In this document: positions 1-64,000 of the stretch, in pieces
Layout: the number at the start of each line of letters is the position of its first letter
How positions within the stretch are numbered: the first letter of the stretch is position 1
DNA from: Lacinutrix sp. Bg11-31
Lineage (GTDB): Bacteria > Bacteroidota > Bacteroidia > Flavobacteriales > Flavobacteriaceae
Assembly (NCBI RefSeq): GCF_002831665.1
Contig: NZ_CP025118.1
Location: 558,001-622,000, forward strand
DNA: 64,000 bases
Direction: 5' to 3'
Made by a program: the position numbers and the translations under genes
Notes under the pieces: generated by a model
What the model saw: only the letters and a program-made list of their open reading frames with translations
Databases searched by the model: none
Told to the model about the DNA's origin: nothing

Positions 1-1
1 T

Positions 2-1012
2 TATCAAATGCAACCAGTTTGGAGAGCAGATAGACCACAGAAAGGACGTTTTAGAGAGTTTTATCAATGCGATGCAGATGTTGTTGGTAGTGATTCACTT
101 TGGCAAGAAGTAGAGTTTATACAGTTGTACGATAACGTATTTACAGCTTTAGGTTTAAAAGGCACAATTATAAAAATTAACAACCGAAAAATATTATCTG
201 GTATTGCGGAAGTAATTGGAGCAAGCGATAAGCTTATCGATTTTACTGTTGCTTTAGATAAGTTAGATAAAATAGGAGAGGAGAAGGTAAAAGAAGAGAT
301 GTTAGGTAAAGGAATTCCGCAAAGTGGGATTGATAAATTGCAACCATTATTTTCTTTATCTGGTGATTTTGAAGCTCAAATAGAAATTTTAAAAGGTATT
401 CTTAGTACTTCCGAAGAAGGAAAAAAAGGTATTGAAGAGTTAGATTTTATAAACGAAGCTATTTCTAGTTTAGGTTTACAATCTGCAAAGCTACAACTTG
501 ATGTTACTTTAGCACGTGGTCTTAACTATTACACAGGTGCTATTTTTGAAGTTTCTGCACCAGAAGGTGTAAAAATGGGCTCTATTGGAGGAGGTGGAAG
601 ATATGCTGATTTAACAGGCGTCTTTGGATTAAAGAATGTAAGTGGTGTTGGTATTAGTTTTGGTTTAGATCGCATATACTTAGTACTTGAAGAATTAGGA
701 TTGTTTCCAGAAACTATAGCAAAAAGTACAGAGGTTATGTTTATTAATTTTGGTGATAAAGAAGCGTTGTTTTGTTTAAAAGCAGTTAAATCTTTGAGAG
801 AAGCTGGTGTAAATGCAGAATTGTACCCAGATAAAATTACCAACGGTAAGCACATGAAAAAACAAATGAATTACGCTAACAAGCGAGAGATTCCATTTGT
901 GGTGTTAGTAGGCGAGGAGGAGATGAATACTTCGGTTTATACTTTAAAAAATATGATAACAGGAGATCAGACCAAAGTGTCTTTAGAAGCTCTTATTACT
1001 GCGGTTAAGTAA
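2..1012 (+). CDS. hisS: Histidyl-tRNA synthetase, 3' part (5' end outside window)
   Basis: HisRS charges tRNA-His with histidine in the cytoplasm. The frame is open from the first bases of the window, so the N-terminal ~110 residues and the true start lie upstream; the first ATG in the window is internal. Visible landmarks, in order: class II motif 2 (RADRPQKGRFREF, followed by YQCDADVVG), the histidine-specific loop LARGLNYYTG, motif 3 (GGGGRYADL and VGISFGLDR), and a C-terminal anticodon-binding domain ending at the TAA at 1010-1012. The family is normally about 450 residues, so roughly three quarters is present. A strong hairpin follows 20 bp downstream. The identification is secure. Confidence 0.97.
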   Translation, partial: YQMQPVWRADRPQKGRFREFYQCDADVVGSDSLWQEVEFIQLYDNVFTALGLKGTIIKINNRKILSGIAEVIGASDKLIDFTVALDKLDKIGEEKVKEEMLGKGIPQSGIDKLQPLFSLSGDFEAQIEILKGILSTSEEGKKGIEELDFINEAISSLGLQSAKLQLDVTLARGLNYYTGAIFEVSAPEGVKMGSIGGGGRYADLTGVFGLKNVSGVGISFGLDRIYLVLEELGLFPETIAKSTEVMFINFGDKEALFCLKAVKSLREAGVNAELYPDKITNGKHMKKQMNYANKREIPFVVLVGEEEMNTSVYTLKNMITGDQTKVSLEALITAVK

Positions 1013-1031
1013 AACTAAAAATATTAAATAG

Positions 1032-1062
1032 AAAAAGCCTGAAATTTAATTTCAGGCTTTTT
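1032..1062. terminator. Bidirectional intrinsic terminator between hisS and the 113-residue secreted protein
   Basis: The inverted repeat AAAAAGCCTGAAA / TTTCAGGCTTTTT has A and T runs on both sides, so it can end hisS on the plus strand and the convergent gene ending at 1067 on the minus strand. Confidence 0.85.
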
Positions 1063-1066
1063 GCAT

Positions 1067-1408
1067 TTATTTTGTGCTAACAGCAGCTGTACTTATGTCC
1101 AATCCTAAAGCTAGAATAGAATATTCATTAATTATATCTATACCTTGAATTAAAAACAGTCTATCGCTAATTGTCCAGTACATATTGTATGGATGGTTTT
1201 CAAAACTATTAGCATTATAGCAAAAACCTATTCCTGATGTTGCATTAGTATCTGCTGTTACTAAAAGTTGTCTGTGAATATTTTTTACAGAGGTAAATCC
1301 TAAACGTATTTTCATTTTGTCGTCTCCATTAGATTGGGCGAATATATTAGTAAAAAAAGCAATAAATAGAAATGAAAGTAAAACGAATTTTAGCGAAAGT
1401 TTAGTCAT
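1067..1408 (-). CDS. Short secreted protein homologous to one domain of the neighbouring surface protein
   Basis: The 113-residue protein has a Sec signal peptide (about residues 1-24, cut after IFAQ). After it, the sequence DDKMKIRLGF, RQLLVTAD, MYWTISDRLFLIQG and SILALGLDIS closely follows residues about 1414-1495 of the 1642-residue protein encoded just upstream (DDRLKIRLGF, RQLLVTRD, MYWIVDTKKFTIQG, STILPLGIKTS). It lacks the type IX sorting domain that follows this region in the large protein. It therefore looks like a duplicated and truncated C-terminal piece that acquired or kept a signal peptide. It ends a few bases from a shared terminator. Function is unknown; it may be a decaying remnant or a small secreted partner. 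Confidence 0.6.
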   Translation of the reverse strand: MTKLSLKFVLLSFLFIAFFTNIFAQSNGDDKMKIRLGFTSVKNIHRQLLVTADTNATSGIGFCYNANSFENHPYNMYWTISDRLFLIQGIDIINEYSILALGLDISTAAVSTK

Positions 1409-1564
1409 TAAATAGCTTATTAGGAATTGAGGTGTTTTAACACTTCTAAATTTATGAATTAAAGTAAGCTAGCTAAAAAAAGAGCTCGAATTAACCTGTA
1501 AAAACGATATATGTAAGGGTTACTTCTACAAGTTTTTAATTATTAAATACAGTATTTAATAATT

Positions 1565-1596
1565 AAAAAGCCCTAAAGTTTCCTTTAGAGCTTTTT
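1565..1596 (-). terminator. Intrinsic terminator of the 1642-residue surface protein gene
   Basis: The stem AAAAAGCcCTAAAG / CTTTAGaGCTTTTT has a four-base loop and lies 46 bp after the stop codon at 1642 on the minus strand. A runs on the plus strand give the T tract. Confidence 0.75.
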
Positions 1597-1641
1597 AAAA
1601 TTGTGGTTTCAACTTAAAATATATAAGAAGTTAAATGTTTA

Positions 1642-4600
1642 CTATTCGATCAATACTTTTTTAGATAGCTTACCTTCATCGGTTTTTATTTCTAAAATAT
1701 AACTTCCAACACTTATATTGTTTGTACTAAGTTTTATATAGTCTTGATTTTCAAAATCATTATACATAATTATAGATTGCCCTAACATGTTAAACATTTC
1801 AACTTTAGTAATGTTTTTAAGCATAGGGTTGTTTATTACAATGGATTCATTATTGTTTGCAAAATAGAATTGAATACCTGTTTCTATTGTTTCGAAATCT
1901 TCTGTATTTAAAGTTTCAGTATTACTAAAGCGTAGTTCGAACCTATCTAAGTACTCTCCTGCTGGTAAGTCTATTGTGAAATCTGGATTATTTCTAATAT
2001 CGTGACTTGTATTTGTAGCAGCATCATAGATATAGATTTCTAAATCGGTAGGCACATTTTCTAGTGCATCAATTTTAAAGGTGTTTATACCGCTTTCGCT
2101 AGTTTTAATTCCTAGTGGAAGAATAGTCGAGGCCTCTATTTCATTAGTACCTTGAATTGTAAATTTCTTAGTATCAACAATCCAATACATATCTGTACTA
2201 AGGTCGTCTATGTTTTCTGCATCAAATCCAAAATCTATTAAATTTGTAGCATGATAATCTCTAGTGACTAATAATTGTCTATTAAATGAATCTGAAGTCC
2301 TAAAGCCTAACCTAATTTTTAATCTATCGTCTACTTGTTGATTTTGATAATTAGTAGATTGATTATTATTGGTTTTTACAAATACAGAGGTTGTATTTTC
2401 TTTTTGAAAAACACGTTGATCATTATTAAAATTAATAGTGCTACCATCTGCAGTTCCAGTTACAAAGAAACCTTGAGCAACAGGAATAAATCGTCCAGGT
2501 GTTTTAGTTCCATTACCACCAGTTGGGTCTGGAGCACTAACAGAGTAATCGTATTTTATAGCAGGAACTCCACCAGATAGGTTGTAAATAGCATAACCAC
2601 CTTGGTATCCATAAGTGTTATGTGTGCCACCACCAAAATGTTCCCAGTAATAAATTGCTCCTGTAGTGTCAGTATTGTCTAAAATAAACTTATCGGCATC
2701 AATTGCAGAGGCATAAGGATTACCAACTAAGTAGTCGCTTTCGTTATCTATATTAAGAGTAATTGCTCCGTTGTTAGGTTTTCCTTCTAAAGTGTAATTT
2801 TGTTCTAAAGAGACGTTGTTGCTTGTGTCTGTAACACCTTTCATAGTAAAACCTTCTCCTGTAAGCATAGAGCCTGTGCTTCTAACATGTTGCCAGTTGT
2901 AATAATTTGTTGATAGGTTTGCGTATTTCCAAATCCAAAAATCTGCAATTCCAATTGGTGTTCCTAGAGAAGATGGTGTACCATTATAACTATTGGTTAT
3001 GAAATTTATGTTTAAAGGTGCATTTGGGTCTGAGCCATCATTATATATTTGAGGCAAAGTATAACTATTGTTGTTTGATGTACTATTAGTAGCTCCAACA
3101 GGAGAAGACCAATAATTATAGGTGTAAAAATCTAGAGTACCTTGTTGGTCACGTTCTAAGGTTCCAGAACTTGTAGCATCTAAATCAGAGTTTAGTGTTT
3201 GTATTAACTGCGACTCTCCATTTAAATCAATTTTTCCATCTAATTTTAAGTAATGAGACACTGTTAATCCATTTCCTAAGTTTGTGCTAGTATCTCCAGT
3301 TACAATTAATTTATTGGCAATAACATTTAAAGATAATACAGCTCTATTATTGTTTTTTGCCGCAGGTAATGTACCGTTATCTAAAGTAATATTATGGCTG
3401 GTTTCAACAATATTCCAATCTACTGTAACAGTATTGTCTACTATAGAAACAGCTCCAGGAATTGTTTGTACATTTCCATTGGTCCAAGTTGAATTTAAAT
3501 TCCAATCTGTTCCAACAGCACTAGTATAAGGTAATGGAGCAGTTTGAAAATCTACAGTATTTAAGTTCCTTAATGCACCTTGGTTATTATTCCCAGATTC
3601 ATCATTTGTATTTGTATATGTGTAAATTGACATTGGGTAATAGCCTGCTAAATCTGACCAAGATATTGATGATATGTCATTTTTGGTTATTGTGTTTGGC
3701 ACTGCTTTTCCGTTTACGAATGATGCGTTATCAAGAATTTCTTGATTCATTACATATCTTAATTGGTTTTCTGTTAATGCTGTATCCCAAACTCTTACTT
3801 CGTCTATATTTCCTTTAAAATGAGCAGTAACTGTATTTTTTCCTGCTGCAGCAATATGGAAAAATTGGTCTGTATTTACGGGAGCGGTTAGTGTTTCGGT
3901 AGTGTCTAAAACACCATCAATATATAAATTAGCTTGAGCTCCATCGTAAATAATAGAAATTTGATGCCATTCATTTTGAGGTATAGGAATACTTGAAGAG
4001 ATTGATTGTGTACCTGAAATTCCCCAAGACATTTCGGCTCTACCTAAAGCGTTAATTTTTAAATCGTAACCTTCAGTATAGATAGCATCTCTTTTAGATA
4101 GAATTGAAGAGTTGTTAGAACTCCCGTCTGTTTTAATCCATGCAGACACCGTAAAGCCAGAAGTATTTAAATTTAAAGTGTCTTCCATATCTATATAATC
4201 AGCTGCGCCATCAAAATAAACAGAGCGTTCTACTATTATTTGTGGAGCATAACCAAAAGTGATGTATTTAGTGCCATTAAAATTATATGATGTTTCTAAG
4301 TTTGCACCATTTGAATTCATTAGCCTATAGTCTGCTGTTGGATCGAATATTGGTGTATCTGAGATAAACATATAATAGCTTCCAGGAGGACTTATATTTC
4401 TAATTGCATTTTGAGGTATTGATACTTTAACGCTGCCTATATCACTACCATTTTCAACAACTTTCCAAATACGCTGCATTCCTAAGAAGCTTACAGGAGT
4501 AGATAAACCAGTAATACCAGTGCTCAAGTCTACAGCAATAGTAGTTGGAGCTGCATCTAAACTAGCATTATTGTTTCCCCAAACTAAAAAGTCTTTATCA

Positions 4601-6570
4601 TTTAAAGTGTTAGCGTTAGTGCTTTTATTAAGATTGTTAGTATCGTATATGTTTGTTAATCCTATAGTTAGGATGCCTTCAATAGGACCAAGAACATCTG
4701 TAGCATTATTTACACTATTAGATTGTTTTTGGTTTAAGTTAGAATTATCATCACGACCAATACCTGCTATGTCATAATTATAACCAGCATTTGCAGATTG
4801 ATCCCAAATAACACTTCCATTACTATCTACATAATCCTGAGAAGTACCATTTATACCCAAAGTAATACCATATTTAATTGCTAAGTATGATTGTACTCTA
4901 TTGCGCTCATCTGTTAAATTTGTATCACTTAATCTAGATGAAAATGTTATTACTTCTGCAACTCTAGCGTTTAAACTAGCTTCCCATCCTTCACTTCTTC
5001 CTAACCAAAAACGAGAGTCATTTACATTTGTAAATTCTGCGATATCGTTTTGTGTAGTTTCTATGTCGTTAGCGTTGTAATATAATTCTTGTTGTGTAGT
5101 AGCAGTATTATTTCTAGTGTTAATAATTCCAACATTAGAATAACTGGCAGTAGTTCCATCATGAACAGCATACCCATCTCCTGGATCTGTATTATCATAA
5201 CTATCTAAAGCGAAAGAAATGCTTTCTCCAGTTATTCTACCTGTATAATCTCCAAATCCAATTCCTGTTGCATCAGGAGCATTTGAAGAAAGATCTATGT
5301 CGCCACAGAAAACATCCATAAACCCGAAAGAGTTGTTAATTATTGTTTCATCAGGAATAATAACAATAAACATGTCTTGAGTATAAAAACCAGAAGATCC
5401 TTCTAAAAATTGTGTTGATGTATCATCGAATGAGTAATCACCATCTAATACGAAAGTTGAAAAACTATTATCGAACTCTACTACAGGATTAAAATTAATG
5501 TTGTCTGTTACATTATCTTTATAAGTTGGTTCTTGTCCAGCAGTATTAACTGTTGCATCAGATCCATTGCCTTGGTCTGCCCAAGTGCTAACGCTTTGAC
5601 CATTTGTATAACTTAAGCCTTCTGTGCTTTTTAGCCATAGCTCAAGATCTACAGTAATGCCTCCAGGACCATTAGCTATAACGCTTACGCCATTTCCTAG
5701 AATATTAAAATTATATGGATTTTCATTACTATCATTATTTACTATAGAAATATTTGCATTTCTTAAACCTATTGCAATTGGTGTAAAAGTGACACTAAAT
5801 GTTGTGCTAGAACTAGGAGTTACTATTAGAGCAGGAGGCGAGGTTACTACAAAATCTAATGCATTTGTACCACCTATAGTTATTGAGCCAATGTTTAAAT
5901 TTGATGTGCCATTGTTATTTATAGTATAGGTTCTAACAATTGGAGAACCAATTAATGAAGTTCCAAAATCTGTATGATCAGCAATTGATGGAGATATATT
6001 ACCATCTATAATACTTATTGAGTTACCAGTAATATCTATTTCTGGACTAGCTGACGCAATTATGTTTACTGTGTAATCTTCAACTTCGCCATAACCAAAG
6101 GATTCGCAAGACGTTGCAATACCATTATATTTCATTGATACACGCATTCTTTTTGTCCCTGCAGCTACTCCGCTTGGAACAACAAATGGAGCAGTAATTA
6201 GAGCAACATTAGTAGGTATTTGCGTAAAAACTTGTTCTCCAGGGTCTGTAAAGTCATTATTGTTATTATAATCAATCCAAATGCTATAGCCTTCATCATA
6301 TGCAGTAGAAAGAAATGTAGGCGTAATGTATAGTGTGTAAGATAAACCTGCTGTTAAATTTGTGGATAAAGCAGTGTAATTGGAATAACCTGTACCTGTT
6401 ATTCCAACTCCAGAACTATTATCAATAGTGTTTAATTGGATACGACCAATATATTCAGCAGAATCATCATTTCCGTTTGAAGAACATTGGGCGGTTAGTG
6501 TCTGACTATTTAAAAAGCCAAAAAAAGTTAAAATGACGAATAGTTTTGTTTTGAATGTAAAATTTTTCAT
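1642..6570 (-). CDS. Large multidomain surface protein with GEVED, choice-of-anchor and LamG-like domains, type IX secreted
   Basis: The 1642-residue protein starts with a signal peptide (residues 1-27, cut before CSSNG). The order seen is: a GEVED domain (about 30-170, with SIWIDYNNNNDFTDPGEQVF and GYGEVEDYTVNI); a choice-of-anchor/HYDIN-like beta domain (about 173-295, SNLNIGSITIGG); a long region with LWLKSTEGLSY and YLAIKYGITLG as in flavobacterial surface proteins; a LamG/concanavalin-like domain (about 785-945, VYFDGAADYIDM, FTVSAWIKTDG); a C-terminal region shared with the 113-residue neighbour (about 1414-1495); and a type A Por sorting domain (about 1565-1642, VEMFNMLGQSI to KKVLIE). 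By family knowledge such proteins are exported by the type IX system to the cell surface as adhesins or matrix components; the ligand is unknown. ATG 6570 is supported by the signal peptide. Confidence 0.85.
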   Translation of the reverse strand: MKNFTFKTKLFVILTFFGFLNSQTLTAQCSSNGNDDSAEYIGRIQLNTIDNSSGVGITGTGYSNYTALSTNLTAGLSYTLYITPTFLSTAYDEGYSIWIDYNNNNDFTDPGEQVFTQIPTNVALITAPFVVPSGVAAGTKRMRVSMKYNGIATSCESFGYGEVEDYTVNIIASASPEIDITGNSISIIDGNISPSIADHTDFGTSLIGSPIVRTYTINNNGTSNLNIGSITIGGTNALDFVVTSPPALIVTPSSSTTFSVTFTPIAIGLRNANISIVNNDSNENPYNFNILGNGVSVIANGPGGITVDLELWLKSTEGLSYTNGQSVSTWADQGNGSDATVNTAGQEPTYKDNVTDNINFNPVVEFDNSFSTFVLDGDYSFDDTSTQFLEGSSGFYTQDMFIVIIPDETIINNSFGFMDVFCGDIDLSSNAPDATGIGFGDYTGRITGESISFALDSYDNTDPGDGYAVHDGTTASYSNVGIINTRNNTATTQQELYYNANDIETTQNDIAEFTNVNDSRFWLGRSEGWEASLNARVAEVITFSSRLSDTNLTDERNRVQSYLAIKYGITLGINGTSQDYVDSNGSVIWDQSANAGYNYDIAGIGRDDNSNLNQKQSNSVNNATDVLGPIEGILTIGLTNIYDTNNLNKSTNANTLNDKDFLVWGNNNASLDAAPTTIAVDLSTGITGLSTPVSFLGMQRIWKVVENGSDIGSVKVSIPQNAIRNISPPGSYYMFISDTPIFDPTADYRLMNSNGANLETSYNFNGTKYITFGYAPQIIVERSVYFDGAADYIDMEDTLNLNTSGFTVSAWIKTDGSSNNSSILSKRDAIYTEGYDLKINALGRAEMSWGISGTQSISSSIPIPQNEWHQISIIYDGAQANLYIDGVLDTTETLTAPVNTDQFFHIAAAGKNTVTAHFKGNIDEVRVWDTALTENQLRYVMNQEILDNASFVNGKAVPNTITKNDISSISWSDLAGYYPMSIYTYTNTNDESGNNNQGALRNLNTVDFQTAPLPYTSAVGTDWNLNSTWTNGNVQTIPGAVSIVDNTVTVDWNIVETSHNITLDNGTLPAAKNNNRAVLSLNVIANKLIVTGDTSTNLGNGLTVSHYLKLDGKIDLNGESQLIQTLNSDLDATSSGTLERDQQGTLDFYTYNYWSSPVGATNSTSNNNSYTLPQIYNDGSDPNAPLNINFITNSYNGTPSSLGTPIGIADFWIWKYANLSTNYYNWQHVRSTGSMLTGEGFTMKGVTDTSNNVSLEQNYTLEGKPNNGAITLNIDNESDYLVGNPYASAIDADKFILDNTDTTGAIYYWEHFGGGTHNTYGYQGGYAIYNLSGGVPAIKYDYSVSAPDPTGGNGTKTPGRFIPVAQGFFVTGTADGSTINFNNDQRVFQKENTTSVFVKTNNNQSTNYQNQQVDDRLKIRLGFRTSDSFNRQLLVTRDYHATNLIDFGFDAENIDDLSTDMYWIVDTKKFTIQGTNEIEASTILPLGIKTSESGINTFKIDALENVPTDLEIYIYDAATNTSHDIRNNPDFTIDLPAGEYLDRFELRFSNTETLNTEDFETIETGIQFYFANNNESIVINNPMLKNITKVEMFNMLGQSIIMYNDFENQDYIKLSTNNISVGSYILEIKTDEGKLSKKVLIE

Positions 6571-6751
6571 AAGCGATAAGGTTGAGGCTACCTAGTTTTT
6601 ATTATGGTGTAAAAACACATAGCACATCTGTGAAATGCAATAATAATAGATTAATGGTTATTTTGTTTTATTTAATCATTTGAATTACAGTTAATTAAAC
6701 AAAAACGAAACAGATGTGTTTTATCTTTTTTATATGTATTTCGTCAATTGT

Positions 6752-9214
6752 TTATTTTAAAACCTTCTTAATTATGGATTTATTTGAATCTAAATCGGTT
6801 AATTTTAATAGGTATGTGCCGTTTGAAAGTTTATCTAAATTTGAAATGCTAAGAATTGTATTACTATTGTTATTCTTTTTTTCTGAATAAACAATTCTAC
6901 CGCTTAAATCAAAAATTTGAATGTTAATATTCTGAAAAGCAATAGGGAATTTTATACTTAAGGTGTTATTAAATGGATTTGGGTAAACACTTACTTGTTC
7001 TAAAGTGTTTTCTTTAACATCTAAAGTTCCAATAAGAATATTAACAGTGTAATCTTCAACTTCACCATAGCTAAGTGTACCACAAGACGATGGTTGAGCA
7101 TTATAAAGCATAGAAACACGCATACGTGTAGGTCCAGAAGTTGTTCCATTTGGAACTGTGAAGCTGCCTGAAACAGATGTTGCTGTTGTAGCGCTTTGGG
7201 TAAACACTTGTTCTCCAGTATCTGTAAAATCGCCATTTCTATTATAATCTATCCAAACCGAGTACCCTTCAGCATAGGGTGTTGGAGTCCATGTTGGAGT
7301 AACCGTAATTGTATAATTTGTATCTACTGTTAAATCTGTACTTATACTTGTGTAGTCTCCATAGCCACCTGCACTAACTCCAGTACTATTATTTATAGTA
7401 TTTAATTCTACTTTACTAATATGCTCATCACCAGTATTATTTCCATTAGAAGCGCAATAACTAGCTTGCGTAGTAAATGTTTTTGAAGCAGAATAGTTTG
7501 AAGTGTTAGAATTGGCACAAATAGATCTTACTTTAACTTCGTACTCTTGACCAACAGATAATCCTGTAATTTCATAAGTATTAGTGGTTAAATTATTAAT
7601 AGTCGTCCAAGTAGAAGTTCCAATAGCTCTGTATGTAAGTATAAATGTGTTATTTGGTATTTCGTACCAATCTATAGTAGCTGTTGTGCTACCAACTGTA
7701 GGTGTTTTAATAGTAGGTATTGCTGCTCCAGAATTTAATACAATGGTTCCAAGGTCTATTGTTTGTTTATTTGTAATTGTTTGGTTTTGTAATACAACAT
7801 TTTCATAACAATCTACATCTGCTTGTATAATTATATCGTAAGTACCAGCTTTTATAGGTCTATAAAAATCTCCTTTTGTATCTGTTGATGCCCAAGAACC
7901 TAACGCATCGTGATCTACTATTTTTACTGTAGCAGGAACTGGGTTTCCAGAAGCATCTTCAACGATACCTTTAAAACCATAAACTCCTTGGGCTAAGAAA
8001 TCTAAAAGGGCTTCTCTATTATAATTCCAAAAATTTACTAATTGATTTGCAGCTGGTTTTTTTGTGTTAGAAAGTTCTATTGTTACTTCTTTTGTATTAT
8101 GATCGTGATTCATATAATCTTGACGACCTCCATATACTAAATACCAATCTGCACCATGCGTAATACCATTGTTTTCGTCATCCATGTATCCAGAAGAACC
8201 ATCGTTTTGGGCATTATCTCTGTATTCTCCACAAACCTCAATAAACCAGGCATCGTCTGGATGTCTATCATAAGTATTATCCCAAGGATAATTTACTAAT
8301 TCAATACCACCATGAAAATTTGCAGCAATAACAAATTTGTTATTTTGTGCCATATTCATAAAAGCTAAAGTTTCTGTTTGGTATGCTTCGCCATCAGAAT
8401 GTGCTCCACCAATATTATCTGGGTAGTTTCTGTTTAAATCTATATTATTTCCATTTCCTCTTCTAGCATTAGCTACAGATGTATTAGAAGAATTATTATG
8501 GTATGTTCCATCAGGATTAGCACTAGGATTAATCCATATTTCGGCATTTTCAACTAAGTCTTTAATTCTAAGATGATCTACATGCGAGTTATTTCCATAA
8601 GCTTCTAAAATGTAGTCAATTAAGTTTAACATCATTGGATATCCAGCAATTTCATCTCCATGCATAGATGAGGTTAGCATTAATCTTGGTTCAGACTCAT
8701 CTGTTCCAATATTGTCCGAAATCTTAACAAATAATAACTCTTTATCTCCTTGTCCAGTAGAACCAATACTAAAGGTTTCTACCAAAGTAGGATTGTCATC
8801 TTCGAAATCCTGCATTTGCTGTGCGTAGTCAGCATATGTAGGATATGCTGTTAAAGGAAACGTAAGTGTATTTGTAAACCTGCCTAAACTATTATTTAAT
8901 TGATTAGTCATTAAACGAGGAGTTAAATCGTTTTGAGCATCATCAATAGTATAAGGTATGCCTTTTTCTAAAAATTGGGTAAACTGTTTAGTGTTAGCCC
9001 AAGCTGTAACAGTATTTGTAGATTCATCAAAATTAACAAAAGACATATTTTGAGTTTCACTTATTACATCTTTAGAACTATTAACTTTAAACGAAAAAGT
9101 AAGTTCTCCTTGAATATTTAATAATTGTTTAGCTCTTTCTTTAGTTTTGGTTTGAGCGTTAACTGAAATTAATGCACTGAAGCATATTAACATTAGTAGG
9201 GTAATTTTTTTCAT
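6752..9214 (-). CDS. Secreted M14 zinc carboxypeptidase with GEVED and type IX sorting domains
   Basis: I place the start at the ATG at 9214 (MKKITLLMLICF, signal peptide cut after VNAQ) rather than seven codons upstream, because the extra MLNLKKN would sit before a standard signal. Numbering from that start, the M14 fold has Zn ligands H185 and E188 (MHGDE), the NRN substrate motif (DLNRNYP), third ligand H301 (ANFHGG) and catalytic Glu380 (TIELS). Next come a carboxypeptidase-regulatory beta domain (GFKGIVEDASGNPVPATVKI), an FnIII domain, a GEVED domain close to that of the upstream surface protein (SVWIDYNRNGDF, SYGEVEDYTVNI), and a type A sorting domain (SVYPNPFNN). All catalytic residues are present, so it is probably an active extracellular peptidase. 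Confidence 0.9.
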   Translation of the reverse strand: MKKITLLMLICFSALISVNAQTKTKERAKQLLNIQGELTFSFKVNSSKDVISETQNMSFVNFDESTNTVTAWANTKQFTQFLEKGIPYTIDDAQNDLTPRLMTNQLNNSLGRFTNTLTFPLTAYPTYADYAQQMQDFEDDNPTLVETFSIGSTGQGDKELLFVKISDNIGTDESEPRLMLTSSMHGDEIAGYPMMLNLIDYILEAYGNNSHVDHLRIKDLVENAEIWINPSANPDGTYHNNSSNTSVANARRGNGNNIDLNRNYPDNIGGAHSDGEAYQTETLAFMNMAQNNKFVIAANFHGGIELVNYPWDNTYDRHPDDAWFIEVCGEYRDNAQNDGSSGYMDDENNGITHGADWYLVYGGRQDYMNHDHNTKEVTIELSNTKKPAANQLVNFWNYNREALLDFLAQGVYGFKGIVEDASGNPVPATVKIVDHDALGSWASTDTKGDFYRPIKAGTYDIIIQADVDCYENVVLQNQTITNKQTIDLGTIVLNSGAAIPTIKTPTVGSTTATIDWYEIPNNTFILTYRAIGTSTWTTINNLTTNTYEITGLSVGQEYEVKVRSICANSNTSNYSASKTFTTQASYCASNGNNTGDEHISKVELNTINNSTGVSAGGYGDYTSISTDLTVDTNYTITVTPTWTPTPYAEGYSVWIDYNRNGDFTDTGEQVFTQSATTATSVSGSFTVPNGTTSGPTRMRVSMLYNAQPSSCGTLSYGEVEDYTVNILIGTLDVKENTLEQVSVYPNPFNNTLSIKFPIAFQNINIQIFDLSGRIVYSEKKNNNSNTILSISNLDKLSNGTYLLKLTDLDSNKSIIKKVLK

Positions 9215-9235
9215 ATTTTTTTTTAGATTTAGCAA

Positions 9236-9644
9236 TCTATAAATTAATTTATTTTTTTTGCTAAATTAAAAAAAATATTTTAAAATTAACGTCAAAGCGC
9301 TAATAAACACGATTAAATGTGTTTAAATTTTATATATCACTGATTTAGTGTTGTTTATGAAATACGTGTTTTAGCGTTTAAACGTGATTTATACGATATT
9401 TAAGCAGAAAAACTCATAAATTTAACTTTTTATTATAGTGTTGGAGAGAATTGAATTAGTAATTTTTAACTTAAGCATTAAGAGTATGCTACATTAGAAT
9501 AACATAAATAAGTACTATTTTTAACTTGCTAATTGTGGTTTTAATCTTTATCCGCTTATTTTACTTAATTTGTTTTGTGAATAATAGCTTCAGAAACTAG
9601 TATGTAAGATTATTATGCGTCTACAGTTATTACAAGTAGAAATA
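9236..9644. other. AT-rich intergenic stretch
   Basis: About 400 bp between the M14 peptidase start and the integrase remnant. I see no ORF with coding character, no clear terminator and no repeat. It presumably holds the peptidase promoter, but no good TAnnTTTG element stands out. Confidence 0.5.
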
Positions 9645-9977
9645 TTAGACAAAATTATTAAACGCTTCAGTATTATCTTTAAAAGGAGAAAAGCTTTGAT
9701 TTAATAATTTAATAAGAGTTTTACGGTATTGTGTTAAAATTTGTAAACGATCTTCTTTGGTTTTATAAGAGTTAGCGTCACCATAGATTGGTGTCATTCT
9801 CTTAAGCTTTCCAGTTTCAGGATCTCTAAAGTAAAAATAAACATACCAACGCTTGGCTAAATCACCTTTCGCGTTATAGATTTTTGGTGTAGAAAAATTC
9901 TTTTTAATTTTCAAATCGTATGCTGTATCGTATTCATTATCGTATGCAAATGTAATAATCTTGTTAAAATTAAGCAT
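9645..9977 (-). pseudogene. Tyrosine recombinase (phage/ICE integrase) N-terminal remnant
   Basis: The 110-residue frame matches the N-terminal arm-binding region of Bacteroidetes tyrosine integrases: KKNFSTPKIY, RWYVYFYFRDPETGKLKR, GDANSYKTKEDRLQ and LLNQSFSPFKDN. These enzymes are usually about 400 residues; the core-binding domain and the catalytic R-H-R-Y part are absent, and the sequence after the stop at 9645 shows no continuing similarity in any frame. It begins inside the terminator of tRNA-Met, so it has no obvious promoter. It is best read as the scar of an element that once integrated at the 3' end of that tRNA. Family assignment is from remembered motifs. Confidence 0.7.
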
Positions 9978-9982
9978 AAAAA

Positions 9983-10009
9983 AAACGGTTTAGAAAGACT
10001 AAACCGTTT
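9983..10009 (-). terminator. Intrinsic terminator of tRNA-Met
   Basis: Perfect 11-bp inverted repeat AAACGGTTTAG / CTAAACCGTTT with a 5-base loop, followed on the minus strand by a T run. It lies 23 bp after the tRNA. Confidence 0.8.
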
Positions 10010-10031
10010 ATTTACAATGATTTCAATGTTG

Positions 10032-10105
10032 TAGCGAGAATGGGGCACGATCCCATGACCTCCGAGTTATGAATCCGACGCTCTAACCAGCTGAGCTACC
10101 TCGCC
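10032..10105 (-). tRNA. tRNA-Met (CAT anticodon)
   Basis: On the minus strand the gene reads acceptor GGCGAGG, D arm GCTC/GAGC, anticodon loop TTCATAA (CAT at 10069-10071), variable AGGTC, T arm ATGGG/CCCAT and acceptor TCTCGCT plus discriminator A, with no encoded CCA. G1-U72 and G7-U66 are wobble pairs and A31-C39 is a mismatch. It lacks the C1-A72 mismatch of initiator tRNA, so elongator Met is most likely; a lysidine-modified Ile tRNA cannot be excluded by eye. Confidence 0.9.
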
Positions 10106-10245
10106 ATTATTTTGAGATTGCAAATATAAAAACAAATTCATAGTGCGCAAACATAAAAGTGAATTAAAATATTTTTTTAATTTTTTTTTAAAACTCATTA
10201 ATTAATGTATATATTGGAGACATAATATTTTTATATAATTATTAC

Positions 10246-10632
10246 ATGGACGAAAAAGTTAAATACGAAATAGAAATTCCCATACATGCCTCACCTACAT
10301 TGCTTTATCAATACATATCGACACCTTCTGGTTTGTCTGAATGGTATGCAGATAATGTAAATTCTCGTGGTGAGATTTTTAAATTTATTTGGGATGGCTC
10401 TGAAGAGCAAGCAAAACTGCTTACAAAAAAAAGTGGAGAACGTGTTAAATTTCGTTGGATGGAAGATGAAGGTGAATCTTATTACTTCGAAATTAGAATA
10501 CAGGTAGACGAAATTACTAAAGATGTCTCTATAATGATTACCGATTTTGCCGAAGAAGATGAAGTTGAAGAAGGGAAGATGCTTTGGGAAAATCAGATTT
10601 CAGATTTAAAACAAGTATTAGGCTCTGCTTAA
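10246..10632 (+). CDS. START-like (SRPBCC/AHSA1 superfamily) domain protein
   Basis: The 128-residue soluble protein opens with YEIEIPIHASPTLLYQYISTP, the first strand and helix of the SRPBCC helix-grip fold, then has SGLSEWYADNV, FRWMEDEGESYYFEIRI and a C-terminal helix that would close the cavity. By family it would bind a hydrophobic ligand, but the ligand is unknown. The ATG start at 10246 follows a 110-bp AT-rich gap after the tRNA. It lies immediately upstream of a class IV aminotransferase in the same direction. That gene has its own promoter element at 10653, so the two are not necessarily one operon. Confidence 0.75.
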   Translation: MDEKVKYEIEIPIHASPTLLYQYISTPSGLSEWYADNVNSRGEIFKFIWDGSEEQAKLLTKKSGERVKFRWMEDEGESYYFEIRIQVDEITKDVSIMITDFAEEDEVEEGKMLWENQISDLKQVLGSA

Positions 10633-10652
10633 TAAATTACATATTTTAAACT

Positions 10653-10660
10653 TATATTTG
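10653..10660 (+). promoter_or_regulatory. -7 element TATATTTG of the class IV aminotransferase gene
   Basis: Exact match to the Bacteroidetes TAnnTTTG element. Transcription would begin near 10666. This rules against the GTG at 10660 as start codon and supports the ATG at 10687. Confidence 0.6.
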
Positions 10661-10686
10661 TGTCGAAGAAATTCGGCACTTTTTTT

Positions 10687-11529
10687 ATGATAAATATTAA
10701 CGGAAATTTTAGCGATAACAACCAAGTATTAACAGCAGAAAACCGTGGCTATAGTTATGGTGATGCGCTATTTGAAACGATTAAGGTTTCAAATAGTAAA
10801 ATACTATTTCTTGAGGATCATTATTTTAGGTTAATGTCTTCTATGCGTATTATGCGTATGGAAATACCTATGAGCTTTACAATGGAATTTATAGAAGCCG
10901 AAATTTTAAAAACTATAGAAAAAAACAATCTACTAAGCGCATCAGCAAGAGTAAAGGTTCAAGTACATAGAAATAGTGGTGGATTATATTTTCCTACTAA
11001 CAAAGAGGTTACGTTTATTATTTCCGCGAAAGCGTTAGATACAGATTTCTATTTATTAAACGACGACGCTTATCAAGTTGATTTATTTAAAGACTTTTAT
11101 GTTGCTCCAGGATTATTATCTACTTTAAAGACAAATAACAGAGCTATAAACGTTATAGGAAGTATATATGCTAAAGAAAATGATTTGGATAACTGTTTAT
11201 TATTAAATACAAACAAAAGTGTAGTTGAAGCCTTAAATGGAAACCTATTTCTTGTAAAAGGAAATACTATTAAAACACCACCTTTGGCAGATGGTTGTTT
11301 AAAAGGTGTTATGAGACAGCAAATTATTAATGTATTAGAATTATTACCAGATTATACTTTAATAGAAGAGTCTATTTCTCCTTTCGAACTTCAAAAAGCA
11401 GACGAGTTGTTTGTAACTAATGTAATACAAGGCATACAGCCTATTACAAAATACAGAAAAAAGGTGTTTGTAAATGAAGTGAGTAAAATGCTACTTCAAA
11501 AAATAAATGTAAAAGTGAGATTGGGCTAA
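10687..11529 (+). CDS. Class IV PLP-dependent aminotransferase (aminodeoxychorismate lyase / branched-chain aminotransferase-like)
   Basis: Starting at ATG 10687 the protein has 280 residues (MININGNFSDNN). The class IV fold is shown by NRGYSYGDALFETIKV near the N terminus, the PLP lysine in LLSTLKTNNRAINV, LLLNTNKSVVEALNGNLF and the C-terminal DELFVTNVIQGIQPI. Members either eliminate pyruvate from aminodeoxychorismate in folate synthesis (PabC) or transfer amino groups to branched-chain oxo acids. The 280-residue length and the single-domain layout fit a PabC-like enzyme better, but I cannot choose. A longer GTG-initiated form is unlikely because that codon overlaps the promoter element. 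Confidence 0.8.
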   Translation: MININGNFSDNNQVLTAENRGYSYGDALFETIKVSNSKILFLEDHYFRLMSSMRIMRMEIPMSFTMEFIEAEILKTIEKNNLLSASARVKVQVHRNSGGLYFPTNKEVTFIISAKALDTDFYLLNDDAYQVDLFKDFYVAPGLLSTLKTNNRAINVIGSIYAKENDLDNCLLLNTNKSVVEALNGNLFLVKGNTIKTPPLADGCLKGVMRQQIINVLELLPDYTLIEESISPFELQKADELFVTNVIQGIQPITKYRKKVFVNEVSKMLLQKINVKVRLG

Positions 11530-11567
11530 ACCTATTTAAACCTTAACCATATTAAGATAAATAGAAA

Positions 11568-12128
11568 CTAATTATAACTAGGATTCTCAGGAGCATTAGA
11601 CCAAATACTATATTCTCCACCAAGCTCCACCATTTTTTCTTTCCAGAAAAACTCGTAGTCTTTTTCTATAATTGATTTTTTGTAGACGTTTTTTGTAATT
11701 ACCCACGCGTTAGATTTTAATTCGTCCTCTAATTGGTTAATTTCCCAACCAGAATAGCCTAAAAAGAATTTAATATCCTTTTCGTTTATTTTACCGTCGA
11801 TAATTAGCTTTGAAACTTCACTAAAATCGCCTCCCCAAAAAATACCCAAAGAAATTTCTATACTATTTGGTATTAAGTCTGGAACTTTATGAATAAAATA
11901 GAGGTTGTCTTGTTCTACTGGACCACCATTATAGACCTTGAAAGGTGTTTCGATTTCAGGTATTAAGTCGCTGATAGTAAATTCTAAGGGTTTATTAAGT
12001 ATAAAACCTATAGAGCCTTCTGTAGAATGATCTGTTAATAATACAATAGAGCGATTAAAAGATAAATCACCTATTATCGATGGTTCTGCGACTAACAAAT
12101 CTCCTTTTGTTGGTTTGGTTAATATCAT
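11568..12128 (-). CDS. yqgE: YqgE/AlgH family protein (UPF0301)
   Basis: The 186-residue protein shows the family pattern throughout: KGDLLVAEPSIIGDLSFNRSIVLLTDHSTEGSIGFILNKP at the N terminus (seen in pieces GDLLVAEP, SIVLLTDH, GFILNKP), YNGGPVEQDNLYFIH in the middle and FLGYSGWEINQLEDE near the C terminus. Its length matches the family. The biochemical role is not established; in Pseudomonas the homologue AlgH affects alginate regulation. It is convergent with the class IV aminotransferase and has no close partner on its own strand. Confidence 0.9.
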   Translation of the reverse strand: MILTKPTKGDLLVAEPSIIGDLSFNRSIVLLTDHSTEGSIGFILNKPLEFTISDLIPEIETPFKVYNGGPVEQDNLYFIHKVPDLIPNSIEISLGIFWGGDFSEVSKLIIDGKINEKDIKFFLGYSGWEINQLEDELKSNAWVITKNVYKKSIIEKDYEFFWKEKMVELGGEYSIWSNAPENPSYN

Positions 12129-12255
12129 ATTAAAAGAGAAATTTATAAAATAAATGTAAACTATATTTATTTAATAAGCAATATTTTTAAAGGTTTATAC
12201 TCTTTCTTGTTAAAATTTATATAAAATAAAATAATAAATCTGTGCTTTAAATTAA

Positions 12256-12281
12256 AAAAGCCTTCCGTTGGGAAGGCTTTT
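12256..12281 (-). terminator. Intrinsic terminator of hup
   Basis: AAAAGCCTTCC-GTTG-GGAAGGCTTTT, an 11-bp perfect stem 23 bp after the HU stop codon; the A run on the plus strand gives the minus-strand T tract. Confidence 0.85.
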
Positions 12282-12303
12282 GTAAGATATAATGTAGTAA
12301 AAA

Positions 12304-12576
12304 TTAGTTTACTGCACCAGCTAAATCAGATCCAGCTTTAAACTTAACAACGTTTTTAGCTTTGATTTTGATAGTCTTTCCTGTCTGAGGATTTCTTCCA
12401 TCTCTTGCAGCTCTTTTAGAAACTGACCAAGATCCAAATCCTACTAATGAAACTCTGTCACCTTTTTGTAAAGCACCTTCAATTTCAATTAACGCACATT
12501 CTAAAGCTTTCTTTGAAGCTGCTTTAGTAATTCCTGCGTGTTCTGCCATAGCATCGATTAAATCTGTTTTGTTCAT
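12304..12576 (-). CDS. hup: DNA-binding protein HU
   Basis: The 90-residue histone-like protein begins MNKTDLIDAMAEHAGITKAA at ATG 12576. The 13 codons upstream in the same frame (MFTNYLLIIKIYI) are not HU sequence and I exclude them. The HU signature is complete: VSLVGFGSWSVSKRAARDGRNPQTG followed by KTIKIKAKNVVKFKAG, that is the beta arm and the hinge that bends DNA. HU dimers compact the nucleoid and help replication and recombination. A strong terminator follows, and an AT-rich upstream region is in keeping with high expression. Confidence 0.95.
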   Translation of the reverse strand: MNKTDLIDAMAEHAGITKAASKKALECALIEIEGALQKGDRVSLVGFGSWSVSKRAARDGRNPQTGKTIKIKAKNVVKFKAGSDLAGAVN

Positions 12577-12767
12577 AATGTAAATTTTAATTATTAATAA
12601 ATAGTTGGTAAACAATATTTTTGTTATCCTCCTACAAATTTATACGGATTATGGTACTACGCAAGTAATAGCAAGGGAAATACGCTATATTGTTAATAAC
12701 TTTTGGCTTTTGTTAATAAACTTGACCACTTTTACGAGTTTTTAACTTTTACAGTAACCATAAGGGC

Positions 12768-13724
12768 TTAGAGCATTTTAGCATCACTTTTAAAAGTATA
12801 ACCATTTAAAAGCGATTTAATATCTAATGTTCGCTTTCCTGGAAGTTTAATATCTAGTATGTTAATGTAGCCATCTTTTACCGCAACTTTTACTTCTTTT
12901 TTACTAGAAATAATACTTCCTACTTTGTAGTCGTGCTCTATAATTTCTTTTTCTACAGTATATATTTTTATATCCAGAGCCTCTTCATTATTAAAAAGTT
13001 GACACCAAGCAGCAGGATACGGACTTAAACCACGTATTTTATTATGTATAGTGTCTATGTTTTCAGTCCAATCTATTTTACAATTGTCTTTGTTTAGTTT
13101 GTAAGCTGTTCTTGAAATAGCGTTTTCTGGTTGAGGCGTTGCTTTTACATCTCCAAGAGCAATGTGTTTTACGGTTTTAATAACAAGGCCGCTTCCAAGG
13201 TGCATTAACTTATCATGAAGGCTTCCTGCGTTCTCGTTTTTATCTATTGCTATTGCTTCTTGCAAAATCATTTCGCCAGTGTCTATTTTTTCATCTATAA
13301 AAAAGGTAGAAACACCAGTTTTAGTCTCGCCATTAATAATAGCCCAGTTAATAGGTGCAGCACCACGATAGTTAGGTAATAAAGATGCGTGCAAGTTAAA
13401 CGTGCCATATTCTGGCATTTGCCACACTGCTTTTGGTAACATTCTAAAAGCAACTACAATCTGTAAATTAGCATTTAAGCTTTTTAATTCTTCTAGAAAG
13501 TCTTCACTTTTTAAATTTGTAGGTTGTAAGATCTTTAAGCCTTTAGTTTCAGCATATTCTTTTACAGCACTTTTGTTTAGTTTTCTACCACGACCAGCAG
13601 GTTTGTCTGGAGCTGTAATAACACCTACAACATTTATATCGTTTTCTAATAAGGTATCTAAAATGGTCACCGCAAATTCTGGTGTTCCCATAAATACTAT
13701 TCTTAAATCTCTTTTTTTACTCAT
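12768..13724 (-). CDS. fmt: Methionyl-tRNA formyltransferase
   Basis: The 318-residue enzyme formylates initiator Met-tRNA. The N-terminal formyltransferase domain has VFMGTPEFAV, TAPDKPAGRGR and the catalytic residues N110, H112 (FNLHASLLPNYRGAAP) and D148 (IDTGEMI). The C-terminal OB-like domain has LSPYPAAW. Length is normal for the family. Its ATG overlaps the recQ stop codon by one base (TAATG), so the two are translationally coupled in one operon. Identification is secure. Confidence 0.97.
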   Translation of the reverse strand: MSKKRDLRIVFMGTPEFAVTILDTLLENDINVVGVITAPDKPAGRGRKLNKSAVKEYAETKGLKILQPTNLKSEDFLEELKSLNANLQIVVAFRMLPKAVWQMPEYGTFNLHASLLPNYRGAAPINWAIINGETKTGVSTFFIDEKIDTGEMILQEAIAIDKNENAGSLHDKLMHLGSGLVIKTVKHIALGDVKATPQPENAISRTAYKLNKDNCKIDWTENIDTIHNKIRGLSPYPAAWCQLFNNEEALDIKIYTVEKEIIEHDYKVGSIISSKKEVKVAVKDGYINILDIKLPGKRTLDIKSLLNGYTFKSDAKML

Positions 13725-15625
13725 TATATATGTGCTAATTTGTACTTGTTTGTTTTTGTAATACTAATAATATTGTACTCTAACAATTCTTTTAATTGCG
13801 TGTTAATGTTTTCTTCGGAAAAACTAAGACGTTCAAACAATGCTCTCGATGATAGTTCACCATGTTCTAAAGCTTTAATAATGTCTTTCTTTATATCTGC
13901 TGAAGCTACCTTTTTCGATGGCTTTCTAGTAATACAAACCGAACAAATACCACAGTCCTTAACTTGGGTTTCTTCGAAATAGGAGAGGAGTTGTACGCTT
14001 TTGCATATGGTATCATTATTTGAATACTCTAAAACAGATAGTACCTGTTTCTCCTTTAATGCATTTTGTTGTTTAATAACCTTTGTAATTCTATTGATGG
14101 TTTTTTCATCTTCACGAGGCACTAAATAAGTGATTTGTGCATCGGTTTTAGAATGTTTTAGAGTAATTATTTCGGCTTTTTCAAGTAATACTAAAGCTTC
14201 AATTATTTTATCTTCACTTGTAGACGCTTTTTCTGCCATTAACGTCGTGTTAATTTTAGTTTCCTGCTCGAAAGCGCCTCCATAAGTTCTTAATATAGAT
14301 TTTGCTATAATACTTATTTGAGGATGCGTTTCTAAATAGCTAAATAGCGCATTATTGCTAACTTTAAATAGTACTTGAGTACTATTTTTAAATAATTTAG
14401 TTAATGTAATTATACTTGTTCTGTCTAAAATAAGGATTGCATTATATGCTAAAAGGGTATTAAAACCATATGTTTTGCAAAATCTATTAAAATTGAAATC
14501 AAAAGTTTCTTCCTGTCCTTCTCCATAAGGTACTTGGAAGTAGCTGCTTAGTTTTCTGTACACTAACTTAATAAAATCGACTTGTGGTAACACTTTTAAA
14601 AACTGATTTCTTACCAATAATTCGTCACTCTTGTTTTTTAAGATAACAGCAAAAGCTTTGTTGCCATCTCGACCAGCACGACCAGCTTCTTGGAAGTAAC
14701 TTTCTAGACTTTCTGGTAAATTTAAATGAATAACTGTTTTTACATCTGGTTTATCAATTCCCATTCCAAAAGCATTGGTGGCAACCATAACTTGCTTTTG
14801 GTTGTTCATCCAGTTTTCAAGAGCTTTATCTTTTTCGGTATTTGTTAATCCACCATGATAGAAAGTCGCGGTAAAACCATTACTTTCTAGAAAGTTAGAA
14901 ATATCTTGTGTTGCTTTTCTATTGCGTACATAAACAATTGAAGCCGCTTTGTTTTTTGTTAGTATAGCTTTAAGTCTAAAGAGTTTATCTTCTTCAGTAA
15001 ACGTCATATAAGCCAAATTAGACCTTGAAAACGATTGTCTAAACACTTTTGGATTAATAAAATCGAGTTCCTTTATAGTATCGTCTACCACTTCAGGTGT
15101 TGCGCTTGCTGTTAAAGCAATAACATTTACAGTAGGTTGTAGTTCTCTTAGTTTAACAATATTTTTATAGCTTGGTCTAAAGTCGTTTCCCCATTGGCTA
15201 ATGCAATGCGCTTCGTCCACAGCAATAAGGTTAACATTCATTTGTCTTATACGATCTTGTACAAGATCTTGTTGCAAACGCTCTGGAGAAAGGTAAAGAA
15301 ATTTATAATTGCCATAGATGCAATTGTCTAGGCGTGTATCTAGCTCTTTATAAGAGATTCCGCTAGTTAAAGCCATGGCTTTAATACCCTTATTTTGTAA
15401 AGATTGCACTTGGTCTTTCATCAAGGCAACTAATGGCGAAACAACAATACAAATGCCTTCTTTTACTAAAGCAGGTACTTGAAAGCAAACCGATTTCCCT
15501 CCACCTGTTGGTAGCAAGGCAAAGGTGTCCTCACCTTCTAAAACCGAGTTAATAATTTCTTCTTGAAGCGGTCTAAATGAGGTGAATTTCCAATAACGTT
15601 CTAATATGTTAATAGGATGATTCAA
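13724..15625 (-). CDS. recQ: ATP-dependent DNA helicase RecQ family
   Basis: The 633-residue 3'-5' helicase has Walker A LLPTGGGKS (residues 38-45), DEAH box (137-140, AVDEAHCISQWGNDFRPSY), helicase C-terminal motifs (FYHGGLT, ATNAFGMGIDKPDV, YFQEAGRAGRDG) and an RQC zinc site with the four cysteines of CKSVQLLSYF and CGICSVC near residues 540-565, then a short winged-helix-like tail. No clear HRDC domain is visible. It acts in recombination repair and fork restart. It is the upstream member of the recQ-fmt pair, 6 bp downstream of a P-loop ATPase gene on the same strand. Confidence 0.95.
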   Translation of the reverse strand: MNHPINILERYWKFTSFRPLQEEIINSVLEGEDTFALLPTGGGKSVCFQVPALVKEGICIVVSPLVALMKDQVQSLQNKGIKAMALTSGISYKELDTRLDNCIYGNYKFLYLSPERLQQDLVQDRIRQMNVNLIAVDEAHCISQWGNDFRPSYKNIVKLRELQPTVNVIALTASATPEVVDDTIKELDFINPKVFRQSFSRSNLAYMTFTEEDKLFRLKAILTKNKAASIVYVRNRKATQDISNFLESNGFTATFYHGGLTNTEKDKALENWMNNQKQVMVATNAFGMGIDKPDVKTVIHLNLPESLESYFQEAGRAGRDGNKAFAVILKNKSDELLVRNQFLKVLPQVDFIKLVYRKLSSYFQVPYGEGQEETFDFNFNRFCKTYGFNTLLAYNAILILDRTSIITLTKLFKNSTQVLFKVSNNALFSYLETHPQISIIAKSILRTYGGAFEQETKINTTLMAEKASTSEDKIIEALVLLEKAEIITLKHSKTDAQITYLVPREDEKTINRITKVIKQQNALKEKQVLSVLEYSNNDTICKSVQLLSYFEETQVKDCGICSVCITRKPSKKVASADIKKDIIKALEHGELSSRALFERLSFSEENINTQLKELLEYNIISITKTNKYKLAHI

Positions 15626-15631
15626 ATTGTA

Positions 15632-16174
15632 TTATAATGCTTTTACAACGTCTATTATGTGGTCTGCTCTGGCTTCAATAGAGCCAAAAGGTACATCTCT
15701 TAAATTGTAACCGAATTTTGTATAAGTTTCTAGAAGTTTCTCATGTATTTCTAATGCTTGGTCAAAGTTCTCGTAACGTTCGCTATCACTTGTGAAAATT
15801 TCTTGCCAAGGAGCTAAAATAAAGACAGAATCGTAATTATGCTTTTCGCAAGCTTCTGTAAAAAACTCAGGATAAATATCACCTTTAAAATCCATGTAAG
15901 CAGGAATATCTGGAATACCTCTGTCTAGAAAAACAAACTCATTATTACTTTCTAAAGCATCATCATGTTGTTTAACTCTACTATCTAAAAGTAGTTCGCT
16001 AAATTGTATAGGGTTGGTAAGAAATAACTGCTCGATGCCATCCTCTCGTGCTTTAAGAATTATTTGTCTTGAAATTTCTTCAAAACAAGTAAAGCCTCTT
16101 TTTGTTAATTCGTTAATTATTGAGGTTTTTCCACTTCCTGGTCCTCCTGTTATGACAATTGTTTTTGTATTCAA
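15632..16174 (-). CDS. Small P-loop ATPase/kinase-like protein (AAA_28 family)
   Basis: The 180-residue protein has a clear Walker A motif GGPGSGKT (residues 10-17) and FEEISRQII, NNEFVFLDRGIPDIPAY and DSVFILAPW, the pattern of NadR-type kinase-like ATPases. Walker B is probably FVFLDRG. The substrate is unknown; relatives are annotated as NTPases or nucleotide kinases. It ends 6 bp before recQ on the same strand, so a three-gene operon (ATPase, recQ, fmt) is likely. Confidence 0.75.
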   Translation of the reverse strand: MNTKTIVITGGPGSGKTSIINELTKRGFTCFEEISRQIILKAREDGIEQLFLTNPIQFSELLLDSRVKQHDDALESNNEFVFLDRGIPDIPAYMDFKGDIYPEFFTEACEKHNYDSVFILAPWQEIFTSDSERYENFDQALEIHEKLLETYTKFGYNLRDVPFGSIEARADHIIDVVKAL

Positions 16175-16400
16175 CTATAGTATAATTTTTAACGAATTAG
16201 TATAAATTTTTCTTTTACCTGCAAACCTTATATTTTGCACTTTAACTTCGCTTTCTTTTATAAACGTAGCGATGCTATGTTGAGAAAAAAGAACTTTATT
16301 AAATTGCAAAAGTTAAACTTTTAGGTTTAAAACAAAAATCTATAAGAATTCGATGTAAAATTCGGAATAAAAAAGGTATAAAAAAAATGCAAGGATAACT

Positions 16401-16408
16401 TATCTTTG
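16401..16408 (+). promoter_or_regulatory. -7 element TATCTTTG of the DUF493 gene
   Basis: Exact TAnnTTTG match 28 bp before the ATG at 16437; predicted transcription start near 16414. No TTG at -33 is evident. Confidence 0.55.
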
Positions 16409-16436
16409 CAAACCATACCTAAAACAAATTAGTTTT

Positions 16437-16730
16437 ATGAGCAAAGAAGAAAATCCAGAAGCATTTTACGCGAAATTAAAAGAACAATTATTAGAGACTA
16501 CACAATGGCCATCGGAATATTTGTATAAATTTATTGTGCTTTCAGATTTGCATAAAATAGCAGAAATTGAAGCTATTTTTGATTTTTCAGGAGCAGTAAT
16601 AAAAACAAAAGAATCAAGTAACGGGAAATATACTAGCATTTCTATTAATGTTAGAATGGAAAATCCAGATGTTGTTATTGCCAAATATATTGAAATTGGA
16701 GAAAAAGTAGAAGGTGTAATTTCTCTTTAA
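16437..16730 (+). CDS. DUF493 (YbeD-like) domain protein
   Basis: The 97-residue protein has the DUF493 pattern: FYAKLKEQLLETTQWPSEYLYKFI split by strand and helix, IAEIEAIFDF, STNGKY-like SSNGKYTSISINV and a last strand. The E. coli relative YbeD has an ACT-like regulatory fold, and the role here is not known. It has its own -7 element and stands between a minus-strand operon and the DUF4290-murA pair. Confidence 0.8.
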   Translation: MSKEENPEAFYAKLKEQLLETTQWPSEYLYKFIVLSDLHKIAEIEAIFDFSGAVIKTKESSNGKYTSISINVRMENPDVVIAKYIEIGEKVEGVISL

Positions 16731-16975
16731 TTATTGCGTTCTATTAAAGAAGTTTTAAAGGGATTGTTAATAAATTAGAGTTGTTTTTTCTTTCTAAAAT
16801 ATAGAAACCCTAAGCATGGCATAGGTTAGAGTTATATTTTTAAATTGAAATAAAAAGAAAAAATAAACACATTTAATTGATTATTTTGAAGTTTATTTGG
16901 TGTAAATCCATAAACAATTTTGTATTTTGCGAAAGCATTAGACACTTCGATGCAACACATTAAATCTACACAATT

Positions 16976-17641
16976 TTGAATTTGATAGACGATATAGAAT
17001 ACAACACTGAGCGTGAACACTTAATTATTCCTGAATATGGAAGACACGTTCAAAAAATGGTAAATTTTGCAAAAAGCAGAGAAACCAAAGAGGAGCGCAA
17101 CAAAGTAGCAAAGGCTATTATTGCGGTAATGGGAAACTTACAACCGCATTTGCGCGATGTACCAGATTTTCAGCACAAGCTTTGGGATCAATTATTTATC
17201 ATGGCTAACTTTGGTTTAGACGTAGATTCACCATACGAAAAGCCATTAAAAGAAGTTCTTGAAGAGCGTCCTGAAACTTTAGAGTACCCTCAAAATTTTC
17301 CTAAATACCGTTTCTACGGAAACAATATTAAAACCATGATTGACGTGGCAGTGTCTTGGGAAGATGGAGATTTAAAAGAAGCTTTACTTTATACCATTGC
17401 AAATCACATGAAAAAGTGTTTTTTAAATTGGAATAAAGATACAGTTGAGGATTATGTGATTTTTAATCATTTATTCGAATTGTCTAATGGGCAAATTGAC
17501 TTAAAAAACTCTGAAGAGGAATTAACAGATTCTGCTAGTTTATTAAAATCTAGTGCTAAAAAGAAGTACACTAATACTTCTAATAAAAAAGCATACCAAA
17601 AGAAAACAAACAACTCAAATCGAGGTAAAAAGCGATACTAA
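16976..17641 (+). CDS. DUF4290 domain protein
   Basis: The 221-residue protein matches the Bacteroidetes DUF4290 family: EYNTEREHLIIPEYGRHVQKM at the N terminus, DFQHKLWDQLFIMANF, YGNNIKTMIDVA and NHMKKCFLNWNKD, then a lysine-rich tail. No ATG is available: the frame has a stop at 16961 and the first plausible starts are TTG 16976 and TTG 16982. I use 16976. The gene ends 9 bp before murA and is probably cotranscribed with it, a pairing often seen in this group. Function is unknown; a link to the cell envelope is only suggested by the neighbour. Confidence 0.8.
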   Translation: MNLIDDIEYNTEREHLIIPEYGRHVQKMVNFAKSRETKEERNKVAKAIIAVMGNLQPHLRDVPDFQHKLWDQLFIMANFGLDVDSPYEKPLKEVLEERPETLEYPQNFPKYRFYGNNIKTMIDVAVSWEDGDLKEALLYTIANHMKKCFLNWNKDTVEDYVIFNHLFELSNGQIDLKNSEEELTDSASLLKSSAKKKYTNTSNKKAYQKKTNNSNRGKKRY

Positions 17642-17650
17642 ACACAAGAA

Positions 17651-18967
17651 ATGGGTACATTTATAATAGAAGGAGGTCACCAACTTAAAGGAGACATCCA
17701 ACCACAAGGCGCAAAAAACGAAGCATTACAAATATTATGTGCAGTGTTACTAACTCCAGAAGTTGTAACAATTAATAATATTCCAGATATTATTGATATT
17801 AACAAGCTAATATCACTTCTAAAAAATTTAGGTGTTAAAGTTAAAAAACTTGGTGAAGGATCTTATTCTTTTCAAGCAGATGCTATAGACTTAGATTATA
17901 TGCAAACTGCCGATTTTAAAAGAGATGGTAGTGGATTACGTGGTTCTATTATGATGGTTGGTCCATTATTAGCACGTTTTGGTAAAGGTTACATACCAAA
18001 ACCAGGAGGAGATAAAATTGGTCGTCGTCGTTTAGATACACATTTCGAAGGTTTTATAAATCTAGGTGCTAAATTTAGATATAATAGAGAAGACTATTTT
18101 TATGGTGTTGAAGCCACTAAATTAGTTGGTACAGATATGCTTTTAGATGAAGCTTCTGTAACAGGAACAGCAAATATTGTAATGGCTGCAGTTTTAGCAG
18201 AAGGTACAACAACAATATATAATGCAGCTTGCGAACCTTACTTACAACAGTTGTGTAAGATGCTAAACAGAATGGGAGCAAAAATCTCTGGTGTTGGCTC
18301 TAACTTATTAACTATAGAAGGTGTCGATGCTTTAGGTGGTACAGACCACACAATGCTTCCAGACATGATTGAAATAGGAAGTTGGATTGGTCTTGCTGCT
18401 ATGACAAAAAGTGAATTAACCATTAAAAACGTAAGCTGGAAAGATTTAGGGCAAATACCTAACGTATTTGCTAAATTAGGAATCACTCTTGAAAGAAGAG
18501 GAGACGATATTTATATTCCTGCTCACAAGGATGGTTACGAAATACAAAACTATATTGACGGTTCTATTCTTACCATTGCAGATGCGCCATGGCCAGGTTT
18601 TACTCCAGATTTATTAAGTATTGTATTGGTAGTTGCTACACAAGCTAAAGGCGAAGTGTTAGTGCACCAAAAAATGTTTGAAAGCCGTTTATTCTTTACA
18701 GATAAATTGATAGATATGGGTGCAAAAATTATTCTTTGCGATCCACATAGAGCAACAGTAATGGGTCACGATTTTAAATCGCAATTAAAAGCAACTACAA
18801 TGGTTTCTCCAGATATTAGAGCTGGAATTTCATTATTAATTGCTGCTTTGTCTGCAAAAGGAACATCTACTATTCATAATATTGAACAAATAGATAGAGG
18901 TTACCAACATATTGTAGAACGTTTACAAAAGATTGGTGCTAAGATTACTAGGGTTGAAGGGAATTAA
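17651..18967 (+). CDS. murA: UDP-N-acetylglucosamine 1-carboxyvinyltransferase, Asp-type active site
   Basis: MurA transfers enolpyruvate from PEP to UDP-GlcNAc, the first committed step of peptidoglycan synthesis. The 438-residue length is normal. Family landmarks are GAKNEALQILCA (residues 21-32), LRGSIMMVGPLLARFG, and GTANIVMAAVLAEGTT. The catalytic loop reads KPGGDKIGRRRLD, so the residue matching E. coli Cys115 is Asp121 (codon GAT at 18011-18013). Asp at this place keeps activity but prevents the covalent attack by fosfomycin, as known from Mycobacterium tuberculosis and Chlamydia enzymes. It follows DUF4290 by 9 bp and ends at a strong terminator. Confidence 0.97.
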   Translation: MGTFIIEGGHQLKGDIQPQGAKNEALQILCAVLLTPEVVTINNIPDIIDINKLISLLKNLGVKVKKLGEGSYSFQADAIDLDYMQTADFKRDGSGLRGSIMMVGPLLARFGKGYIPKPGGDKIGRRRLDTHFEGFINLGAKFRYNREDYFYGVEATKLVGTDMLLDEASVTGTANIVMAAVLAEGTTTIYNAACEPYLQQLCKMLNRMGAKISGVGSNLLTIEGVDALGGTDHTMLPDMIEIGSWIGLAAMTKSELTIKNVSWKDLGQIPNVFAKLGITLERRGDDIYIPAHKDGYEIQNYIDGSILTIADAPWPGFTPDLLSIVLVVATQAKGEVLVHQKMFESRLFFTDKLIDMGAKIILCDPHRATVMGHDFKSQLKATTMVSPDIRAGISLLIAALSAKGTSTIHNIEQIDRGYQHIVERLQKIGAKITRVEGN

Positions 18968-18986
18968 TAGCCTCAAAAAAAATATA

Positions 18987-19018
18987 AAAAAAGCTTCAGT
19001 GAAAACTGAAGCTTTTTT
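18987..19018. terminator. Bidirectional terminator between murA and corA
   Basis: AAAAAGCTTCAGT-GAAA-ACTGAAGCTTTTT, a perfect 14-bp stem with A and T runs on both sides, placed between convergent genes. Confidence 0.9.
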
Positions 19019-19033
19019 ATTTTAATATGTTTT

Positions 19034-20113
19034 TTACAACCATTTCTTCCTCTTAAAGTAATACAACATACCTAAGAATATAACAATCATAACAATCCAT
19101 AAAACTTGATAACTGTACTTGTAATGTAGTTCTGGAATGTTATCAAAATTCATCCCGTAAATACCTGCAATAAATGTTAATGGTATAAATATGGTAGCAA
19201 TAATAGTTAATACTTTCATGACTTCGTTCATGCGGTTGCTAATGGTTGTCATGTACATGTCCATTAATCCCCAAATCATTTCTCGGTAAATATCTATAGT
19301 ATCAGACACCTGGATAATATGGTCGTAAACATCACCAAAATAGTGTAATGTTTTTTCGTTTATAAGTTTGCTATCACTTTTATCGATACGATTTATAATT
19401 TCACGAAGTGGAAAAATAGCACGTCTAACTTTTAAAACCTCACGTTTAAGGCCTTGAATTTCTGAGCTAATTTCATCTTTGGTTAAGCCTTCGAATAAAT
19501 TATCCTCAAGATCTTCAATTTTATTACCCATAGTTTCAATAATCGCGTAGTAATGGTCGACTACAGAATCTATTAAAGCGTAGAGCAAGTAATCTGAACC
19601 TAAGCCTCTAATTCGACCTTTTGCTTGGCGAATACGTTCACGAAGAGAGTCGAACACATCACCTTCTGCTTCTTGTAAAGAAAGCACATAGTTTTCGCCT
19701 AAAATAAAACTAACTTGTTCAGATACAATATTCTCATCGACATCATAATACATCATTTTTAAAACGATAAATATATAGTCTTCATATTCATCAATTTTTG
19801 GACGTTGATTTGTACTTACAATATCTTCTAATACTAGAGGATGTAAATTATAATGTGTTCCAAGTTTTTCAATCTCTGCTATTTGGTTTAGCCCATTTAG
19901 GTTTATCCAAGTAACAGTATTCGAAGCTTTAAATTGAAACGCTTCTTCTACTGTTTTTAATTCTTTTTCTACGAAAGTGTCAACATTATAATCAAAAGAT
20001 TCTATAAATAAATGAGATGCTTCTTTGGTACCTGTATATATTAAAGTGCCAGGAACTTGACCAACCTGTTTCTTATAATCCTGTGTGCGTTTTTTCGGTT
20101 TTCTTTTAGCCAT
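19034..20113 (-). CDS. corA: CorA-type magnesium/cobalt transporter
   Basis: The 359-residue protein has the large cytoplasmic domain (WINLNGLNQ, LHPLVLEDIVSTNQRPKIDEYEDY, which I read in two pieces), a long helix region and two C-terminal membrane segments. The signature YGMNFDN (GMN at 320-322) lies at the end of the first membrane helix, with PELHYKY as the periplasmic loop, and the positive tail KRKKWL. CorA pentamers import Mg2+ or Co2+. A small MscS channel gene lies 10 bp upstream on the same strand. Confidence 0.93.
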   Translation of the reverse strand: MAKRKPKKRTQDYKKQVGQVPGTLIYTGTKEASHLFIESFDYNVDTFVEKELKTVEEAFQFKASNTVTWINLNGLNQIAEIEKLGTHYNLHPLVLEDIVSTNQRPKIDEYEDYIFIVLKMMYYDVDENIVSEQVSFILGENYVLSLQEAEGDVFDSLRERIRQAKGRIRGLGSDYLLYALIDSVVDHYYAIIETMGNKIEDLEDNLFEGLTKDEISSEIQGLKREVLKVRRAIFPLREIINRIDKSDSKLINEKTLHYFGDVYDHIIQVSDTIDIYREMIWGLMDMYMTTISNRMNEVMKVLTIIATIFIPLTFIAGIYGMNFDNIPELHYKYSYQVLWIVMIVIFLGMLYYFKRKKWL

Positions 20114-20123
20114 AGTTTAATTG

Positions 20124-20654
20124 TTAATGGAAGTCGCCAAAATCTTCAATGGCATCTTTCTCAAGTAAAGTTACTGCTTTTTGAAGAATTAAATTATTAG
20201 GATAAGTTACTAAGTCTCCATTATCCATTCTAAGATGTAATTGGAAAGCACGAATGTCTTCTATTACAGCTTCAATAGGAAAATCTTTATCATGGATTTT
20301 TATTTTATCTCCTACTTTATATGGAAAGGAAAAAAACATAATTACACCAGAAGTGACATTACTTAATATAGACCAAATGGCAAATAAACCAACACCTAAT
20401 ACTGCAAAAACAGAAGAGAATACTAGTGATATATCGTCTGTTTCTGCACCAAAAATAAAAGCTTCAATAAATAATAATATGGTTAATAAAGTAAAAGTAA
20501 AATACCTAGAAATCAATCGAGTTCTTGCTTCGTTTATAGCGCTCTTTTTTCCAATTTTTTTAATTGCAATCTTTCCTATTACTCTAATAAAAAAGAATAT
20601 CGTTAACACAATCGCTGTGTTTATAAGCTCTGATTCAAATTTTTGTAAAAACAT
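20124..20654 (-). CDS. Small mechanosensitive (MscS family) channel
   Basis: The 176-residue protein has about three membrane segments (ALL near FFFIRVIG, FTLLTILLFIEAFIFG and SSVFAVLGVGLFAIWSIL), then the MscS pore-lining and beta domain pattern NVTSGVIMFFSFPYKVGDKIKI and VTYPNNLILQKAV. It lacks the long C-terminal domain of E. coli MscS (286 residues) and is one of the short Bacteroidetes forms. It probably relieves hypo-osmotic stress. It lies 10 bp upstream of corA and the two likely share a transcript. Confidence 0.8.
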   Translation of the reverse strand: MFLQKFESELINTAIVLTIFFFIRVIGKIAIKKIGKKSAINEARTRLISRYFTFTLLTILLFIEAFIFGAETDDISLVFSSVFAVLGVGLFAIWSILSNVTSGVIMFFSFPYKVGDKIKIHDKDFPIEAVIEDIRAFQLHLRMDNGDLVTYPNNLILQKAVTLLEKDAIEDFGDFH

Positions 20655-20687
20655 TTAATAAGTTTTAGATAACAATAGAATACTGTT

Positions 20688-21602
20688 TTATTGTAATAAA
20701 AGTGTTTCTCTTAACGCTTCGTCCTTCTTGCTTTTTTTATTCCAGTAAGCAGATTTTATTGTTTTTAATCTAGTTGCTTTAGTAATTGCACCATTAATGT
20801 TTTCTTCCCAATTTAGTATTTCGTAAGGAAACTCTGGGTTAAAATTAATGGTAAGTTTACGCTTTAAGCTTAGGTAATTAAGTATATAGCTTCCTGTATT
20901 TAAAGTAGCAGAAACTTCGTATGCTTTTAAAGGATCATGTTTTAAACGAATAAATTCTAAAGATGGAATAATTTTAACTGTTCCTGTTGGTAGACTTTTT
21001 GGGTCAATACGTAATTGTGTCCAAAGCTCGTTTTCTAAAACGTTTTTATCTAAATTAAAATTGCTGTCTGCTTGGTTTTCAAAGTAGGAGTGAGAGTCTA
21101 TTTCAAACTGTTCGCGGTTATTTAGTTGTGTGTAAACATGACCACACCATTCTTGAATAGAACAACTTACTTTTATTGCATGTTGGTTATTTGCAATAGG
21201 ATAAAATGTACTCTGCATAATAGAATAAGGATAGATACCAGTAGTAAAATTCTTAGTTCTATTTAGTTTTAAAACACTAATGTTTGAAGCATTATTGTTA
21301 TCTGCTTTAACTTGTTTTTTTTCTAAAAAAGGTTCTGTTACATATATTAAAACAGCAGTTCCATTTCTTGTTTCTCCATAACGTGATTGCTCTAAATTAT
21401 AAGACGAAATTTCTGCTTCTCCAGTATACCAATATGCATTAAAATCTTTATTAGGCTGAAACGCTTTCGTTGTAGAAGTTGTTTTGTTTTCAGTTTTTGC
21501 AGTAGAAAGTGCTATGTCTTTAGATTCTTTATTGGTACAAGACATAACAATAGAAAAGAAACCGATAATTAAACAACCAAGGATTTTATATTTTGTTTTC
21601 AT
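20688..21602 (-). CDS. Lipoprotein of unknown function (often mislabelled as septum inhibitor Maf)
   Basis: The 304-residue protein begins with a lipoprotein signal (FFSIVMSCTN, lipid-modified Cys at about 22) followed by a Thr/Lys-rich linker. The folded part has FNAYWYTGEAEISSY, CSIQEWCGHVYTQL and a conserved basic tail. I recognise it as the conserved flavobacterial family that sits beside maf, and that neighbourhood seems to be the origin of a wrong database name; nothing in the sequence resembles Maf. The next gene on the strand, 27 bp upstream, is the true maf. Function unknown. Confidence 0.65.
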   Translation of the reverse strand: MKTKYKILGCLIIGFFSIVMSCTNKESKDIALSTAKTENKTTSTTKAFQPNKDFNAYWYTGEAEISSYNLEQSRYGETRNGTAVLIYVTEPFLEKKQVKADNNNASNISVLKLNRTKNFTTGIYPYSIMQSTFYPIANNQHAIKVSCSIQEWCGHVYTQLNNREQFEIDSHSYFENQADSNFNLDKNVLENELWTQLRIDPKSLPTGTVKIIPSLEFIRLKHDPLKAYEVSATLNTGSYILNYLSLKRKLTINFNPEFPYEILNWEENINGAITKATRLKTIKSAYWNKKSKKDEALRETLLLQ

Positions 21603-21628
21603 AATGTTTTTTTTGCAAAATTATATTA

Positions 21629-22222
21629 CTAATAATCGTCGGCAATAGTATTTAACATTTTGTAAAGTAAGTGTGTTGGTAAGCCCATAACGTTAAAATA
21701 AGAACCTTCCATGCTAACAACACCAATTTGTCCAATCCATTCTTGAATACCATAAGCACCAGCTTTATCTAAAGGTGAACACGTATTTATGTAATACCAA
21801 AGCTCGTTGTCTGTAAATGCCTTAAAAGTAACCTTTGTTACAGCGTTAACCGTTTTTTTATAGGATTTAGTACGTATGCAAATTGAAGTGATAACTTCGT
21901 GAGTAGCATCGCTTAAAGATTTTAGCATAGCAAATGCTTCATCATTATCTTTTGGTTTGCCTAAAGCAATGTCTTTGTGCCAAACTATAGTGTCGCTTGT
22001 TACTAAGATATCTTTATCTTTTAGTTCTTCAATAAATGGTAGAGATTTTAGTTCGGCTAAGTAATCACTAATTTGAGAATGTGTTAATTCTGGAGGATAG
22101 ATTTCTTCAATATTTTTAAGTCTTATTTCAAAATCTAAACCTAAATTTTTGAAAAATTCCTGACGCCTAGGAGATCCTGAGGCTAGAATAATATGTCGAT
22201 TCTTAAGTTTTTCGTTTAGCAT
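21629..22222 (-). CDS. maf: Maf-like nucleoside triphosphate pyrophosphatase
   Basis: The 197-residue protein has the Maf signature LASGSPRRQEF at residues 14-24, ILVTSDTIVW with the catalytic aspartate, and GKPKDNDEAFAMLKSLSD. The family hydrolyses non-canonical or modified nucleotides to clean the NTP pool. It starts 3 bp after the UbiA-type transferase stop and is followed by the lipoprotein gene, all on the minus strand. Confidence 0.92.
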   Translation of the reverse strand: MLNEKLKNRHIILASGSPRRQEFFKNLGLDFEIRLKNIEEIYPPELTHSQISDYLAELKSLPFIEELKDKDILVTSDTIVWHKDIALGKPKDNDEAFAMLKSLSDATHEVITSICIRTKSYKKTVNAVTKVTFKAFTDNELWYYINTCSPLDKAGAYGIQEWIGQIGVVSMEGSYFNVMGLPTHLLYKMLNTIADDY

Positions 22223-22224
22223 AA

Positions 22225-23133
22225 TTAAAAAATTAATCTGTAAAGCACCATAGATAGCATTCCTGTTATCATTACTATTTTAAGCATTAAGCTAATGTGT
22301 TTAAATTGTGCATTATTTTCTGCGGTAAACATTTTAATAGAAATGTAAATTAATGGACCAATAACAGCAATTAGAAAATAGGCTATTGCTCCTACATGCA
22401 TGTATAAGAATGTTGTTATATAGTATAAAATTATAGCAATGGTAATTAAGGTTAAGACCATTGTTACTTTAGAAGTTCGCGTTTTACCAAATAGAATAGG
22501 TAAGGTTTGCATACCTGCTTTATGGTCTCCATCTACATCTTGAATATCCTTTACTATTTCGCGTATAAAATTGATTAAAAAAGCAAAAACAGCAAAATCG
22601 GTTAATATCTCAAGCATTGTAGACTGTACAGTTTCGTTTTGAATAGTCATTGCAGGTATAAGTTCGAAAATACCAACAATTAGTAAACTAAGTGCCACTA
22701 ATATTGACACTATAATATTACCAGCAATGGCAATTTGTTTTAAATATGATGCATACACATAAAGCGCTGCTGCAATAATAACAAATAGCCCAAAAAATGG
22801 AGGCTTACCTACTTTATGAGATAAATAAAAACCTAAACAAACACCAATAAAAGTGAATAGTATGTATAATTTATTTGCAGTACTTTCTGTTATTTTTTTA
22901 CCTATAATTATTTTGTTAGGCTTGTTTATAGTATCAGTTTCAATATCATAAATATCGTTAATAATATAACCACCTGCAGCAATAGAAACAGTTGCAATTA
23001 TTAATAAAAAGAAATTTAAAGGACTTAAGGTTGTGTCTATTATAAAAGTAGGAAATAATGCATATTTAATTAATAGTTGCACAACAGCAATCATTAATAA
23101 ATTTTTCCAGCGGATTAAGTTTAGTAAATTCAA
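22225..23133 (-). CDS. UbiA-family prenyltransferase (geranylgeranylglycerol-phosphate geranylgeranyltransferase-like)
   Basis: The 302-residue membrane protein has eight to nine hydrophobic segments and both aspartate-rich motifs: NDIYDIETDTINKP (about residue 60) and DVDGDHKAGMQTL (about 200), which bind the prenyl diphosphate through Mg2+. In Bacteroidetes this subgroup is named as a GGGP geranylgeranyltransferase, but the substrate is not proven. No ATG fits; the start is TTG at 23133 (MNLLNLIRWKN). The start lies 3 bp after the end of a broken small ORF, so translation was probably coupled to it. Confidence 0.85.
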   Translation of the reverse strand: MNLLNLIRWKNLLMIAVVQLLIKYALFPTFIIDTTLSPLNFFLLIIATVSIAAGGYIINDIYDIETDTINKPNKIIIGKKITESTANKLYILFTFIGVCLGFYLSHKVGKPPFFGLFVIIAAALYVYASYLKQIAIAGNIIVSILVALSLLIVGIFELIPAMTIQNETVQSTMLEILTDFAVFAFLINFIREIVKDIQDVDGDHKAGMQTLPILFGKTRTSKVTMVLTLITIAIILYYITTFLYMHVGAIAYFLIAVIGPLIYISIKMFTAENNAQFKHISLMLKIVMITGMLSMVLYRLIF

Positions 23134-23136
23134 AGT

Positions 23137-23499
23137 TTATCTATGTTTTGATAATACACCTTCAATTAAAGCTATAATTACAAGAATTATAGGAATCATT
23201 ATTAAAATTGAAAGTAATAATGTTAGTCTGTTTTTTCGTTTGCTTTTAGAACGAATATCATTTTTAATGTGCTCTCTTTCAGCTTCAGTTAATTTACAAT
23301 TTGTAAACTCTAATTTGTAAACTCTAATTTGTAAACTCTAATTTGTAAACTCTAATTTGTAACCTTTAATACTAGAGCTATTTAGTTTTTCTTTAGCTTT
23401 AGAAAACGCCTTATTAGGTTTTCTATTAAAAACCGATTTGTTATTTCCAGCTCCAATGTAACTAAAACCTGTTTTATGTCTTCTTTTAGGTCTGCTCAA
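23137..23499 (-). pseudogene. Small basic membrane protein gene interrupted by a 14-bp tandem repeat
   Basis: Reading the minus strand from TTG 23499 gives a basic N-terminal half (SRPKRRHKTGFSYIGAGNN, then NRKPNKAFSKAKEKL), KGYKLEFTN and an in-frame TAG at 23338-23340. The same frame reopens as KLTEAEREHIKNDI, a basic stretch and a C-terminal membrane helix (LTLLLSILIMIPIILVIIAL), ending with TAA at 23137. The stop lies inside a tandem array of the 14-bp unit AGAGTTTACAAATT, present four times. Removing three units (42 bp) leaves one uninterrupted 106-residue frame. The protein family is unknown to me. It may be a pseudogene or a locus switched by repeat number. Confidence 0.7.
23298..23362 (-). 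repeat. 14-bp tandem repeat, four full units plus a partial copy
   Basis: Plus-strand unit AATTTGTAAACTCT at 23298-23311, 23312-23325, 23326-23339 and 23340-23353, then a 9-bp partial copy. The units are identical. Because 14 is not a multiple of three, each added unit shifts the frame; any second unit also brings in the TAG. Confidence 0.95.
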
Positions 23500-23539
23500 A
23501 TTAATTACTGTTTTTAGAATGAGAGCATGCTACCATGTA

Positions 23540-24070
23540 TTAAATCGAGGCATCAAAATAAGTATTCCAATCATTTTTCACCTTTAAAACTTGTTCAATA
23601 ACATCGCGAACACAGCCTTTTCCTCCTTTTTTATGCGAAATATATTTTGAAATTTGCTTCACTTCCTGTACAGCATCTTGAGGGCAAGTAGCTAAACCTA
23701 CTAATCTCATAACAGGAATATCTGGAATATCGTCTCCCATATATAACACGTTTTCTTGTTTTATATTTTTATTGGTTAGGTATTTTTTAAAAGGCACTAA
23801 TTTATCGTGTGCTCCTAAAAAAACATCTGTAAAGCCTAAGTTTTCTAAGCGTTTTCTAACACCTTCGTTAGTACCTCCAGAAATAATACAAACGTTATAA
23901 CCTTTGTTTAACGCTTGTTTAAGCGCATAACCATCTTTAACATTCATGGTTCTTAACATATCTCCTGTAGAAGTAATAGTTAGCGAACCATCTGTTAAAA
24001 CGCCATCAACATCAAAAATAAAAGTGTTGATGTTTACTAAATATTCTTTATAACTCTTATCGTTTGCCAT
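23540..24070 (-). CDS. kdsC: KdsC-like HAD phosphatase (KDO-8-phosphate phosphatase family)
   Basis: The 176-residue HAD enzyme has the nucleophile motif FIFDVDGVLTDGS (D20 and D22), motif II IISGG and motif IV YMGDDIPDIPVM, and the C-terminal KKGGKGCVRDVIEQVL typical of the C0 tetrameric KdsC group. It would release phosphate from KDO-8-P in LPS inner-core synthesis, though related sialic-acid-type substrates are possible. Its start overlaps the end of the Rossmann-fold gene by 14 bp, indicating translational coupling. Confidence 0.88.
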   Translation of the reverse strand: MANDKSYKEYLVNINTFIFDVDGVLTDGSLTITSTGDMLRTMNVKDGYALKQALNKGYNVCIISGGTNEGVRKRLENLGFTDVFLGAHDKLVPFKKYLTNKNIKQENVLYMGDDIPDIPVMRLVGLATCPQDAVQEVKQISKYISHKKGGKGCVRDVIEQVLKVKNDWNTYFDASI

Positions 24071-24818
24071 GTGTCTTTTTTATAGATTTGGTTAACAACT
24101 CGTAAACGGCTTTGTGTTGCTCGTTTTCTAGTTGTTTTAAATGTCTTTTTATTGTTTTCTTATCGTCACGCATTGCTGGTCCAGTTTGCGCGAGATAAGG
24201 AGAAAGAGATTCTATTTTATTAGCGGTCTCTTTTATTAATGGTTTTAAAATATCGAATTCTGCACCATTCATTTCTGTAACTTCGTGAGCAATTCTATAT
24301 AATTGATTTGTAAAGTTATTTACAAAAACGGCTGCCAAATGTAAAGCTTGACGTTGGTCGCTATTTACCTTGTGGCTTTTGCTACCAATAGCTTCGGCTA
24401 ACTTTTTAAGAATTGGTAAATCGACTTTCTTTAAGGCTTCAATACAAATAGGAACATCTGTAAAATCAAGATCTGCAGCTTTAGAAAACGTTTGTAAAGG
24501 GTAAAAAACACCTCGTTTTTGTTTCATATCTACAGCATACAAACTTGTGCTACCAGATGTATGGACAACTAATCTGTCTTCAAAAGGTAATTGCTTCGAT
24601 AAATCTTCTATTGCATCATCGCTAACTGCAAGAATATAAACATCAGCTTCAACTAACGACGATAAATCATCGGTAACTTTAACCTTGTTTTTATACTTGT
24701 CAATCGTCTTTAAACTACGATTATACCATTGTTTTATTTCAACTTCTTCCGAAGCATAAAAAGCTTTAAATAGGTGAGTGGCTACATTTCCTGCGCCTAA
24801 AAGTACTACTGAAATCAT
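24057..24818 (-). CDS. Rossmann-like and DUF2520 domain protein
   Basis: From ATG 24818 the protein has 253 residues and begins MISVVLLGAGNVATHLFKAF, a GxGxxA nucleotide-binding fingerprint; a TTG seven codons upstream is also open but less likely. After the Rossmann domain (VVHTSGSTSLYAVD, GVFYPLQTFSK) comes the helical DUF2520 part (QALHLAAVFVNNFTNQLY, TGPAMRDD). This resembles pyrroline-5-carboxylate reductase and F420-dependent oxidoreductases, but the substrate is unknown. It overlaps kdsC. Confidence 0.85.
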   Translation of the reverse strand: MISVVLLGAGNVATHLFKAFYASEEVEIKQWYNRSLKTIDKYKNKVKVTDDLSSLVEADVYILAVSDDAIEDLSKQLPFEDRLVVHTSGSTSLYAVDMKQKRGVFYPLQTFSKAADLDFTDVPICIEALKKVDLPILKKLAEAIGSKSHKVNSDQRQALHLAAVFVNNFTNQLYRIAHEVTEMNGAEFDILKPLIKETANKIESLSPYLAQTGPAMRDDKKTIKRHLKQLENEQHKAVYELLTKSIKKTHGKR

Positions 24819-24864
24819 TAGGCAAAAATAAGTAACCAAATGCTTATAAAAAAGATGATAATAG

Positions 24865-24872
24865 TATCTTTG
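24865..24872 (+). promoter_or_regulatory. -7 element TATCTTTG of the truncated-globin gene
   Basis: Exact TAnnTTTG match. The ATG is only 7 bp further on, so the mRNA would be leaderless or nearly so. Confidence 0.5.
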
Positions 24873-24878
24873 TAAACA

Positions 24879-25283
24879 ATGGAGAAAAAAGATATAAATA
24901 CTCGTGAAGATCTAGCGTTATTAGTAGATTCATTTTATATTAAAATAAGAAAAGATGAGACTTTAGGTCCAATTTTTAATAATGCCATTACGGATTGGGA
25001 TAAACACCTAAATCATTTAACCACTTTTTGGGAATCTAGCTTGTTTTTTTCTAGAAAACTAGAGCATAAATACATAGGAAATCCTCTAGAAGTACACGCA
25101 AAAGTAGATAAGGAGAATAATAATAGTATTACAGAACTTCATTTTGGGATTTGGTTAAATTATTGGATGCAAACCATAGACGAATTGTTTCTTGGTGAAG
25201 TAGCAGATAATGCTAAACGTCGTGCTCGAAAAATGGGTTCATTTATGTACTTAAAAATATTTGAAGCACGTGCTAATAAATAA
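24879..25283 (+). CDS. Group III truncated haemoglobin
   Basis: The 134-residue protein fits the trHb3 family: LALLVDSFYIKIRKDETLGPIFNN (in two pieces), WDKHLNHLTTFWESSLF, a haem-proximal region HAKVDKENN and FGIWLNYWMQTID with the tryptophans typical of the group, and ARKMGSFMYLKI near the end. Such globins bind O2 or NO, and their physiological role is unsettled. The gene stands alone between the kdsC operon and ccsBA, each with its own promoter element. Confidence 0.88.
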   Translation: MEKKDINTREDLALLVDSFYIKIRKDETLGPIFNNAITDWDKHLNHLTTFWESSLFFSRKLEHKYIGNPLEVHAKVDKENNNSITELHFGIWLNYWMQTIDELFLGEVADNAKRRARKMGSFMYLKIFEARANK

Positions 25284-25340
25284 TTGTAATTTTAACAGTA
25301 TTTCTTCATTTATCAGTTAACTAAAACAAACAAAAAGGAT

Positions 25341-25348
25341 TATATTTG
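25341..25348 (+). promoter_or_regulatory. -7 element TATATTTG of ccsBA
   Basis: Exact TAnnTTTG match 23 bp before the ATG at 25372. No Fnr-like palindrome is present at the position used by the cco and hemN promoters. Confidence 0.55.
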
Positions 25349-25371
25349 CACGAGCTAAACAGAGCCTTGAT

Positions 25372-28300
25372 ATGATGCAAAATAAACTCACGAAAATCCT
25401 TTTTTCTACTCGTTTAACAGCCACTTTATTTATTCTTTTTGCTGCTGCCATGATTGCTGGTACTTTTATGGATGCAGGACAAGAAACGTCGCCAACACCT
25501 TATTCTAGATCTTTAATTTATAATACCTGGTGGTTTGAAGGTATTATGGTGTTTTTCGTCATTAATTTTGTTGGAAACATTTTTAGGTTCCGTTTATATA
25601 AAAAAGCAAAATGGGCAACATTAACGTTGCATTTAGCATTCATTTTTATTCTTTTAGGAGCCTTTATTACACGTTATATTGGATATGAAGGCATGATGCC
25701 AATTCAAGAAGGTGAAACTGAAAACACTTTTTTGTCTCAAAAAACATACGTTCAAGTATTAGTAAACGGAGATTATAAAATTAATGATGTAGCACAACGC
25801 TTACGTATTGAAAAGGAAGTCGATTTCTCTGAAAGACTAAACAACTCATTAGAATTTAGTACAACTTATGATACTACACCAGTTTCGGTGTCTTTAGACA
25901 AATTTGTTTCTAATGCCGAAAAAGATATTATCCCTAATGAAAATGGCGAAGAATATTTAAAAATAGTAGAAGCAGGAAATGGAGCACCACACAATCACTA
26001 TTTAAAGTCTGGTGAAGATCAATTAATTCATAACATTATTTTTACTTTAAATAATCCTAAAAAAGGAGCCATTAATATTGTTGATGGTGAAAATGGAATA
26101 ACTATAGATTCTCCTTTTGAAGGTGAATATTTACAAATGGCAACAATGTCTGAAGGTAAATTGGTTAAAGACAGCATCCAACCATTAATGTTACGTTCTA
26201 GATATGTTATAGGGAAAATGCAAATGGTGTTTCCAAAACCAGTAATAAAAGGAACTTTTGATATTGTAAAAAAATCTAAATTATTAAAAAGTGATGAAGA
26301 TGGTATTGTATTAAACGTCTCTGCAAATGGTGAAACTAAACAAGTGAAGCTACTTGGTGGAATGGGTACTACTAACCAATGGGAAAGATTAGAAATAGGA
26401 GGTTTAGATTTAGATTTTAGATTTGGAGCTAAACTTTTAGAATTACCATTTAGTATAAAACTTAATGATTTTGTTGCAGATAAATATCCTGGAACTAAAA
26501 ATAGCTATTCGGCGTTTTCAAGTGCTATTACAGTAAATGATGCAGAAGAAGGTGATTTTGATTATAAAATTTTCATGAATAACGTTCTCGATCACAGAGG
26601 ATACCGTTTCTTTCAAGCTGGTTTCGATAATAACGAAACACTAACCAGACTATCTGTAAATCATGATCGTTGGGGAACTTGGGTTACTTATTTTGGTTAT
26701 ATGTTACTCTATTTTGGTATGATGGCTATTCTGTTTGATAAAAAAACACGTTTTGCCGATTTAAAACGCGCACTTGATAAAGTAAAAGATAAAAAATCTG
26801 AGATCATTTCTATTCTATTAGTTTGTTTTACTTTAACAGGTTTTGCACAAGAACAACACTCTGCAGACGATGGACACGATCATTCTCAACACGCAACAGT
26901 TCAAGAAGTTCAAACTAAGGCTAACGTTGTACAACATGACGAATACACATACGAACAAAATAAAGCAGCAGTAGATTCTATTTTAAATGCTAATATGGTA
27001 CCAAAAGAACAAGCCGATAAGTTTGGACGTTTGGTGATACAAGATGTTGGAGGGCGTATGATGCCTGTTAATACTTATGCATCAGAATTTTTAAGAAAAT
27101 TAAGTAAAAGTGATAGCTACGAAGGTTTTACTGCAGATCAAATTTTTCTTTCGGTACAAGAGAGTCCTGCATTTTGGTACAATGTGCCAATTATTTATTT
27201 AAAATCTAAAAAAGACGATTCTATAAGAAGTATTATTGGCATAGAAAAGTCTGTTGGCTATGCAACATTAGGTCATTTTTTTACTAGTAATGGAGATTAC
27301 AAATTAGCACCTTATTTAGAAGATGCATACAAGGCATTAGCGCCAAACGGTTACCAAAAAGAATTTATAGAAGCAGATCAACGTGTTAATTTACTTCATA
27401 ATACAGTACAAGGTAATTCGCTTAAAATATTTCCTATTCCAGAAGAAGTTAATAATAAGTGGATTTCTGCAAACGAATACAGAAAGGAGCACTACAAAGA
27501 GAAAATAAAAGACACTATTTATCAAAGCTTTGTAAACCAGAGTTTTAATCTCTATTTGTACCGTTTAAATAATGCAAAACAATCTGGAGATTTTTCTGAA
27601 GCTGATAAGATTTTAGAAGCTTTTAAAAGAAATCAAGTAAAGCTAGGAGGTGAAGTTATGCTTAGCGAGAAGAAAATTAACACAGAAATTTTATACAATA
27701 AGTACGATATCTTTAAGAACCTGCATTATGCTTACATGTTGTTTGGAGGAATACTGTTTGTATTATTAATTGTTCAAATATTTAAAGATAAAAGCAAGTT
27801 TCTTGATAAACTAATAGTAGTATTTAAGGTATTAATTCTATTCTCATTTCTAGCGCATACAATAGGTCTAATTTTACGTTGGTATATTTCTGGTCATGCA
27901 CCTTGGAGTGATGGCTACGAATCTATGATTTATGTTGCTTGGGCAACAATGCTTTTTGGATTAATGCTTTCTAGTACATCTAATAGAAATCTGCTTACCG
28001 TTTATTCTAGTTTAATAGCAGGAAAACACAGTTCTAATTTAACAACAGCTGCTGGAGCGTTTGTAACCTCGATGTTATTAATGGTTGCTCATTTAAGTTG
28101 GATGGATCCAGCAATTGCAAATCTACCACCAGTTTTAGATAGTTATTGGTTAATGATACATGTTGCGGTAATTGTTGCAAGTTATGGACCATTTACGCTG
28201 TCCATGATTTTAGGAGCAACAGTATTAATATTAATGCTATTAACAAATAAAGAGAATAAAGAAAAGATGCTCTTAAACATAAAGGAGCTTACCATTGTTA

Positions 28301-28686
28301 ACGAAATGTCTTTAACTGTTGGTTTAGTTATGTTAACCATAGGTAATTTTCTTGGTGGTATGTGGGCTAACGAAAGTTGGGGACGTTATTGGGGCTGGGA
28401 CCCGAAAGAAACTTGGGCGCTTATTAGTATAATGGTTTATGCCTTTGTAATACATGCACGTTTAGTACCTGGTTTGCGTGGCAGATGGTTTTTTAACTTA
28501 ATGTCTATAGTAGCATTTGCATTTATAATCTTCACTTATTTTGGTGTTAACTTCTATCTATCTGGATTACATTCTTACCAATCTGGACAGGATTTAAGTT
28601 ATAAATATATTGCTGTAGCAGTTGGTATTGTTAGTTTACTTGCTGTAACGTCTTATAGAATGTATTCAAAATACTATAAAAAATAA
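25372..28686 (+). CDS. ccsBA: Cytochrome c biogenesis protein, CcsB(ResB)-CcsA fusion
   Basis: The 1104-residue protein is a natural fusion. The N-terminal half is ResB/CcsB-like with three early membrane segments (LFILFAAAMIAGTFMDAG, WWFEGIMVFFVINFVGN, LTLHLAFIFILLGAFITR) and a long periplasmic region. A signal-like helix (IISILLVCFTLTGFAQ, about 480) and a second periplasmic domain follow. The last ~330 residues are CcsA with the haem-handling WWD motif WGRYWGWDPKETWALIS and conserved His in HLSWMD and FVIHARL. It exports haem and attaches it to CXXCH motifs of c-type cytochromes, which here would include CcoO and CcoP encoded 23 kb away. Start at the first of two ATGs. Confidence 0.93.
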   Translation: MMQNKLTKILFSTRLTATLFILFAAAMIAGTFMDAGQETSPTPYSRSLIYNTWWFEGIMVFFVINFVGNIFRFRLYKKAKWATLTLHLAFIFILLGAFITRYIGYEGMMPIQEGETENTFLSQKTYVQVLVNGDYKINDVAQRLRIEKEVDFSERLNNSLEFSTTYDTTPVSVSLDKFVSNAEKDIIPNENGEEYLKIVEAGNGAPHNHYLKSGEDQLIHNIIFTLNNPKKGAINIVDGENGITIDSPFEGEYLQMATMSEGKLVKDSIQPLMLRSRYVIGKMQMVFPKPVIKGTFDIVKKSKLLKSDEDGIVLNVSANGETKQVKLLGGMGTTNQWERLEIGGLDLDFRFGAKLLELPFSIKLNDFVADKYPGTKNSYSAFSSAITVNDAEEGDFDYKIFMNNVLDHRGYRFFQAGFDNNETLTRLSVNHDRWGTWVTYFGYMLLYFGMMAILFDKKTRFADLKRALDKVKDKKSEIISILLVCFTLTGFAQEQHSADDGHDHSQHATVQEVQTKANVVQHDEYTYEQNKAAVDSILNANMVPKEQADKFGRLVIQDVGGRMMPVNTYASEFLRKLSKSDSYEGFTADQIFLSVQESPAFWYNVPIIYLKSKKDDSIRSIIGIEKSVGYATLGHFFTSNGDYKLAPYLEDAYKALAPNGYQKEFIEADQRVNLLHNTVQGNSLKIFPIPEEVNNKWISANEYRKEHYKEKIKDTIYQSFVNQSFNLYLYRLNNAKQSGDFSEADKILEAFKRNQVKLGGEVMLSEKKINTEILYNKYDIFKNLHYAYMLFGGILFVLLIVQIFKDKSKFLDKLIVVFKVLILFSFLAHTIGLILRWYISGHAPWSDGYESMIYVAWATMLFGLMLSSTSNRNLLTVYSSLIAGKHSSNLTTAAGAFVTSMLLMVAHLSWMDPAIANLPPVLDSYWLMIHVAVIVASYGPFTLSMILGATVLILMLLTNKENKEKMLLNIKELTIVNEMSLTVGLVMLTIGNFLGGMWANESWGRYWGWDPKETWALISIMVYAFVIHARLVPGLRGRWFFNLMSIVAFAFIIFTYFGVNFYLSGLHSYQSGQDLSYKYIAVAVGIVSLLAVTSYRMYSKYYKK

Positions 28687-28742
28687 TGAAGTTAAAATTT
28701 AATTATTATTTATTATCTTAGATTTAATAAATAATTATATTA

Positions 28743-28931
28743 ATGAGTTATATTAAAAAAATAGGTATACACAATGCATTAATACTCCTTTTGTGTTTAT
28801 GTATAATAGTATTTGCAGAGTATTTGTTTTTAACAGGGTATCAACTTCATGGCATTTTTCTTGGGCTATGGGCTCCAACAATTATTGGAATAATGATATT
28901 TTTAAAACTGATAGACAATGGATCCAAATAG
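28743..28931 (+). CDS. Small membrane protein (62 residues)
   Basis: Two predicted membrane helices (ALILLLCLCIIVFAEYLFL and FLGLWAPTIIGIMIFLKL) with a short polar loop. It begins 56 bp after ccsBA and its stop codon overlaps the start of another tiny membrane ORF by 14 bp. I do not recognise the family. The length, hydrophobicity and coupling to the next ORF suggest it is real and perhaps linked to cytochrome assembly, but that is inference. Confidence 0.55.
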   Translation: MSYIKKIGIHNALILLLCLCIIVFAEYLFLTGYQLHGIFLGLWAPTIIGIMIFLKLIDNGSK

Positions 28932-29025
28932 TTTTATTCTATACTTTTCAATTTTTGTATCTGTTTGTATTGTTTTTTGGACTATTACAATAATTAGAAA
29001 TTACAACAAAACATTTAAAGACTAA
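28918..29025 (+). CDS. 35-residue membrane micropeptide overlapping the previous ORF
   Basis: ATG 28918 opens a frame MDPNSFILYFSIFVSVCIVF with one hydrophobic helix and a basic tail (RNYNKTFKD). It overlaps the end of the 62-residue ORF by 14 bp in another frame, a typical coupling arrangement. Too short to identify by eye; kept because of the topology and the overlap. It lies 21 bp before mscL. Confidence 0.4.
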   Translation: MDPNSFILYFSIFVSVCIVFWTITIIRNYNKTFKD

Positions 29026-29046
29026 ATAGTAGTAAATACAATTTCA

Positions 29047-29502
29047 ATGACTGTGTTTTTTAAAGAGTTTAAAGAATTTGCCGTAAAAGGTAATATGATG
29101 GATATGGCAATAGGTATTATTATTGGAGCATCCTTTAATAAAGTTATTGATGTTCTAGTAAAAAAGGTGCTAATGCCACCATTGTCTTTAATGACAGATG
29201 GTATTAATCTTCAAGATAAAAAAATTATCCTTCGAGAAGGAACTTTTGATGAAGCAGGAAAAGTAATTGCAGATGACGTTGTTATACAATATGGTGCTTT
29301 AGCAGAGGCTTTTATGGATTTTATTATTATTGGTATTACTGTATTTCTTGTTGTAAAAGGGATGAATAGGTTACGAGACAAATCTAATGACACTAAAGAT
29401 AAAACAGTAAAAACACCAAAAGATATTCAATTACTTACAGATTTAAATGAGCTAATGGCAGAGCAGAATAAACTGCTTAAAGCTCAGTCTAAAAATGCAT
29501 AA
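29047..29502 (+). CDS. mscL: Large-conductance mechanosensitive channel MscL
   Basis: The 151-residue protein shows the MscL pattern: FFKEFKEFAVKGNMMDMAIGIIIGASFNKVIDVLV in two pieces (N-terminal helix and first membrane segment), LMPPLSLM, a periplasmic loop and the second membrane helix FIIIGITVFLVVKGMNRL, then a charged helix. It forms a pentameric safety valve under hypo-osmotic shock. It is followed at once by a strong bidirectional terminator. Confidence 0.95.
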   Translation: MTVFFKEFKEFAVKGNMMDMAIGIIIGASFNKVIDVLVKKVLMPPLSLMTDGINLQDKKIILREGTFDEAGKVIADDVVIQYGALAEAFMDFIIIGITVFLVVKGMNRLRDKSNDTKDKTVKTPKDIQLLTDLNELMAEQNKLLKAQSKNA

Positions 29503-29541
29503 AAAAACAGCAAATGATATTTAATATCATTTGCTGCTTTT
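29502..29541. terminator. Bidirectional terminator after mscL
   Basis: CAGCAAATGATA-TTTAA-TATCATTTGCTG (29508-29536), a perfect 12-bp stem with flanking A and T runs, between two convergent genes. Confidence 0.85.
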
Positions 29542-29562
29542 ATCTAATCAATTATATAAAGT

Positions 29563-29934
29563 TTATAATTTAATTAGTGTTTTATGCAAATTTAAATCGT
29601 TTAGAACATCATTTGTAAATTTATAATGCCCTTTTGTTGTTATAATTCTAAATCTATGATCGTTCATTCTACTTAATACATCTATAAACCGCCATTTAGA
29701 TTTTAATAAACGTGGTTTGTCGCTTTTTAAACCAATTTCAAAATAGTATTTTCTAGCACTCTTAGTTGCCGTTATATCTGGTGTAATTTTAACATCTCCA
29801 TCTTGTTTAATGTAAGACTTTGGAGTTTCGTAACCTTCCACATCAGCTTTAATATTTTCGAACCCTAAGTTCTCTAAATAATTAACCGATTCTTTAAAAA
29901 ATGCTGCGTTATCTTTTTTTTCTATCTGTATCAT
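29563..29934 (-). CDS. Conserved-looking hypothetical protein (123 residues)
   Basis: I start at ATG 29934 (MIQIEKKDNAAFF); eight further codons are open upstream but look non-coding. The sequence has an alpha/beta look: ESVNYLENLGFENIKADVEGY, then SYIKQDGDVKITPDIT, SARKYYFEIGLKS and RFRIITTKGHY. The strand-turn-strand around TPDIT and YFEIGLK loosely recalls a PD-(D/E)xK nuclease core, but the E-x-K spacing is not met, so I do not assign it. Convergent with mscL and alone on its strand. Confidence 0.6.
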   Translation of the reverse strand: MIQIEKKDNAAFFKESVNYLENLGFENIKADVEGYETPKSYIKQDGDVKITPDITATKSARKYYFEIGLKSDKPRLLKSKWRFIDVLSRMNDHRFRIITTKGHYKFTNDVLNDLNLHKTLIKL

Positions 29935-30064
29935 AATACTTCCAATATACAAACACATGCTTTGATTTTGCGTTAATGCCTTGTTAAACCATGGGTTTTT
30001 AACAGATTTTAAGAATAATGATATTGTTTATAGATAAGTACTTAAACTTAAATGTAACAATTAC

Positions 30065-30072
30065 TATCTTTA
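30065..30072 (+). promoter_or_regulatory. Possible -7 element TATCTTTA before the PLP lyase
   Basis: One mismatch from TAnnTTTG, five bases before the ATG at 30077, so a leaderless or very short leader is implied. Weak evidence. Confidence 0.3.
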
Positions 30073-30076
30073 CGAT

Positions 30077-31225
30077 ATGAGTAAAAATAATTTTGGTTTA
30101 AATACCATTTGTGCGCATGTAGGCGAAATTAAAGATGAACAATTTAAAGGCGCAGTGTCTCCAATTTATTTATCAAGCTCTTACGAGTATATGGATGTAG
30201 ACGTTAAGCGCTATCCACGCTATTTTAATACGCCAAATCAAGAACATTTATCCAAGAAAATCGCGGCATTAGAACGCAAGGAAACTGCAATGATATTTGG
30301 TTCTGGTATGGCAGCTATAAGTCATATGTTTTTAGCGTTTTTAAAATCTGGCGACCATATTGTAGTCCAAAATACATTATATGGAGGAACAAGTAACTTT
30401 ATACGTGAGGAGTTTCCTAAATTTAATATAGATTTTACGTTTACAGACGGTTATAAAGTAGAAGATTTTGAAGCAGCTATAAAACCTAATACAAAATTAA
30501 TTCATATAGAAACACCTTCTAATCCTTTGTTAACCATTACAGATATTAAAGCTGTAGCAAATTTAGGAAAAGCTAACAATATAATTACAAGTATAGATAA
30601 CACGTTTGCTAGTCCTATAAACCAAACACCAGGAGACTTTGGTGTAGATTTAATTATGCACTCTGCAACCAAGTATTTTGGAGGACATAGTGATATTTGT
30701 GCAGGAGCAGTTACAGGCTCTAAGGAACATATGGATAGAATTTGGAATGTTTCTAAAAACCTTGGAGGCAGTTTAAGCGATTTTACAGTTTGGATGTTAG
30801 AGCGTAGCATGAAAACTATGGGACTTCGTGTTAAAAGACAAACCAAAAACGCTGGTAAAATGGCTAAGTGGTTAGAGAAAAACGATGCCGTTAAAAAAGT
30901 CTATTATCCAGGTTTAAAAAGCCATCCAGAACATGAATTAGCTAAAGCGCAAATGCATGGTTTTGGAGCGATGTTATCTTTTGAATTAGTAGATGGTTTA
31001 GATTCAGATAAATTTCAAAAAGCATTAAAATTAATAAAAGCTTCGCTGAGCTTAGCAGGTGTAGAAAGTACAGTTTTAAGTCCAGCCCAAACATCTCATT
31101 TCTTGCTAAGTCAAGAAGAACGAGATGCGGTAGGAATAAGTGATGGTTTAATTAGATTTTCTGTAGGTATAGAATCTGTAAAGGATTTAAAAAACGATAT
31201 TCAACAAGCAATAAATACATTATAA
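30077..31225 (+). CDS. Cys/Met metabolism PLP enzyme (cystathionine gamma-synthase/lyase or methionine gamma-lyase type)
   Basis: The 382-residue enzyme has the family order: SPIYLSSSYEY, MIFGSGMAAISH, ETPSNPLLTITDI, SIDNTFASPINQ and the PLP lysine K199 in HSATKYFGGHSD, then SPAQTSHFLLS and LIRFSVGIES. It catalyses elimination or gamma-replacement at sulfur amino acids; which reaction cannot be read from sequence alone. It is followed after 4 bp by rlmF on the same strand, which probably reflects cotranscription rather than a shared pathway. Confidence 0.88.
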   Translation: MSKNNFGLNTICAHVGEIKDEQFKGAVSPIYLSSSYEYMDVDVKRYPRYFNTPNQEHLSKKIAALERKETAMIFGSGMAAISHMFLAFLKSGDHIVVQNTLYGGTSNFIREEFPKFNIDFTFTDGYKVEDFEAAIKPNTKLIHIETPSNPLLTITDIKAVANLGKANNIITSIDNTFASPINQTPGDFGVDLIMHSATKYFGGHSDICAGAVTGSKEHMDRIWNVSKNLGGSLSDFTVWMLERSMKTMGLRVKRQTKNAGKMAKWLEKNDAVKKVYYPGLKSHPEHELAKAQMHGFGAMLSFELVDGLDSDKFQKALKLIKASLSLAGVESTVLSPAQTSHFLLSQEERDAVGISDGLIRFSVGIESVKDLKNDIQQAINTL

Positions 31226-31229
31226 AATT

Positions 31230-32120
31230 TTGCATAAAAAAAACAAACACAAAGAAGATTATAATTTCGAAAAACTAACTGAGGTTTTTCCAGAATTAAT
31301 ACCACACGTTTTCGTTAATAAATACGAAAAACAAACCATAGATTTTGCAGATGCTAAAGCTGTAAAAGCCTTAAATACAGCCTTGTTAAAAGCACATTAC
31401 GGCATAGATTTTTGGCAATTTCCAGAAACTAATTTATGTCCTCCAATTCCTGGTCGTGTAGATTACATACATCATATAGCAGCGCTTTTAAAAGCTTCAA
31501 AATTAAACAAAAACATTACAGTTTTAGATATTGGTACAGGAGCATCTTGTATTTATCCTTTACTTGGTAATGCAGAGTATAACTGGAAATTTGTTGGTAC
31601 AGATTGTAATAAAAAGTCTATCGCTTACGCCGAAAAAATAATTATTAAGAACAAGCTTAAAAAAGAGATTCAGTTAAAGCATCAGCCCAATACTGAAAGT
31701 GTTTTTCAAGGTGTTATAACAGCTACAGATACCTTTTCGGCATCCATTTGTAATCCACCATTCTATAAAGACGAAGCTGAAGCTTTTGAAGCAACTACAC
31801 GTAAATTAAAAGGTTTAGGTAAACTTACAGACTCTGTAACAAGAAATTTTGCAGGTCAAGCTCACGAGTTATGTTTTAAAGGTGGTGAAAAAGCATTTTT
31901 ACACACGTACCTTTATGAAAGTTCATTATTTAAAACACAATGCTTTTGGTACACTAGTTTAGTTTCTAATAAAGACAATATTAAGTCGATGAAGAAGTCT
32001 TTAGCAAAATTAGGTGCAACTACAGTTAAAGTAATAGAAATGAGCCAAGGTAATAAGAAAAGTAGAGTAGTAGCTTGGACGTTTTTAACGGAAAAGCAAC
32101 AACAAGATTGGAATAAATAA
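31230..32120 (+). CDS. rlmF: 23S rRNA (adenine-1618-N6)-methyltransferase RlmF
   Basis: The 296-residue enzyme has the family N terminus (DYNFEKLTEVFPELIPHV), LCPPIPGRVDYIHH, the SAM-binding loop VLDIGTGASCIYP (residues 98-110) and the amino-methyltransferase motif NPPF (175-178), followed by EAFEATTRKLKGLGK. It methylates A1618 of 23S rRNA. The start is TTG at 31230, 4 bp after the preceding gene; no ATG upstream fits the frame. Confidence 0.92.
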   Translation: MHKKNKHKEDYNFEKLTEVFPELIPHVFVNKYEKQTIDFADAKAVKALNTALLKAHYGIDFWQFPETNLCPPIPGRVDYIHHIAALLKASKLNKNITVLDIGTGASCIYPLLGNAEYNWKFVGTDCNKKSIAYAEKIIIKNKLKKEIQLKHQPNTESVFQGVITATDTFSASICNPPFYKDEAEAFEATTRKLKGLGKLTDSVTRNFAGQAHELCFKGGEKAFLHTYLYESSLFKTQCFWYTSLVSNKDNIKSMKKSLAKLGATTVKVIEMSQGNKKSRVVAWTFLTEKQQQDWNK

Positions 32121-32210
32121 CAAATATATTGAAAGGCCAATAAAGCCTGACGCGCTTAAAAAACATATAATAAGATTCCCAATTTCATGGGAATAAAAAA
32201 CAAGTTTTCA

Positions 32211-32927
32211 ATGAAATTAGATATACTTGCCTTTGGAGCACATCCAGACGATATAGAACTAGGAGCAGGAGGAACAATAGCAAAAGCAATTGCCGAAGGT
32301 AAAAAAGTAGGCGTAATAGATTTAACAAAAGGCGAACTTGGTACTAGAGGTACAGAAGAAACTAGAAAAGCAGAAGCTGCAAATGCAGCTGAGATTTTAG
32401 GCTTGTCTATTAGAGAAAACTTAGGTTTTGCGGATGGTTTTTTTACTAATGATAAACAGCACCAATTAGAAGTAATTAAAATGCTTAGAAAATACCAACC
32501 AGAGATTGTGCTTTGTAATGCTATTGACGATAGACATATTGATCATGGAAAAGGAAGCAAACTAGTAAGTGATGCTTGTTTTTTAAGCGGATTAATTAAA
32601 ATTGAAACAATGCTTGATGGTGTTATTCAAGAAAAATGGAGACCAAAGCACGTTTACCATTACATACAATGGAAGACTATAGAACCAGATTTTGTAGTAG
32701 ATATTTCTAATTTTATGGAAATTAAGCAAAAATCTGTTAATGCTTATCAAACTCAATTTTTTAATAGTAAAAGTAATGAGCCAGAAACTCCAATAACAAG
32801 TAAAAGCTTTATTGATAGTGTAAATTATAGAGCTAAAGAGTTAGGTCGCTTAGTTGGAGTAGATTACGCCGAAGGTTTTACTGTAGAACGTTATATAACC
32901 GTTGATAGCTTATTCGACATAAAATAA
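32211..32927 (+). CDS. bshB1: Bacillithiol biosynthesis deacetylase BshB1
   Basis: Starting at ATG 32211 (MKLDILAFGAHPDDIELG) rather than the earlier ATG 32187, the protein has 238 residues. The LmbE-fold zinc motif AHPDD is at residues 10-14, with LTKGELGTRGTEETR and DDRHIDHGKGS giving the remaining ligands. BshB1 deacetylates GlcNAc-malate to GlcN-malate in bacillithiol synthesis. Its presence suggests that this organism uses bacillithiol as its low-molecular-weight thiol. It is the last gene before tRNA-His. Confidence 0.93.
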   Translation: MKLDILAFGAHPDDIELGAGGTIAKAIAEGKKVGVIDLTKGELGTRGTEETRKAEAANAAEILGLSIRENLGFADGFFTNDKQHQLEVIKMLRKYQPEIVLCNAIDDRHIDHGKGSKLVSDACFLSGLIKIETMLDGVIQEKWRPKHVYHYIQWKTIEPDFVVDISNFMEIKQKSVNAYQTQFFNSKSNEPETPITSKSFIDSVNYRAKELGRLVGVDYAEGFTVERYITVDSLFDIK

Positions 32928-32965
32928 AAAGAGTAAAATTTTAATTAAAATTATAATAAAAGTCT

Positions 32966-32995
32966 TTGTAGTAAAAAGGAATTAATTTACATTTG
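32966..32995 (+). promoter_or_regulatory. tRNA-His promoter, TTG and TACATTTG
   Basis: TTG at 32966-32968 and TACATTTG at 32988-32995, separated by 19 bp, match the flavobacterial -33/-7 consensus in both elements and spacing. The tRNA begins 29 bp later. Confidence 0.75.
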
Positions 32996-33023
32996 CACAC
33001 GCATTAATAAAATGCGTATAAAT

Positions 33024-33098
33024 GGTGATTGTAGCTCAGTTGGTTAGAGCATCGGTTTGTGGTACCGAGGGTCGCGGGTTCGAATCCCGTCTTTCACC
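33024..33098 (+). tRNA. tRNA-His (GTG anticodon)
   Basis: Extra G(-1) at 33024 facing C73, acceptor GTGATTG / CTTTCAC, D arm GCTC/GAGC, anticodon arm TCGGT-TTGTGGT-ACCGA (GTG), T arm GCGGG/CCCGT. The acceptor stem as read contains two adjacent U-U oppositions (positions 5-68 and 6-67). The encoded G(-1) supports the His identity. An intrinsic terminator follows directly, and the accessory island begins just downstream. Confidence 0.93.
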
Positions 33099-33105
33099 CA
33101 AAAGC

Positions 33106-33137
33106 AAAAAGCTTCTCTGAAAAGAGAAGCTTTTTTT
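33106..33137 (+). terminator. Intrinsic terminator of tRNA-His
   Basis: AAAAAGCTTCTCT-GAAA-AGAGAAGCTTTTT followed by more T residues; 13-bp perfect stem. Confidence 0.88.
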
Positions 33138-33221
33138 GTTACTATAATTTGGTGTTTGCTATAGAAGATGTAATTAAATATTAGATAGAATTTGAAAGCG
33201 CATTTCGTCTATTTCTATTTG

Positions 33222-33240
33222 TTATATATGGATGTTGGCA
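33222..33240 (-). repeat. Half copy of the attC-like repeat after the first island gene
   Basis: On the minus strand, 8 bp after the stop at 33249, the sequence TGCCAACATCCATATATAAC resembles the outer arm GCCTAACACCGTATA found after the other island genes. The rest of a repeat is not recognisable before tRNA-His. Confidence 0.45.
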
Positions 33241-33248
33241 GTAGTATT

Positions 33249-33761
33249 TTATTCCTTATTCAAAAATTCAGTTACTAAAGTGTTCTTTTCAGATTCCATT
33301 TCACAAGTCCAACTGTCTATAAACCATCTTCCATTTTCATAATGTAGCTGAATGCTGTTTAGTCCTCTAATATTAGATTCAGTTTTTGGGTCAGTTCGTA
33401 TTTCAAATGCGCTCCAAACTTGTGCAATATTTCCATACTTGTTAACTACTCGTTTTAGTTCCTTTTCGTAAAAATTCGCTTTAGGTGATAATCCGATTGG
33501 TATATATTCCGCTTCAAGAGTATGTGATTCCGCTTTCCCATTTTCGTCCAGCCTTGTTATAACAGCATTGTCCGAATGAATATATTTATCTCTCTCAAAT
33601 TCCCAAGGCTCACTACTTGAGCCTGAAACAACATCGTAATATGCATTTATTATTGCATCTACTGATTTTATATCTTTCGCGTATTTTTCTTCGTTTGTTT
33701 GTCCGAAAATTGAATTGCAAGCGAAAATTATGCTAATTGATGTAAGTATTATTTTGTTCAT
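33249..33761 (-). CDS. Secreted protein with SnoaL/NTF2-like fold
   Basis: The 170-residue protein has a signal peptide (MNKIILTSISIIFACNSIFGQ), then IKSVDAIINAYYDVVSGSS, FERDKYIHSDNAVITRLD, VWSAFEIRTDP and LHYENGRWFIDSWTCEME, the helix and curved-sheet order of the NTF2-like superfamily. Such domains bind small molecules or act as enzymes; nothing identifies the role here. It lies 23 bp after the R'-like core GTTAGCA of an attC-like repeat and is the last locus of the island before tRNA-His. Confidence 0.7.
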   Translation of the reverse strand: MNKIILTSISIIFACNSIFGQTNEEKYAKDIKSVDAIINAYYDVVSGSSSEPWEFERDKYIHSDNAVITRLDENGKAESHTLEAEYIPIGLSPKANFYEKELKRVVNKYGNIAQVWSAFEIRTDPKTESNIRGLNSIQLHYENGRWFIDSWTCEMESEKNTLVTEFLNKE

Positions 33762-33783
33762 ATTGATTGTTTTTTTTAATTTT

Positions 33784-33915
33784 TGCTAACGTTTTTGTGT
33801 ATGGTTAGTTGCGTGGTTAAGTAACTAATTTAATAAAAATGGAACGACCCAGAGGAAATTCCGTAGGAATTTCCAAGAAGACTTGTACCAAGCAATTAAT
33901 TATACACGGCTTAAG
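33784..33915 (-). repeat. attC-like palindromic repeat 1
   Basis: About 130 bp lying between the Fic stop codon and the next gene. Outer arms GTGTATGGTTAGTTGCGTGG and (reverse) GTGTATAATTAATTGCTTGG pair with few mismatches; the centre holds the perfect hairpin GGAAATTCC-GTA-GGAATTTCC. At the gene-proximal end of the next cassette the core reads GTTAGCA on the minus strand. Related copies occur at 35199, 36153 and 37950. Confidence 0.7.
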
Positions 33916-33919
33916 TTTT

Positions 33920-34516
33920 TTAGTTTTCTGCAAATTTTATTAATGGTTTTATATTTCCATTGTCAGCTTCTCTTAATGCTATGATATACTCTTTTCTTGT
34001 TTCATCTGCTCTAACCATATTTGACTTGTGCCAGCTGAAAATTTCTTTTCCGAAAATAGATTCAATAATTATATCAGCCATCATTCTTGAGTGTCTACCA
34101 TTTCCATTGGTAAAGCAGTGAATTGCTACGATTCTATGTTTAAATCTAATAGCAATTTCTTTAGGTGGATAAGTCTTGTTTTCTAACCAATATTTAGTGT
34201 CATCAATTAGATTTTTCAGTTCTATTCCGATTTGAGTCCATTTTATTCCAATGTTTTTGTCAGTCTTTCTAAATTCACCTGCCCATTTCCAAACATCGCC
34301 GTACATTTTTGTGTGTAAATCTTTTATAAACTTTTCAGTCAATATTTTTTCAGGTTTTAAATTAGCTCGAATAGTCCATTCTACAGCTTTTTCAATATTT
34401 AACTGTTCAAATTCATCGAGTTCTTTTTGCGTTGTTATTGATTTTAATTTTAGACCTTCTTTTTCGTCTTCATCTAAAGGTGTTTGGCCATCTGCGTATT
34501 TTAAATCTAATCCCAT
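33920..34516 (-). CDS. Fic-domain protein, 'mobile mystery protein B' type
   Basis: The 198-residue protein starts MGLDLKYADGQTPLDEDEKEG and carries the Fic active-site loop HCFTNGNGRHSR at residues 133-144. The canonical loop is HxFx(D/E)GNGRxxR; here the acidic residue that binds Mg2+ is Asn137, so standard AMP transfer may be altered or lost. Family knowledge: this protein is found paired with an Xre-like partner, mostly in mobile DNA. Its start overlaps the partner gene by 10 bp. It may be a toxin or modifier controlled by that partner, which is inference. Confidence 0.88.
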   Translation of the reverse strand: MGLDLKYADGQTPLDEDEKEGLKLKSITTQKELDEFEQLNIEKAVEWTIRANLKPEKILTEKFIKDLHTKMYGDVWKWAGEFRKTDKNIGIKWTQIGIELKNLIDDTKYWLENKTYPPKEIAIRFKHRIVAIHCFTNGNGRHSRMMADIIIESIFGKEIFSWHKSNMVRADETRKEYIIALREADNGNIKPLIKFAEN

Positions 34517-34968
34517 AATGACTTTCTCATTTCCCTTTTTATTTCATTAGCCAAGTCATTTATTGAATGTTCAATTTTATCTTCACTGATTCCTTGGTCC
34601 TCTAATTTCATATTTTGATTGGTCCTTAAAACAATTTTTCGGGCCAGTTTTTTAGCCTTTAAGTTGATTAGACTTTCGATGGTCCCATCTTTAGGAATAA
34701 AACCATAAATAAATTTCATATTCAAGGCATTGCCAACATCCTTTAGTTTATTGATGGTTATCTGACCTGTAGCTTCACGTTCTTCGATTTTTTGAATAGC
34801 TCCTTTAGTCAAGTCAAGTTTGGTCCCTAATTGGTCCCTTGTCATATTAAGAGTGGTTCTAATAGTATTTACCCATCCTTTTTGTGGGACCAAGACCATT
34901 CCTGCATCTTTAAAATGAGCCAGTTTTTGGTCTAATTGTTCTATGAGTAGTTTTTTCTTGTTTCTCAT
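34507..34968 (-). CDS. Xre-type regulator, 'mobile mystery protein A' type
   Basis: The 153-residue protein has an N-terminal charged helix (LLIEQLDQKLAHFKDAG), then a helix-turn-helix around residues 30-75 (RTTLNMTRDQLGTKLDLTKG, IQKIEEREATGQITINKL) and a basic C-terminal helical part. It precedes and overlaps the Fic gene by 10 bp, the standard A-B order of the family. Upstream of its start lie four palindromes spaced by exactly 32 bp that could be its own operators, which would make the pair autoregulated like an antitoxin-toxin operon. Confidence 0.88.
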   Translation of the reverse strand: MRNKKKLLIEQLDQKLAHFKDAGMVLVPQKGWVNTIRTTLNMTRDQLGTKLDLTKGAIQKIEEREATGQITINKLKDVGNALNMKFIYGFIPKDGTIESLINLKAKKLARKIVLRTNQNMKLEDQGISEDKIEHSINDLANEIKREMRKSLWD

Positions 34969-34980
34969 TTGTCAATATTT

Positions 34981-35092
34981 TATACATATAAGTATGTAAA
35001 TTAAAACAAAAGTATACAAATATGTATGAATAAACAAAAAAAAGAATACTTATATGTATTCTTTTGTGTAAATAATTATACACATATGTATG
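34981..35092 (-). promoter_or_regulatory. Four operator-like palindromes ATAC-N6-GTAT at 32-bp spacing
   Basis: Sites at 34982-34995, 35014-35027, 35046-35059 and 35078-35091 each read ATAC-N6-GTAT (ATACATATAAGTAT, ATACAAATATGTAT, ATACTTATATGTAT, ATACACATATGTAT). The 32-bp period is about three helical turns, so all sites face the same side of the DNA. They lie directly upstream of the Xre/Fic pair. Confidence 0.7.
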
Positions 35093-35198
35093 AATAAGTT
35101 TGTCTAAAAGGTTCAGATTTAAATTAAAGCCAACATGTTTCTTTAGTTTGTAATATAATATCTTTAACTAGAAAAAGAGGAGAACTATAACGTGTTTT

Positions 35199-35530
35199 AG
35201 AATAACGTTTTTGTGTATGGTTAGTTGCGTGTTGCAAGCACCTAATTTAGTAAATAATGACCAACAAAGAAAGTAGAGTGACTTTCGCCAGAGCAAACTC
35301 ATACTTTTATTTTTGATGTTTTTTGCCACTAATTCACAAATTTTTCTGCTAAAATTTTGATTCTTTCTATTCTCACGAATAAAAATCTATTCAAATTTTT
35401 AAAAAAGAACTCAAAACTTATCTAATTTACCATTTTGTTAGTTAAATTCACTTTGAAAAGCAAAGTATGAGTTTGCTCTGGGACTTTCGCAAGTAGGCTA
35501 GAACTAGCAATAAATTATATACGGTGTAAC
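35199..35530 (-). repeat. attC-like palindromic repeat 2, split by a MITE
   Basis: Left arm AACGTTTTTGTGTATGGTTA with TTGCGTG, right arm GCAATAAATTATATACGGTG, the same family as repeats 1 and 4. The right arm begins 6 bp after the stop codon at 35537. A 194-bp inverted-repeat element is inserted near its centre. Without it the repeat would be about 130 bp. Confidence 0.65.
35280..35489. mobile_element. MITE of 194 bp with 20-bp perfect terminal inverted repeats and 8-bp target duplication
   Basis: CCAGAGCAAACTCATACTTT at 35288-35307 is the exact inverse of 35462-35481. GACTTTCG occurs directly on both sides (35280-35287 and 35482-35489). The interior is AT-rich with no ORF. The identical ends and target duplication indicate fairly recent transposition by a transposase encoded elsewhere; its family is not clear to me. 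Confidence 0.85.
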
Positions 35531-35536
35531 GAAACG

Positions 35537-36133
35537 TTATTTATTCAGCAGTTTCTCTAAGTTCAAATTAAGAGCTAAAATCCCACCGAATATTTTTCTG
35601 TCATTTCCTAGAACATCATATAATGCAGTTAATCCATAATCAAGCCTTAATTCTAATTCTAAAAATTCGTAGATTGAAGTTCCAGCTCCAAGTTGAAATC
35701 CAATATTACTATTCTCAAAGTTATCCTTAACATCTTCACCATTAAATTCAGCATTAAGTAAAAATGAAAATCTTGGTCCAATAAGAAGATAAAAACCATC
35801 ATTGTAATTTTCTCCAAAACTATATTTTAAGCTTGGACTTATATCTAAAAAACTAAAATCAACAACTTCTCCAGCAGCTAAAGTTTTTTGGTTAAATGCT
35901 ATTAGTGCTTTTGCTCCAATATTTTTAGTAAACCCATAATCAGCAAATCCGCCTACATAAAGTTTAAATTTCTTTGTTCCTGCTTCATTACGTATTGTGC
36001 TATTCGATGGGTTTAAAGCACTATTAGCGTATATCTCATAAAGATTTCCGCCTAATGTTATTCCATAATTCAATTCTTGGGCTTGTGAAATTAAAGCAAT
36101 AAAAAATAGGATTCCTGTAGTAATTTTTTTCAT
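35537..36133 (-). CDS. Outer-membrane beta-barrel (PorT/OmpW-like) protein
   Basis: From ATG 36133 the protein has 198 residues with signal peptide MKKITTGILFFIALISQAQ; 28 extra open codons upstream run back through a repeat fragment into the previous gene and are not used. The mature part alternates polar and hydrophobic residues in about eight strands (NYGITLGGNLY, FKLYVGGFADYGF, IGAKALIAF, ISPSLKYSFG, FYLLIGPRFSFLL, IGFQLGAGTSIYE, LELRLDYGL, GILALNLNL). It fits the small outer-membrane barrel family common in Bacteroidetes. Function unknown. It sits between two attC-like repeats. Confidence 0.75.
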   Translation of the reverse strand: MKKITTGILFFIALISQAQELNYGITLGGNLYEIYANSALNPSNSTIRNEAGTKKFKLYVGGFADYGFTKNIGAKALIAFNQKTLAAGEVVDFSFLDISPSLKYSFGENYNDGFYLLIGPRFSFLLNAEFNGEDVKDNFENSNIGFQLGAGTSIYEFLELELRLDYGLTALYDVLGNDRKIFGGILALNLNLEKLLNK

Positions 36134-36152
36134 AAAGTTTGGTTTTAATGTT

Positions 36153-36172
36153 TTATATACGGTGTTAGCACA
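36153..36172 (-). repeat. Truncated attC-like repeat
   Basis: Only the outer arm survives: on the minus strand TGCTAACACCGTATATAA, 12 bp after the stop at 36183 and about 20 bp before the next ATG at 36133. The second arm is missing, so two cassettes may have fused here. Confidence 0.55.
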
Positions 36173-36182
36173 CGTTATTATT

Positions 36183-36926
36183 TTAAAGTTTCTCAAGTAA
36201 TTTCGCCTTTTGCTCACTAAATTCCGCTTCTGTCAAAATTCCGCTGTCTTTTAATTTTCCAAGTTTTTCTATTTGTTCCAAAACATTTGGTTCTTGACTA
36301 TTTTGTGCAATTGGTTCTTTTGGTTTTGATAATTTATTACGAACAAATTCCGCAAATATTCTTGAAGATGCTTTCTCAACATTGTCAATCGAAGCAATAT
36401 TTCCAGATGTGTGAATTTTTACTTTTCCTAAAATGAGTCCAGTTTCATATTGGATTGAACTTATTTTTTCAAGAGGAAAATCCTCAACTTTTAGTCCGTA
36501 AATCATTCCTTTGTCAATGAACACTAAACGTCTATTAGTAGACACTAAAATTCCATTTCCATTATTATACGTTCCTTGAATTATGTGGTCGATTTTTTCA
36601 TTTTCCGCAAGAATTTGTGGTAACTCGTTGATTTCTTTTCTCCCAAAAAATGTCGAAACATTGCTTAAATTTAGACTTTTAATTTCTGCTTTAATCTCGT
36701 ATAATTTTTCGTTTATAGAACTGTCAGTTTCTTCTTTTTCTTGAAGAAGATTTTGTATATCAGTTAGTGAATGTTTTTTTAATTTAAACGCAATACTTGG
36801 ATTTATTTTATTAATTTTTTTGTAGCAAGAAGTGCAAATAACACTACCGTCATTTAATTTACCAGCACCAAATGTTGGTGTATTCATAAATTTTAATTTT
36901 ACAGAACATACAGAACAATTACTCAT
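36183..36926 (-). CDS. Zinc-ribbon, PH-like and SHOCT domain protein
   Basis: The 247-residue protein has an N-terminal DUF4428-like zinc ribbon (CSVCSVKLKF and CTSCYKK), a coiled middle region (NEKLYEIKAEIKSL), a bacterial PH-like domain (HIIQGTYNNGNGILVSTNRRLVFIDKG, seen in pieces, then SIQYETGLILGKVKIHTSG) and a C-terminal SHOCT motif (EQIEKLGKLKDSGILTEAEF). Proteins of this type are often in phage or accessory regions and may sense membranes or bind oligomeric partners. It starts 5 bp after the coiled-coil membrane gene and is cotranscribed with it. Confidence 0.75.
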   Translation of the reverse strand: MSNCSVCSVKLKFMNTPTFGAGKLNDGSVICTSCYKKINKINPSIAFKLKKHSLTDIQNLLQEKEETDSSINEKLYEIKAEIKSLNLSNVSTFFGRKEINELPQILAENEKIDHIIQGTYNNGNGILVSTNRRLVFIDKGMIYGLKVEDFPLEKISSIQYETGLILGKVKIHTSGNIASIDNVEKASSRIFAEFVRNKLSKPKEPIAQNSQEPNVLEQIEKLGKLKDSGILTEAEFSEQKAKLLEKL

Positions 36927-36931
36927 ATCGT

Positions 36932-37831
36932 TTAGTTGTTAAATGTTACAGGTTCAGAGTCTTTTCCCTCGTACATTGTATAATAAGTATATTCGCTTTC
37001 TCCTTTGTACCAACGATATCTTGCTTGATTAAATCTAAACATATTCAGCACTTCTTGAACTTGGGTTTGAAATTCTTTTTTGTTTTTATTTGCAGCAAAA
37101 ACTCCACCACTAAAGTTTATATATCTTTTTCCAGTTCCATTAGCTGAAACTTCAATATCGTTTTCCCACATTTTCTTCGCAACAATTTTCGCATATTGTT
37201 TTCTCAAATTTGGAAACTCTCGAACCTGTATTCTCGAAACTTTTGATTTTAGATTTTTTCCTAAATTTTGAATTTCAGTCTGTTCTGATTCCTCTGCTTC
37301 TTTAATGATTTTCGCCCAAGTTGCGAATACAACAATATCCATTTGAAGCTCTTCAATTGAGTTTCCGTCAGCGAATTTGATTCCATCGTCTATTGATTTA
37401 ATTTCCCTTTCAAGTTGTTCTTTTTGTTTTACAAGTTCCTCTTTTTTAGAATTTTCTTCTTGTATTTTTTTTGCAATTAATTTTTCCTCTTCAGATAAGT
37501 TGTTTAAGCTGTCAGCTCTTTTTATTAATATTTGGGCTTTACTATATAAACTGTCAGTTTTTTCTATTTTTTCTAAATCTGAAATTGCACTTGAATATTT
37601 ACCTTGTTCGATTAATTTATTTGCACTTTCAATATCTGCTTTAGCATTTATTGTATCGTCAATAAACATAACTCCTAATATTCCTGTAATAATAATACTC
37701 AAAAACCAATATCCAATAACTTTTAATCGAGTTGGTTTATTTGTCCAGCGTAATATTAATGATGGTTTTACAAGTCCAACAATTAATGCAACAAATAATG
37801 CAAAGCTTAATAATCCTAAAATTCCTGCCAT
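36932..37831 (-). CDS. Membrane protein with two N-terminal helices and a coiled coil
   Basis: The 299-residue protein has two membrane segments (LLSFALFVALIVGLVKPSL and VIGYWFLSIIITGILGVMFI), a TPR-like stretch (IESANKLIEQGKYSSAISDLEKI), a long Glu/Lys-rich coiled coil (about 120-175) and a C-terminal folded part containing YINFSGGVFAANKNKK and YRWYKGESEYTYYTMYEG. I do not recognise a defined family. It is paired with the PH/SHOCT protein, and the two probably form one cassette. Confidence 0.65.
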   Translation of the reverse strand: MAGILGLLSFALFVALIVGLVKPSLILRWTNKPTRLKVIGYWFLSIIITGILGVMFIDDTINAKADIESANKLIEQGKYSSAISDLEKIEKTDSLYSKAQILIKRADSLNNLSEEEKLIAKKIQEENSKKEELVKQKEQLEREIKSIDDGIKFADGNSIEELQMDIVVFATWAKIIKEAEESEQTEIQNLGKNLKSKVSRIQVREFPNLRKQYAKIVAKKMWENDIEVSANGTGKRYINFSGGVFAANKNKKEFQTQVQEVLNMFRFNQARYRWYKGESEYTYYTMYEGKDSEPVTFNN

Positions 37832-37949
37832 AGTTTTTCTGTTTTCGTTTGGTTATTGTTTGAAATTTCAAATTTAATTTTTCTGCTAAAAAGAAACTTA
37901 CGGTTTTCCGTATCTGTTCTATTTTTGCACGATGTTCGTTTTTAATGTG

Positions 37950-38081
37950 TGCTAACGTTTATGTATAAGAATAGTTGCGGGTTTGTATGCGAGGATTTTC
38001 CGAAGGAAAATCAGACGTTACAAACACGCAACGACCTTTGATTAAGCACTAAACCGCAATTATTTTTATACGGTGTTAGGC
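37950..38081 (-). repeat. attC-like palindromic repeat 4, the most complete copy
   Basis: A 132-bp element. On the minus strand it begins GCCTAAC (fits RYYYAAC, the attC R'' core) and ends GTTAGCA (fits GTTRRRY in five of seven). The outer arms CCGTATAAAAATAATTGCGG and (reverse) GTATAAGAATAGTTGCGG pair. An inner stem GTTTGTA/TACAAAC encloses the hairpin GATTTTCC-TTC-GGAAAATC. The R'' core is 7 bp after the stop codon at 38089. Confidence 0.75.
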
Positions 38082-38088
38082 ACAGTAT

Positions 38089-38640
38089 TTATTCTGTCAG
38101 CCAAATTGTTAGACTTAATCCACTCTCCGGGTCATAACTTATCATTGCTGGATTTTTATGTTTTTCGTCTGTCCACATTCTTCCTGACCAATAATCTTCT
38201 TGAAAATCAAGATTGTCATTTTTGTTAAATTTTCCGTTATTCATAGAGTCAAGTCCGTAGAATAGATATAATTGGTCAACAAGTTTCTGAACTTTATTCA
38301 CATCAGATTTTTGAAAATTAAAATTCGTGAAAATAAAGTTTTTATTAGCTTTTCCTTCAAAAGTTTTTAATTCAAGCGTGTCGAAAAGTCCGCACTCTTT
38401 CGGATTCAAGTCTTTTCGGAAATTACTGATTTCATCGCCAGATTCGTTTATGTCTGTATTTCCAGTTATAAACGATTCATTCGGACTTGCTTTAAAATCA
38501 ATTTCGAATAAATCAAACACGGTTTTTGGCGTTGATTTCTCGACTGTAGTTTTTGTTTCCGTTGTGCTTTTCAATTCCGAATTTTTTGTCGGTTGATTTT
38601 CTGTTTTTTGTTTAGATTTCAAAAAGTCAAATATTCCCAT
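38089..38640 (-). CDS. Hypothetical protein (183 residues)
   Basis: The protein starts MGIFDFLKSKQKTENQ, a short amphipathic start also seen in many small cytoplasmic proteins, followed by a Thr/Lys-rich linker and a folded part with FDLFEIDFKASPNESFITG, NPKECGLFDTLELKTFEG, FNFQKSDVNKVQKLVDQLYLF and a C-terminal SYDPESGLSLTIWLTE. I do not recognise the family. It is bounded by GTTAGGC 19 bp upstream of the ATG and by a full attC-like repeat downstream, the arrangement of an integron gene cassette. Confidence 0.65.
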   Translation of the reverse strand: MGIFDFLKSKQKTENQPTKNSELKSTTETKTTVEKSTPKTVFDLFEIDFKASPNESFITGNTDINESGDEISNFRKDLNPKECGLFDTLELKTFEGKANKNFIFTNFNFQKSDVNKVQKLVDQLYLFYGLDSMNNGKFNKNDNLDFQEDYWSGRMWTDEKHKNPAMISYDPESGLSLTIWLTE

Positions 38641-38658
38641 AGTGTGTTTTTATATTGT

Positions 38659-38665
38659 GCCTAAC
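38659..38665 (-). repeat. Isolated GTTAGGC core upstream of the outermost cassette gene
   Basis: On the minus strand GTTAGGC fits the attC R' core GTTRRRY exactly and lies 19 bp before the ATG at 38640. It would be the outer cassette boundary. No paired arm is visible beyond it. Confidence 0.4.
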
Positions 38666-38929
38666 TAGTTATATAATAATCTTTATTCCTCATATCCCAT
38701 AAATATAAGAGGATATAGTATTTATACCCTAAAAGATATATGCAACGAAATTAGCTCTTATTTGTCGAGTAAAAAATACGTACAACTACGTATTTTTATT
38801 CAACAAAAGCCAAGTTACAATGGTCTATTTAATATATTTTACGGGAATCCACAATTGCAAGAAAAAAACTAAAAATAAAACAGATTTAGAATGTGTTTAA
38901 GGCGATAAGATGTTGCAAAACGGCAATGG
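38666..38929. other. Non-coding stretch with one hairpin
   Basis: No credible ORF. The perfect inverted repeat AAAAATACGTA-CAAC-TACGTATTTTT (38772-38797) looks like a bidirectional terminator or the left-end hairpin of the decayed IS200-type element that follows. Confidence 0.45.
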
Positions 38930-39142
38930 TTTTTGGTTAAGAAGTTAAAAGGAAGCAGTTCGAGGAAATTACAACAAGAGTTTCCATAACTAAAACAGAA
39001 ATATTGAGGCAAACACTTTTGGGTGATTGGATATGGCTGTTGGAGTATAGGTAATATTACAGATGAAATGGTTAATGAGTATTTGGAGTACAATCGACTA
39101 CCAGACCATGGAAATGTAACAAATTTTATCATTGAGAAATGA
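38930..39142 (+). pseudogene. IS200/IS605-family TnpA remnant
   Basis: On the plus strand the frame KKLKGSSSRKLQQEFP, stop, LKQKY, stop, GKHFWVIGYGCWSIGN, ITDEMVNEYLEYNR and NVTNFIIEK matches the C-terminal half of Y1-type (IS200-like) transposases. Two internal stops interrupt it: TAA 38987-38989, and TGA 39005-39007 where the family usually has Trp. The N-terminal HUH half and its catalytic histidines are gone. The element is dead. Confidence 0.75.
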
Positions 39143-39171
39143 CTATTACGGTGACTTTAAGTTACCAACCC

Positions 39172-39202
39172 AAACCTATGGGCTTTCAGTCCATAGTGGT
39201 TT
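39172..39202 (+). repeat. Subterminal hairpin, probable right end of the IS200-type remnant
   Basis: AAACCTATGG and CCATAGTGGTTT form an imperfect stem with a 9-base loop, 30 bp after the transposase stop. IS200/IS605 elements carry such hairpins at their ends. Confidence 0.5.
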
Positions 39203-39216
39203 AGTTTTGTTAACCC

Positions 39217-39252
39217 AAAAAAGCCTTTCAAAATTAATTGAAAGGCTTTTTT
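39217..39252. terminator. Terminator at the island edge and after the M28 peptidase gene
   Basis: AAAAAAGCCTTTCA / TGAAAGGCTTTTTT with an 8-base AT loop; the minus-strand gene ends at 39277. Confidence 0.85.
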
Positions 39253-39276
39253 ACATGTCTTGGTAACTCCAAAAAA

Positions 39277-40833
39277 CTATTCTAAAACTTTATCTACTGT
39301 AATTCTCGCTTCTCTATTTGCAAGTTCCCAAGCAGTATAAAATACTAGACGTGTTCTGTTTTCTAATAAATCGTATTGAATTTTATCTGGTGTATCTCCA
39401 GGTTGGTGATAATCGTCGTGAGTTCCATTAAAATAGAAAATTACAGGAATGTTGTTTTTTGCAAAGTTGTAATGGTCACTTCTAAAGTAATAACGGTTAG
39501 GATCGTTCTCGTCGTTAAAAGTGTAATCTAAATCAATATTCATGTACTTTGTATTCATTGCTTCAGAAATATCGTGTAATTCTGTACTTAATCTATCACT
39601 ACCAATAAGGTAAACATAGTTTCTGTTTTTCTTCTCGCGTTTAGGATCTGTACGACCAATCATATCTATATTTAAATCGGCAACCGTATCTGCTAGTGGA
39701 AAAATTGGGTCGTTATCTGTATAATGCCTAGAACCTAATAATCCTTTTTCTTCACCAGTTACGTTTAAAAAAACTATTGAACGTTTTGGACCATGACCAT
39801 CTTTTTTTGCTTTGGCAAATGCTTCTGCAATTTCTAAAATAGCAACGGTTCCAGAACCATCATCATCGGCTCCATTATAAACTTTACCATCTTTAATACC
39901 TTCGTGATCTAAGTGCGCCGAAATAATAATATACTCGTTTGGTTTTTCGCTTCCTTTAATAATTGCTGCTACGTTTTCAGAACTTACGTTTTCAGAATTA
40001 TTTTTATATGTAATTGCTACATCAGATTTTACAGACATAGAATTTTCGTTAGTATCAATATCACTAACTAAAGCTTTTGCTAAATCTGTATTGATTAGCA
40101 TATACATCATGTCTTCTGCGCCATCTGCTAAATTCATTCTACCGCTTGAACGACCATAACGATTGGCAGCCATTGTGTAAACTTCTGGATAGTAAAATAA
40201 AAGTGCTTTTGCTCCTTTACTTTTTGCAACCTCTTGTTTTGATGCAAATGCCTGACGCATATTAGACCATTTAGAGCTTTCACTTGTTCCTGAAATAACA
40301 TAGTTTCCGTCTGCATTTTTTGGTTCTCCAGAACGAATAACTACAACTTTTCCTTTTACATCTAAATCTTTGTAGTTTGAATAGTTTTCATCTTCAATAC
40401 CATAACCAGCAAAAACAACATCTTTTGCGTTTAATATAGCGTCTTTAGAAGAACTAACAGATACATAATCTTCCACATTTGTAAAAGACTTTCCATTAAT
40501 ACTTAGTTTTACATCTGGAACTGCCATAACGACTAATGGTACATCTTGAAAATAATTACCATCGCTTTTTGCAGCTGGTATTCCATCTTCGATGTAATGT
40601 TCTTTAATGAATTCTACAGCCATTTTCTGACCTTCTTTACCAGTTTCACGACCTTCAAATGCGTCTCCAGCATATATATAAAGTGCAGTTTTTAAATCTT
40701 CGGCAGTTATAGTTTCTGCATATTTAGTTGGGTCTGCAGGTGTTTTAGTTTTTGATGTAGCGTTTTTACTTTTAGAAGTGCCACATGCTGCTAATACTAG
40801 AGTAATAGCAAAAAGTGAAAGTAGTTTTTTCAT
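39277..40833 (-). CDS. M28 family metallopeptidase with PA domain, lipoprotein
   Basis: The 518-residue protein has a lipoprotein signal (TLVLAACGTSK, Cys17). After a helical N-terminal part that includes LYIYAGDAFEGRETG, a protease-associated domain (about 110-280, VVFAGYGIED, KVVVIRSGEP) is inserted. The M28 core then shows the Zn ligands: HLDHEG, NGADDDGSGT, EEKGLLGS, DMIGR and the last His in HDDYHQPGDTPDKI. It would be an aminopeptidase anchored in the cell envelope. The next gene upstream is a shorter paralogue without the PA domain, so the pair is a tandem duplication. Confidence 0.9.
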   Translation of the reverse strand: MKKLLSLFAITLVLAACGTSKSKNATSKTKTPADPTKYAETITAEDLKTALYIYAGDAFEGRETGKEGQKMAVEFIKEHYIEDGIPAAKSDGNYFQDVPLVVMAVPDVKLSINGKSFTNVEDYVSVSSSKDAILNAKDVVFAGYGIEDENYSNYKDLDVKGKVVVIRSGEPKNADGNYVISGTSESSKWSNMRQAFASKQEVAKSKGAKALLFYYPEVYTMAANRYGRSSGRMNLADGAEDMMYMLINTDLAKALVSDIDTNENSMSVKSDVAITYKNNSENVSSENVAAIIKGSEKPNEYIIISAHLDHEGIKDGKVYNGADDDGSGTVAILEIAEAFAKAKKDGHGPKRSIVFLNVTGEEKGLLGSRHYTDNDPIFPLADTVADLNIDMIGRTDPKREKKNRNYVYLIGSDRLSTELHDISEAMNTKYMNIDLDYTFNDENDPNRYYFRSDHYNFAKNNIPVIFYFNGTHDDYHQPGDTPDKIQYDLLENRTRLVFYTAWELANREARITVDKVLE

Positions 40834-40917
40834 TTAAAAATGTAAGGGTTTGATTAAGAAGTAAAAATACGAGAAAAATAGATGCTTATTCTAATTCTTA
40901 TATTTTTTTTAACAGTG

Positions 40918-41955
40918 TTAGATATCTTCATTATGAGTTAAAAACTGAGTTCTATTTGCCAATTGCCAAGCCGTTGCAAAGATTAATTTTGTGCGTTTGG
41001 CTAATAATGGGTAGTCTATTTTGTCTGGAGTGTCTGTAGGCTTGTGGTAATCTGGATGCTCTCCATTAAAGTAAAAAATTACAGGTATATTTTGCTTTGC
41101 AAAGTTGTAATGGTCACTTCTATAGTAGTAACGATTTCTATCGTTTTCTGCGTTGTATTTATAATCTAGCTCTAGATTGGTAAAGGTTTCATTTGCTTTT
41201 GTTGAAGTATATTGTAACTCTTTACTAATTCTATCTGCACCAATAATATAGATGTAATTTGGGTTGTTTTCGTGCCTGTTATCCACACGACCAATCATAT
41301 CTATATTTAGGTTTGCAATGGTTTTGTTTAATTCGAAAATTGGATTTTCTACATAAAATTTAGAACCTTGTAATCCTATTTCTTCGGCTGTAAGATGTAA
41401 AAATAAAACGCTTCTTTTAGGCGAATGGCCTTGTTGTTCTGCAAGTTTAAAGGCTTCAGCAATTTCAGTAATTGCCATGGAACCAGATCCATTATCGTCT
41501 GCTCCAAAATGAATAGCATCATCTTCGATACCTAAATGATCTAAATGTCCAGAAATGATTAATACTTCTTCGGGTTTTTCGCTTCCTTTAATATAGGCTA
41601 AAACGTTTTCTGAAGCACCAATATCTTTTGGTAAAAAGTCTGCAGGAATGGTTTGATAGTAAGTAGAATCGTTAATAGCAGGAGCAATACCTTTGGTCTT
41701 ATAAAAGGTTCTTAGATAATCTGCTGCTTTTTTTTGTCCTTCTTCTCCAGTGCCACGACCTTGAAATTCTTCTGAAGCAAATATGGCTAATCTACTTTTT
41801 AAATCGGTAGCAGTTATAGAATTTGAATATTCTAGAATAAGTTCACTGTCTTGTATTTTAACACTATTTTCTAAATTTTCAATTTTAGTGCTATATTTAG
41901 TTTCTGCGCATGAACCAACGATTGCAAACACAGAAACTATAAGTAAAGATTTCAT
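40918..41955 (-). CDS. M28 family metallopeptidase, shorter paralogue, lipoprotein
   Basis: The 345-residue protein has a lipoprotein signal (VFAIVGSCAETK, Cys16), FASEEFQGRGTGEEGQKKAADY as in the neighbour, and all M28 ligands: HLDHLGI, FGADDNGSGS, EEIGLQGS, DMIGR and HPDYHKPTDTPDKI. Compared with the 518-residue paralogue it lacks the PA insertion. Both probably process peptides at the cell surface or in the periplasm. The genes are 84 bp apart on the same strand. Confidence 0.88.
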   Translation of the reverse strand: MKSLLIVSVFAIVGSCAETKYSTKIENLENSVKIQDSELILEYSNSITATDLKSRLAIFASEEFQGRGTGEEGQKKAADYLRTFYKTKGIAPAINDSTYYQTIPADFLPKDIGASENVLAYIKGSEKPEEVLIISGHLDHLGIEDDAIHFGADDNGSGSMAITEIAEAFKLAEQQGHSPKRSVLFLHLTAEEIGLQGSKFYVENPIFELNKTIANLNIDMIGRVDNRHENNPNYIYIIGADRISKELQYTSTKANETFTNLELDYKYNAENDRNRYYYRSDHYNFAKQNIPVIFYFNGEHPDYHKPTDTPDKIDYPLLAKRTKLIFATAWQLANRTQFLTHNEDI

Positions 41956-42009
41956 TTAATATCTATTTGAGGGCCAAATATATATATAAATTCTTACAAG
42001 TATTTAAAA

Positions 42010-42339
42010 TTATTCAGAAATATCAAGATCATTTAACTCCTCAATAGCATCTTCCTCAGAGTCTTGAGCACGTTGTTCTAGTTGTTCTGTATCACCCACT
42101 TCTGTAGTTGCATTAATAGATTTGTAAGTCGCTAATACTAAAGAAATGATGGTTAATAATAATATAAGCTGAATTGTATGTTTTGGTTTATTTGTACCAC
42201 GCGTTTTAATAAATGCTAATACTCCAAATATTAATGCTGCTATTGCTGGAAAAAAAGCAAAATTAGATAATGGTAAAACTGCTAAAATAACTGCAAAAAC
42301 TGCGCTTATTAGCCCTAAAATAATAAATAATAATCTCAT
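42010..42339 (-). CDS. Small membrane protein (109 residues)
   Basis: Three hydrophobic segments (LLFIILGLISAVFAVILAVL, FAFFPAIAALIFGVLAF and IQLILLLTIISLVLATY) followed by an acidic tail (EEDAIEELNDLD). No family recognised. It lies 7 bp after the DUF3108 gene on the same strand and is probably cotranscribed with it. Confidence 0.65.
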   Translation of the reverse strand: MRLLFIILGLISAVFAVILAVLPLSNFAFFPAIAALIFGVLAFIKTRGTNKPKHTIQLILLLTIISLVLATYKSINATTEVGDTEQLEQRAQDSEEDAIEELNDLDISE

Positions 42340-42346
42340 AATTGTT

Positions 42347-43129
42347 TTAATTTTTTAAACCAGTTGCACTTTTAATTTTTAATTCTCCACTACCTATAGC
42401 AACTTTAAACTTTGCATATACTGGAACTTTATTTTCGTCTGCTGTTAACCATAAAAAGTTGCTGTTTCCTTTTAAAGCATCGTTATTGTCTAGGTTAATA
42501 CGTAATTTATAACATTCTTTTTTACCTATTGCTGTATTAATAGTTTCTTTTGCAACGTAAGTAAATCTAAATTTAGTTTGCTCATTATCGAACAAAACAG
42601 TAAATGTATCACTGTCTCCAATGCTGGCTTTTTTTATGTCTAAAGTTCTTAAATGGTAAATAGTTGTTACTATATCTTTAGTATTTCCATTAATTTTAAC
42701 GTTTGTTTTTCTATCCCAAAAACCAGATGTGAAGTTTTTACTTTTTTTTCTAATTAAACTTTTTACAGATCTTGATTTGTGGTTAAAGTTGTACTTAACA
42801 AATGTATAATGTCCACCTTCATTAATATCTCGCTTATATAAATAAGGTGTTAATGTTCTTGGGTTTACATAACTTTCGTAAAGGTCTCTAATTTTAAAGA
42901 AGTTATCCCATTTAGTATAGGTTGTTGCTTTACACTTTAAACGTAATAATGTACCACTTTTGGTGTTTACATTACTGGTTGCCATAGTTACTTCTGCAAA
43001 ATCCGTCATTAAGCCAGACATGTTGTACCCAGCAGTAAAGGTTAGGTTTTCTCCACCTAAAAAGGCATTGTTTTGAGCGCTTGTAAATAAAGACAAACTA
43101 AGTGCTAAGAATAAAAAATAATGTTTCAT
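42347..43129 (-). CDS. DUF3108 family secreted protein
   Basis: The 260-residue protein has a signal peptide (FLALSLSLFTSAQ) and beta-rich sequence with GENLTFTAGYNMSGLMTDFAEV, FKIRDLYESYVNPRTLTPYLYKRDI (in pieces), YHLRTLDI and a C-terminal KVPVYAKFKVAIGSGELKIK, the pattern of DUF3108, which resembles periplasmic lipid-binding barrels. The role is not known. It is followed by the small membrane protein. Confidence 0.8.
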   Translation of the reverse strand: MKHYFLFLALSLSLFTSAQNNAFLGGENLTFTAGYNMSGLMTDFAEVTMATSNVNTKSGTLLRLKCKATTYTKWDNFFKIRDLYESYVNPRTLTPYLYKRDINEGGHYTFVKYNFNHKSRSVKSLIRKKSKNFTSGFWDRKTNVKINGNTKDIVTTIYHLRTLDIKKASIGDSDTFTVLFDNEQTKFRFTYVAKETINTAIGKKECYKLRINLDNNDALKGNSNFLWLTADENKVPVYAKFKVAIGSGELKIKSATGLKN

Positions 43130-43198
43130 AAATAATATTTAAGTTTCTAATATAAATAATCATAACACTAACTGTACCTAAATTATTGTGTTTAGCTT

Positions 43199-43609
43199 TT
43201 ATTTATGATTAAAAAGTGAAATAATAAAAATTATAGTCCAAATTGCTACACGCAACCAATTAAGAATAATTAAATCACTTATGGTGTTATTTGTTATTTT
43301 TCTATTAGAAATTCTATTGTGTAATGGAACAAAAATGAGTATAGTTGCTATCCATGTTAAGCACACTAAAACAAAATAAATAATTAAAATAATGCCTCCT
43401 GTTTTAATTAAGACTAAAAGAGCTAGTATTAATTGAGTTACCATTAGTGGCAATACAATTATAGCCATTAGCTTTGTATAGCGTTTGTGCCATAAATAAA
43501 GATTGTTTTCTGTGAAGTATTTAAATGATGGATAAATTAAAAGTTGTACCATTAAAATTAAAACAACTAAACCAAAATCTATAATTACACGAGCGATTTC
43601 TAAAGTCAT
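43199..43609 (-). CDS. Four-helix membrane protein (136 residues)
   Basis: The protein has four hydrophobic helices (IIDFGLVVLILMVQLLIYP, LMAIIVLPLMVTQLILALLVL, GIILIIYFVLVCLTWIATILIF and WLRVAIWTIIFIISLF) with YFTENNLYLWHKRYTK between the first two. It resembles the small flavobacterial membrane proteins of unknown function. It begins 2 bp after the exonuclease/GIY-YIG gene, so the two are probably coupled. Confidence 0.7.
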   Translation of the reverse strand: MTLEIARVIIDFGLVVLILMVQLLIYPSFKYFTENNLYLWHKRYTKLMAIIVLPLMVTQLILALLVLIKTGGIILIIYFVLVCLTWIATILIFVPLHNRISNRKITNNTISDLIILNWLRVAIWTIIFIISLFNHK

Positions 43610-43611
43610 TT

Positions 43612-44949
43612 TTATTTATTTAGAAGTACAGCTCGCAAAATACTTTGCACATCGCTATTGTCTTTTTGTTTTATTAAAAAATGTTGTAGTTCGTCTTCGT
43701 GTGTAATTTGTTCATCTCTATCTATAAAACCATATCCTAAATAAGCTCCATTTTTAACAATAACAAATGCTTCTTCGTAATCGTGTCTGCCTTTTTCTTT
43801 TAAAACAACATCTTGACTGTCGTTTATAATTTGGCAAATGGCATTAGTAACACGCTCGTTATAACCTTTTACATCTTCTTTTGCTGTACAAACACCTTTA
43901 CAGGTTTTTAAAACGTAATGAGAACACTCATTAACACCTTCTTGTAAGTGGCAAAATTTTGGACACAAGCTAAATTGCTCGCAAATACGCTCTAAAAACA
44001 AGCGTGCATCTCGTAAGCTATAAAAGGTAATTATTGGGTTTGGTGTTGCTTTACTATTATTAATAGCAATATGCATGATATCGTTTCTATCTTGGTAACT
44101 AAAGAGCGAAAAACCTTTTGGTGCACGTTTCGCTACTTTATTATATTGCGGAAAGTGATGTTTTATAGCTGCATCTTCCATTAATAAAGCAATAAGTTCA
44201 CTGCCAGACAACTCAAAATCGATATCTGCAGTTTCACGAACCATATCTAAAGCCTTTTTGGTTTTACTATGGAAATGACTGAGTACTCTCTTTTTTATGT
44301 CTTTAGATTTACCAACATAAATAATTTCGCCTTTCTTATTTTTTAATTTATAAATACCTGTAGCATTTGGTAAGGCATTAAAAACTTCTTTAGGTAGGTT
44401 AGGAGGTAGGGTTGCTTCTTTACTTTTTTTATTTAAGAATTCAGAAAAAACAGTCTCTGCATTATCTTGTCTTTGTAATATCTGAAACAAAATTACGGTC
44501 GCTTCCGCATCTCCTCGTGCTCTATGTCTTCCGTTTATATTTATATCTAAATCTTTGCACAGTTTGCCTAAGCTGTAGCTTTTATGTCCAGGTAATAACT
44601 TTCTACTTAAGCGAATGGTGCAGAGTTTTTTTCTTGTAAAATCTATGTTTAAAGATTTAAACTCGTTTCTAATTACGTTATAATCGAAATTTACATTGTG
44701 AGCTACAAAAGTAGTACCTTCAGTAATATCTAAAACCTGTTGTGCAACTTCGTGAAATTCTGGAGCATCTTTTACAGTATTATTATCTATTCCTGTTAAT
44801 GCAGTAATATGGTCTGGTATGTAACAGTTTGGGTTAACTAAAGAGGTGAATTCGTCTACAATAACATTGCCATCGTATTTAAATACCGAAATTTCGGTAA
44901 TTCTGTTAGTTCTTCCTGAGGTTTCAACGTCTATTATAGTGTATTGCAA
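43612..44949 (-). CDS. DEDDh exonuclease fused to a GIY-YIG (UvrC-like) domain
   Basis: The 445-residue protein begins YTIIDVETSGRTNRITEI, exonuclease motif I of the DnaQ group, with VAHNVNFDYNVI (motif II) and HRARGDAEAT (motif III). After a linker, TGIYKLKNKKGEIIYVGKSKDIKKRVLSH (pieces) is a GIY-YIG nuclease domain like the N-terminal half of UvrC or Cho. A Cys-containing region (CPKFCHL, CKGVC) follows. The fusion suggests a role in repair or nucleotide excision in place of or beside UvrC. It is known in Bacteroidetes and Actinobacteria as a polymerase III epsilon-like protein. Confidence 0.88.
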   Translation of the reverse strand: MQYTIIDVETSGRTNRITEISVFKYDGNVIVDEFTSLVNPNCYIPDHITALTGIDNNTVKDAPEFHEVAQQVLDITEGTTFVAHNVNFDYNVIRNEFKSLNIDFTRKKLCTIRLSRKLLPGHKSYSLGKLCKDLDININGRHRARGDAEATVILFQILQRQDNAETVFSEFLNKKSKEATLPPNLPKEVFNALPNATGIYKLKNKKGEIIYVGKSKDIKKRVLSHFHSKTKKALDMVRETADIDFELSGSELIALLMEDAAIKHHFPQYNKVAKRAPKGFSLFSYQDRNDIMHIAINNSKATPNPIITFYSLRDARLFLERICEQFSLCPKFCHLQEGVNECSHYVLKTCKGVCTAKEDVKGYNERVTNAICQIINDSQDVVLKEKGRHDYEEAFVIVKNGAYLGYGFIDRDEQITHEDELQHFLIKQKDNSDVQSILRAVLLNK

Positions 44950-44981
44950 TGCGTTATTTTTAAGCTGAAAATTAGTAGTTG

Positions 44982-45410
44982 TTATTGTAGTTTGTTCGAT
45001 GTTGTTTCATCTACTTTCTTCCACATGTGTTCTGATGTTAAATAGAAGCTACCCACAAAATCGAAATTACATTCGTTAGGCGCGATAATAGATAAAAACG
45101 GTTGTCCTTTTTTGTCTTTGTATAAATGATAAACCTCTCCAAGATCTGGCTGAAAACTAAACTTAGCATTATATACCAAGTTGTTGTATTCCAGTTCTTC
45201 AATCATTTTATCGTACTCAGCTTTAAGCTCCAAATATTTAGCTTTAAGTTGTTTGTTGGCTTTGTTAACGTTTTTGTTTTTCCAAGTAATATTTTCTGTT
45301 ACTTTAATAGCAGGAGCTCCAACATTAGTTCCATAAGGTTTTAAAGCAGCATCGTATTGCTGTTTTTCTTTATTAAATACAACGTTATCTGGTTTTTTTG
45401 CGTCAGACAT
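44982..45410 (-). CDS. DUF2452 domain protein
   Basis: The 142-residue protein has KPDNVVFNKEKQQYDAALKPYGTNVGAPAI in pieces, a coiled stretch (ANKQLKAKYLELKAEYDKMI), YNAKFSFQPDLGEVYHLY and FLSIIAPNECNFDFVGSFYL, matching DUF2452, a widespread family of unknown function. It lies 32 bp upstream of the exonuclease fusion on the same strand. Confidence 0.82.
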   Translation of the reverse strand: MSDAKKPDNVVFNKEKQQYDAALKPYGTNVGAPAIKVTENITWKNKNVNKANKQLKAKYLELKAEYDKMIEELEYNNLVYNAKFSFQPDLGEVYHLYKDKKGQPFLSIIAPNECNFDFVGSFYLTSEHMWKKVDETTSNKLQ

Positions 45411-45514
45411 TTTTTCTTTTTTTAGCCCTGTAAAGATAACAGTTTTAAATTTTGAAATAAAATATATTAGAAGTTGCTAATTTTTATCATTTTAACATCA
45501 GATTTTTTATCGGG

Positions 45515-45557
45515 TGATATTTATCATCTTTTAACCATTCATTTCCATCTAAATTTG
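45515..45557 (+). promoter_or_regulatory. hemN promoter: Fnr-like box TGATATTTATCA and -7 TAAATTTG
   Basis: Box 45515-45526; -7 at 45550-45557, an exact TAnnTTTG. Box centre to first -7 base is 29.5 bp, so the box would be at about -41.5 from a start near 45562. Confidence 0.8.
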
Positions 45558-45577
45558 CTTTAAAATAGTTTATAAAA

Positions 45578-46942
45578 ATGAATAATTCTCTAATAGCAAA
45601 ATACAACGTCGCAGGACCAAGATATACTAGTTATCCAACAGTTCCATATTGGGATAATGATTTGTTTTCCTTAAAATTATGGAAAGCATCGCTTAAAAAA
45701 AGCTTTGACGAGAGTAATGCTACAGATGGTGTAAGCTTATACATTCATCTTCCATTTTGCGAGAGTATGTGTACGTTTTGTGGTTGCCATAAACGCATAA
45801 CAAAAAACCATGAAGTTGAAGTGCCATATATCGAGTCTTTAATTCAAGAATTTAAACTTTACAAAGAGTTTCTTGGGAATACGCCAAATATTAAAGAGTT
45901 ACATATTGGAGGAGGAACACCAACTTTTTTTAAACCAGAAAATATTAAAACACTACTAAACTCCATAAACGCTATTGGGAAGTTTAGTACGGATTGCGAG
46001 TTAAGTTTCGAAGGTCACCCAAATAACACAACAGAAGAACATTTAAAAATGTTTGCCGACTATAATTTTAAGCGTGTAAGTTATGGTGTTCAAGATTATA
46101 ATTTAAAAGTACAAAAAGCAATAAATAGAATTCAGCCTTTCGAGAACGTAAAGCATGTAACAGATGCCTCAAGAGCACAAGGTTTTACATCTATTGGACA
46201 TGATATTATTTTTGGTTTACCGTTTCAAACAGTAGAAGATGTTGAGAATACTATTAATAAAACAATTACTTTAAAACCAGAGCGTATTGCATTTTACAGT
46301 TATGCACATGTGCCTTGGATTAAAGGAAACGGACAACGTGGTTATAACGATCAAGATTTGCCTACTGCAACTCAAAAACGTTTACAATACGAAAAAGGTA
46401 AAGAAATGTTGCTTGAAGCTGGTTATTTTGAAATAGGTATGGATCACTTTTCTTTACCAACAGATTCTCTTTACAAAGCGCACGAAAACCAAAAACTACA
46501 TCGTAATTTTATGGGCTATACTGTAACTAATACTAAAGTAATGATTGGTTTAGGCGCATCTGCAATTAGCGATAGTTGGTATGGTTTTGCACAAAACGAT
46601 AAAGGCATCGAAAGTTACAAAGCGCTTGTTAGCCAAGGTATAATTCCTGTTTTTAGAGGACATATTTTAAATGATGAAGATTTAATAATACGCAAACACA
46701 TACTTAACTTAATGTGTAAGTTCGAAACCTCTTGGGAAACCGAAGCATTAAAGTTTAATGAGCTTCCAGGTGTACTTATTAAATTAAAAGAACTAGAAAA
46801 CGATGGTTTAATAGAAATAGATTCTAAAAAAATACGTGTTACAGAAAAAGGACGTCCGTTTGTTAGAAACGTTTGCTTACCATTCGATAGACGTTTGCAA
46901 CGTAACAAACCAGAAACACAAGTATTTTCTATGACTATTTAA
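45578..46942 (+). CDS. hemN: Oxygen-independent coproporphyrinogen III oxidase (radical SAM)
   Basis: The 454-residue enzyme has the radical-SAM cluster motif in HLPFCESMCTFCGCHK (C61, C65, C68), LHIGGGTPTFF, FEGHPNNTT, and the C-terminal HemN region (RKHILNLMCKFE). It converts coproporphyrinogen III to protoporphyrinogen IX without O2, feeding haem synthesis under low oxygen. It has an Fnr-like box at the activating position, as expected for an anaerobically induced gene, and is convergent with the cco cluster that needs its haem. Confidence 0.95.
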   Translation: MNNSLIAKYNVAGPRYTSYPTVPYWDNDLFSLKLWKASLKKSFDESNATDGVSLYIHLPFCESMCTFCGCHKRITKNHEVEVPYIESLIQEFKLYKEFLGNTPNIKELHIGGGTPTFFKPENIKTLLNSINAIGKFSTDCELSFEGHPNNTTEEHLKMFADYNFKRVSYGVQDYNLKVQKAINRIQPFENVKHVTDASRAQGFTSIGHDIIFGLPFQTVEDVENTINKTITLKPERIAFYSYAHVPWIKGNGQRGYNDQDLPTATQKRLQYEKGKEMLLEAGYFEIGMDHFSLPTDSLYKAHENQKLHRNFMGYTVTNTKVMIGLGASAISDSWYGFAQNDKGIESYKALVSQGIIPVFRGHILNDEDLIIRKHILNLMCKFETSWETEALKFNELPGVLIKLKELENDGLIEIDSKKIRVTEKGRPFVRNVCLPFDRRLQRNKPETQVFSMTI

Positions 46943-46957
46943 ATAGTTGTAGAAGAG

Positions 46958-47005
46958 TGAAACAAAAAAAGGAAAGCCTATAAAGCTTTCCTTTTTTTTT
47001 GTTTC
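46958..47005. terminator. Bidirectional terminator between hemN and the cco cluster
   Basis: GGAAAGC-CTATAAA-GCTTTCC (46971-46991) extended by long A and T runs, with GAAAC/GTTTC at the outer ends. Confidence 0.85.
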
Positions 47006-47058
47006 AAATGTTTTAGCGATAAATATACTGTAGCTATTTAGGTAAATTTTAAAATTTG

Positions 47059-47223
47059 CTATAACTCAGTAGAAGTTTCATCGTTAGAAGTATCGCTTTT
47101 CTTTTTACCGCTTCTCGCCATATTATAGACAATAAGAGATAATACAAGGCAGACAAAAAGAAAAAAGCCAATAAAAACAGCTCCCATTGTCCAATTAACT
47201 ACAAGTATTATTAAACTTTCCAT
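47059..47223 (-). CDS. 54-residue membrane protein at the end of the cco cluster
   Basis: ATG 47223 opens MESLIILVVNWTMGAVFIGF and FLFVCLVLSLIVYNMARSGK, two hydrophobic segments, followed by a polar Lys/Ser/Thr tail ending in TAG at 47059. It begins 29 bp after the SafE-like gene on the same strand and is closed by a terminator, so it reads as the last gene of the oxidase cluster. No family recognised. It could be a small oxidase accessory subunit, which is inference. Confidence 0.55.
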   Translation of the reverse strand: MESLIILVVNWTMGAVFIGFFLFVCLVLSLIVYNMARSGKKKSDTSNDETSTEL

Positions 47224-47252
47224 TAGTGTTATATTTTTAAATTATTAATTTT

Positions 47253-47960
47253 TTAATGACAATTATATTGAGAATCTACCTGCTCTACAGTAACCATGTT
47301 AGAAGGCGATAAATAAGGAATCCCTAAGCCCAAACCGCGAATAATAAATAGCAAACCAACAACTACCACAAAGGCCGGAATTAGTTTTAAAACACGTTGT
47401 TTTACTGTTTTAGTAAGAAAATTACCAAGGTAAATAGCAGTCGTCATAAGTGGTACAGTTCCTAAACCAAATAAGGCCATGTACAAACTGCCTTCCCAAT
47501 AACTTCCAGTTGCTAAAGCACCAAAAATAGCCATGTAAACAAGTCCGCAAGGCAATAAACCATTAAGATAACCAATAGTAAAAAAAGTACTGGGTTTCTT
47601 TTTCTTTAAATTAGCTCCCATTTTACTTTTCACTTTACCAACAAGTCTGTAAATAGGTTTAGAGAAGTTATAGCTGTTAAATAATTTGGTAGGTATTAAT
47701 ATAGTAACAATCATTAAAACACCAATACCAATAGAGAGTTGTTGCTGTAAACCAAATAGATTTAAGCTTTTACCAACAGCACCAAAAATAAGACCTAAAA
47801 CGCTATACGTTAAAATACGCCCAGCATGATAGCTTAATAATTGTAGAATGCGTTTGGTTTTGTTTTCACGATCTAAAGGCAATAAAAAGGCAATAGGGCC
47901 ACACATGCCAACACAGTGGAAACTTCCTAATAAACCAAATATAATTGCCGAAATTAACAT
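47253..47960 (-). CDS. SafE/UreH-type membrane transporter of the cco cluster
   Basis: The 235-residue protein has six hydrophobic helices and the signature GLLGSFHCVGMCGPIAFLLP at the N terminus, then YHAGRILTYSVLGLIFG and GYLNGLLPCGLVYMAIFGAL. This family (sulfite exporter TauE/SafE or UreH-like) is usually found beside ccoGHIS and is thought to help metal handling, possibly copper, for the oxidase. Its ATG overlaps the ccoH stop by one base (TAATG). Confidence 0.82.
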   Translation of the reverse strand: MLISAIIFGLLGSFHCVGMCGPIAFLLPLDRENKTKRILQLLSYHAGRILTYSVLGLIFGAVGKSLNLFGLQQQLSIGIGVLMIVTILIPTKLFNSYNFSKPIYRLVGKVKSKMGANLKKKKPSTFFTIGYLNGLLPCGLVYMAIFGALATGSYWEGSLYMALFGLGTVPLMTTAIYLGNFLTKTVKQRVLKLIPAFVVVVGLLFIIRGLGLGIPYLSPSNMVTVEQVDSQYNCH

Positions 47961-48406
47961 TAATACGTTATCTGTTCTTTATATAAATATGGTGTGCCTT
48001 CGTACATAAAATCTATAGTAATGTTCCAACGACCGTCTAACATCTTATTGTCAGGTATGAGCAAATGTGAAGAAGTTAGATTTAACTCAAGGTTAAAATC
48101 TAAAGTTTCGTTAGACGGTCTATATAGGAACACTTTTCCTTTAATTTTTGATAGTTCAAGCTCCTTTGGAAACACCAATAGCCAACCATTATCTGTTCTT
48201 TTACTTACAAATTTTTCTTTTAAATTATTTGTGTTTGTTTCGGCATCAATCTCATTTTGATAGAGCATTTCCTTAGCATAATAATCTTCGGTAACTAAAT
48301 CATGACTAAAAGATTCTGTAGTAGTCATTAGGTATACAAAATATAATATAAAGCACATAAATGCAGCCATAACAACAACTATACTTTTTCCCCAATTCCA
48401 TTTCAT
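47960..48406 (-). CDS. ccoH: CcoH (FixH) family protein
   Basis: The 148-residue protein has an N-terminal membrane anchor (WGKSIVVVMAAFMCFILYFVYLM), then FSHDLVTEDYYAKEMLYQNEIDA, the diagnostic start of the FixH domain, and a periplasmic beta domain (GKVFLYRPSNETLDF, MLDGRWNITIDF). It is needed for assembly or stability of cbb3 oxidase. It is coupled to the SafE-like gene and separated from ccoG by a 148-bp gap holding an intergenic repeat. Confidence 0.88.
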   Translation of the reverse strand: MKWNWGKSIVVVMAAFMCFILYFVYLMTTTESFSHDLVTEDYYAKEMLYQNEIDAETNTNNLKEKFVSKRTDNGWLLVFPKELELSKIKGKVFLYRPSNETLDFNLELNLTSSHLLIPDNKMLDGRWNITIDFMYEGTPYLYKEQITY

Positions 48407-48430
48407 AACTCTTTTGTTTTATAATGTTTT

Positions 48431-48513
48431 GGCGTGACCACAAGGGTCAGGCTGTACGTTTCAATTCCTCGCTCGTGCCTCGCTGTGGGATTTCCACTGC
48501 CATCCTTCACGCG
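48431..48513. repeat. GC-richer intergenic element between ccoG and ccoH
   Basis: About 83 bp with clearly higher GC than its surroundings. It contains the hairpin GTGACC-ACAAG-GGTCAG and the segment GATTTCCACTGCCATCCTTC followed by ACGC. I recognise the latter as close to an intergenic repeat found in many Bacteroidetes genomes; this is from memory. Confidence 0.5.
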
Positions 48514-48553
48514 GGCATTTTTACTGTTTTAAGAGGCTCAACTTTGTTTTTGC

Positions 48554-49975
48554 TTACTTATAACTTCTTGGTCCTAAAAAAGCAGTTGTTGTGGTTTCAA
48601 TTAATTGCTCTCCACTATAAATACCAATTTCTACTCTAACTTTATCTTCTTTTAATGCGCTTGCATTTACTTCAACAAATAGAGTGCCTTCTGCAAGCCC
48701 TTGGCCATCTACTTTAAAACCTTCGTGAGACACTAATTTAACAGTTCCTTTATGCGATAATAGTTTAAAAGATATATTCTCAATATCATCAACCGTTTTA
48801 TTTATCAATTTAAACGTGTAAACATTACTAATAATATTATCAGCTTTGTGTTCGTATAATTGTCCAGGCAGCCTAAGAATAGTTGCTTCAACATCATTAC
48901 GTAAAAATAACATTCCAATAAGTACAGCTATTAAAATTCCTAAAACAGCAGTATAACCTTTTAAACGTGGTGTGAACTTGAACTTTTCTTCTTTCTCAAT
49001 TTCATCTTCACTTGTATATCTAATAAGCCCTTTTTGTAAGTTTACGCTCTCCATCATGTGGTCGCAAGCATCAATACAAGCAGTACAATTAACACATTCT
49101 AATTGCGTTCCATTTCTTATATCAATTCCAGTTGGGCAAACATGTACACATTGAAAACAATCTATGCAATCTCCTTTTCCTGTAGTTGGTCTGTCTTCAT
49201 TTTTCTTAAATTTAGCACGACCTGCTTCTTTTTCTCCACGCTTATGGTCGTAGGCAACAATAATAGATTTATTATCTAAAAGCACACCTTGTAATCGTCC
49301 GTAAGGACAAGCGATAATGCATACTTGCTCTCTAAACCAAGCGAATATAAAGTAGAAAACGCTGGTAAAAATAAGTAGAGAAATTAAAGTACTTACATGT
49401 TTAGAAGGCCCTTCTGTCATATAACGCATAAGTTGATCGCTACCAATAAGGTAAGCTAAAAATACATTTGCAATTAAAAAAGAAATTATAAAAAAGATAA
49501 TCCATTTAAGTACTCTCTTTTTTATTTTCTCGGCATTCCAAGGCATTTTATCTAAACGAATTTGCTTTCCTCTATCGCCATCTATCCAATATTCTATGCG
49601 TCTAAAAACCATTTCAAGGAAAATAGTTTGCGGACAAATCCACCCACAAAAAATACGTCCAAATGCAACAGTAAATAGAATAACGAACACCACACCAATA
49701 ATCATCATTATTACAAACAAATGAAAATCTTGTGGCCAAAAGGGAAATCCGAAAATATTAAAACGACGCTCTAATACATTGAACATCAAAAACTGATTCC
49801 CATTAATTTTTATAAAAGGAGCAGAGACCAAGAAAATAAGTAATGCATAGCTAACGTATTTGCGATACTCGTACCATTTTCCGTCTGGCTTCTTTGGAAA
49901 CACCCAAGCACGCTTACCTTCTTTGTTAAGCGTACCTATTGTGTCTCTAAAATTATCTTGACCTTGTTCTGCCAT
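48554..49975 (-). CDS. ccoG: CcoG (FixG/RdxA) cbb3 accessory polyferredoxin
   Basis: The 473-residue membrane protein has five to six hydrophobic helices, FGRIFCGWICPQTIFLEM and two [4Fe-4S] motifs (CIDCFQCVHVCP and CVNCTACIDACDHMM), then a C-terminal Ig-like periplasmic domain. CcoG reduces Cu2+ to Cu+ for the oxidase active site. It starts 38 bp after ccoP on the same strand. The length is typical. Confidence 0.95.
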   Translation of the reverse strand: MAEQGQDNFRDTIGTLNKEGKRAWVFPKKPDGKWYEYRKYVSYALLIFLVSAPFIKINGNQFLMFNVLERRFNIFGFPFWPQDFHLFVIMMIIGVVFVILFTVAFGRIFCGWICPQTIFLEMVFRRIEYWIDGDRGKQIRLDKMPWNAEKIKKRVLKWIIFFIISFLIANVFLAYLIGSDQLMRYMTEGPSKHVSTLISLLIFTSVFYFIFAWFREQVCIIACPYGRLQGVLLDNKSIIVAYDHKRGEKEAGRAKFKKNEDRPTTGKGDCIDCFQCVHVCPTGIDIRNGTQLECVNCTACIDACDHMMESVNLQKGLIRYTSEDEIEKEEKFKFTPRLKGYTAVLGILIAVLIGMLFLRNDVEATILRLPGQLYEHKADNIISNVYTFKLINKTVDDIENISFKLLSHKGTVKLVSHEGFKVDGQGLAEGTLFVEVNASALKEDKVRVEIGIYSGEQLIETTTTAFLGPRSYK

Positions 49976-50013
49976 TACTTGTTTTGTTTGTTTGCTTCCG
50001 CGAAAGCGAACAT

Positions 50014-50958
50014 TTATTTAATTTCAATAGTATTTACCGAAGTAGAATCTGTAGTTATAGTTTCTATAGTTTCTGCAGGAGCATTTGGATCGTTCCAAAT
50101 ATCGCCTTCAGGAGCTTTAGGCTCTGCAGGTGTTGTACCTTGAAAAGACAATACATAACTTGCTACTTGCGCCATTTCTGCTGGTTTTAAGTCCGATTTC
50201 CAAGAAATCATTCCTTTTCCAGCACGTCCACCTTCAGAAATAGTTTTAAATACATCTTTAATGCCACCACCTAAAATCCAGTGTTTATCTGTAAGGTTTG
50301 GTCCAATTCCACCACCTCCATCTGCTTTATGACAAGCGATACAATTTGTACCAAAAATATTTTGTCCAGCTTTTAAGTCTGACGCTTCTGTAAGTAATAC
50401 TACAGAATTAACATCTACTAAATCTTTAGCTGTTTTTTTCCATTCTGCAATATCAATTTTAGCTTGGGCTACATTCATTTCATATTCTTGATCTTGGTTG
50501 TAATCGCCTACAACTTCAAAACGAACCCAATACACAACAGCAAAAATAATAGTGAAGTAGAATAAGTATTTCCACCAAGGTGGTAAATCGTTATCTAATT
50601 CTTTAATACCATCGTAATCATGGTCTAAGATAATTTCGTGTTCTTGTTCAATAGCTTTAGAACCTAAAGATTTTGTGTAGACTTCTTGTATCCATTTAAA
50701 TTGGTTCTCTTTTCTTAATGCTTCTTTAGCTAAATAACTTGCTTGTTGCTCTTGGTTTAATGTTTTAAACAAAACATATCTTAAGGCTTCTACACAAATT
50801 TCAAAAGCCATAGCAAAAAACATTGCTGTACCTATAATTGCCCAAAATATGGGTTGGCTAAACATTGCCCATTCGTCTCCTGTGTAAACCCATTCCATTA
50901 ATATTATAGCTAGTATAAAAAAGAATAAGAGTCTTAATAATGATGCTGTACTTCTCAT
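50014..50958 (-). CDS. ccoP: cbb3 oxidase subunit CcoP, single-haem form
   Basis: The 314-residue protein has two N-terminal membrane helices (LLRLLFFFILAIILMEWVY and FWAIIGTAMFFAMAFEICV), the CcoP anchor segment LPPWWKYLFYFTIIFAVVYWV and one c-type haem site CIACHK with GPNLTDKHWILGGG and MISWKS for the axial methionine. Canonical CcoP has two CXXCH sites; only one is present here. It passes electrons to CcoO/CcoN. ATG 50958 lies 2 bp after the ccoQ stop. Confidence 0.93.
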   Translation of the reverse strand: MRSTASLLRLLFFFILAIILMEWVYTGDEWAMFSQPIFWAIIGTAMFFAMAFEICVEALRYVLFKTLNQEQQASYLAKEALRKENQFKWIQEVYTKSLGSKAIEQEHEIILDHDYDGIKELDNDLPPWWKYLFYFTIIFAVVYWVRFEVVGDYNQDQEYEMNVAQAKIDIAEWKKTAKDLVDVNSVVLLTEASDLKAGQNIFGTNCIACHKADGGGGIGPNLTDKHWILGGGIKDVFKTISEGGRAGKGMISWKSDLKPAEMAQVASYVLSFQGTTPAEPKAPEGDIWNDPNAPAETIETITTDSTSVNTIEIK

Positions 50959-50960
50959 AA

Positions 50961-51152
50961 TTACTCGTTATTGGTATTAATAGTATTGTCTTCTAAAGGT
51001 ATATTGCTAACCTTTGTTATATGTGCTTTTTTTGCAGTAAAAACCCAAAAAAATAAACCTGCAAAAAAGAAGAAGAATATTAAAAGAGATATAATTGGAT
51101 ATATTTCTACGCCTTCTATTTGTTCTAAATTTCCTTTTATAAATTTTAACAT
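50961..51152 (-). CDS. ccoQ: cbb3 oxidase small subunit CcoQ-like
   Basis: The 63-residue protein has one membrane helix (IISLLIFFFFFAGLFFWVF) followed by KKAHITKVSNIPLED, the layout of CcoQ/FixQ, which stabilises the oxidase. It sits exactly between ccoNO and ccoP, separated by 5 and 2 bp, the standard order. Sequence conservation in this family is low, so the call depends partly on position. Confidence 0.8.
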   Translation of the reverse strand: MLKFIKGNLEQIEGVEIYPIISLLIFFFFFAGLFFWVFTAKKAHITKVSNIPLEDNTINTNNE

Positions 51153-51157
51153 GGCTT

Positions 51158-53359
51158 CTAGTTTTGGTTACCCACAGAATCGTCTGCGTTTTTAATTTTT
51201 ATATCTGTCCCTAAGCGCTGTAAGTAAGCTATTACTGCAACTACTTCACGATTACGCATTTCTATAAAGTCTTCACCATTTTCTTTCGCGTATTTTTTAT
51301 CTGCTTCATACGTTTTAGCAAAGTCTGGATCGTTGTAAAGGTTTTTTTCAATTTGAGTACCTTGATCGTCCATCCATTCTTGAGCTGTTCCAATCTCTTC
51401 TTCTGTATATGGAACACCAAGAGTTACCATAGCTTCCATTTTTGTTTCGGTTAAACTTTTATCGAGTTCATTTTTTATAAACCATTTGTAAGATGGCATA
51501 ATAGAACCTTCAGAGACACTTTGCGGATCGTAAAAATGACTTAAATGCCAGTTATCACTATATTTACCACCTATTCGATGTAAATCTGGACCTGTACGTT
51601 TACTTCCCCAAAGAAATGGGTGATCGTAAACATATTCTCCAGCTTTAGAGTATTCTCCATAACGTTCTACTTCGTGTCTAAATGGTCGTACCATTTGAGA
51701 GTGACAACCAACACAACCTTCTCTTATGTAGATATCTCTACCTTCTAATTCTAAAGGAGTATATGGTTTAACACTAGATATTATTGGTATGTAGTCATCT
51801 ACCATTAGAGATGGTACAATTTGTACTGCTCCACCAATTAATATTGCAATTGTAGCGAAGATTGTAAGTTTTATTGGTCTTCTTTCTAACCAAGTGTGGT
51901 ATCCTTCTTTGTTAGTACGTTTTTTAGTTACTTTTTGTAGTGGTGCAGATTCTGCTAGTTCATCTGTTACTTTACTACCAGAACGCGCTGTCATAATAAC
52001 ATTAAACACACCAATTAAAGCACCAGTAATAAATAAGGTTCCTCCAATAGCACGCATCCAATACATTGGCATAATTTGAGTTACGGTTTCTAAGAAGTTA
52101 CCATAAGTTAATGTACCATCTGGATTAAATTGTTGCCACATAGACCATTGTACAAATCCTGCAACGTATAATGGTAGTGCATATAATATAATACCTAAAG
52201 TACCTATCCAAAAGTGAGCGTTTGCTAATGCTATAGACCAAAGTTTTGTTTTAAATAATCTTGGTACCATCCAATAAATCATACCAAAGGTTAAGAAACC
52301 ATTCCAAGCTAATGCACCAACGTGAACGTGAGCAATAATCCAATCTGTAAAATGCGCAACGGCATTAACGTTTTTTAATGAAAGCATAGGGCCTTCAAAA
52401 GTTGCCATACCATAACCTGTAATGGCTACAACCATAAATTTAAGAACTGGATCTGTACGTACTTTATCCCAAGCACCACGTAAGGTTAGTAAACCATTAA
52501 TCATTCCTCCCCAAGAAGGAGCTAATAACATAATAGAAAATGCAACACCTAAATTCTGTGCCCAATCTGGAAGTGCAGAATATAATAAGTGGTGTGGTCC
52601 TGCCCAAATGTAAATAAAGATTAAAGACCAAAAGTGAACGATAGATAATCTATAAGAGTAAACTGGTCTGTTTGCTGCTTTAGGAACAAAATAATACATT
52701 AACCCTAAAAATGGAGTAGTAAGGAAAAATGCTACTGCATTGTGCCCATACCACCATTGTACTAAAGCATCTTGAACACCTGCGTAAGCCGAATAACTTT
52801 TAAAAGCACTTACTGGTAATTCCATACTGTTTACAATATGAAGGACTGCAACAGTTACAAATGTTGCTAAATAGAACCAGATAGCAACATATAAATGACG
52901 CTGTCTTCTTTTTATCATTGTACCAATTAAGTTAGCACCAAATACAACCCAAATTACTGCAATAGCAATATCGAAAGGCCACTCTAATTCTGCATATTCT
53001 TTAGAGGTCGAGTAACCTAGTGGTAATGTTATAGCTGCACCAACAATAATGGCTTGCCATCCCCAAAAGTTAAGATTACTTAACCAATCTTTCCACATAC
53101 GTGCTTTTAATAAACGTTGTGAAGAGTAGTAAACACCTGCAAAAATGGCGTTACCAACAAAGGCGAAAATTACTGCATTGGTGTGTAATGGACGTAAACG
53201 ACCAAAACTTAACCAAGAGATCCCATCTGTAAGGTTAGGAAATAGAAACATAAAGGCTAATAGTAAGCCAATGCTCATTCCTACAATACCCCAAAGCAGT
53301 GTAGCGATGATAAATTTGCTGACGATTTTATTATCGTAATAAAACTTTTGTAATTCCAT
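51158..53359 (-). CDS. ccoNO: cbb3 cytochrome oxidase CcoN-CcoO fusion
   Basis: The 733-residue protein joins the catalytic subunit CcoN (residues about 1-480) with the mono-haem subunit CcoO (about 500-733). CcoN shows twelve or so helices and the haem/CuB histidine motifs WWYGHNAVAFFLT, AGPHHLLY and AHVHVGALAWNGF. CcoO shows a membrane anchor, CVGCHSQMVRPF for haem c, and YPHP-like VYDHPFLWGSKRTGPDL. It is the high-affinity terminal oxidase for low oxygen. The fusion is normal in Bacteroidetes. It starts 2 bp after ccoS. Confidence 0.96.
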   Translation of the reverse strand: MELQKFYYDNKIVSKFIIATLLWGIVGMSIGLLLAFMFLFPNLTDGISWLSFGRLRPLHTNAVIFAFVGNAIFAGVYYSSQRLLKARMWKDWLSNLNFWGWQAIIVGAAITLPLGYSTSKEYAELEWPFDIAIAVIWVVFGANLIGTMIKRRQRHLYVAIWFYLATFVTVAVLHIVNSMELPVSAFKSYSAYAGVQDALVQWWYGHNAVAFFLTTPFLGLMYYFVPKAANRPVYSYRLSIVHFWSLIFIYIWAGPHHLLYSALPDWAQNLGVAFSIMLLAPSWGGMINGLLTLRGAWDKVRTDPVLKFMVVAITGYGMATFEGPMLSLKNVNAVAHFTDWIIAHVHVGALAWNGFLTFGMIYWMVPRLFKTKLWSIALANAHFWIGTLGIILYALPLYVAGFVQWSMWQQFNPDGTLTYGNFLETVTQIMPMYWMRAIGGTLFITGALIGVFNVIMTARSGSKVTDELAESAPLQKVTKKRTNKEGYHTWLERRPIKLTIFATIAILIGGAVQIVPSLMVDDYIPIISSVKPYTPLELEGRDIYIREGCVGCHSQMVRPFRHEVERYGEYSKAGEYVYDHPFLWGSKRTGPDLHRIGGKYSDNWHLSHFYDPQSVSEGSIMPSYKWFIKNELDKSLTETKMEAMVTLGVPYTEEEIGTAQEWMDDQGTQIEKNLYNDPDFAKTYEADKKYAKENGEDFIEMRNREVVAVIAYLQRLGTDIKIKNADDSVGNQN

Positions 53360-53361
53360 AG

Positions 53362-53577
53362 TTACTTTAGTTGTTCTTTAAATATGATTGGTTTTTTGTT
53401 GTTTTTAATATTTGGTTTCTCGCTTTTATCTTTTACTATTTCATCGTCAAAAAGCATGCGAACAGATGGTGTATAGGTGTCGTCGAACTGTCCACTCTTA
53501 ACAGAAAAAATGAAAGCTGCAAAAAAGACGAGGGCAACGATAACGCTTATTGCTAAAAGCATATAAATAATACTCAT
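53362..53577 (-). CDS. ccoS: cbb3 oxidase assembly protein CcoS
   Basis: The 71-residue protein begins MSIIYMLLAISVIVALVFFAAFIF, then WSVKSGQFDD-like VKSGQFDDTYTPSVRMLFDDE, which is the CcoS signature. CcoS is required to insert haem b and copper into CcoN. It is the first gene of the ccoS-NO-Q-P-G run and lies directly behind an Fnr-like promoter at 53598-53640. Confidence 0.93.
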   Translation of the reverse strand: MSIIYMLLAISVIVALVFFAAFIFSVKSGQFDDTYTPSVRMLFDDEIVKDKSEKPNIKNNKKPIIFKEQLK

Positions 53578-53597
53578 ACCTACCTGAATTATTTTTG

Positions 53598-53640
53598 TAA
53601 AATTACTGTTGTTGGTTCTTTAAAATGATGACATTTGTCA
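53598..53640 (-). promoter_or_regulatory. cco operon promoter: box TGACATTTGTCA and -7 TAATTTTA
   Basis: Box 53629-53640 (perfect TGAC/GTCA arms). The -7 element on the minus strand is at 53605-53598, one mismatch from TAnnTTTG. Centre to -7 first base is 29.5 bp. It lies just upstream of ccoS. Confidence 0.78.
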
Positions 53641-53674
53641 GCTTTTATTAAAAAATGTTAATTTTTTTAACACG

Positions 53675-53917
53675 CTATACTAATATGTAAAGTCCTAAAA
53701 TTGAGATTGATTGTTTAATCTCTGCTATGTTTTTTGCTTGCTGTTGTATGAAATTGGATTTTAACAAGCTCTCAATTGCTTCAGATTTAGAACGTAATTC
53801 ATAATATTCTCTAGTTATATAATTGCGCATTAAAGAACAGTCGTTGCATTCTTGACTTAATGTGACAGCTTCTAATTGTGCTATTTTATACGAAAGATGT
53901 AATGTTTCTTTTATCAT
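53675..53917 (-). CDS. 80-residue protein coupled to ccoI
   Basis: The small protein (MIKETLHLSYKIAQLEAVTL, ECNDCSLMRNYITREYYELRS) is mostly helical, with a CNDC pair at about residues 24-27 and a hydrophobic C-terminal end (SISILGLYILV). Its ATG overlaps the ccoI stop (ATGA). I do not recognise it; a CXXC-like pair next to a copper ATPase could mean metal binding, but that is a guess. Confidence 0.55.
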   Translation of the reverse strand: MIKETLHLSYKIAQLEAVTLSQECNDCSLMRNYITREYYELRSKSEAIESLLKSNFIQQQAKNIAEIKQSISILGLYILV

Positions 53918-56322
53918 GATACATTGGTTTTATTATTCAATTTTTTGCCAATTAAATATGTTGCTAGTGTTGTAAACGCGACAATACTTATTGAACTTAA
54001 AGGCATTAAAATTGCTGCAACGACTGGTTTTAAATTTCCAGTAATAGCAAAGCCTAGTCCTATTAAATTATAGACTAATGAAAATATAAAGGCATACTTT
54101 ATTATGGTAACACTTTTCCGCGAAAGCGATAAAAAAGAAGTAATATCTTTAAATTTTGAAGCGTCTAAAATACCATCGCAAGCAGGAGAGAAGATGTTTA
54201 CGTTTTCGGATATGGAAATACCAACATTACTTTGTGCTAAAGCTCCAGCATCGTTAAGGCCATCACCAATCATTAATACATTTCTACCTTTTTGTTGCTG
54301 CTGTTTTATATAATTTAGTTTGTCTTCTGGTTTTTGATTGAATAGAAGTGTTGTGTTTTTTGGTAATATGTTTTTAAGATGTTCCTTTTCGCCTTCATTA
54401 TCACCAGATAAAATAACAATATTTGCTGTTTTGTTGAGTGTATTAAAAACGTCTTTAACACCAGCTCTGTATTCGTTAAAAAACACATAACAACCTTTAT
54501 ATTCATTGTCTTTACTAATATGAATTGCTGTGCGCTGTTGGGTTTGAGTGTTTTTGATTGCATTGTCTTTTTCGACATAACCAAATGATCCTACCTTAAT
54601 TTGATGCTTATTAATTATTCCTGTAATACCTTGTCCAATATCTTCTTTAAATTCATCTAAAGTTTGAATATTATTTTTATCTAAAATAGCATATAAAGAT
54701 CTGCTTAATGGGTGGTTTGAGGCTCTAAGTGTACTTGTTAATAAGGATTTTTCTTCTTTTGTTAACATAATACCTTCGTAACTAATAGTGTTTTTTGTAC
54801 TTGTAGTAAGTGTTCCTGTTTTATCAAAAACGACAGTGTTTATATGCGCTAATTGTTCTATAACCGAACTGTTTTTTATATAGAGTTTATTACGTCCAAA
54901 AATGCGTAATAAATTCCCTAAAGTAAAAGGAGCTGCCAAGGCGATTGCACAAGGACAGGCAACAATTAATACAGAAGTGAAAACATTTAGTGCAATAGAA
55001 GTGTCAATAAATAACCAAACTATAGTTGCTAGAATTGCTATTAATAAAAGGCTTATGGTAAAGCGTTTACTAATACTATCTGTTAAAGATTGAAAAGTGC
55101 TTTGGTTGTTTTTACTAAATATTTCGTTAGACCAAAGTTGAGTAAGGTAGCTTTGTTCTACAGGTTTTAATACTTCTACCTCAATAGATCCAGCTTGTTG
55201 TCGTCCGCCTGCGAATAATTGTTCTCCAGATATTTTTGTAATTGGTTCTGCTTCACCTGTTACAAAACTATAATCTATTAATGCATTTCCTTTTATTAGG
55301 ATGGCATCTACAGGTAAAAGTTCTGCGTTTCTAATTAATAATCGGTCTCCTTTTTTAAGCTCGTAAACTTGTGCTTGTTCTTCAGGTTTAGAAGCGTTAT
55401 TTTTTAATAAACGTGTAACTGCAATTGGGAAATAGGATTTATAATCGCGCTCAAAAGACAAGAATGCGTATGTTTTTTGTTGAAAGAATTTCCCGAGAAG
55501 TAAGAAAAAAACCAAACCAGTCATGCTATCGAAAAAACCAGAGCCTAAATCGAATACAATTTCGATTGTAGAACGAATAAATAATACCGAAATACCAATT
55601 GCAATTGGCACATCTATATTTAGAATATTAGAGCGTAAGCCTTTGTATGCTGAAACAAAGTAGTCACGACCAGAATAGATAACTACAGGTAATGCAAAAG
55701 CGAATATTAGCCAACGGAAAATAGGTTTAAACTTATCTAACCAAAATTCATTAACCTCAAAATATTCTGGAAATGAAAGAAACATAATGTTACCAAAAGC
55801 AAAACCAGCAACACCTAATTTATAGATGAGACTTCTGTCTATTTTTGGTTTCTTCTTGGTTGCATCATCTAAAGAAATATAAGGTTCGTAGCCTAATTTT
55901 GATAATAAGATAACGAGGTTTTGAAGTGTTAATTCTTCCGAAGAAAAAGTAATTCTAACGGTTTTTTTAGGGAAATCTACTTGAGATGTTTTTACTGCAG
56001 AATTAAGCTTGTTAAGGTTTTCCAAAACCCAAATACAAGAACTACAGTGAATGGTTGGAATTAACAATGAAACGACTTGTGTACCTTGTTCGTTAAATTC
56101 TAGAAGTTTTGTTACAATGGATTCGTTTTCAAGAAAATCAAATTTGCCTTCTTTAAAGAATGGAGTTGTTCCTGGCGTTTGTTCTAAATCATAATAATAC
56201 GAAAGATCGTTATCGTTTAAAATATCGAACACAGTTTTGCAACCGTTACAACAGAAGAATTTATCGTGGTGCGCGATTACAGTTGTTCTGCATTCATCAC
56301 CACAATGGAAACAATTTTCCAT
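53914..56322 (-). CDS. ccoI: CcoI-type copper P1B-ATPase
   Basis: The 802-residue ATPase has an N-terminal Cys-rich zinc-ribbon-like region (CFHCGDEC, CCNGC), a heavy-metal-associated domain with TIHCSSCIW (C93 and C96), eight membrane helices, the transport motif VACPCAIALAAPF, the phosphorylation motif FDKTGTLTTS and MIGDGLNDAGAL. CcoI delivers copper for CcoN maturation. It has its own Fnr-like promoter at 56384-56426 and is followed by the 80-residue gene, ccoS and the oxidase genes on the same strand. Confidence 0.95.
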   Translation of the reverse strand: MENCFHCGDECRTTVIAHHDKFFCCNGCKTVFDILNDNDLSYYYDLEQTPGTTPFFKEGKFDFLENESIVTKLLEFNEQGTQVVSLLIPTIHCSSCIWVLENLNKLNSAVKTSQVDFPKKTVRITFSSEELTLQNLVILLSKLGYEPYISLDDATKKKPKIDRSLIYKLGVAGFAFGNIMFLSFPEYFEVNEFWLDKFKPIFRWLIFAFALPVVIYSGRDYFVSAYKGLRSNILNIDVPIAIGISVLFIRSTIEIVFDLGSGFFDSMTGLVFFLLLGKFFQQKTYAFLSFERDYKSYFPIAVTRLLKNNASKPEEQAQVYELKKGDRLLIRNAELLPVDAILIKGNALIDYSFVTGEAEPITKISGEQLFAGGRQQAGSIEVEVLKPVEQSYLTQLWSNEIFSKNNQSTFQSLTDSISKRFTISLLLIAILATIVWLFIDTSIALNVFTSVLIVACPCAIALAAPFTLGNLLRIFGRNKLYIKNSSVIEQLAHINTVVFDKTGTLTTSTKNTISYEGIMLTKEEKSLLTSTLRASNHPLSRSLYAILDKNNIQTLDEFKEDIGQGITGIINKHQIKVGSFGYVEKDNAIKNTQTQQRTAIHISKDNEYKGCYVFFNEYRAGVKDVFNTLNKTANIVILSGDNEGEKEHLKNILPKNTTLLFNQKPEDKLNYIKQQQQKGRNVLMIGDGLNDAGALAQSNVGISISENVNIFSPACDGILDASKFKDITSFLSLSRKSVTIIKYAFIFSLVYNLIGLGFAITGNLKPVVAAILMPLSSISIVAFTTLATYLIGKKLNNKTNVS

Positions 56323-56383
56323 AATTATTTTATTTGCTCATCCCAATTACTCAAAATAGTAATAGTGATTATTATACCTGAAG

Positions 56384-56426
56384 CAAAGGTCGTAGAATAG
56401 GGTTGTTTAAAATATGACTTTTATCA
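56384..56426 (-). promoter_or_regulatory. ccoI promoter: box TGACTTTTATCA and -7 GACCTTTG
   Basis: Box 56415-56426; -7 on the minus strand at 56391-56384, one mismatch. Centre to -7 first base is 29.5 bp. The same box is 59 bp upstream of a TATCTTTA element (56479-56486) for the divergent fnr gene, a different spacing. Confidence 0.75.
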
Positions 56427-56507
56427 TGTTTTAAAAGGTTTTAAGTTGTTTTTCCTTACGTAAGCCGTTAGATTTTAGTATCTTTATCTTATTAAAATAG
56501 AGATGGA

Positions 56508-57197
56508 ATGCATGATCGTTGTGAGAATTGTATAATACGAGAATTAAATTCACTTAAAGCCTTGAAAAAGGATGAGTTGAAACGAATTTCGGACAGTAAA
56601 GTATCTAAAACCATTAAAAAAGGTGAGGTTATTTTTGCTGAAGGAGAGAAGTTAAACGGTGTTTTTTGTGTGCGTAATGGTGTTTCAAAATTGTCGAAAA
56701 TGAGTGACAATGGAAAGGACCAAATAGTAAAAATTGCATCACGAGGTGAGATTTTAGGACAGCGTTCTGTAATTACAGACGAAAAGACTAATTTAAGTGC
56801 AGTTGCGCTTAACGATATGGAAGTGTGTTATATCCCAAAGCAACACCTTCAAGATAGTTTAAGCAGTAATGTAGAATTTACTAAGGCTGTTTTATTAAAT
56901 ATGGCTAACGATTTAAAATTTGCTGATAACGTTATTGTAAATATGGCACAGAAAACGGTGAAACAACGTGTTGCCGAAACTATAAAATACTTAGAAGATA
57001 ATTTTGGAATAGACTGTGATGGTTATATTGCTGTAACACTTACACGAGAAGATATTGCTAATATTGTAGGTACAGCTAAAGAGGCTTGTATACGAACATT
57101 ATCTTCTTTTAAAAAAGAAAAACTAATTTCTACAGACGGAAAGCGCATAAAAATTGAAGATAAAAAAGCCCTCTATCGTTTAATAGAAGGCTTATAA
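56508..57197 (+). CDS. Crp/Fnr family regulator with Fnr-like cysteines
   Basis: The 229-residue protein has a cyclic-nucleotide-like sensor domain, a long dimer helix (MANDLKFADNVIVNMAQKTV) and a C-terminal winged helix-turn-helix (VTLTREDIANIVGTAKEACIR). Cysteines: C5 and C8 (RCENC), C54 and C107. C107 (MEVCYIP) aligns with E. coli Fnr C122, and C5/C8 with C20/C23, but the position of C29 holds Asn, so C54 may be the fourth ligand. It therefore may sense O2 or redox through an Fe-S cluster. The recognition helix keeps the Glu and Arg that read TGA. It is divergent from ccoI and is the best candidate to bind the boxes of this block. Confidence 0.88.
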   Translation: MHDRCENCIIRELNSLKALKKDELKRISDSKVSKTIKKGEVIFAEGEKLNGVFCVRNGVSKLSKMSDNGKDQIVKIASRGEILGQRSVITDEKTNLSAVALNDMEVCYIPKQHLQDSLSSNVEFTKAVLLNMANDLKFADNVIVNMAQKTVKQRVAETIKYLEDNFGIDCDGYIAVTLTREDIANIVGTAKEACIRTLSSFKKEKLISTDGKRIKIEDKKALYRLIEGL

Positions 57198-57215
57198 AAT
57201 TATAAATAATATTTT

Positions 57216-58043
57216 TTATATTTTTACTGTAAGTACTGGAAGTTTTGAGTGGTTTACAACATCTTCACTTATACTACCAGAGAAAAAATGTGCTAATCCT
57301 TTTCTACCATGTGTAGGGATACCAATAATATCTGCCTTTACTCTTTTTGCATAATTAAAGATTCCTTTTTCTACAGAATAGTCTGAATATATTGCGATAT
57401 CTTCTGGTAGAATAGTACTATCCTCATTAAGGTGCACTAAAAAATTAGTGATGCGTTGCTCTATTTCGTTTGTACTTAAATAAGATTCTGTTGGGAGATT
57501 TACATATAGTAATTTTACTTCTATATCTAATGCTTTAAATAATGCAGTTACTTTATTAAAGACTTTTAAGCTTTCTAATTTATAATCTGAAGCAAATACA
57601 GCTTTAGATGCTGTAAAGTTATGAGCATCTTTAATTACTAAAACTGGCACAGAAGCAGTTCTAACAACTTTTTCGGTATTAGAGCCAACAAAAACTTCAC
57701 TTAAACCACTGCTTCCATGAGAACCCATTACAATAAGATATGCATCGTGTTCTTTTGCTACATCGTCAATTTCGCTAAATACCTTATAATTTTTAACGGT
57801 TTGATGTATAGTAATACCTTCTAAATAGTCTTTATCTAAAAACTCAGCAAAACGTTTTTGAGCAAGTTTTAATAAAAAGAGACCTTCCATAGAGTCTTCT
57901 TCCTTAGTAATTACAGCATCACTAAGACCTAGCATGTGTACAGCAACAATTTCTGCATTTTGTTTTTTTGCTATTTGAGAGGCTGCTTTTAAAGCATTCT
58001 CTGAGTATTCAGAGAAATCTACGGGAACTAGTATTTTTTTCAT
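57216..58043 (-). CDS. Universal stress protein, two tandem Usp domains
   Basis: The 275-residue protein has two UspA domains. The first starts MKKILVPVDFSEYSENALKA and has the ATP-binding loop VMGSHGSSGLSEVFVGSNTEKV; the second, about residues 150-275, has GIPTHGRKGLAHFFSGSISEDV. Both loops keep the G-x2-G-x9-G(S/T) pattern, so both may bind ATP. Its promoter has a perfect Fnr-like palindrome shared with the divergent 66-residue ORF, so it is likely induced by low oxygen. It is convergent with the fnr gene. Confidence 0.92.
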   Translation of the reverse strand: MKKILVPVDFSEYSENALKAASQIAKKQNAEIVAVHMLGLSDAVITKEEDSMEGLFLLKLAQKRFAEFLDKDYLEGITIHQTVKNYKVFSEIDDVAKEHDAYLIVMGSHGSSGLSEVFVGSNTEKVVRTASVPVLVIKDAHNFTASKAVFASDYKLESLKVFNKVTALFKALDIEVKLLYVNLPTESYLSTNEIEQRITNFLVHLNEDSTILPEDIAIYSDYSVEKGIFNYAKRVKADIIGIPTHGRKGLAHFFSGSISEDVVNHSKLPVLTVKI

Positions 58044-58071
58044 TGTTATAAAGTTGAGTATTAATATTATT

Positions 58072-58145
58072 CAAAGGTAAGATTAGAATTATTTTCTTAT
58101 AGTGACAAAAGTCATCCTTTAAGAGCTTTTTTAATTTTACGTTTA
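58072..58145. promoter_or_regulatory. Divergent promoters sharing the box TGACAAAAGTCA
   Basis: Box 58103-58114. Leftward -7 TACCTTTG (58079-58072, exact) serves usp; rightward -7 TACGTTTA (58138-58145, one mismatch) serves the ORF at 58164. Both first bases are exactly 29.5 bp from the box centre, so one palindrome can activate both directions. Confidence 0.8.
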
Positions 58146-58163
58146 CAATCTTAAAAATGATAA

Positions 58164-58364
58164 ATGAAAGCGATTGTTATATCCAAAAACGCAAAAGAAT
58201 ACACATTTATAAAAGATTGTATTGCCAATACTAAGGGTGTTTCGAATCTAGAAGTAGATATTATAAACAATAAATTTATTTTCGATTTTTCTACGCATAA
58301 TATAATAGAAGGTTTACGTGAAAAGTTGATAGCTTTTGGTTTTGTTGTGGAATTTATTTATTAA
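58164..58364 (+). CDS. 66-residue protein with HMA-like pattern, Fnr-box controlled
   Basis: The sequence MKAIVISKNAKEYTFIKDCI, VSNLEVDIINNKFIFDFS and IIEGLREKLIAFGFVVEFIY has the beta-alpha-beta-beta-alpha-beta order of a heavy-metal-associated domain but lacks the CXXC metal loop. Length and order support a real gene, and so does the well-placed promoter shared with usp. No family recognised. Confidence 0.6.
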   Translation: MKAIVISKNAKEYTFIKDCIANTKGVSNLEVDIINNKFIFDFSTHNIIEGLREKLIAFGFVVEFIY

Positions 58365-58431
58365 AATAATGAAATTCTTCATTTCTATTATATAAGTATT
58401 AAATGCTTTATTATCAATCTATTTCATTTTG

Positions 58432-58474
58432 TGATTTATATCATTTATAGAAATTACATTCAGCATTATATTTG
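58432..58474 (+). promoter_or_regulatory. mla operon promoter: box TGATTTATATCA and -7 TATATTTG
   Basis: Box 58432-58443; -7 58467-58474, an exact TAnnTTTG. Centre to -7 first base is 29.5 bp. The predicted start near 58480 leaves a short leader before the TTG start codon at 58496. Confidence 0.82.
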
Positions 58475-58495
58475 GTTTAAATAAAAATTATACTA

Positions 58496-59278
58496 TTGAT
58501 AGCGACTCGTTCCATAAAAGAAAAAACAAAGGTTTTTATTAATGAAATAGGCGATATTACTTATTTCGCTATTCGTTTTTTTAAAGAATTATTGACTAAG
58601 CCTTTTGAATGGAAAGAGCTTGTTAGGCAGTGCTATAATATTGGAAATCGTTCATTATTATTAGTTAGCGTAACAGGATTTATTTTAGGTTTAGTATTTA
58701 CATTACAGTCCAGACCTACATTAATGGAGTTTGGAGCAGAGTCTTGGATGCCTTCTATGGTAAGTATTTCTATTATTAGAGAAATAGGACCAGTAATTAT
58801 TGCACTTATTTGTGCGGGTCGTATTGGTTCAAGTATAGGAGCAGAACTAGGTTCTATGCGTGTTACAGAACAAATTGATGCTATGGAAGTATCTGGCACA
58901 AACCCATTTAAATATCTAGTAGTTACCAGGATTTTAGCAACTACATTAATGTTACCGTTACTAATTATAATAGGAGATGCTATTGCTTTATTTGGCTCTG
59001 CAATTATTGAAAATTTAAAAGGGGAAGTATCTTATCTGTTATATTTTAATAAAGTATTTGATGCACTTCAATTTAGCGATATTATTCCTGCAACAATAAA
59101 ATCATTCTTTTTTGGATTTGCTATTGGTTTAATAGGTTGCTACAAAGGTTATAATTGCTCTAAAGGGACTGTTGGTGTTGGAGAAGCATCTAACACAGCT
59201 GTAGTATACTCATCAATGCTGTTATTTATAATCGATTTTATTGCTGTATTTATTACAGATATATTCTTTGAAATTTAA
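58496..59278 (+). CDS. mlaE: MlaE-family ABC transporter permease
   Basis: The 260-residue membrane protein has about six helices and the MlaE pattern: GNRSLLLVSVTGFILGLVFTLQS (pieces), EIGPVIIALICAGRIGSSIGAELGSM, EQIDAMEVSGTNPFKYLVV and GCYKGYNCSKGTVGVGEA. With MlaF and MlaD it moves phospholipids between the membranes. The start is TTG 58496; no ATG fits. Its stop overlaps the mlaF ATG (TAATG). The operon has an Fnr-like promoter. Confidence 0.9.
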   Translation: MIATRSIKEKTKVFINEIGDITYFAIRFFKELLTKPFEWKELVRQCYNIGNRSLLLVSVTGFILGLVFTLQSRPTLMEFGAESWMPSMVSISIIREIGPVIIALICAGRIGSSIGAELGSMRVTEQIDAMEVSGTNPFKYLVVTRILATTLMLPLLIIIGDAIALFGSAIIENLKGEVSYLLYFNKVFDALQFSDIIPATIKSFFFGFAIGLIGCYKGYNCSKGTVGVGEASNTAVVYSSMLLFIIDFIAVFITDIFFEI

Positions 59279-60030
59279 TGAAGAAAAAACAACACATACA
59301 ACCAGTTTTGGAAATTAAAAACTTAAATAAAAGTTTTGGTAATAATCATGTGCTTAAAGGTTTTAATTTAAAATTATACGAAGGTGAGAATTTGGTAATT
59401 ATGGGAAAATCTGGTTCAGGAAAATCCGTAATGATAAAATGTTTAGTGGGCTTAATGGCCGCAGATAGTGGGAGTATTAAAATTCATGATTATGAAATAG
59501 CATCATTAGGAAGAAAAGAATTAGATGTTTTAAGAACCGAAATAGGCTTTCTATTTCAAGGTAGTGCGTTGTACGATTCTATGACTGTACGTGAGAATCT
59601 TGAGTTTCCTTTACGAAGGCACGTTGATGAATTTAAAAAAGATAAAGATACAGATGTATTAGTAAAAGAAGCACTTGAAAATGTAGGATTAGCTAATGCT
59701 ATAGATTTAATGCCATCAGAATTATCTGGTGGTATGCAACGTCGAGTGGCTTTGGCTAGAGCACTTATTTTAAAGCCTAAAATTATTTTGTATGATGAAC
59801 CAACTACTGGGTTAGATCCAATAACTGCTAAAGAAATAATTCAATTAATGCGAACTATACAAAAACAATATAAAACGTCATCACTCATTATAACTCATGA
59901 TGTTGATTGTGCTCGTGTTATTTCTAATAGGATGATTTTATTGGTTGATGGCACAAATTATGTTGAGGGTACTTTTGATGAATTATCAAAATCTAAAGAT
60001 CCTCAAGTGCAAGCATTTTTTAAAAATTAA
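59278..60030 (+). CDS. mlaF: MlaF-family ABC transporter ATPase
   Basis: The 250-residue protein has Walker A MGKSGSGKSVM (about residues 43-50), the ABC signature ELSGGMQRRVALARAL, Walker B ILYDEPTTGLD and the switch His in ITHDVDCA. It powers the MlaE/MlaD lipid transporter. It starts at the base shared with the mlaE stop and is followed 5 bp later by the MCE protein gene. Confidence 0.94.
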   Translation: MKKKQHIQPVLEIKNLNKSFGNNHVLKGFNLKLYEGENLVIMGKSGSGKSVMIKCLVGLMAADSGSIKIHDYEIASLGRKELDVLRTEIGFLFQGSALYDSMTVRENLEFPLRRHVDEFKKDKDTDVLVKEALENVGLANAIDLMPSELSGGMQRRVALARALILKPKIILYDEPTTGLDPITAKEIIQLMRTIQKQYKTSSLIITHDVDCARVISNRMILLVDGTNYVEGTFDELSKSKDPQVQAFFKN

Positions 60031-60035
60031 AGATT

Positions 60036-61034
60036 ATGAAACAAACAATATCTCAAAAAATAAAAGTTGGTACATTTGTAATTCTTGGCACAATTATTTT
60101 AGTAGCAGCGTTATATTTTATTGGAAATAAGCAACATATATTTAGTAAAAACATTAAAGTTTACAGTGTTTTTCAGAATGTAAATGGTTTACAATTGGGA
60201 AATAATGTACGCTATTCTGGGATCAATATAGGTACTGTTAGCCAAATAGAAATGATAAACAATGCACAAATTGTGGTGCAAATGTTAGTAGAAGAGAAAA
60301 CAGGAGCATTTATTAAAAAAGATGCTATTGCAACTATTGGTTCAGATGGATTAGTTGGTAGCATGGTTGTTAATATTATTCCAGGAAAAAAAAACTTAGC
60401 TGTTATTATCTCTGGGGATTCAATTGCATCTTATAGTAAAATTGGAGCAGACGATATGCTATCTACCTTAAATGTAACGAACGAAAATGCCGCACTTTTA
60501 ACGTCTGATTTATTAAAAATTACCACTAAAATTTTAGATGGCGAGGGAGTTTTAGGAGCATTAATTACAGATTCATTACTTACAAAAGATATAAAAGAAA
60601 CACTCTATAATTTAAAACAAACAACTAAAGGCACAGATCAAGCAGCTGTAAAATTAAATAAACTATTATCTAAAATTAATTTTGAAGATAGTGCAGCTGG
60701 TGTTTTACTAAACGATACTATAGCAGGTAATCAAGTTAAAAAGGTGTTTAATAATTTAGAAGAATCTAGTAAATCTATTTTAGAAATCACTAAAACTTTA
60801 GATGAAATGGTTTTAGAAATAAAACAAAAAGAAAGCACTTTTAATTATCTAACTAAGGACGAAGAGCTTCCAAAAATTATAGACTCAACAATGTTAAATA
60901 TTAAAGAAGCTTCAGAAAAATTAAATGAAAACATGGAAGCTTTAAAACATAATTTTTTCTTTAAAGGTTACTTTAAAAAACAAGAGCGATTAGAAAAAAA
61001 AGAGGCTAAAAAAAATCAAAATAATGAAAATTGA
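60036..61034 (+). CDS. mlaD: MlaD/MCE domain protein
   Basis: The 332-residue protein has one N-terminal membrane anchor (KVGTFVILGTIILVAALYFIG) and an MCE domain at about 37-125 (VYSVFQNVNGLQLGNNVRYSGINIG in pieces, VNIIPGKK). The C-terminal part is a long helical, charged region. MCE proteins form the hexameric ring that carries lipid to the transporter. Its last 11 bp overlap the start of the next ORF. Confidence 0.9.
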   Translation: MKQTISQKIKVGTFVILGTIILVAALYFIGNKQHIFSKNIKVYSVFQNVNGLQLGNNVRYSGINIGTVSQIEMINNAQIVVQMLVEEKTGAFIKKDAIATIGSDGLVGSMVVNIIPGKKNLAVIISGDSIASYSKIGADDMLSTLNVTNENAALLTSDLLKITTKILDGEGVLGALITDSLLTKDIKETLYNLKQTTKGTDQAAVKLNKLLSKINFEDSAAGVLLNDTIAGNQVKKVFNNLEESSKSILEITKTLDEMVLEIKQKESTFNYLTKDEELPKIIDSTMLNIKEASEKLNENMEALKHNFFFKGYFKKQERLEKKEAKKNQNNEN

Positions 61035-61515
61035 ACACTTGCAAGAACGGGTTTTAGACTATAAAACATCTATTGAAACTGTTGTAGAAAAGAAAATACA
61101 ATGGAGTAAGGTTACAAAACCATTATTATTAAAAACGCTCAAAACAATAGTTAAAAAATATGCTATTGGCTGGAAAGTACAAGAGCTAAATTGGATACAT
61201 AATAACGAAGCTGTAAATATTACTTTCGATTCTTTTCCAGAAGCATTAATAGATTGTACCAATCGTATTCCAGCTTATCAATTTATTTCTGGTGCTGCAT
61301 TAGTTTATTCTCAAACCTATAGTGGAGACGTATTTATATTTGTGCTCTTTCCAGATATTAATGAAATTAATTATGAAGATAATATTGTTGAGTTTGTAAC
61401 TCTTAATCCCTTAGAGATTTCAGAAAAATTAATAGTTGAAAACGTTGATCAATTTTTAAAAGAAATGATAAAATGGGAGTTACCTAGTAAAAAGACAAAA
61501 TTAGGTTATAGCTAA
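61024..61515 (+). CDS. Unknown protein closing the mla operon
   Basis: The 163-residue protein (MKIEHLQERVLDYKTSIETV, AIGWKVQELNWIHNNEAVNI, FLFPDINEINYED-like FVLFPDINEINYED, FLKEMIKWELPSK) has mixed helix and strand and no signal peptide. I do not recognise a family. It overlaps mlaD by 11 bp and is convergent with the patatin gene 3 bp away, so it belongs to the mla transcript. It may be a cytoplasmic partner of the transporter. Confidence 0.6.
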   Translation: MKIEHLQERVLDYKTSIETVVEKKIQWSKVTKPLLLKTLKTIVKKYAIGWKVQELNWIHNNEAVNITFDSFPEALIDCTNRIPAYQFISGAALVYSQTYSGDVFIFVLFPDINEINYEDNIVEFVTLNPLEISEKLIVENVDQFLKEMIKWELPSKKTKLGYS

Positions 61516-61518
61516 TAT

Positions 61519-62286
61519 TTAATCTATTAATTCACGTTTATTTTTTTGAAGAACTTTTATAGCTTCTTCGTATCCAATATTAAAAATAGCATCTATATTT
61601 TTTATACTAAATAGCCCATATTCTTTAAGTTTATCTGGATAAACCACCAAATCGCATAGATTAAATTTTGACATAGATTGATTGTTAAAACTAATATTAT
61701 AAGCACGATTTAAAACTTGATAAGAGTGCTTTAAATCTTTAGTTGCAACATCTTGTATGGGATTAACATAAACGCCAATAATTTTTGAACACTCTTTTTG
61801 TAGAGGTTCTACTGGAAAATTATTTAAAATACCACCATCTATGTATATACTATCCTTCATTAAAACGGGAGAGAAAATTCCGGGTACTGCAGATGAAGCT
61901 AAAATAGGCTTTATAAGTTCGCCAGAATTAAATGTTTCTAAATTTGCAGTTAATAAATTGGTTGTACTAATATATAATTTGCGTTTTAGTGTGTTAAAAT
62001 CATCTTGAGTAAAAAAAGGTTTTAAATCTTTATAAAATTTAGAGGTATCAATAAATCCAGGTTTATTATTTGCATATTTTTTATAATTAAATATTGGTAC
62101 ATTTTTAAAAAATTGTAGAATCTCCTGCCATGAATGTCCAGCAGCATATAAACTACCTACAATAGCACCTGCACTTGTTCCAGAAACATGAGAAACAGTA
62201 ATATTATATTCTTCTAATGCTTTTAATACACCTATATGTGCGACACCTCTAATTCCACCACCAGATAAAACTAATCCTACATTCAT
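61519..62286 (-). CDS. Patatin-like phospholipase
   Basis: The 255-residue protein has the oxyanion loop SGGGIRGVAH (residues 8-17), the nucleophile motif GTSAG (S38) and the catalytic Asp in DGGILNNFPVEPL. All parts of the Ser-Asp dyad are present, so it should hydrolyse lipids. There is no signal peptide, which points to a cytoplasmic or membrane-associated enzyme. It is convergent with the mla operon and both have Fnr-like promoters, which suggests a shared role in membrane lipid change under low oxygen. Confidence 0.9.
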   Translation of the reverse strand: MNVGLVLSGGGIRGVAHIGVLKALEEYNITVSHVSGTSAGAIVGSLYAAGHSWQEILQFFKNVPIFNYKKYANNKPGFIDTSKFYKDLKPFFTQDDFNTLKRKLYISTTNLLTANLETFNSGELIKPILASSAVPGIFSPVLMKDSIYIDGGILNNFPVEPLQKECSKIIGVYVNPIQDVATKDLKHSYQVLNRAYNISFNNQSMSKFNLCDLVVYPDKLKEYGLFSIKNIDAIFNIGYEEAIKVLQKNKRELID

Positions 62287-62301
62287 TTTTTTTATTTTAT
62301 A

Positions 62302-62344
62302 TAAAAGTAGTAGAGTTGTAACTTAAAAAAAATGACAAGTATCA
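62302..62344 (-). promoter_or_regulatory. Patatin promoter: box TGACAAGTATCA and -7 TACTTTTA
   Basis: Box 62333-62344; -7 on the minus strand at 62309-62302, one mismatch. Centre to -7 first base is 29.5 bp. Confidence 0.75.
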
Positions 62345-62373
62345 CATATTAATTAAATAAAAATTTCAAAAAC

Positions 62374-62416
62374 TGATATTTGTCATATTTTAAAACATCA
62401 ATCTATACTAATTTAG
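62374..62416 (+). promoter_or_regulatory. Promoter of sRNA unit 1: box TGATATTTGTCA and -7 TAATTTAG
   Basis: Box 62374-62385; -7 at 62409-62416, one mismatch. Centre to -7 first base is 29.5 bp. Predicted start near 62422, in a region with no protein gene. Confidence 0.65.
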
Positions 62417-62460
62417 TCCTGTAAGTTAAATCAAAGAGTATTAAATATATTCTAAAAAAA

Positions 62461-62493
62461 AACAAGAAACACTAAATGTATTTCTTGTTTTTT
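62461..62493. terminator. Intrinsic terminator 40 bp after sRNA promoter 1
   Basis: AACAAGAAA / TTTCTTGTT (62461-62469 and 62481-62489) with a T run on the plus strand and an A run on the other side. A transcript from the start near 62422 would be about 70 nt if it ends here. Confidence 0.7.
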
Positions 62494-62531
62494 AAATTTT
62501 TTCTGCATTGGTAATCTGCAGAAAATAATCT

Positions 62532-62649
62532 TTATTATTTATCAAACCTATTAGTTAATAGTTGATCTTAAAATTGTGTTTGATAATAATAAAGGCGCTA
62601 TTAATCAATGAAGAAAAACAGGAGTAATTTTTATTGCTTCTGTTTTTTT
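62532..62649 (+). ncRNA. Candidate small RNA unit 1 (118 nt), paralogue of the unit at 63443
   Basis: This 118-nt segment and the one at 63443-63560 are about nine-tenths identical by eye, with conserved blocks TATTTATCAAACCTATTAG and CGCTATTAATCAATGAA. Each ends in an intrinsic terminator (here ACAGGAGTAAT / ATTGCTTCTGT plus T run). A stem position is G-U here and A-U in the other copy, so pairing is kept. There is no ORF. It lies downstream of an Fnr-like promoter (62374-62416), although another terminator intervenes, so it could have its own start or depend on readthrough. Confidence 0.6.
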
Positions 62650-62745
62650 ATTTTAATAGTATTCGTTTTCAAACTAGAAAAGATTAATGTAAAATATACT
62701 TGAGAAATCAAAAATTATAATTTATAATATAAATTTATAATTAAA

Positions 62746-62779
62746 AAAACCGTCTAAACTTTTAAAGCTAGACGGTTTT
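62746..62779 (-). terminator. Terminator of the CBS-domain gene
   Basis: AAAACCGTCTA / TAGACGGTTTT, an 11-bp stem with a 12-base loop, 20 bp after the stop at 62799, with an A run on the plus strand. Confidence 0.8.
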
Positions 62780-62798
62780 TATTTCAACAATAATAGCA

Positions 62799-63218
62799 CT
62801 AAAATTGTTCTATTAAATAGTTTATTAAATCTGTAGTTGTTACAATACCTACTAATTTCTTATTGTCAACAACTGGTAATGCATGAAATTCTTTTTTAGC
62901 TAATATCTCTGCCACTTCTTTAATAGTTGTATTTGTATTTACGCTTATTAAATTTTTTGCCATAACCTGCTCAATAGTAAACATGTTATAAACTACTGTG
63001 TCAATTTCTTGCTCTTCTTCGAAAGCAGAATCTGCAAAACTTATGCGTAATAAATCTGTGAAACTTAACATGCCAATTATAGATTCTCCAGAAACTACAG
63101 GAATATGGCGAATATTATTTTTTTTGAATAATTCTTCAGCTGTTTCTAAATTATCTGTGTGGTTAAGTGTAATAACATCTTTGGTCATTATAGCTGATAC
63201 TGGTGTTCTTTTCTTCAT
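62799..63218 (-). CDS. CBS-domain pair protein
   Basis: The 139-residue protein is two CBS domains: VSAIMTKDVITLNHTDNLETAE and IRHIPVVSGESIIGMLSFTDLL in the first, VMAKNLISVNTNTTIKEVAEIL and FHALPVVDNKKLVGIVTTTDLI in the second. Stand-alone CBS pairs bind adenine nucleotides and regulate other proteins; the partner is unknown. It has an Fnr-like promoter and a terminator of its own, and lies between the two sRNA units. Confidence 0.9.
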   Translation of the reverse strand: MKKRTPVSAIMTKDVITLNHTDNLETAEELFKKNNIRHIPVVSGESIIGMLSFTDLLRISFADSAFEEEQEIDTVVYNMFTIEQVMAKNLISVNTNTTIKEVAEILAKKEFHALPVVDNKKLVGIVTTTDLINYLIEQF

Positions 63219-63244
63219 AATTATTTAAGTTTTAAATTCTACAA

Positions 63245-63287
63245 TAAAGATAGGTTTAACACTTAAAAATTAATATGACAATAATCA
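63245..63287 (-). promoter_or_regulatory. CBS gene promoter: box TGACAATAATCA and -7 TATCTTTA
   Basis: Box 63276-63287; -7 on the minus strand at 63252-63245, one mismatch. Centre to -7 first base is 29.5 bp. Confidence 0.75.
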
Positions 63288-63340
63288 TATTTAGAAAATA
63301 AAATAGAAGTTTTTCTTAAATTAAAAATTGAGCACATTAC

Positions 63341-63383
63341 TGATATTTATCATAGTTTTAATTGATAATAGGCATTACTTTTA
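63341..63383 (+). promoter_or_regulatory. Promoter of sRNA unit 2: box TGATATTTATCA and -7 TACTTTTA
   Basis: Box 63341-63352, identical to the hemN box; -7 at 63376-63383, one mismatch. Centre to -7 first base is 29.5 bp. Predicted start near 63389, giving a transcript of about 170 nt to the terminator at 63560. Confidence 0.72.
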
Positions 63384-63442
63384 ATATGTTATTTAGTTTA
63401 TAGTTATTGAGTTTTTTCAATAGTAATAACCTAATTACATTT

Positions 63443-63560
63443 TTATTATTTATCAAACCTATTAGTTAATGGTTAAGCTTAAAATAGTGTTTGCTAATAA
63501 TAAATACGCTATTAATCAATGAATAAAAACAGAAGTAATAGTATTGCTTCTGTTTTTTTT
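63443..63560 (+). ncRNA. Candidate small RNA unit 2 (118 nt), paralogue of the unit at 62532
   Basis: Same length and conserved blocks as unit 1. The terminator is ACAGAAGTAAT / ATTGCTTCTGT followed by eight T residues. No ORF is present. Between the Fnr-like promoter at 63341-63383 and this unit there is only a small hairpin (TATTGA/TCAATA), so a single ~170-nt transcript including the unit is plausible. It ends 39 bp before the MscS channel gene and would not read into it. Confidence 0.65.
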
Positions 63561-63598
63561 AATTAAAAATTTGAATAATAATCATAATAAGCACTTTT

Positions 63599-64000
63599 AT
63601 GAATTTTCTTGAATTTATTTACGATTGGATATCCAAACATCCAATAGCCACAAGTTTAATAAAGTATTGCTTCTGGATTCTGTTTTCTATTTTAATTATT
63701 CAGTTTTTAAGGCGCTCTTTAAAACGTTACTTACCAGAAACAAAAACAAGATATAAGTCTCAAAAAGCAATTGAAATTATAGGCTACATTTTTTTAATTT
63801 TTTTAACTATTTCATATTTTACAGGTAATGTTAAAGACTTCACATTAGCAATTGGCTTATTTTCTGCAGGAGTTGCTATTACACTTCAAGAGTTGTTTTT
63901 AAGTATAGCTGGTTCCATTTATATCTTTTTAGTAAAAGTCTATGCTCCAGGAGATAGAATAGAAATTAATGGTATTAAAGGAGATGTAATAGATATAGAT
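63599..64000 (+). CDS. MscS-family mechanosensitive channel, 5' part (3' end outside window)
   Basis: ATG 63599 opens MNFLEFIYDWISKHPIATSL with no stop up to the window end (134 codons). It has membrane helices (YCFWILFSILIIQFL, IIGYIFLIFLTISYF, LAIGLFSAGVAITLQ) and the MscS pore and linker pattern LQELFLSIAGSIYIFL, then YAPGDRIEINGIKGDVIDID. The family type is clear. The subclass cannot be set from the fragment. Confidence 0.85.
   Translation, partial: MNFLEFIYDWISKHPIATSLIKYCFWILFSILIIQFLRRSLKRYLPETKTRYKSQKAIEIIGYIFLIFLTISYFTGNVKDFTLAIGLFSAGVAITLQELFLSIAGSIYIFLVKVYAPGDRIEINGIKGDVIDID

Follow-up and report, generated by a model that had tools for sequence, protein, structure and literature searches.

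A 64-kb window of contig NZ_CP025118.1 from Lacinutrix sp. Bg11-31 (positions 558,001-622,000; feature coordinates are positions in this window) contains a row of TGAY-N4-RTCA palindromes, raising the question of whether these are operators of one regulon and which protein uses them. The host is a marine flavobacterium. At class II CRP- and FNR-dependent promoters of E. coli, the activator dimer adjoins the core promoter and has its centre at -41.5. Bacteroidota promoters depart from the E. coli model, and we know of few activators with mapped positions on them. The best explanation overall, in which we have high confidence, is that the palindromes are class II operators of a low-oxygen/energy-stress island, with probably at least two activators sharing the operator type.

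The window has nine exact TGAYNNNNRTCA boxes, every one of them within 45515-63352, compared with a mean of 3.2 and a maximum of 8 in 100 dinucleotide shuffles of the window. The boxes, each followed on the strand given by a -7 element at 23 bp (N23), and the neighbouring genes are as follows.

45515..45526, + strand, box of the hemN promoter; -7 element TAAATTTG at 45550-45557, predicted transcription start 45562, ORF start 20 nt past the -7 element
45578..46942, + strand, hemN-type gene (ORF; named from the original prediction and sequence recognition)
47253..53577, - strand, cco (cbb3 oxidase) operon (ORFs, assumed to form a single operon); by sequence recognition, not family scan, we take its genes to be ccoS, a ccoN/O fusion, ccoQ-like, ccoP, ccoG, ccoH-like and TauE/SafE-like
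53629..53640, - strand, box of the cco operon promoter; -7 element TAATTTTA at 53605-53598, predicted start 53593
53914..56322, - strand, ORF, presumably a ccoI-type copper ATPase gene
56415..56426, - strand, box of the ccoI promoter; -7 element GACCTTTG at 56391-56384, beginning with a base other than T
56508..57197, + strand, FNR-like Crp-family regulator (Pfam cNMP_binding and HTH_Crp_2; alignment)
57216..58043, - strand, universal stress protein (usp) gene (PF00582, two Usp stretches)
58103..58114, both strands, box shared by the divergent usp and orf66 promoters, with two N23 -7 elements
58079-58072, - strand, usp -7 element TACCTTTG, N23 from the box at 58103
58138-58145, + strand, orf66 -7 element TACGTTTA, N23 from the same box
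58164..58364, + strand, orf66, a 66-residue ORF with no Pfam family
58432..58443, + strand, box of the mlaE promoter; -7 element TATATTTG at 58467-58474
58496..61515, + strand, mlaE, mlaF and mlaD-type genes and orf163 (ORFs; Mla names from the original prediction and sequence recognition; no Pfam family for orf163 in a Pfam scan)
61519..62286, - strand, patatin-like phospholipase gene (PF01734)
62333..62344, - strand, box of the patatin promoter; -7 element TACTTTTA at 62309-62302
62374..62385, + strand, box of RNA unit 1; -7 element TAATTTAG at 62409-62416, predicted start 62421
62528..62650, + strand, RNA core 1, terminator-like hairpin at 62612-62649
62799..63218, - strand, two-CBS-domain protein gene (PF00571)
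63276..63287, - strand, box of the CBS gene promoter; -7 element TATCTTTA at 63252-63245
63341..63352, + strand, box of RNA unit 2 / mscS leader; -7 element TACTTTTA at 63376-63383, predicted start 63388, next ORF 215 nt past the -7 element
63440..63560, + strand, RNA core 2, sharing 89% identity with core 1 across 122 columns and ending in a terminator-like hairpin at 63525-63557
63599..64000, + strand, mscS-type channel gene (PF00924), leaving the window (genome 621599-622501)

Within the block, a -7 element with at most one mismatch lies exactly 23 bp from the box on 10 of 18 box sides, against a mean of 0.23 box sides and a maximum of 2 for the other 60 spacings in the range 0-60. The nine palindromes and ten promoters of the original prediction, all at one identical distance, were thus recovered in full; its count of four exact and six one-mismatch -7 elements was wrong, as three match TANNTTTG exactly (45515+, 58103-, 58432+) and the other seven depart from it at one base, five of them only by a terminal A. 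Enrichment of this distance across the genome, whose absence the original prediction had named as a refutation, was also found. Scanning the whole genome with N{8,38} placed 26 of 50 matches at N23 and the remaining 24 over 30 spacings, and the exact pattern box-N23-TANNTTTR occurs at 27 sites compared with 0 for the reversed pattern (the counts of 26 and 27 differ because 616103+ is listed under a shorter gap in the first scan). Seven N23 sites lie beyond the island described below; for six of them an ORF starts 20-28 nt downstream, and for the seventh at 103 nt. TANNTTTR is common at 31% G+C, and the spacing might be read as a coincidence of AT-rich sequence; the controls with the same box at other spacings and with the reversed pattern refute this, leaving it a vanishingly small probability.

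The series is not confined to one 18-kb block, as first proposed. Boxes continue beyond the window to genome position 651908, and the block is the left part of a probable low-oxygen/energy-stress island of about 48 kb, in which the geometry (at most one mismatch) is found on 23 of 24 boxes, the one exception lying inside an ORF. N23 sites stand ahead of the hemN, cco, ccoI, usp and CBS genes, a row of mscS, hpf and usp, a DnaJ-like gene, and a nirK-like gene that norCB-like genes follow; they also stand ahead of the Mla and patatin genes and two paralogous short RNA units. The presence of usp, CBS and hibernation genes resembles the DosR dormancy regulon, where such genes are under a hypoxia switch, although the DosR regulator belongs to another family.

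According to PMC9723704, mapped sigma-A promoters of Flavobacterium psychrophilum carry TAnnTTTG at -12 to -5. Combined with N23, this places the box centre at -41.5 from the predicted starts, supporting the class II Fnr/Crp position originally proposed. The site reads [AC]TGAY-N4-RTCAT, with outer bases mostly A/C before the box and T after it, and does not match the FNR site TTGAT-N4-ATCAA. T directly follows the box in the promoter direction on 24 of 25 island sides and, in relatives, at 82 of the 85 exact sites, and this T and a T-rich tract occupy the place of the -33 element. Class II promoters of E. coli are alike in having the dimer centred at -41.5 beside the core promoter, but there the core promoter has a -10 TATAAT instead of the Bacteroidota -7 box TANNTTTR, the outer box bases are T and A rather than A/C and T, and the promoter-side T and T-rich tract are a feature of the promoters described here.

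At the level of sequence, this promoter geometry is established, and from it we infer activation. Each palindrome would act as a class II operator, at which a Crp/Fnr-family dimer bound at -41.5, adjacent to the -33 element position, would recruit the Bacteroidota housekeeping polymerase, the reader of TANNTTTR at -12 to -5; the promoters would be under oxygen control. This reading predicts that Crp-type class II activation outlived a change of core promoter. FNR, Crp and words beginning with palindrom are absent from the main text of PMC9723704, PMC8510549 applies a MalR motif to a Flavobacteriales MAG, and the openly available literature searched did not yield an account of such an operator layout for Flavobacteriaceae.

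Among 21 genomes of the family, N23 accounts for 375 sites and N24 and N25 combined for 71, with N23 ahead in all 21. The 43-bp signature thus has a chance background of about 1 in 10 in the family (35.5 per control spacing vs 375), and it lets regulons be read from sequence, providing a simple rule of gene control for a poorly studied group. Though the original block was picked for its pattern, the genome-wide and family-wide counts are independent of that choice. At 38 named loci, an ORF starts within 60 nt of the exact N23 -7 element in 79 of 85 cases, compared with 251 of 776 sampled other TANNTTTR. The same targets recur in other genera: the site is found ahead of hemN homologs in genomes G074 and G126 (57% and 62%), a cbs homolog (55%) in G074 and a ccoS homolog at many of the named loci, and the box with both promoter directions (usp/orf66) also occurs in relatives, for example at L059, L060 and L063. 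The regulon membership first proposed is supported for hemN, cco, ccoI, usp, orf66 and the CBS gene, which have the same arrangement in other genera. For mlaE and patatin, membership is putative, the sites being seen in this genome only and having no backing from relatives: none of the 38 named loci has a site ahead of an mlaE or patatin homolog, and G116 has three N23 sites within a stretch of 17 kb, but not one directly ahead of its mlaEFD genes.

Beyond the family, there is a slight excess over the reversed pattern, with 72 sites in 16 genomes from other orders of the class (reversed control 7) and 53 sites in 89 genomes from other classes (56 with none; reversed control 10). The control here is the reversed pattern only, and within the family the reversed pattern yields about half as many sites as a control spacing; therefore, no spread outside the family is claimed. 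In the same order, one group of 19 genomes (f5) has 113 sites vs 76.5 per control spacing, and another of 20 small genomes (f16), none among the listed Fnr-query matches, has 14 vs 7.5; these ratios, below 2, are not to be taken as a signal.

As to the protein that binds these sites, the FNR-like protein at 56508 has a cNMP-binding fold and a Crp-type HTH (PF00027, PF13545; Foldseek matches), and its nearest solved relatives are 2gau and Aliivibrio fischeri FNR. Its AlphaFold model has a mean pLDDT of 80.1 and a pTM of 0.55. Alignment reveals four conserved cysteines, C5, C8, C54 and C107. We take the cluster cysteines of FNR to be Cys20, Cys23, Cys29 and Cys122; three of these four are retained, as C5, C8 and C107 align with Cys20, Cys23 and Cys122. 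The Cys29 position is Asn14, invariant in 28 sequences, leaving no Cys29 equivalent, and the extra Cys54 is present in 38 of 38 rows (the window and 37 loci; the partial L096 was excluded). A. fischeri FNR (5e44/5cvr) shares the Crp fold and the recognition-helix Glu and Arg, but besides the cysteine differences it has Ser212 where Ile195 stands here. The Porphyromonas gingivalis Crp/Fnr-family protein 2gau, whose title names no function, is nearest by sequence (1.3e-29) and first by Foldseek E-value; the sequence alignment begins only with residue 18 and leaves the N-terminal CxxC unmatched. With its conserved cysteines, the FNR-like protein is likely an Fe-S oxygen sensor.

The proposal that this protein is the activator appears incomplete. 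A second candidate, a response-regulator-Crp (RR-Crp) fusion with receiver, cNMP-binding and Crp HTH domains (PF00072, PF00027, PF13545), is encoded with an adjoining PAS kinase (PF13426, PF00512, PF02518) in the same island, 29 kb beyond the FNR-like gene. In the draft genomes G074 and G116, the fusion is present and is itself the best match to the Fnr query, the Fnr ortholog is absent, and N23 sites are kept (8 and 10, compared with 1 and 2 for N24 plus N25). Among those of G074 are the hemN and ccoS sites, and a 16-kb stretch around its cco genes showed no fnr-like gene. On this evidence, the 56508 protein is probably not the sole activator. That it alone activates all promoters, with the fusion acting elsewhere, would agree with the location of the fnr gene beside the cco genes and with Fnr genomes lacking a full-length fusion, such as G126, which keep N23 at hemN, cco and usp; the sites retained by G074 and G116 make this improbable.

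Family genomes with both Fnr and the fusion have 11-48 sites (n=10), those with Fnr only 5-23 (n=8) and those with the fusion only 8, 10 and 16 (n=3), where G097, despite having an Fnr relative at 36%, is classed as fusion-only, and one TAA lies inside the Fnr match reported for G153. Comparison of the first two groups gives a two-sided Mann-Whitney value of 0.002, in a test that ignores phylogeny and in which lineage and niche vary uncontrolled. Since few sites in the Fnr-only G126 have T after the box (4 of 12, compared with 7 of 8 in G074 and 9 of 10 in G116), some of the counted sites may be chance. The higher number of sites in genomes that have the fusion in addition could also mean that the boxes serve mainly the two-component system with the RR-Crp fusion, or a different Crp paralog, and that oxygen is not the main signal. 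In G116 (C2), N23 sites at 361059-375134 surround the fusion gene (364987-366024), in G106 (C80) the gene likewise lies among such sites, and five matches to the Fnr query in the Lacinutrix genome (G000) fit this as well, making a third activator possible. We nevertheless regard such a system as unlikely to be the main user, given that the eight family genomes with Fnr and without a full-length fusion still have their sites, and that cbb3 and heme genes are induced under oxygen limitation in F. psychrophilum, according to PMC9723704.

The preferred reading is that at least two activators, the FNR-like protein (56508) and the PAS kinase/RR-Crp fusion system, probably share the operator type. 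A fuller version, which we advance tentatively and at a little less than even chances, is a family-wide class II regulon of Flavobacteriaceae in which a cysteine-rearranged FNR and the phosphorylated fusion would act at one operator type and one fixed distance, merging oxygen and kinase signals at the same box, with the Fe-S cluster held by the relocated fourth cysteine, Cys54. The second activator and the rearranged FNR are thus named as directly testable candidates.

The two RNA units have in common a 120-nt core with a terminator-like hairpin, and on the + strand before 63599 there is a single ORF of at least 60 aa, a mechanical ORF that lies opposite the CBS gene. Both were originally described as sRNA units; unit 2 is at the same time the leader of the mscS-like gene. 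The short RNA FnrS of E. coli is FNR-driven, and the units were compared with it through Rfam, where nothing scored above the gathering cut-offs and only sub-threshold plastid 3' UTR matches were found at the hairpins. A conserved sRNA family was rejected, as full-core matches came only from the two window copies. Searched as DNA against 60 genomes, the unit 2 stretch matched 10 (E <= 0.001), one being its own genome and the other nine matching over 23-93 bases only. A covariance model of the two copies found 1 of 13 genomes of the genus, its own, and 0 of the 12 others, and differences between the copies in the first stem are not compensatory, so covariation support for the stem is absent. 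In relatives, no orphan N23 promoters were found as RNA sources, with an ORF start within 120 nt at 84 of 85 exact sites and at 131 nt for the last. An exact 3' motif is present in 2 of 6 genomes searched. The motif GCTATTAATCAAT, with a hairpin after it, also occurs 3' of a small gene in G004 and at position 3494855 of G000, suggesting that the 3' part of the RNA core may be a terminator module.

The fixed spacing between box and -7 element is a real pattern, large in extent and shared across the family. The 64-kb window contains nine exact TGAYNNNNRTCA boxes, all of them within 45515-63352. Reading 23 bp past each box on both strands recovers ten -7 elements (at most one mismatch to TANNTTTG), and among the other spacings between 0 and 60 none gives more than two in the same test of this block. 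The original observation that ten named promoters share one distance therefore stands, with its count of four exact and six one-mismatch elements corrected to three and seven. Genome-wide enrichment of the distance, proposed as a check, was also found: spacing 23 (N23) accounts for 26 of 50 matches among spacings 8-38, and a fixed N23 search gives 27 sites vs zero for the reversed pattern. The raw genome count of 149 boxes is inflated by a tandem repeat, in which TGATGAAGATCA occurs 18 times in 405-base steps (G000:C1:1222901-1229797), perhaps a repetitive protein gene.

The window spans G000:C1:558001-622000, and the box series extends past it to genome position 651908, forming an island of 24 boxes in 48 kb. 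N23 elements (at most one mismatch to TANNTTTR) accompany 23 of the 24, in 25 directions; the sole exception, 630367, lies within a dehydrogenase-like ORF. Beyond the window, Pfam families identify mscS, hpf, a PAS kinase and a response-regulator-Crp fusion among the island genes; further members, recognised from sequence, include many usp genes, deoC, genes for a DnaJ-like and an MBL-fold protein, a nirK-like gene and norCB-like genes. Of seven N23 sites outside the island, six have an ORF start 20-28 nt past the -7 element and the seventh has one at 103 nt; their targets include a cytochrome c-like lipoprotein and a ferredoxin-reductase-like ORF, names likewise recognised from sequence.

A scan of named genomes for the FNR-like regulator encoded at 56508..57197 (+) gave 38 loci, all titled Flavobacteriaceae or genera that belong to this family; the nearest are from Lacinutrix (92, 86 and 83%). 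These loci contain 122 N23 sites (85 exact, 37 one-mismatch), including sites that precede ccoS, ccoI and usp homologs or a homolog of orf66, a 66-residue ORF. In several species usp and orf66 diverge from a single shared box. An ORF starts within 60 nt of 79 of the 85 exact sites, vs 251 of 776 other TANNTTTR sequences sampled from the same loci. Across 21 family genomes there are 375 N23 sites, vs 71 for N24 and N25 together and 17 for the reversed N23 pattern. Outside the family the N23 excess is small, measured against a different control from that applied within it. In genome G113, seven of the N24/N25 matches listed, on several contigs, carry TGATTGAAATCATCCTTTTT plus a stretch like GGAGTGGACTCA or AGAGTGGACTCA, probably a repeat inflating that control there. 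The orf66 product (58164-58364) has no Pfam match, yet its shared-box promoter is kept in several genera. A ccoI homolog is found in 30 loci, with an N23 element before it in 26; the first base of this element is not T in 25 of the 26, as in the window (56384-56391), and AGGTATA follows it in 16 of the 26.

The box centre lies 29.5 bp from the first T of the -7 element. Mapped starts in F. psychrophilum place TAnnTTTG at -12 to -5 (PMC9723704), which puts the centre at -41.5. This agrees with the class II position originally proposed, and the geometry fits class II activation; because positions are carried over from F. psychrophilum, start sites in this genome are predictions.

The 56508 protein has Crp-family domains. 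Aligned to A. fischeri FNR, its C5, C8 and C107 match three of the four cluster cysteines; in place of the fourth it has Asn14. C5, C8, C54 and C107 are kept in 38 of 38 sequences aligned. Judging from sequence, the protein would be an Fe-S sensor with one ligand relocated. The sites also differ from those of FNR: position 0 usually holds A or C, with T in 0% (island) and 5% (relatives), and on the promoter side the base after the box is T at 24 of 25 sides in the island and at 82 of the 85 exact sites of relatives, so the outer T/A pair is absent. A T-rich tract follows at the place of the -33 element. On the opposite side of the same island boxes, T occupies the equivalent position in 11 of 25 (Fisher p 0.0001, the sides of one box not being independent).

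A receiver-Crp fusion adjoining the PAS kinase is also encoded in the island. Taking matches of at least 46% identity as Fnr orthologs and full-length matches of at least 39% as fusions, 10 of the 21 family genomes encode both (11-48 N23 sites), eight Fnr only (5-23) and three the fusion only (8, 10 and 16; the 16 belong to G097, which carries an Fnr relative at 36% as well). In fusion-only G116, N23 sites lie upstream of three usp-type genes, the gene following mscS and others; in fusion-only G074 they precede hemN, ccoS, a cbs gene and a usp gene located after the fusion; and in Fnr-only G126 they precede hemN, ccoS and usp. Both proteins therefore probably act from one kind of site, and the 56508 protein, originally named as the activator, is probably not the sole one. 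T follows the box at 9 of 10 sites in G116, 7 of 8 in G074 and 4 of 12 in G126, so some of the matches in G126 may have arisen by chance. We infer that these promoters are activated, that oxygen is the signal and that the two regulators divide the targets. In G106, a second dense N23 series surrounds a fusion gene (G106:C80:287279-320599; 14 sites among the matches listed, several resembling TGACCTARGTCATT); therefore, such islands recur in other genera.

Two RNA units follow N23 promoters, with these cores:
62528..62650 (+), RNA unit 1
63440..63560 (+), RNA unit 2, preceding mscS

The two units have a 120-nt core in common (89%), which closes with a hairpin and T run; copies sought in 12 other genomes of the genus were not found. 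In unit 1 another hairpin and T run lie upstream, near 62453-62503; they were read in the sequence and missed by the hairpin scan, and the unit may thus yield a first product of about 80 nt. The mscS start codon (63599) is 211 nt from the predicted start, and as the unit 2 hairpin ends upstream of it, this hairpin may act as an attenuator or terminate a free RNA. The 3' motif of both cores, GCTATTAATCAAT, recurs with a hairpin after a small secreted-looking ORF at G000:C1:3494855 and G004:C16:8892. A sub-threshold Flavo-1 RNA match (34.1 bits vs a cut-off of 42) sits between two genes of the cco row at 48441-48521 (-).
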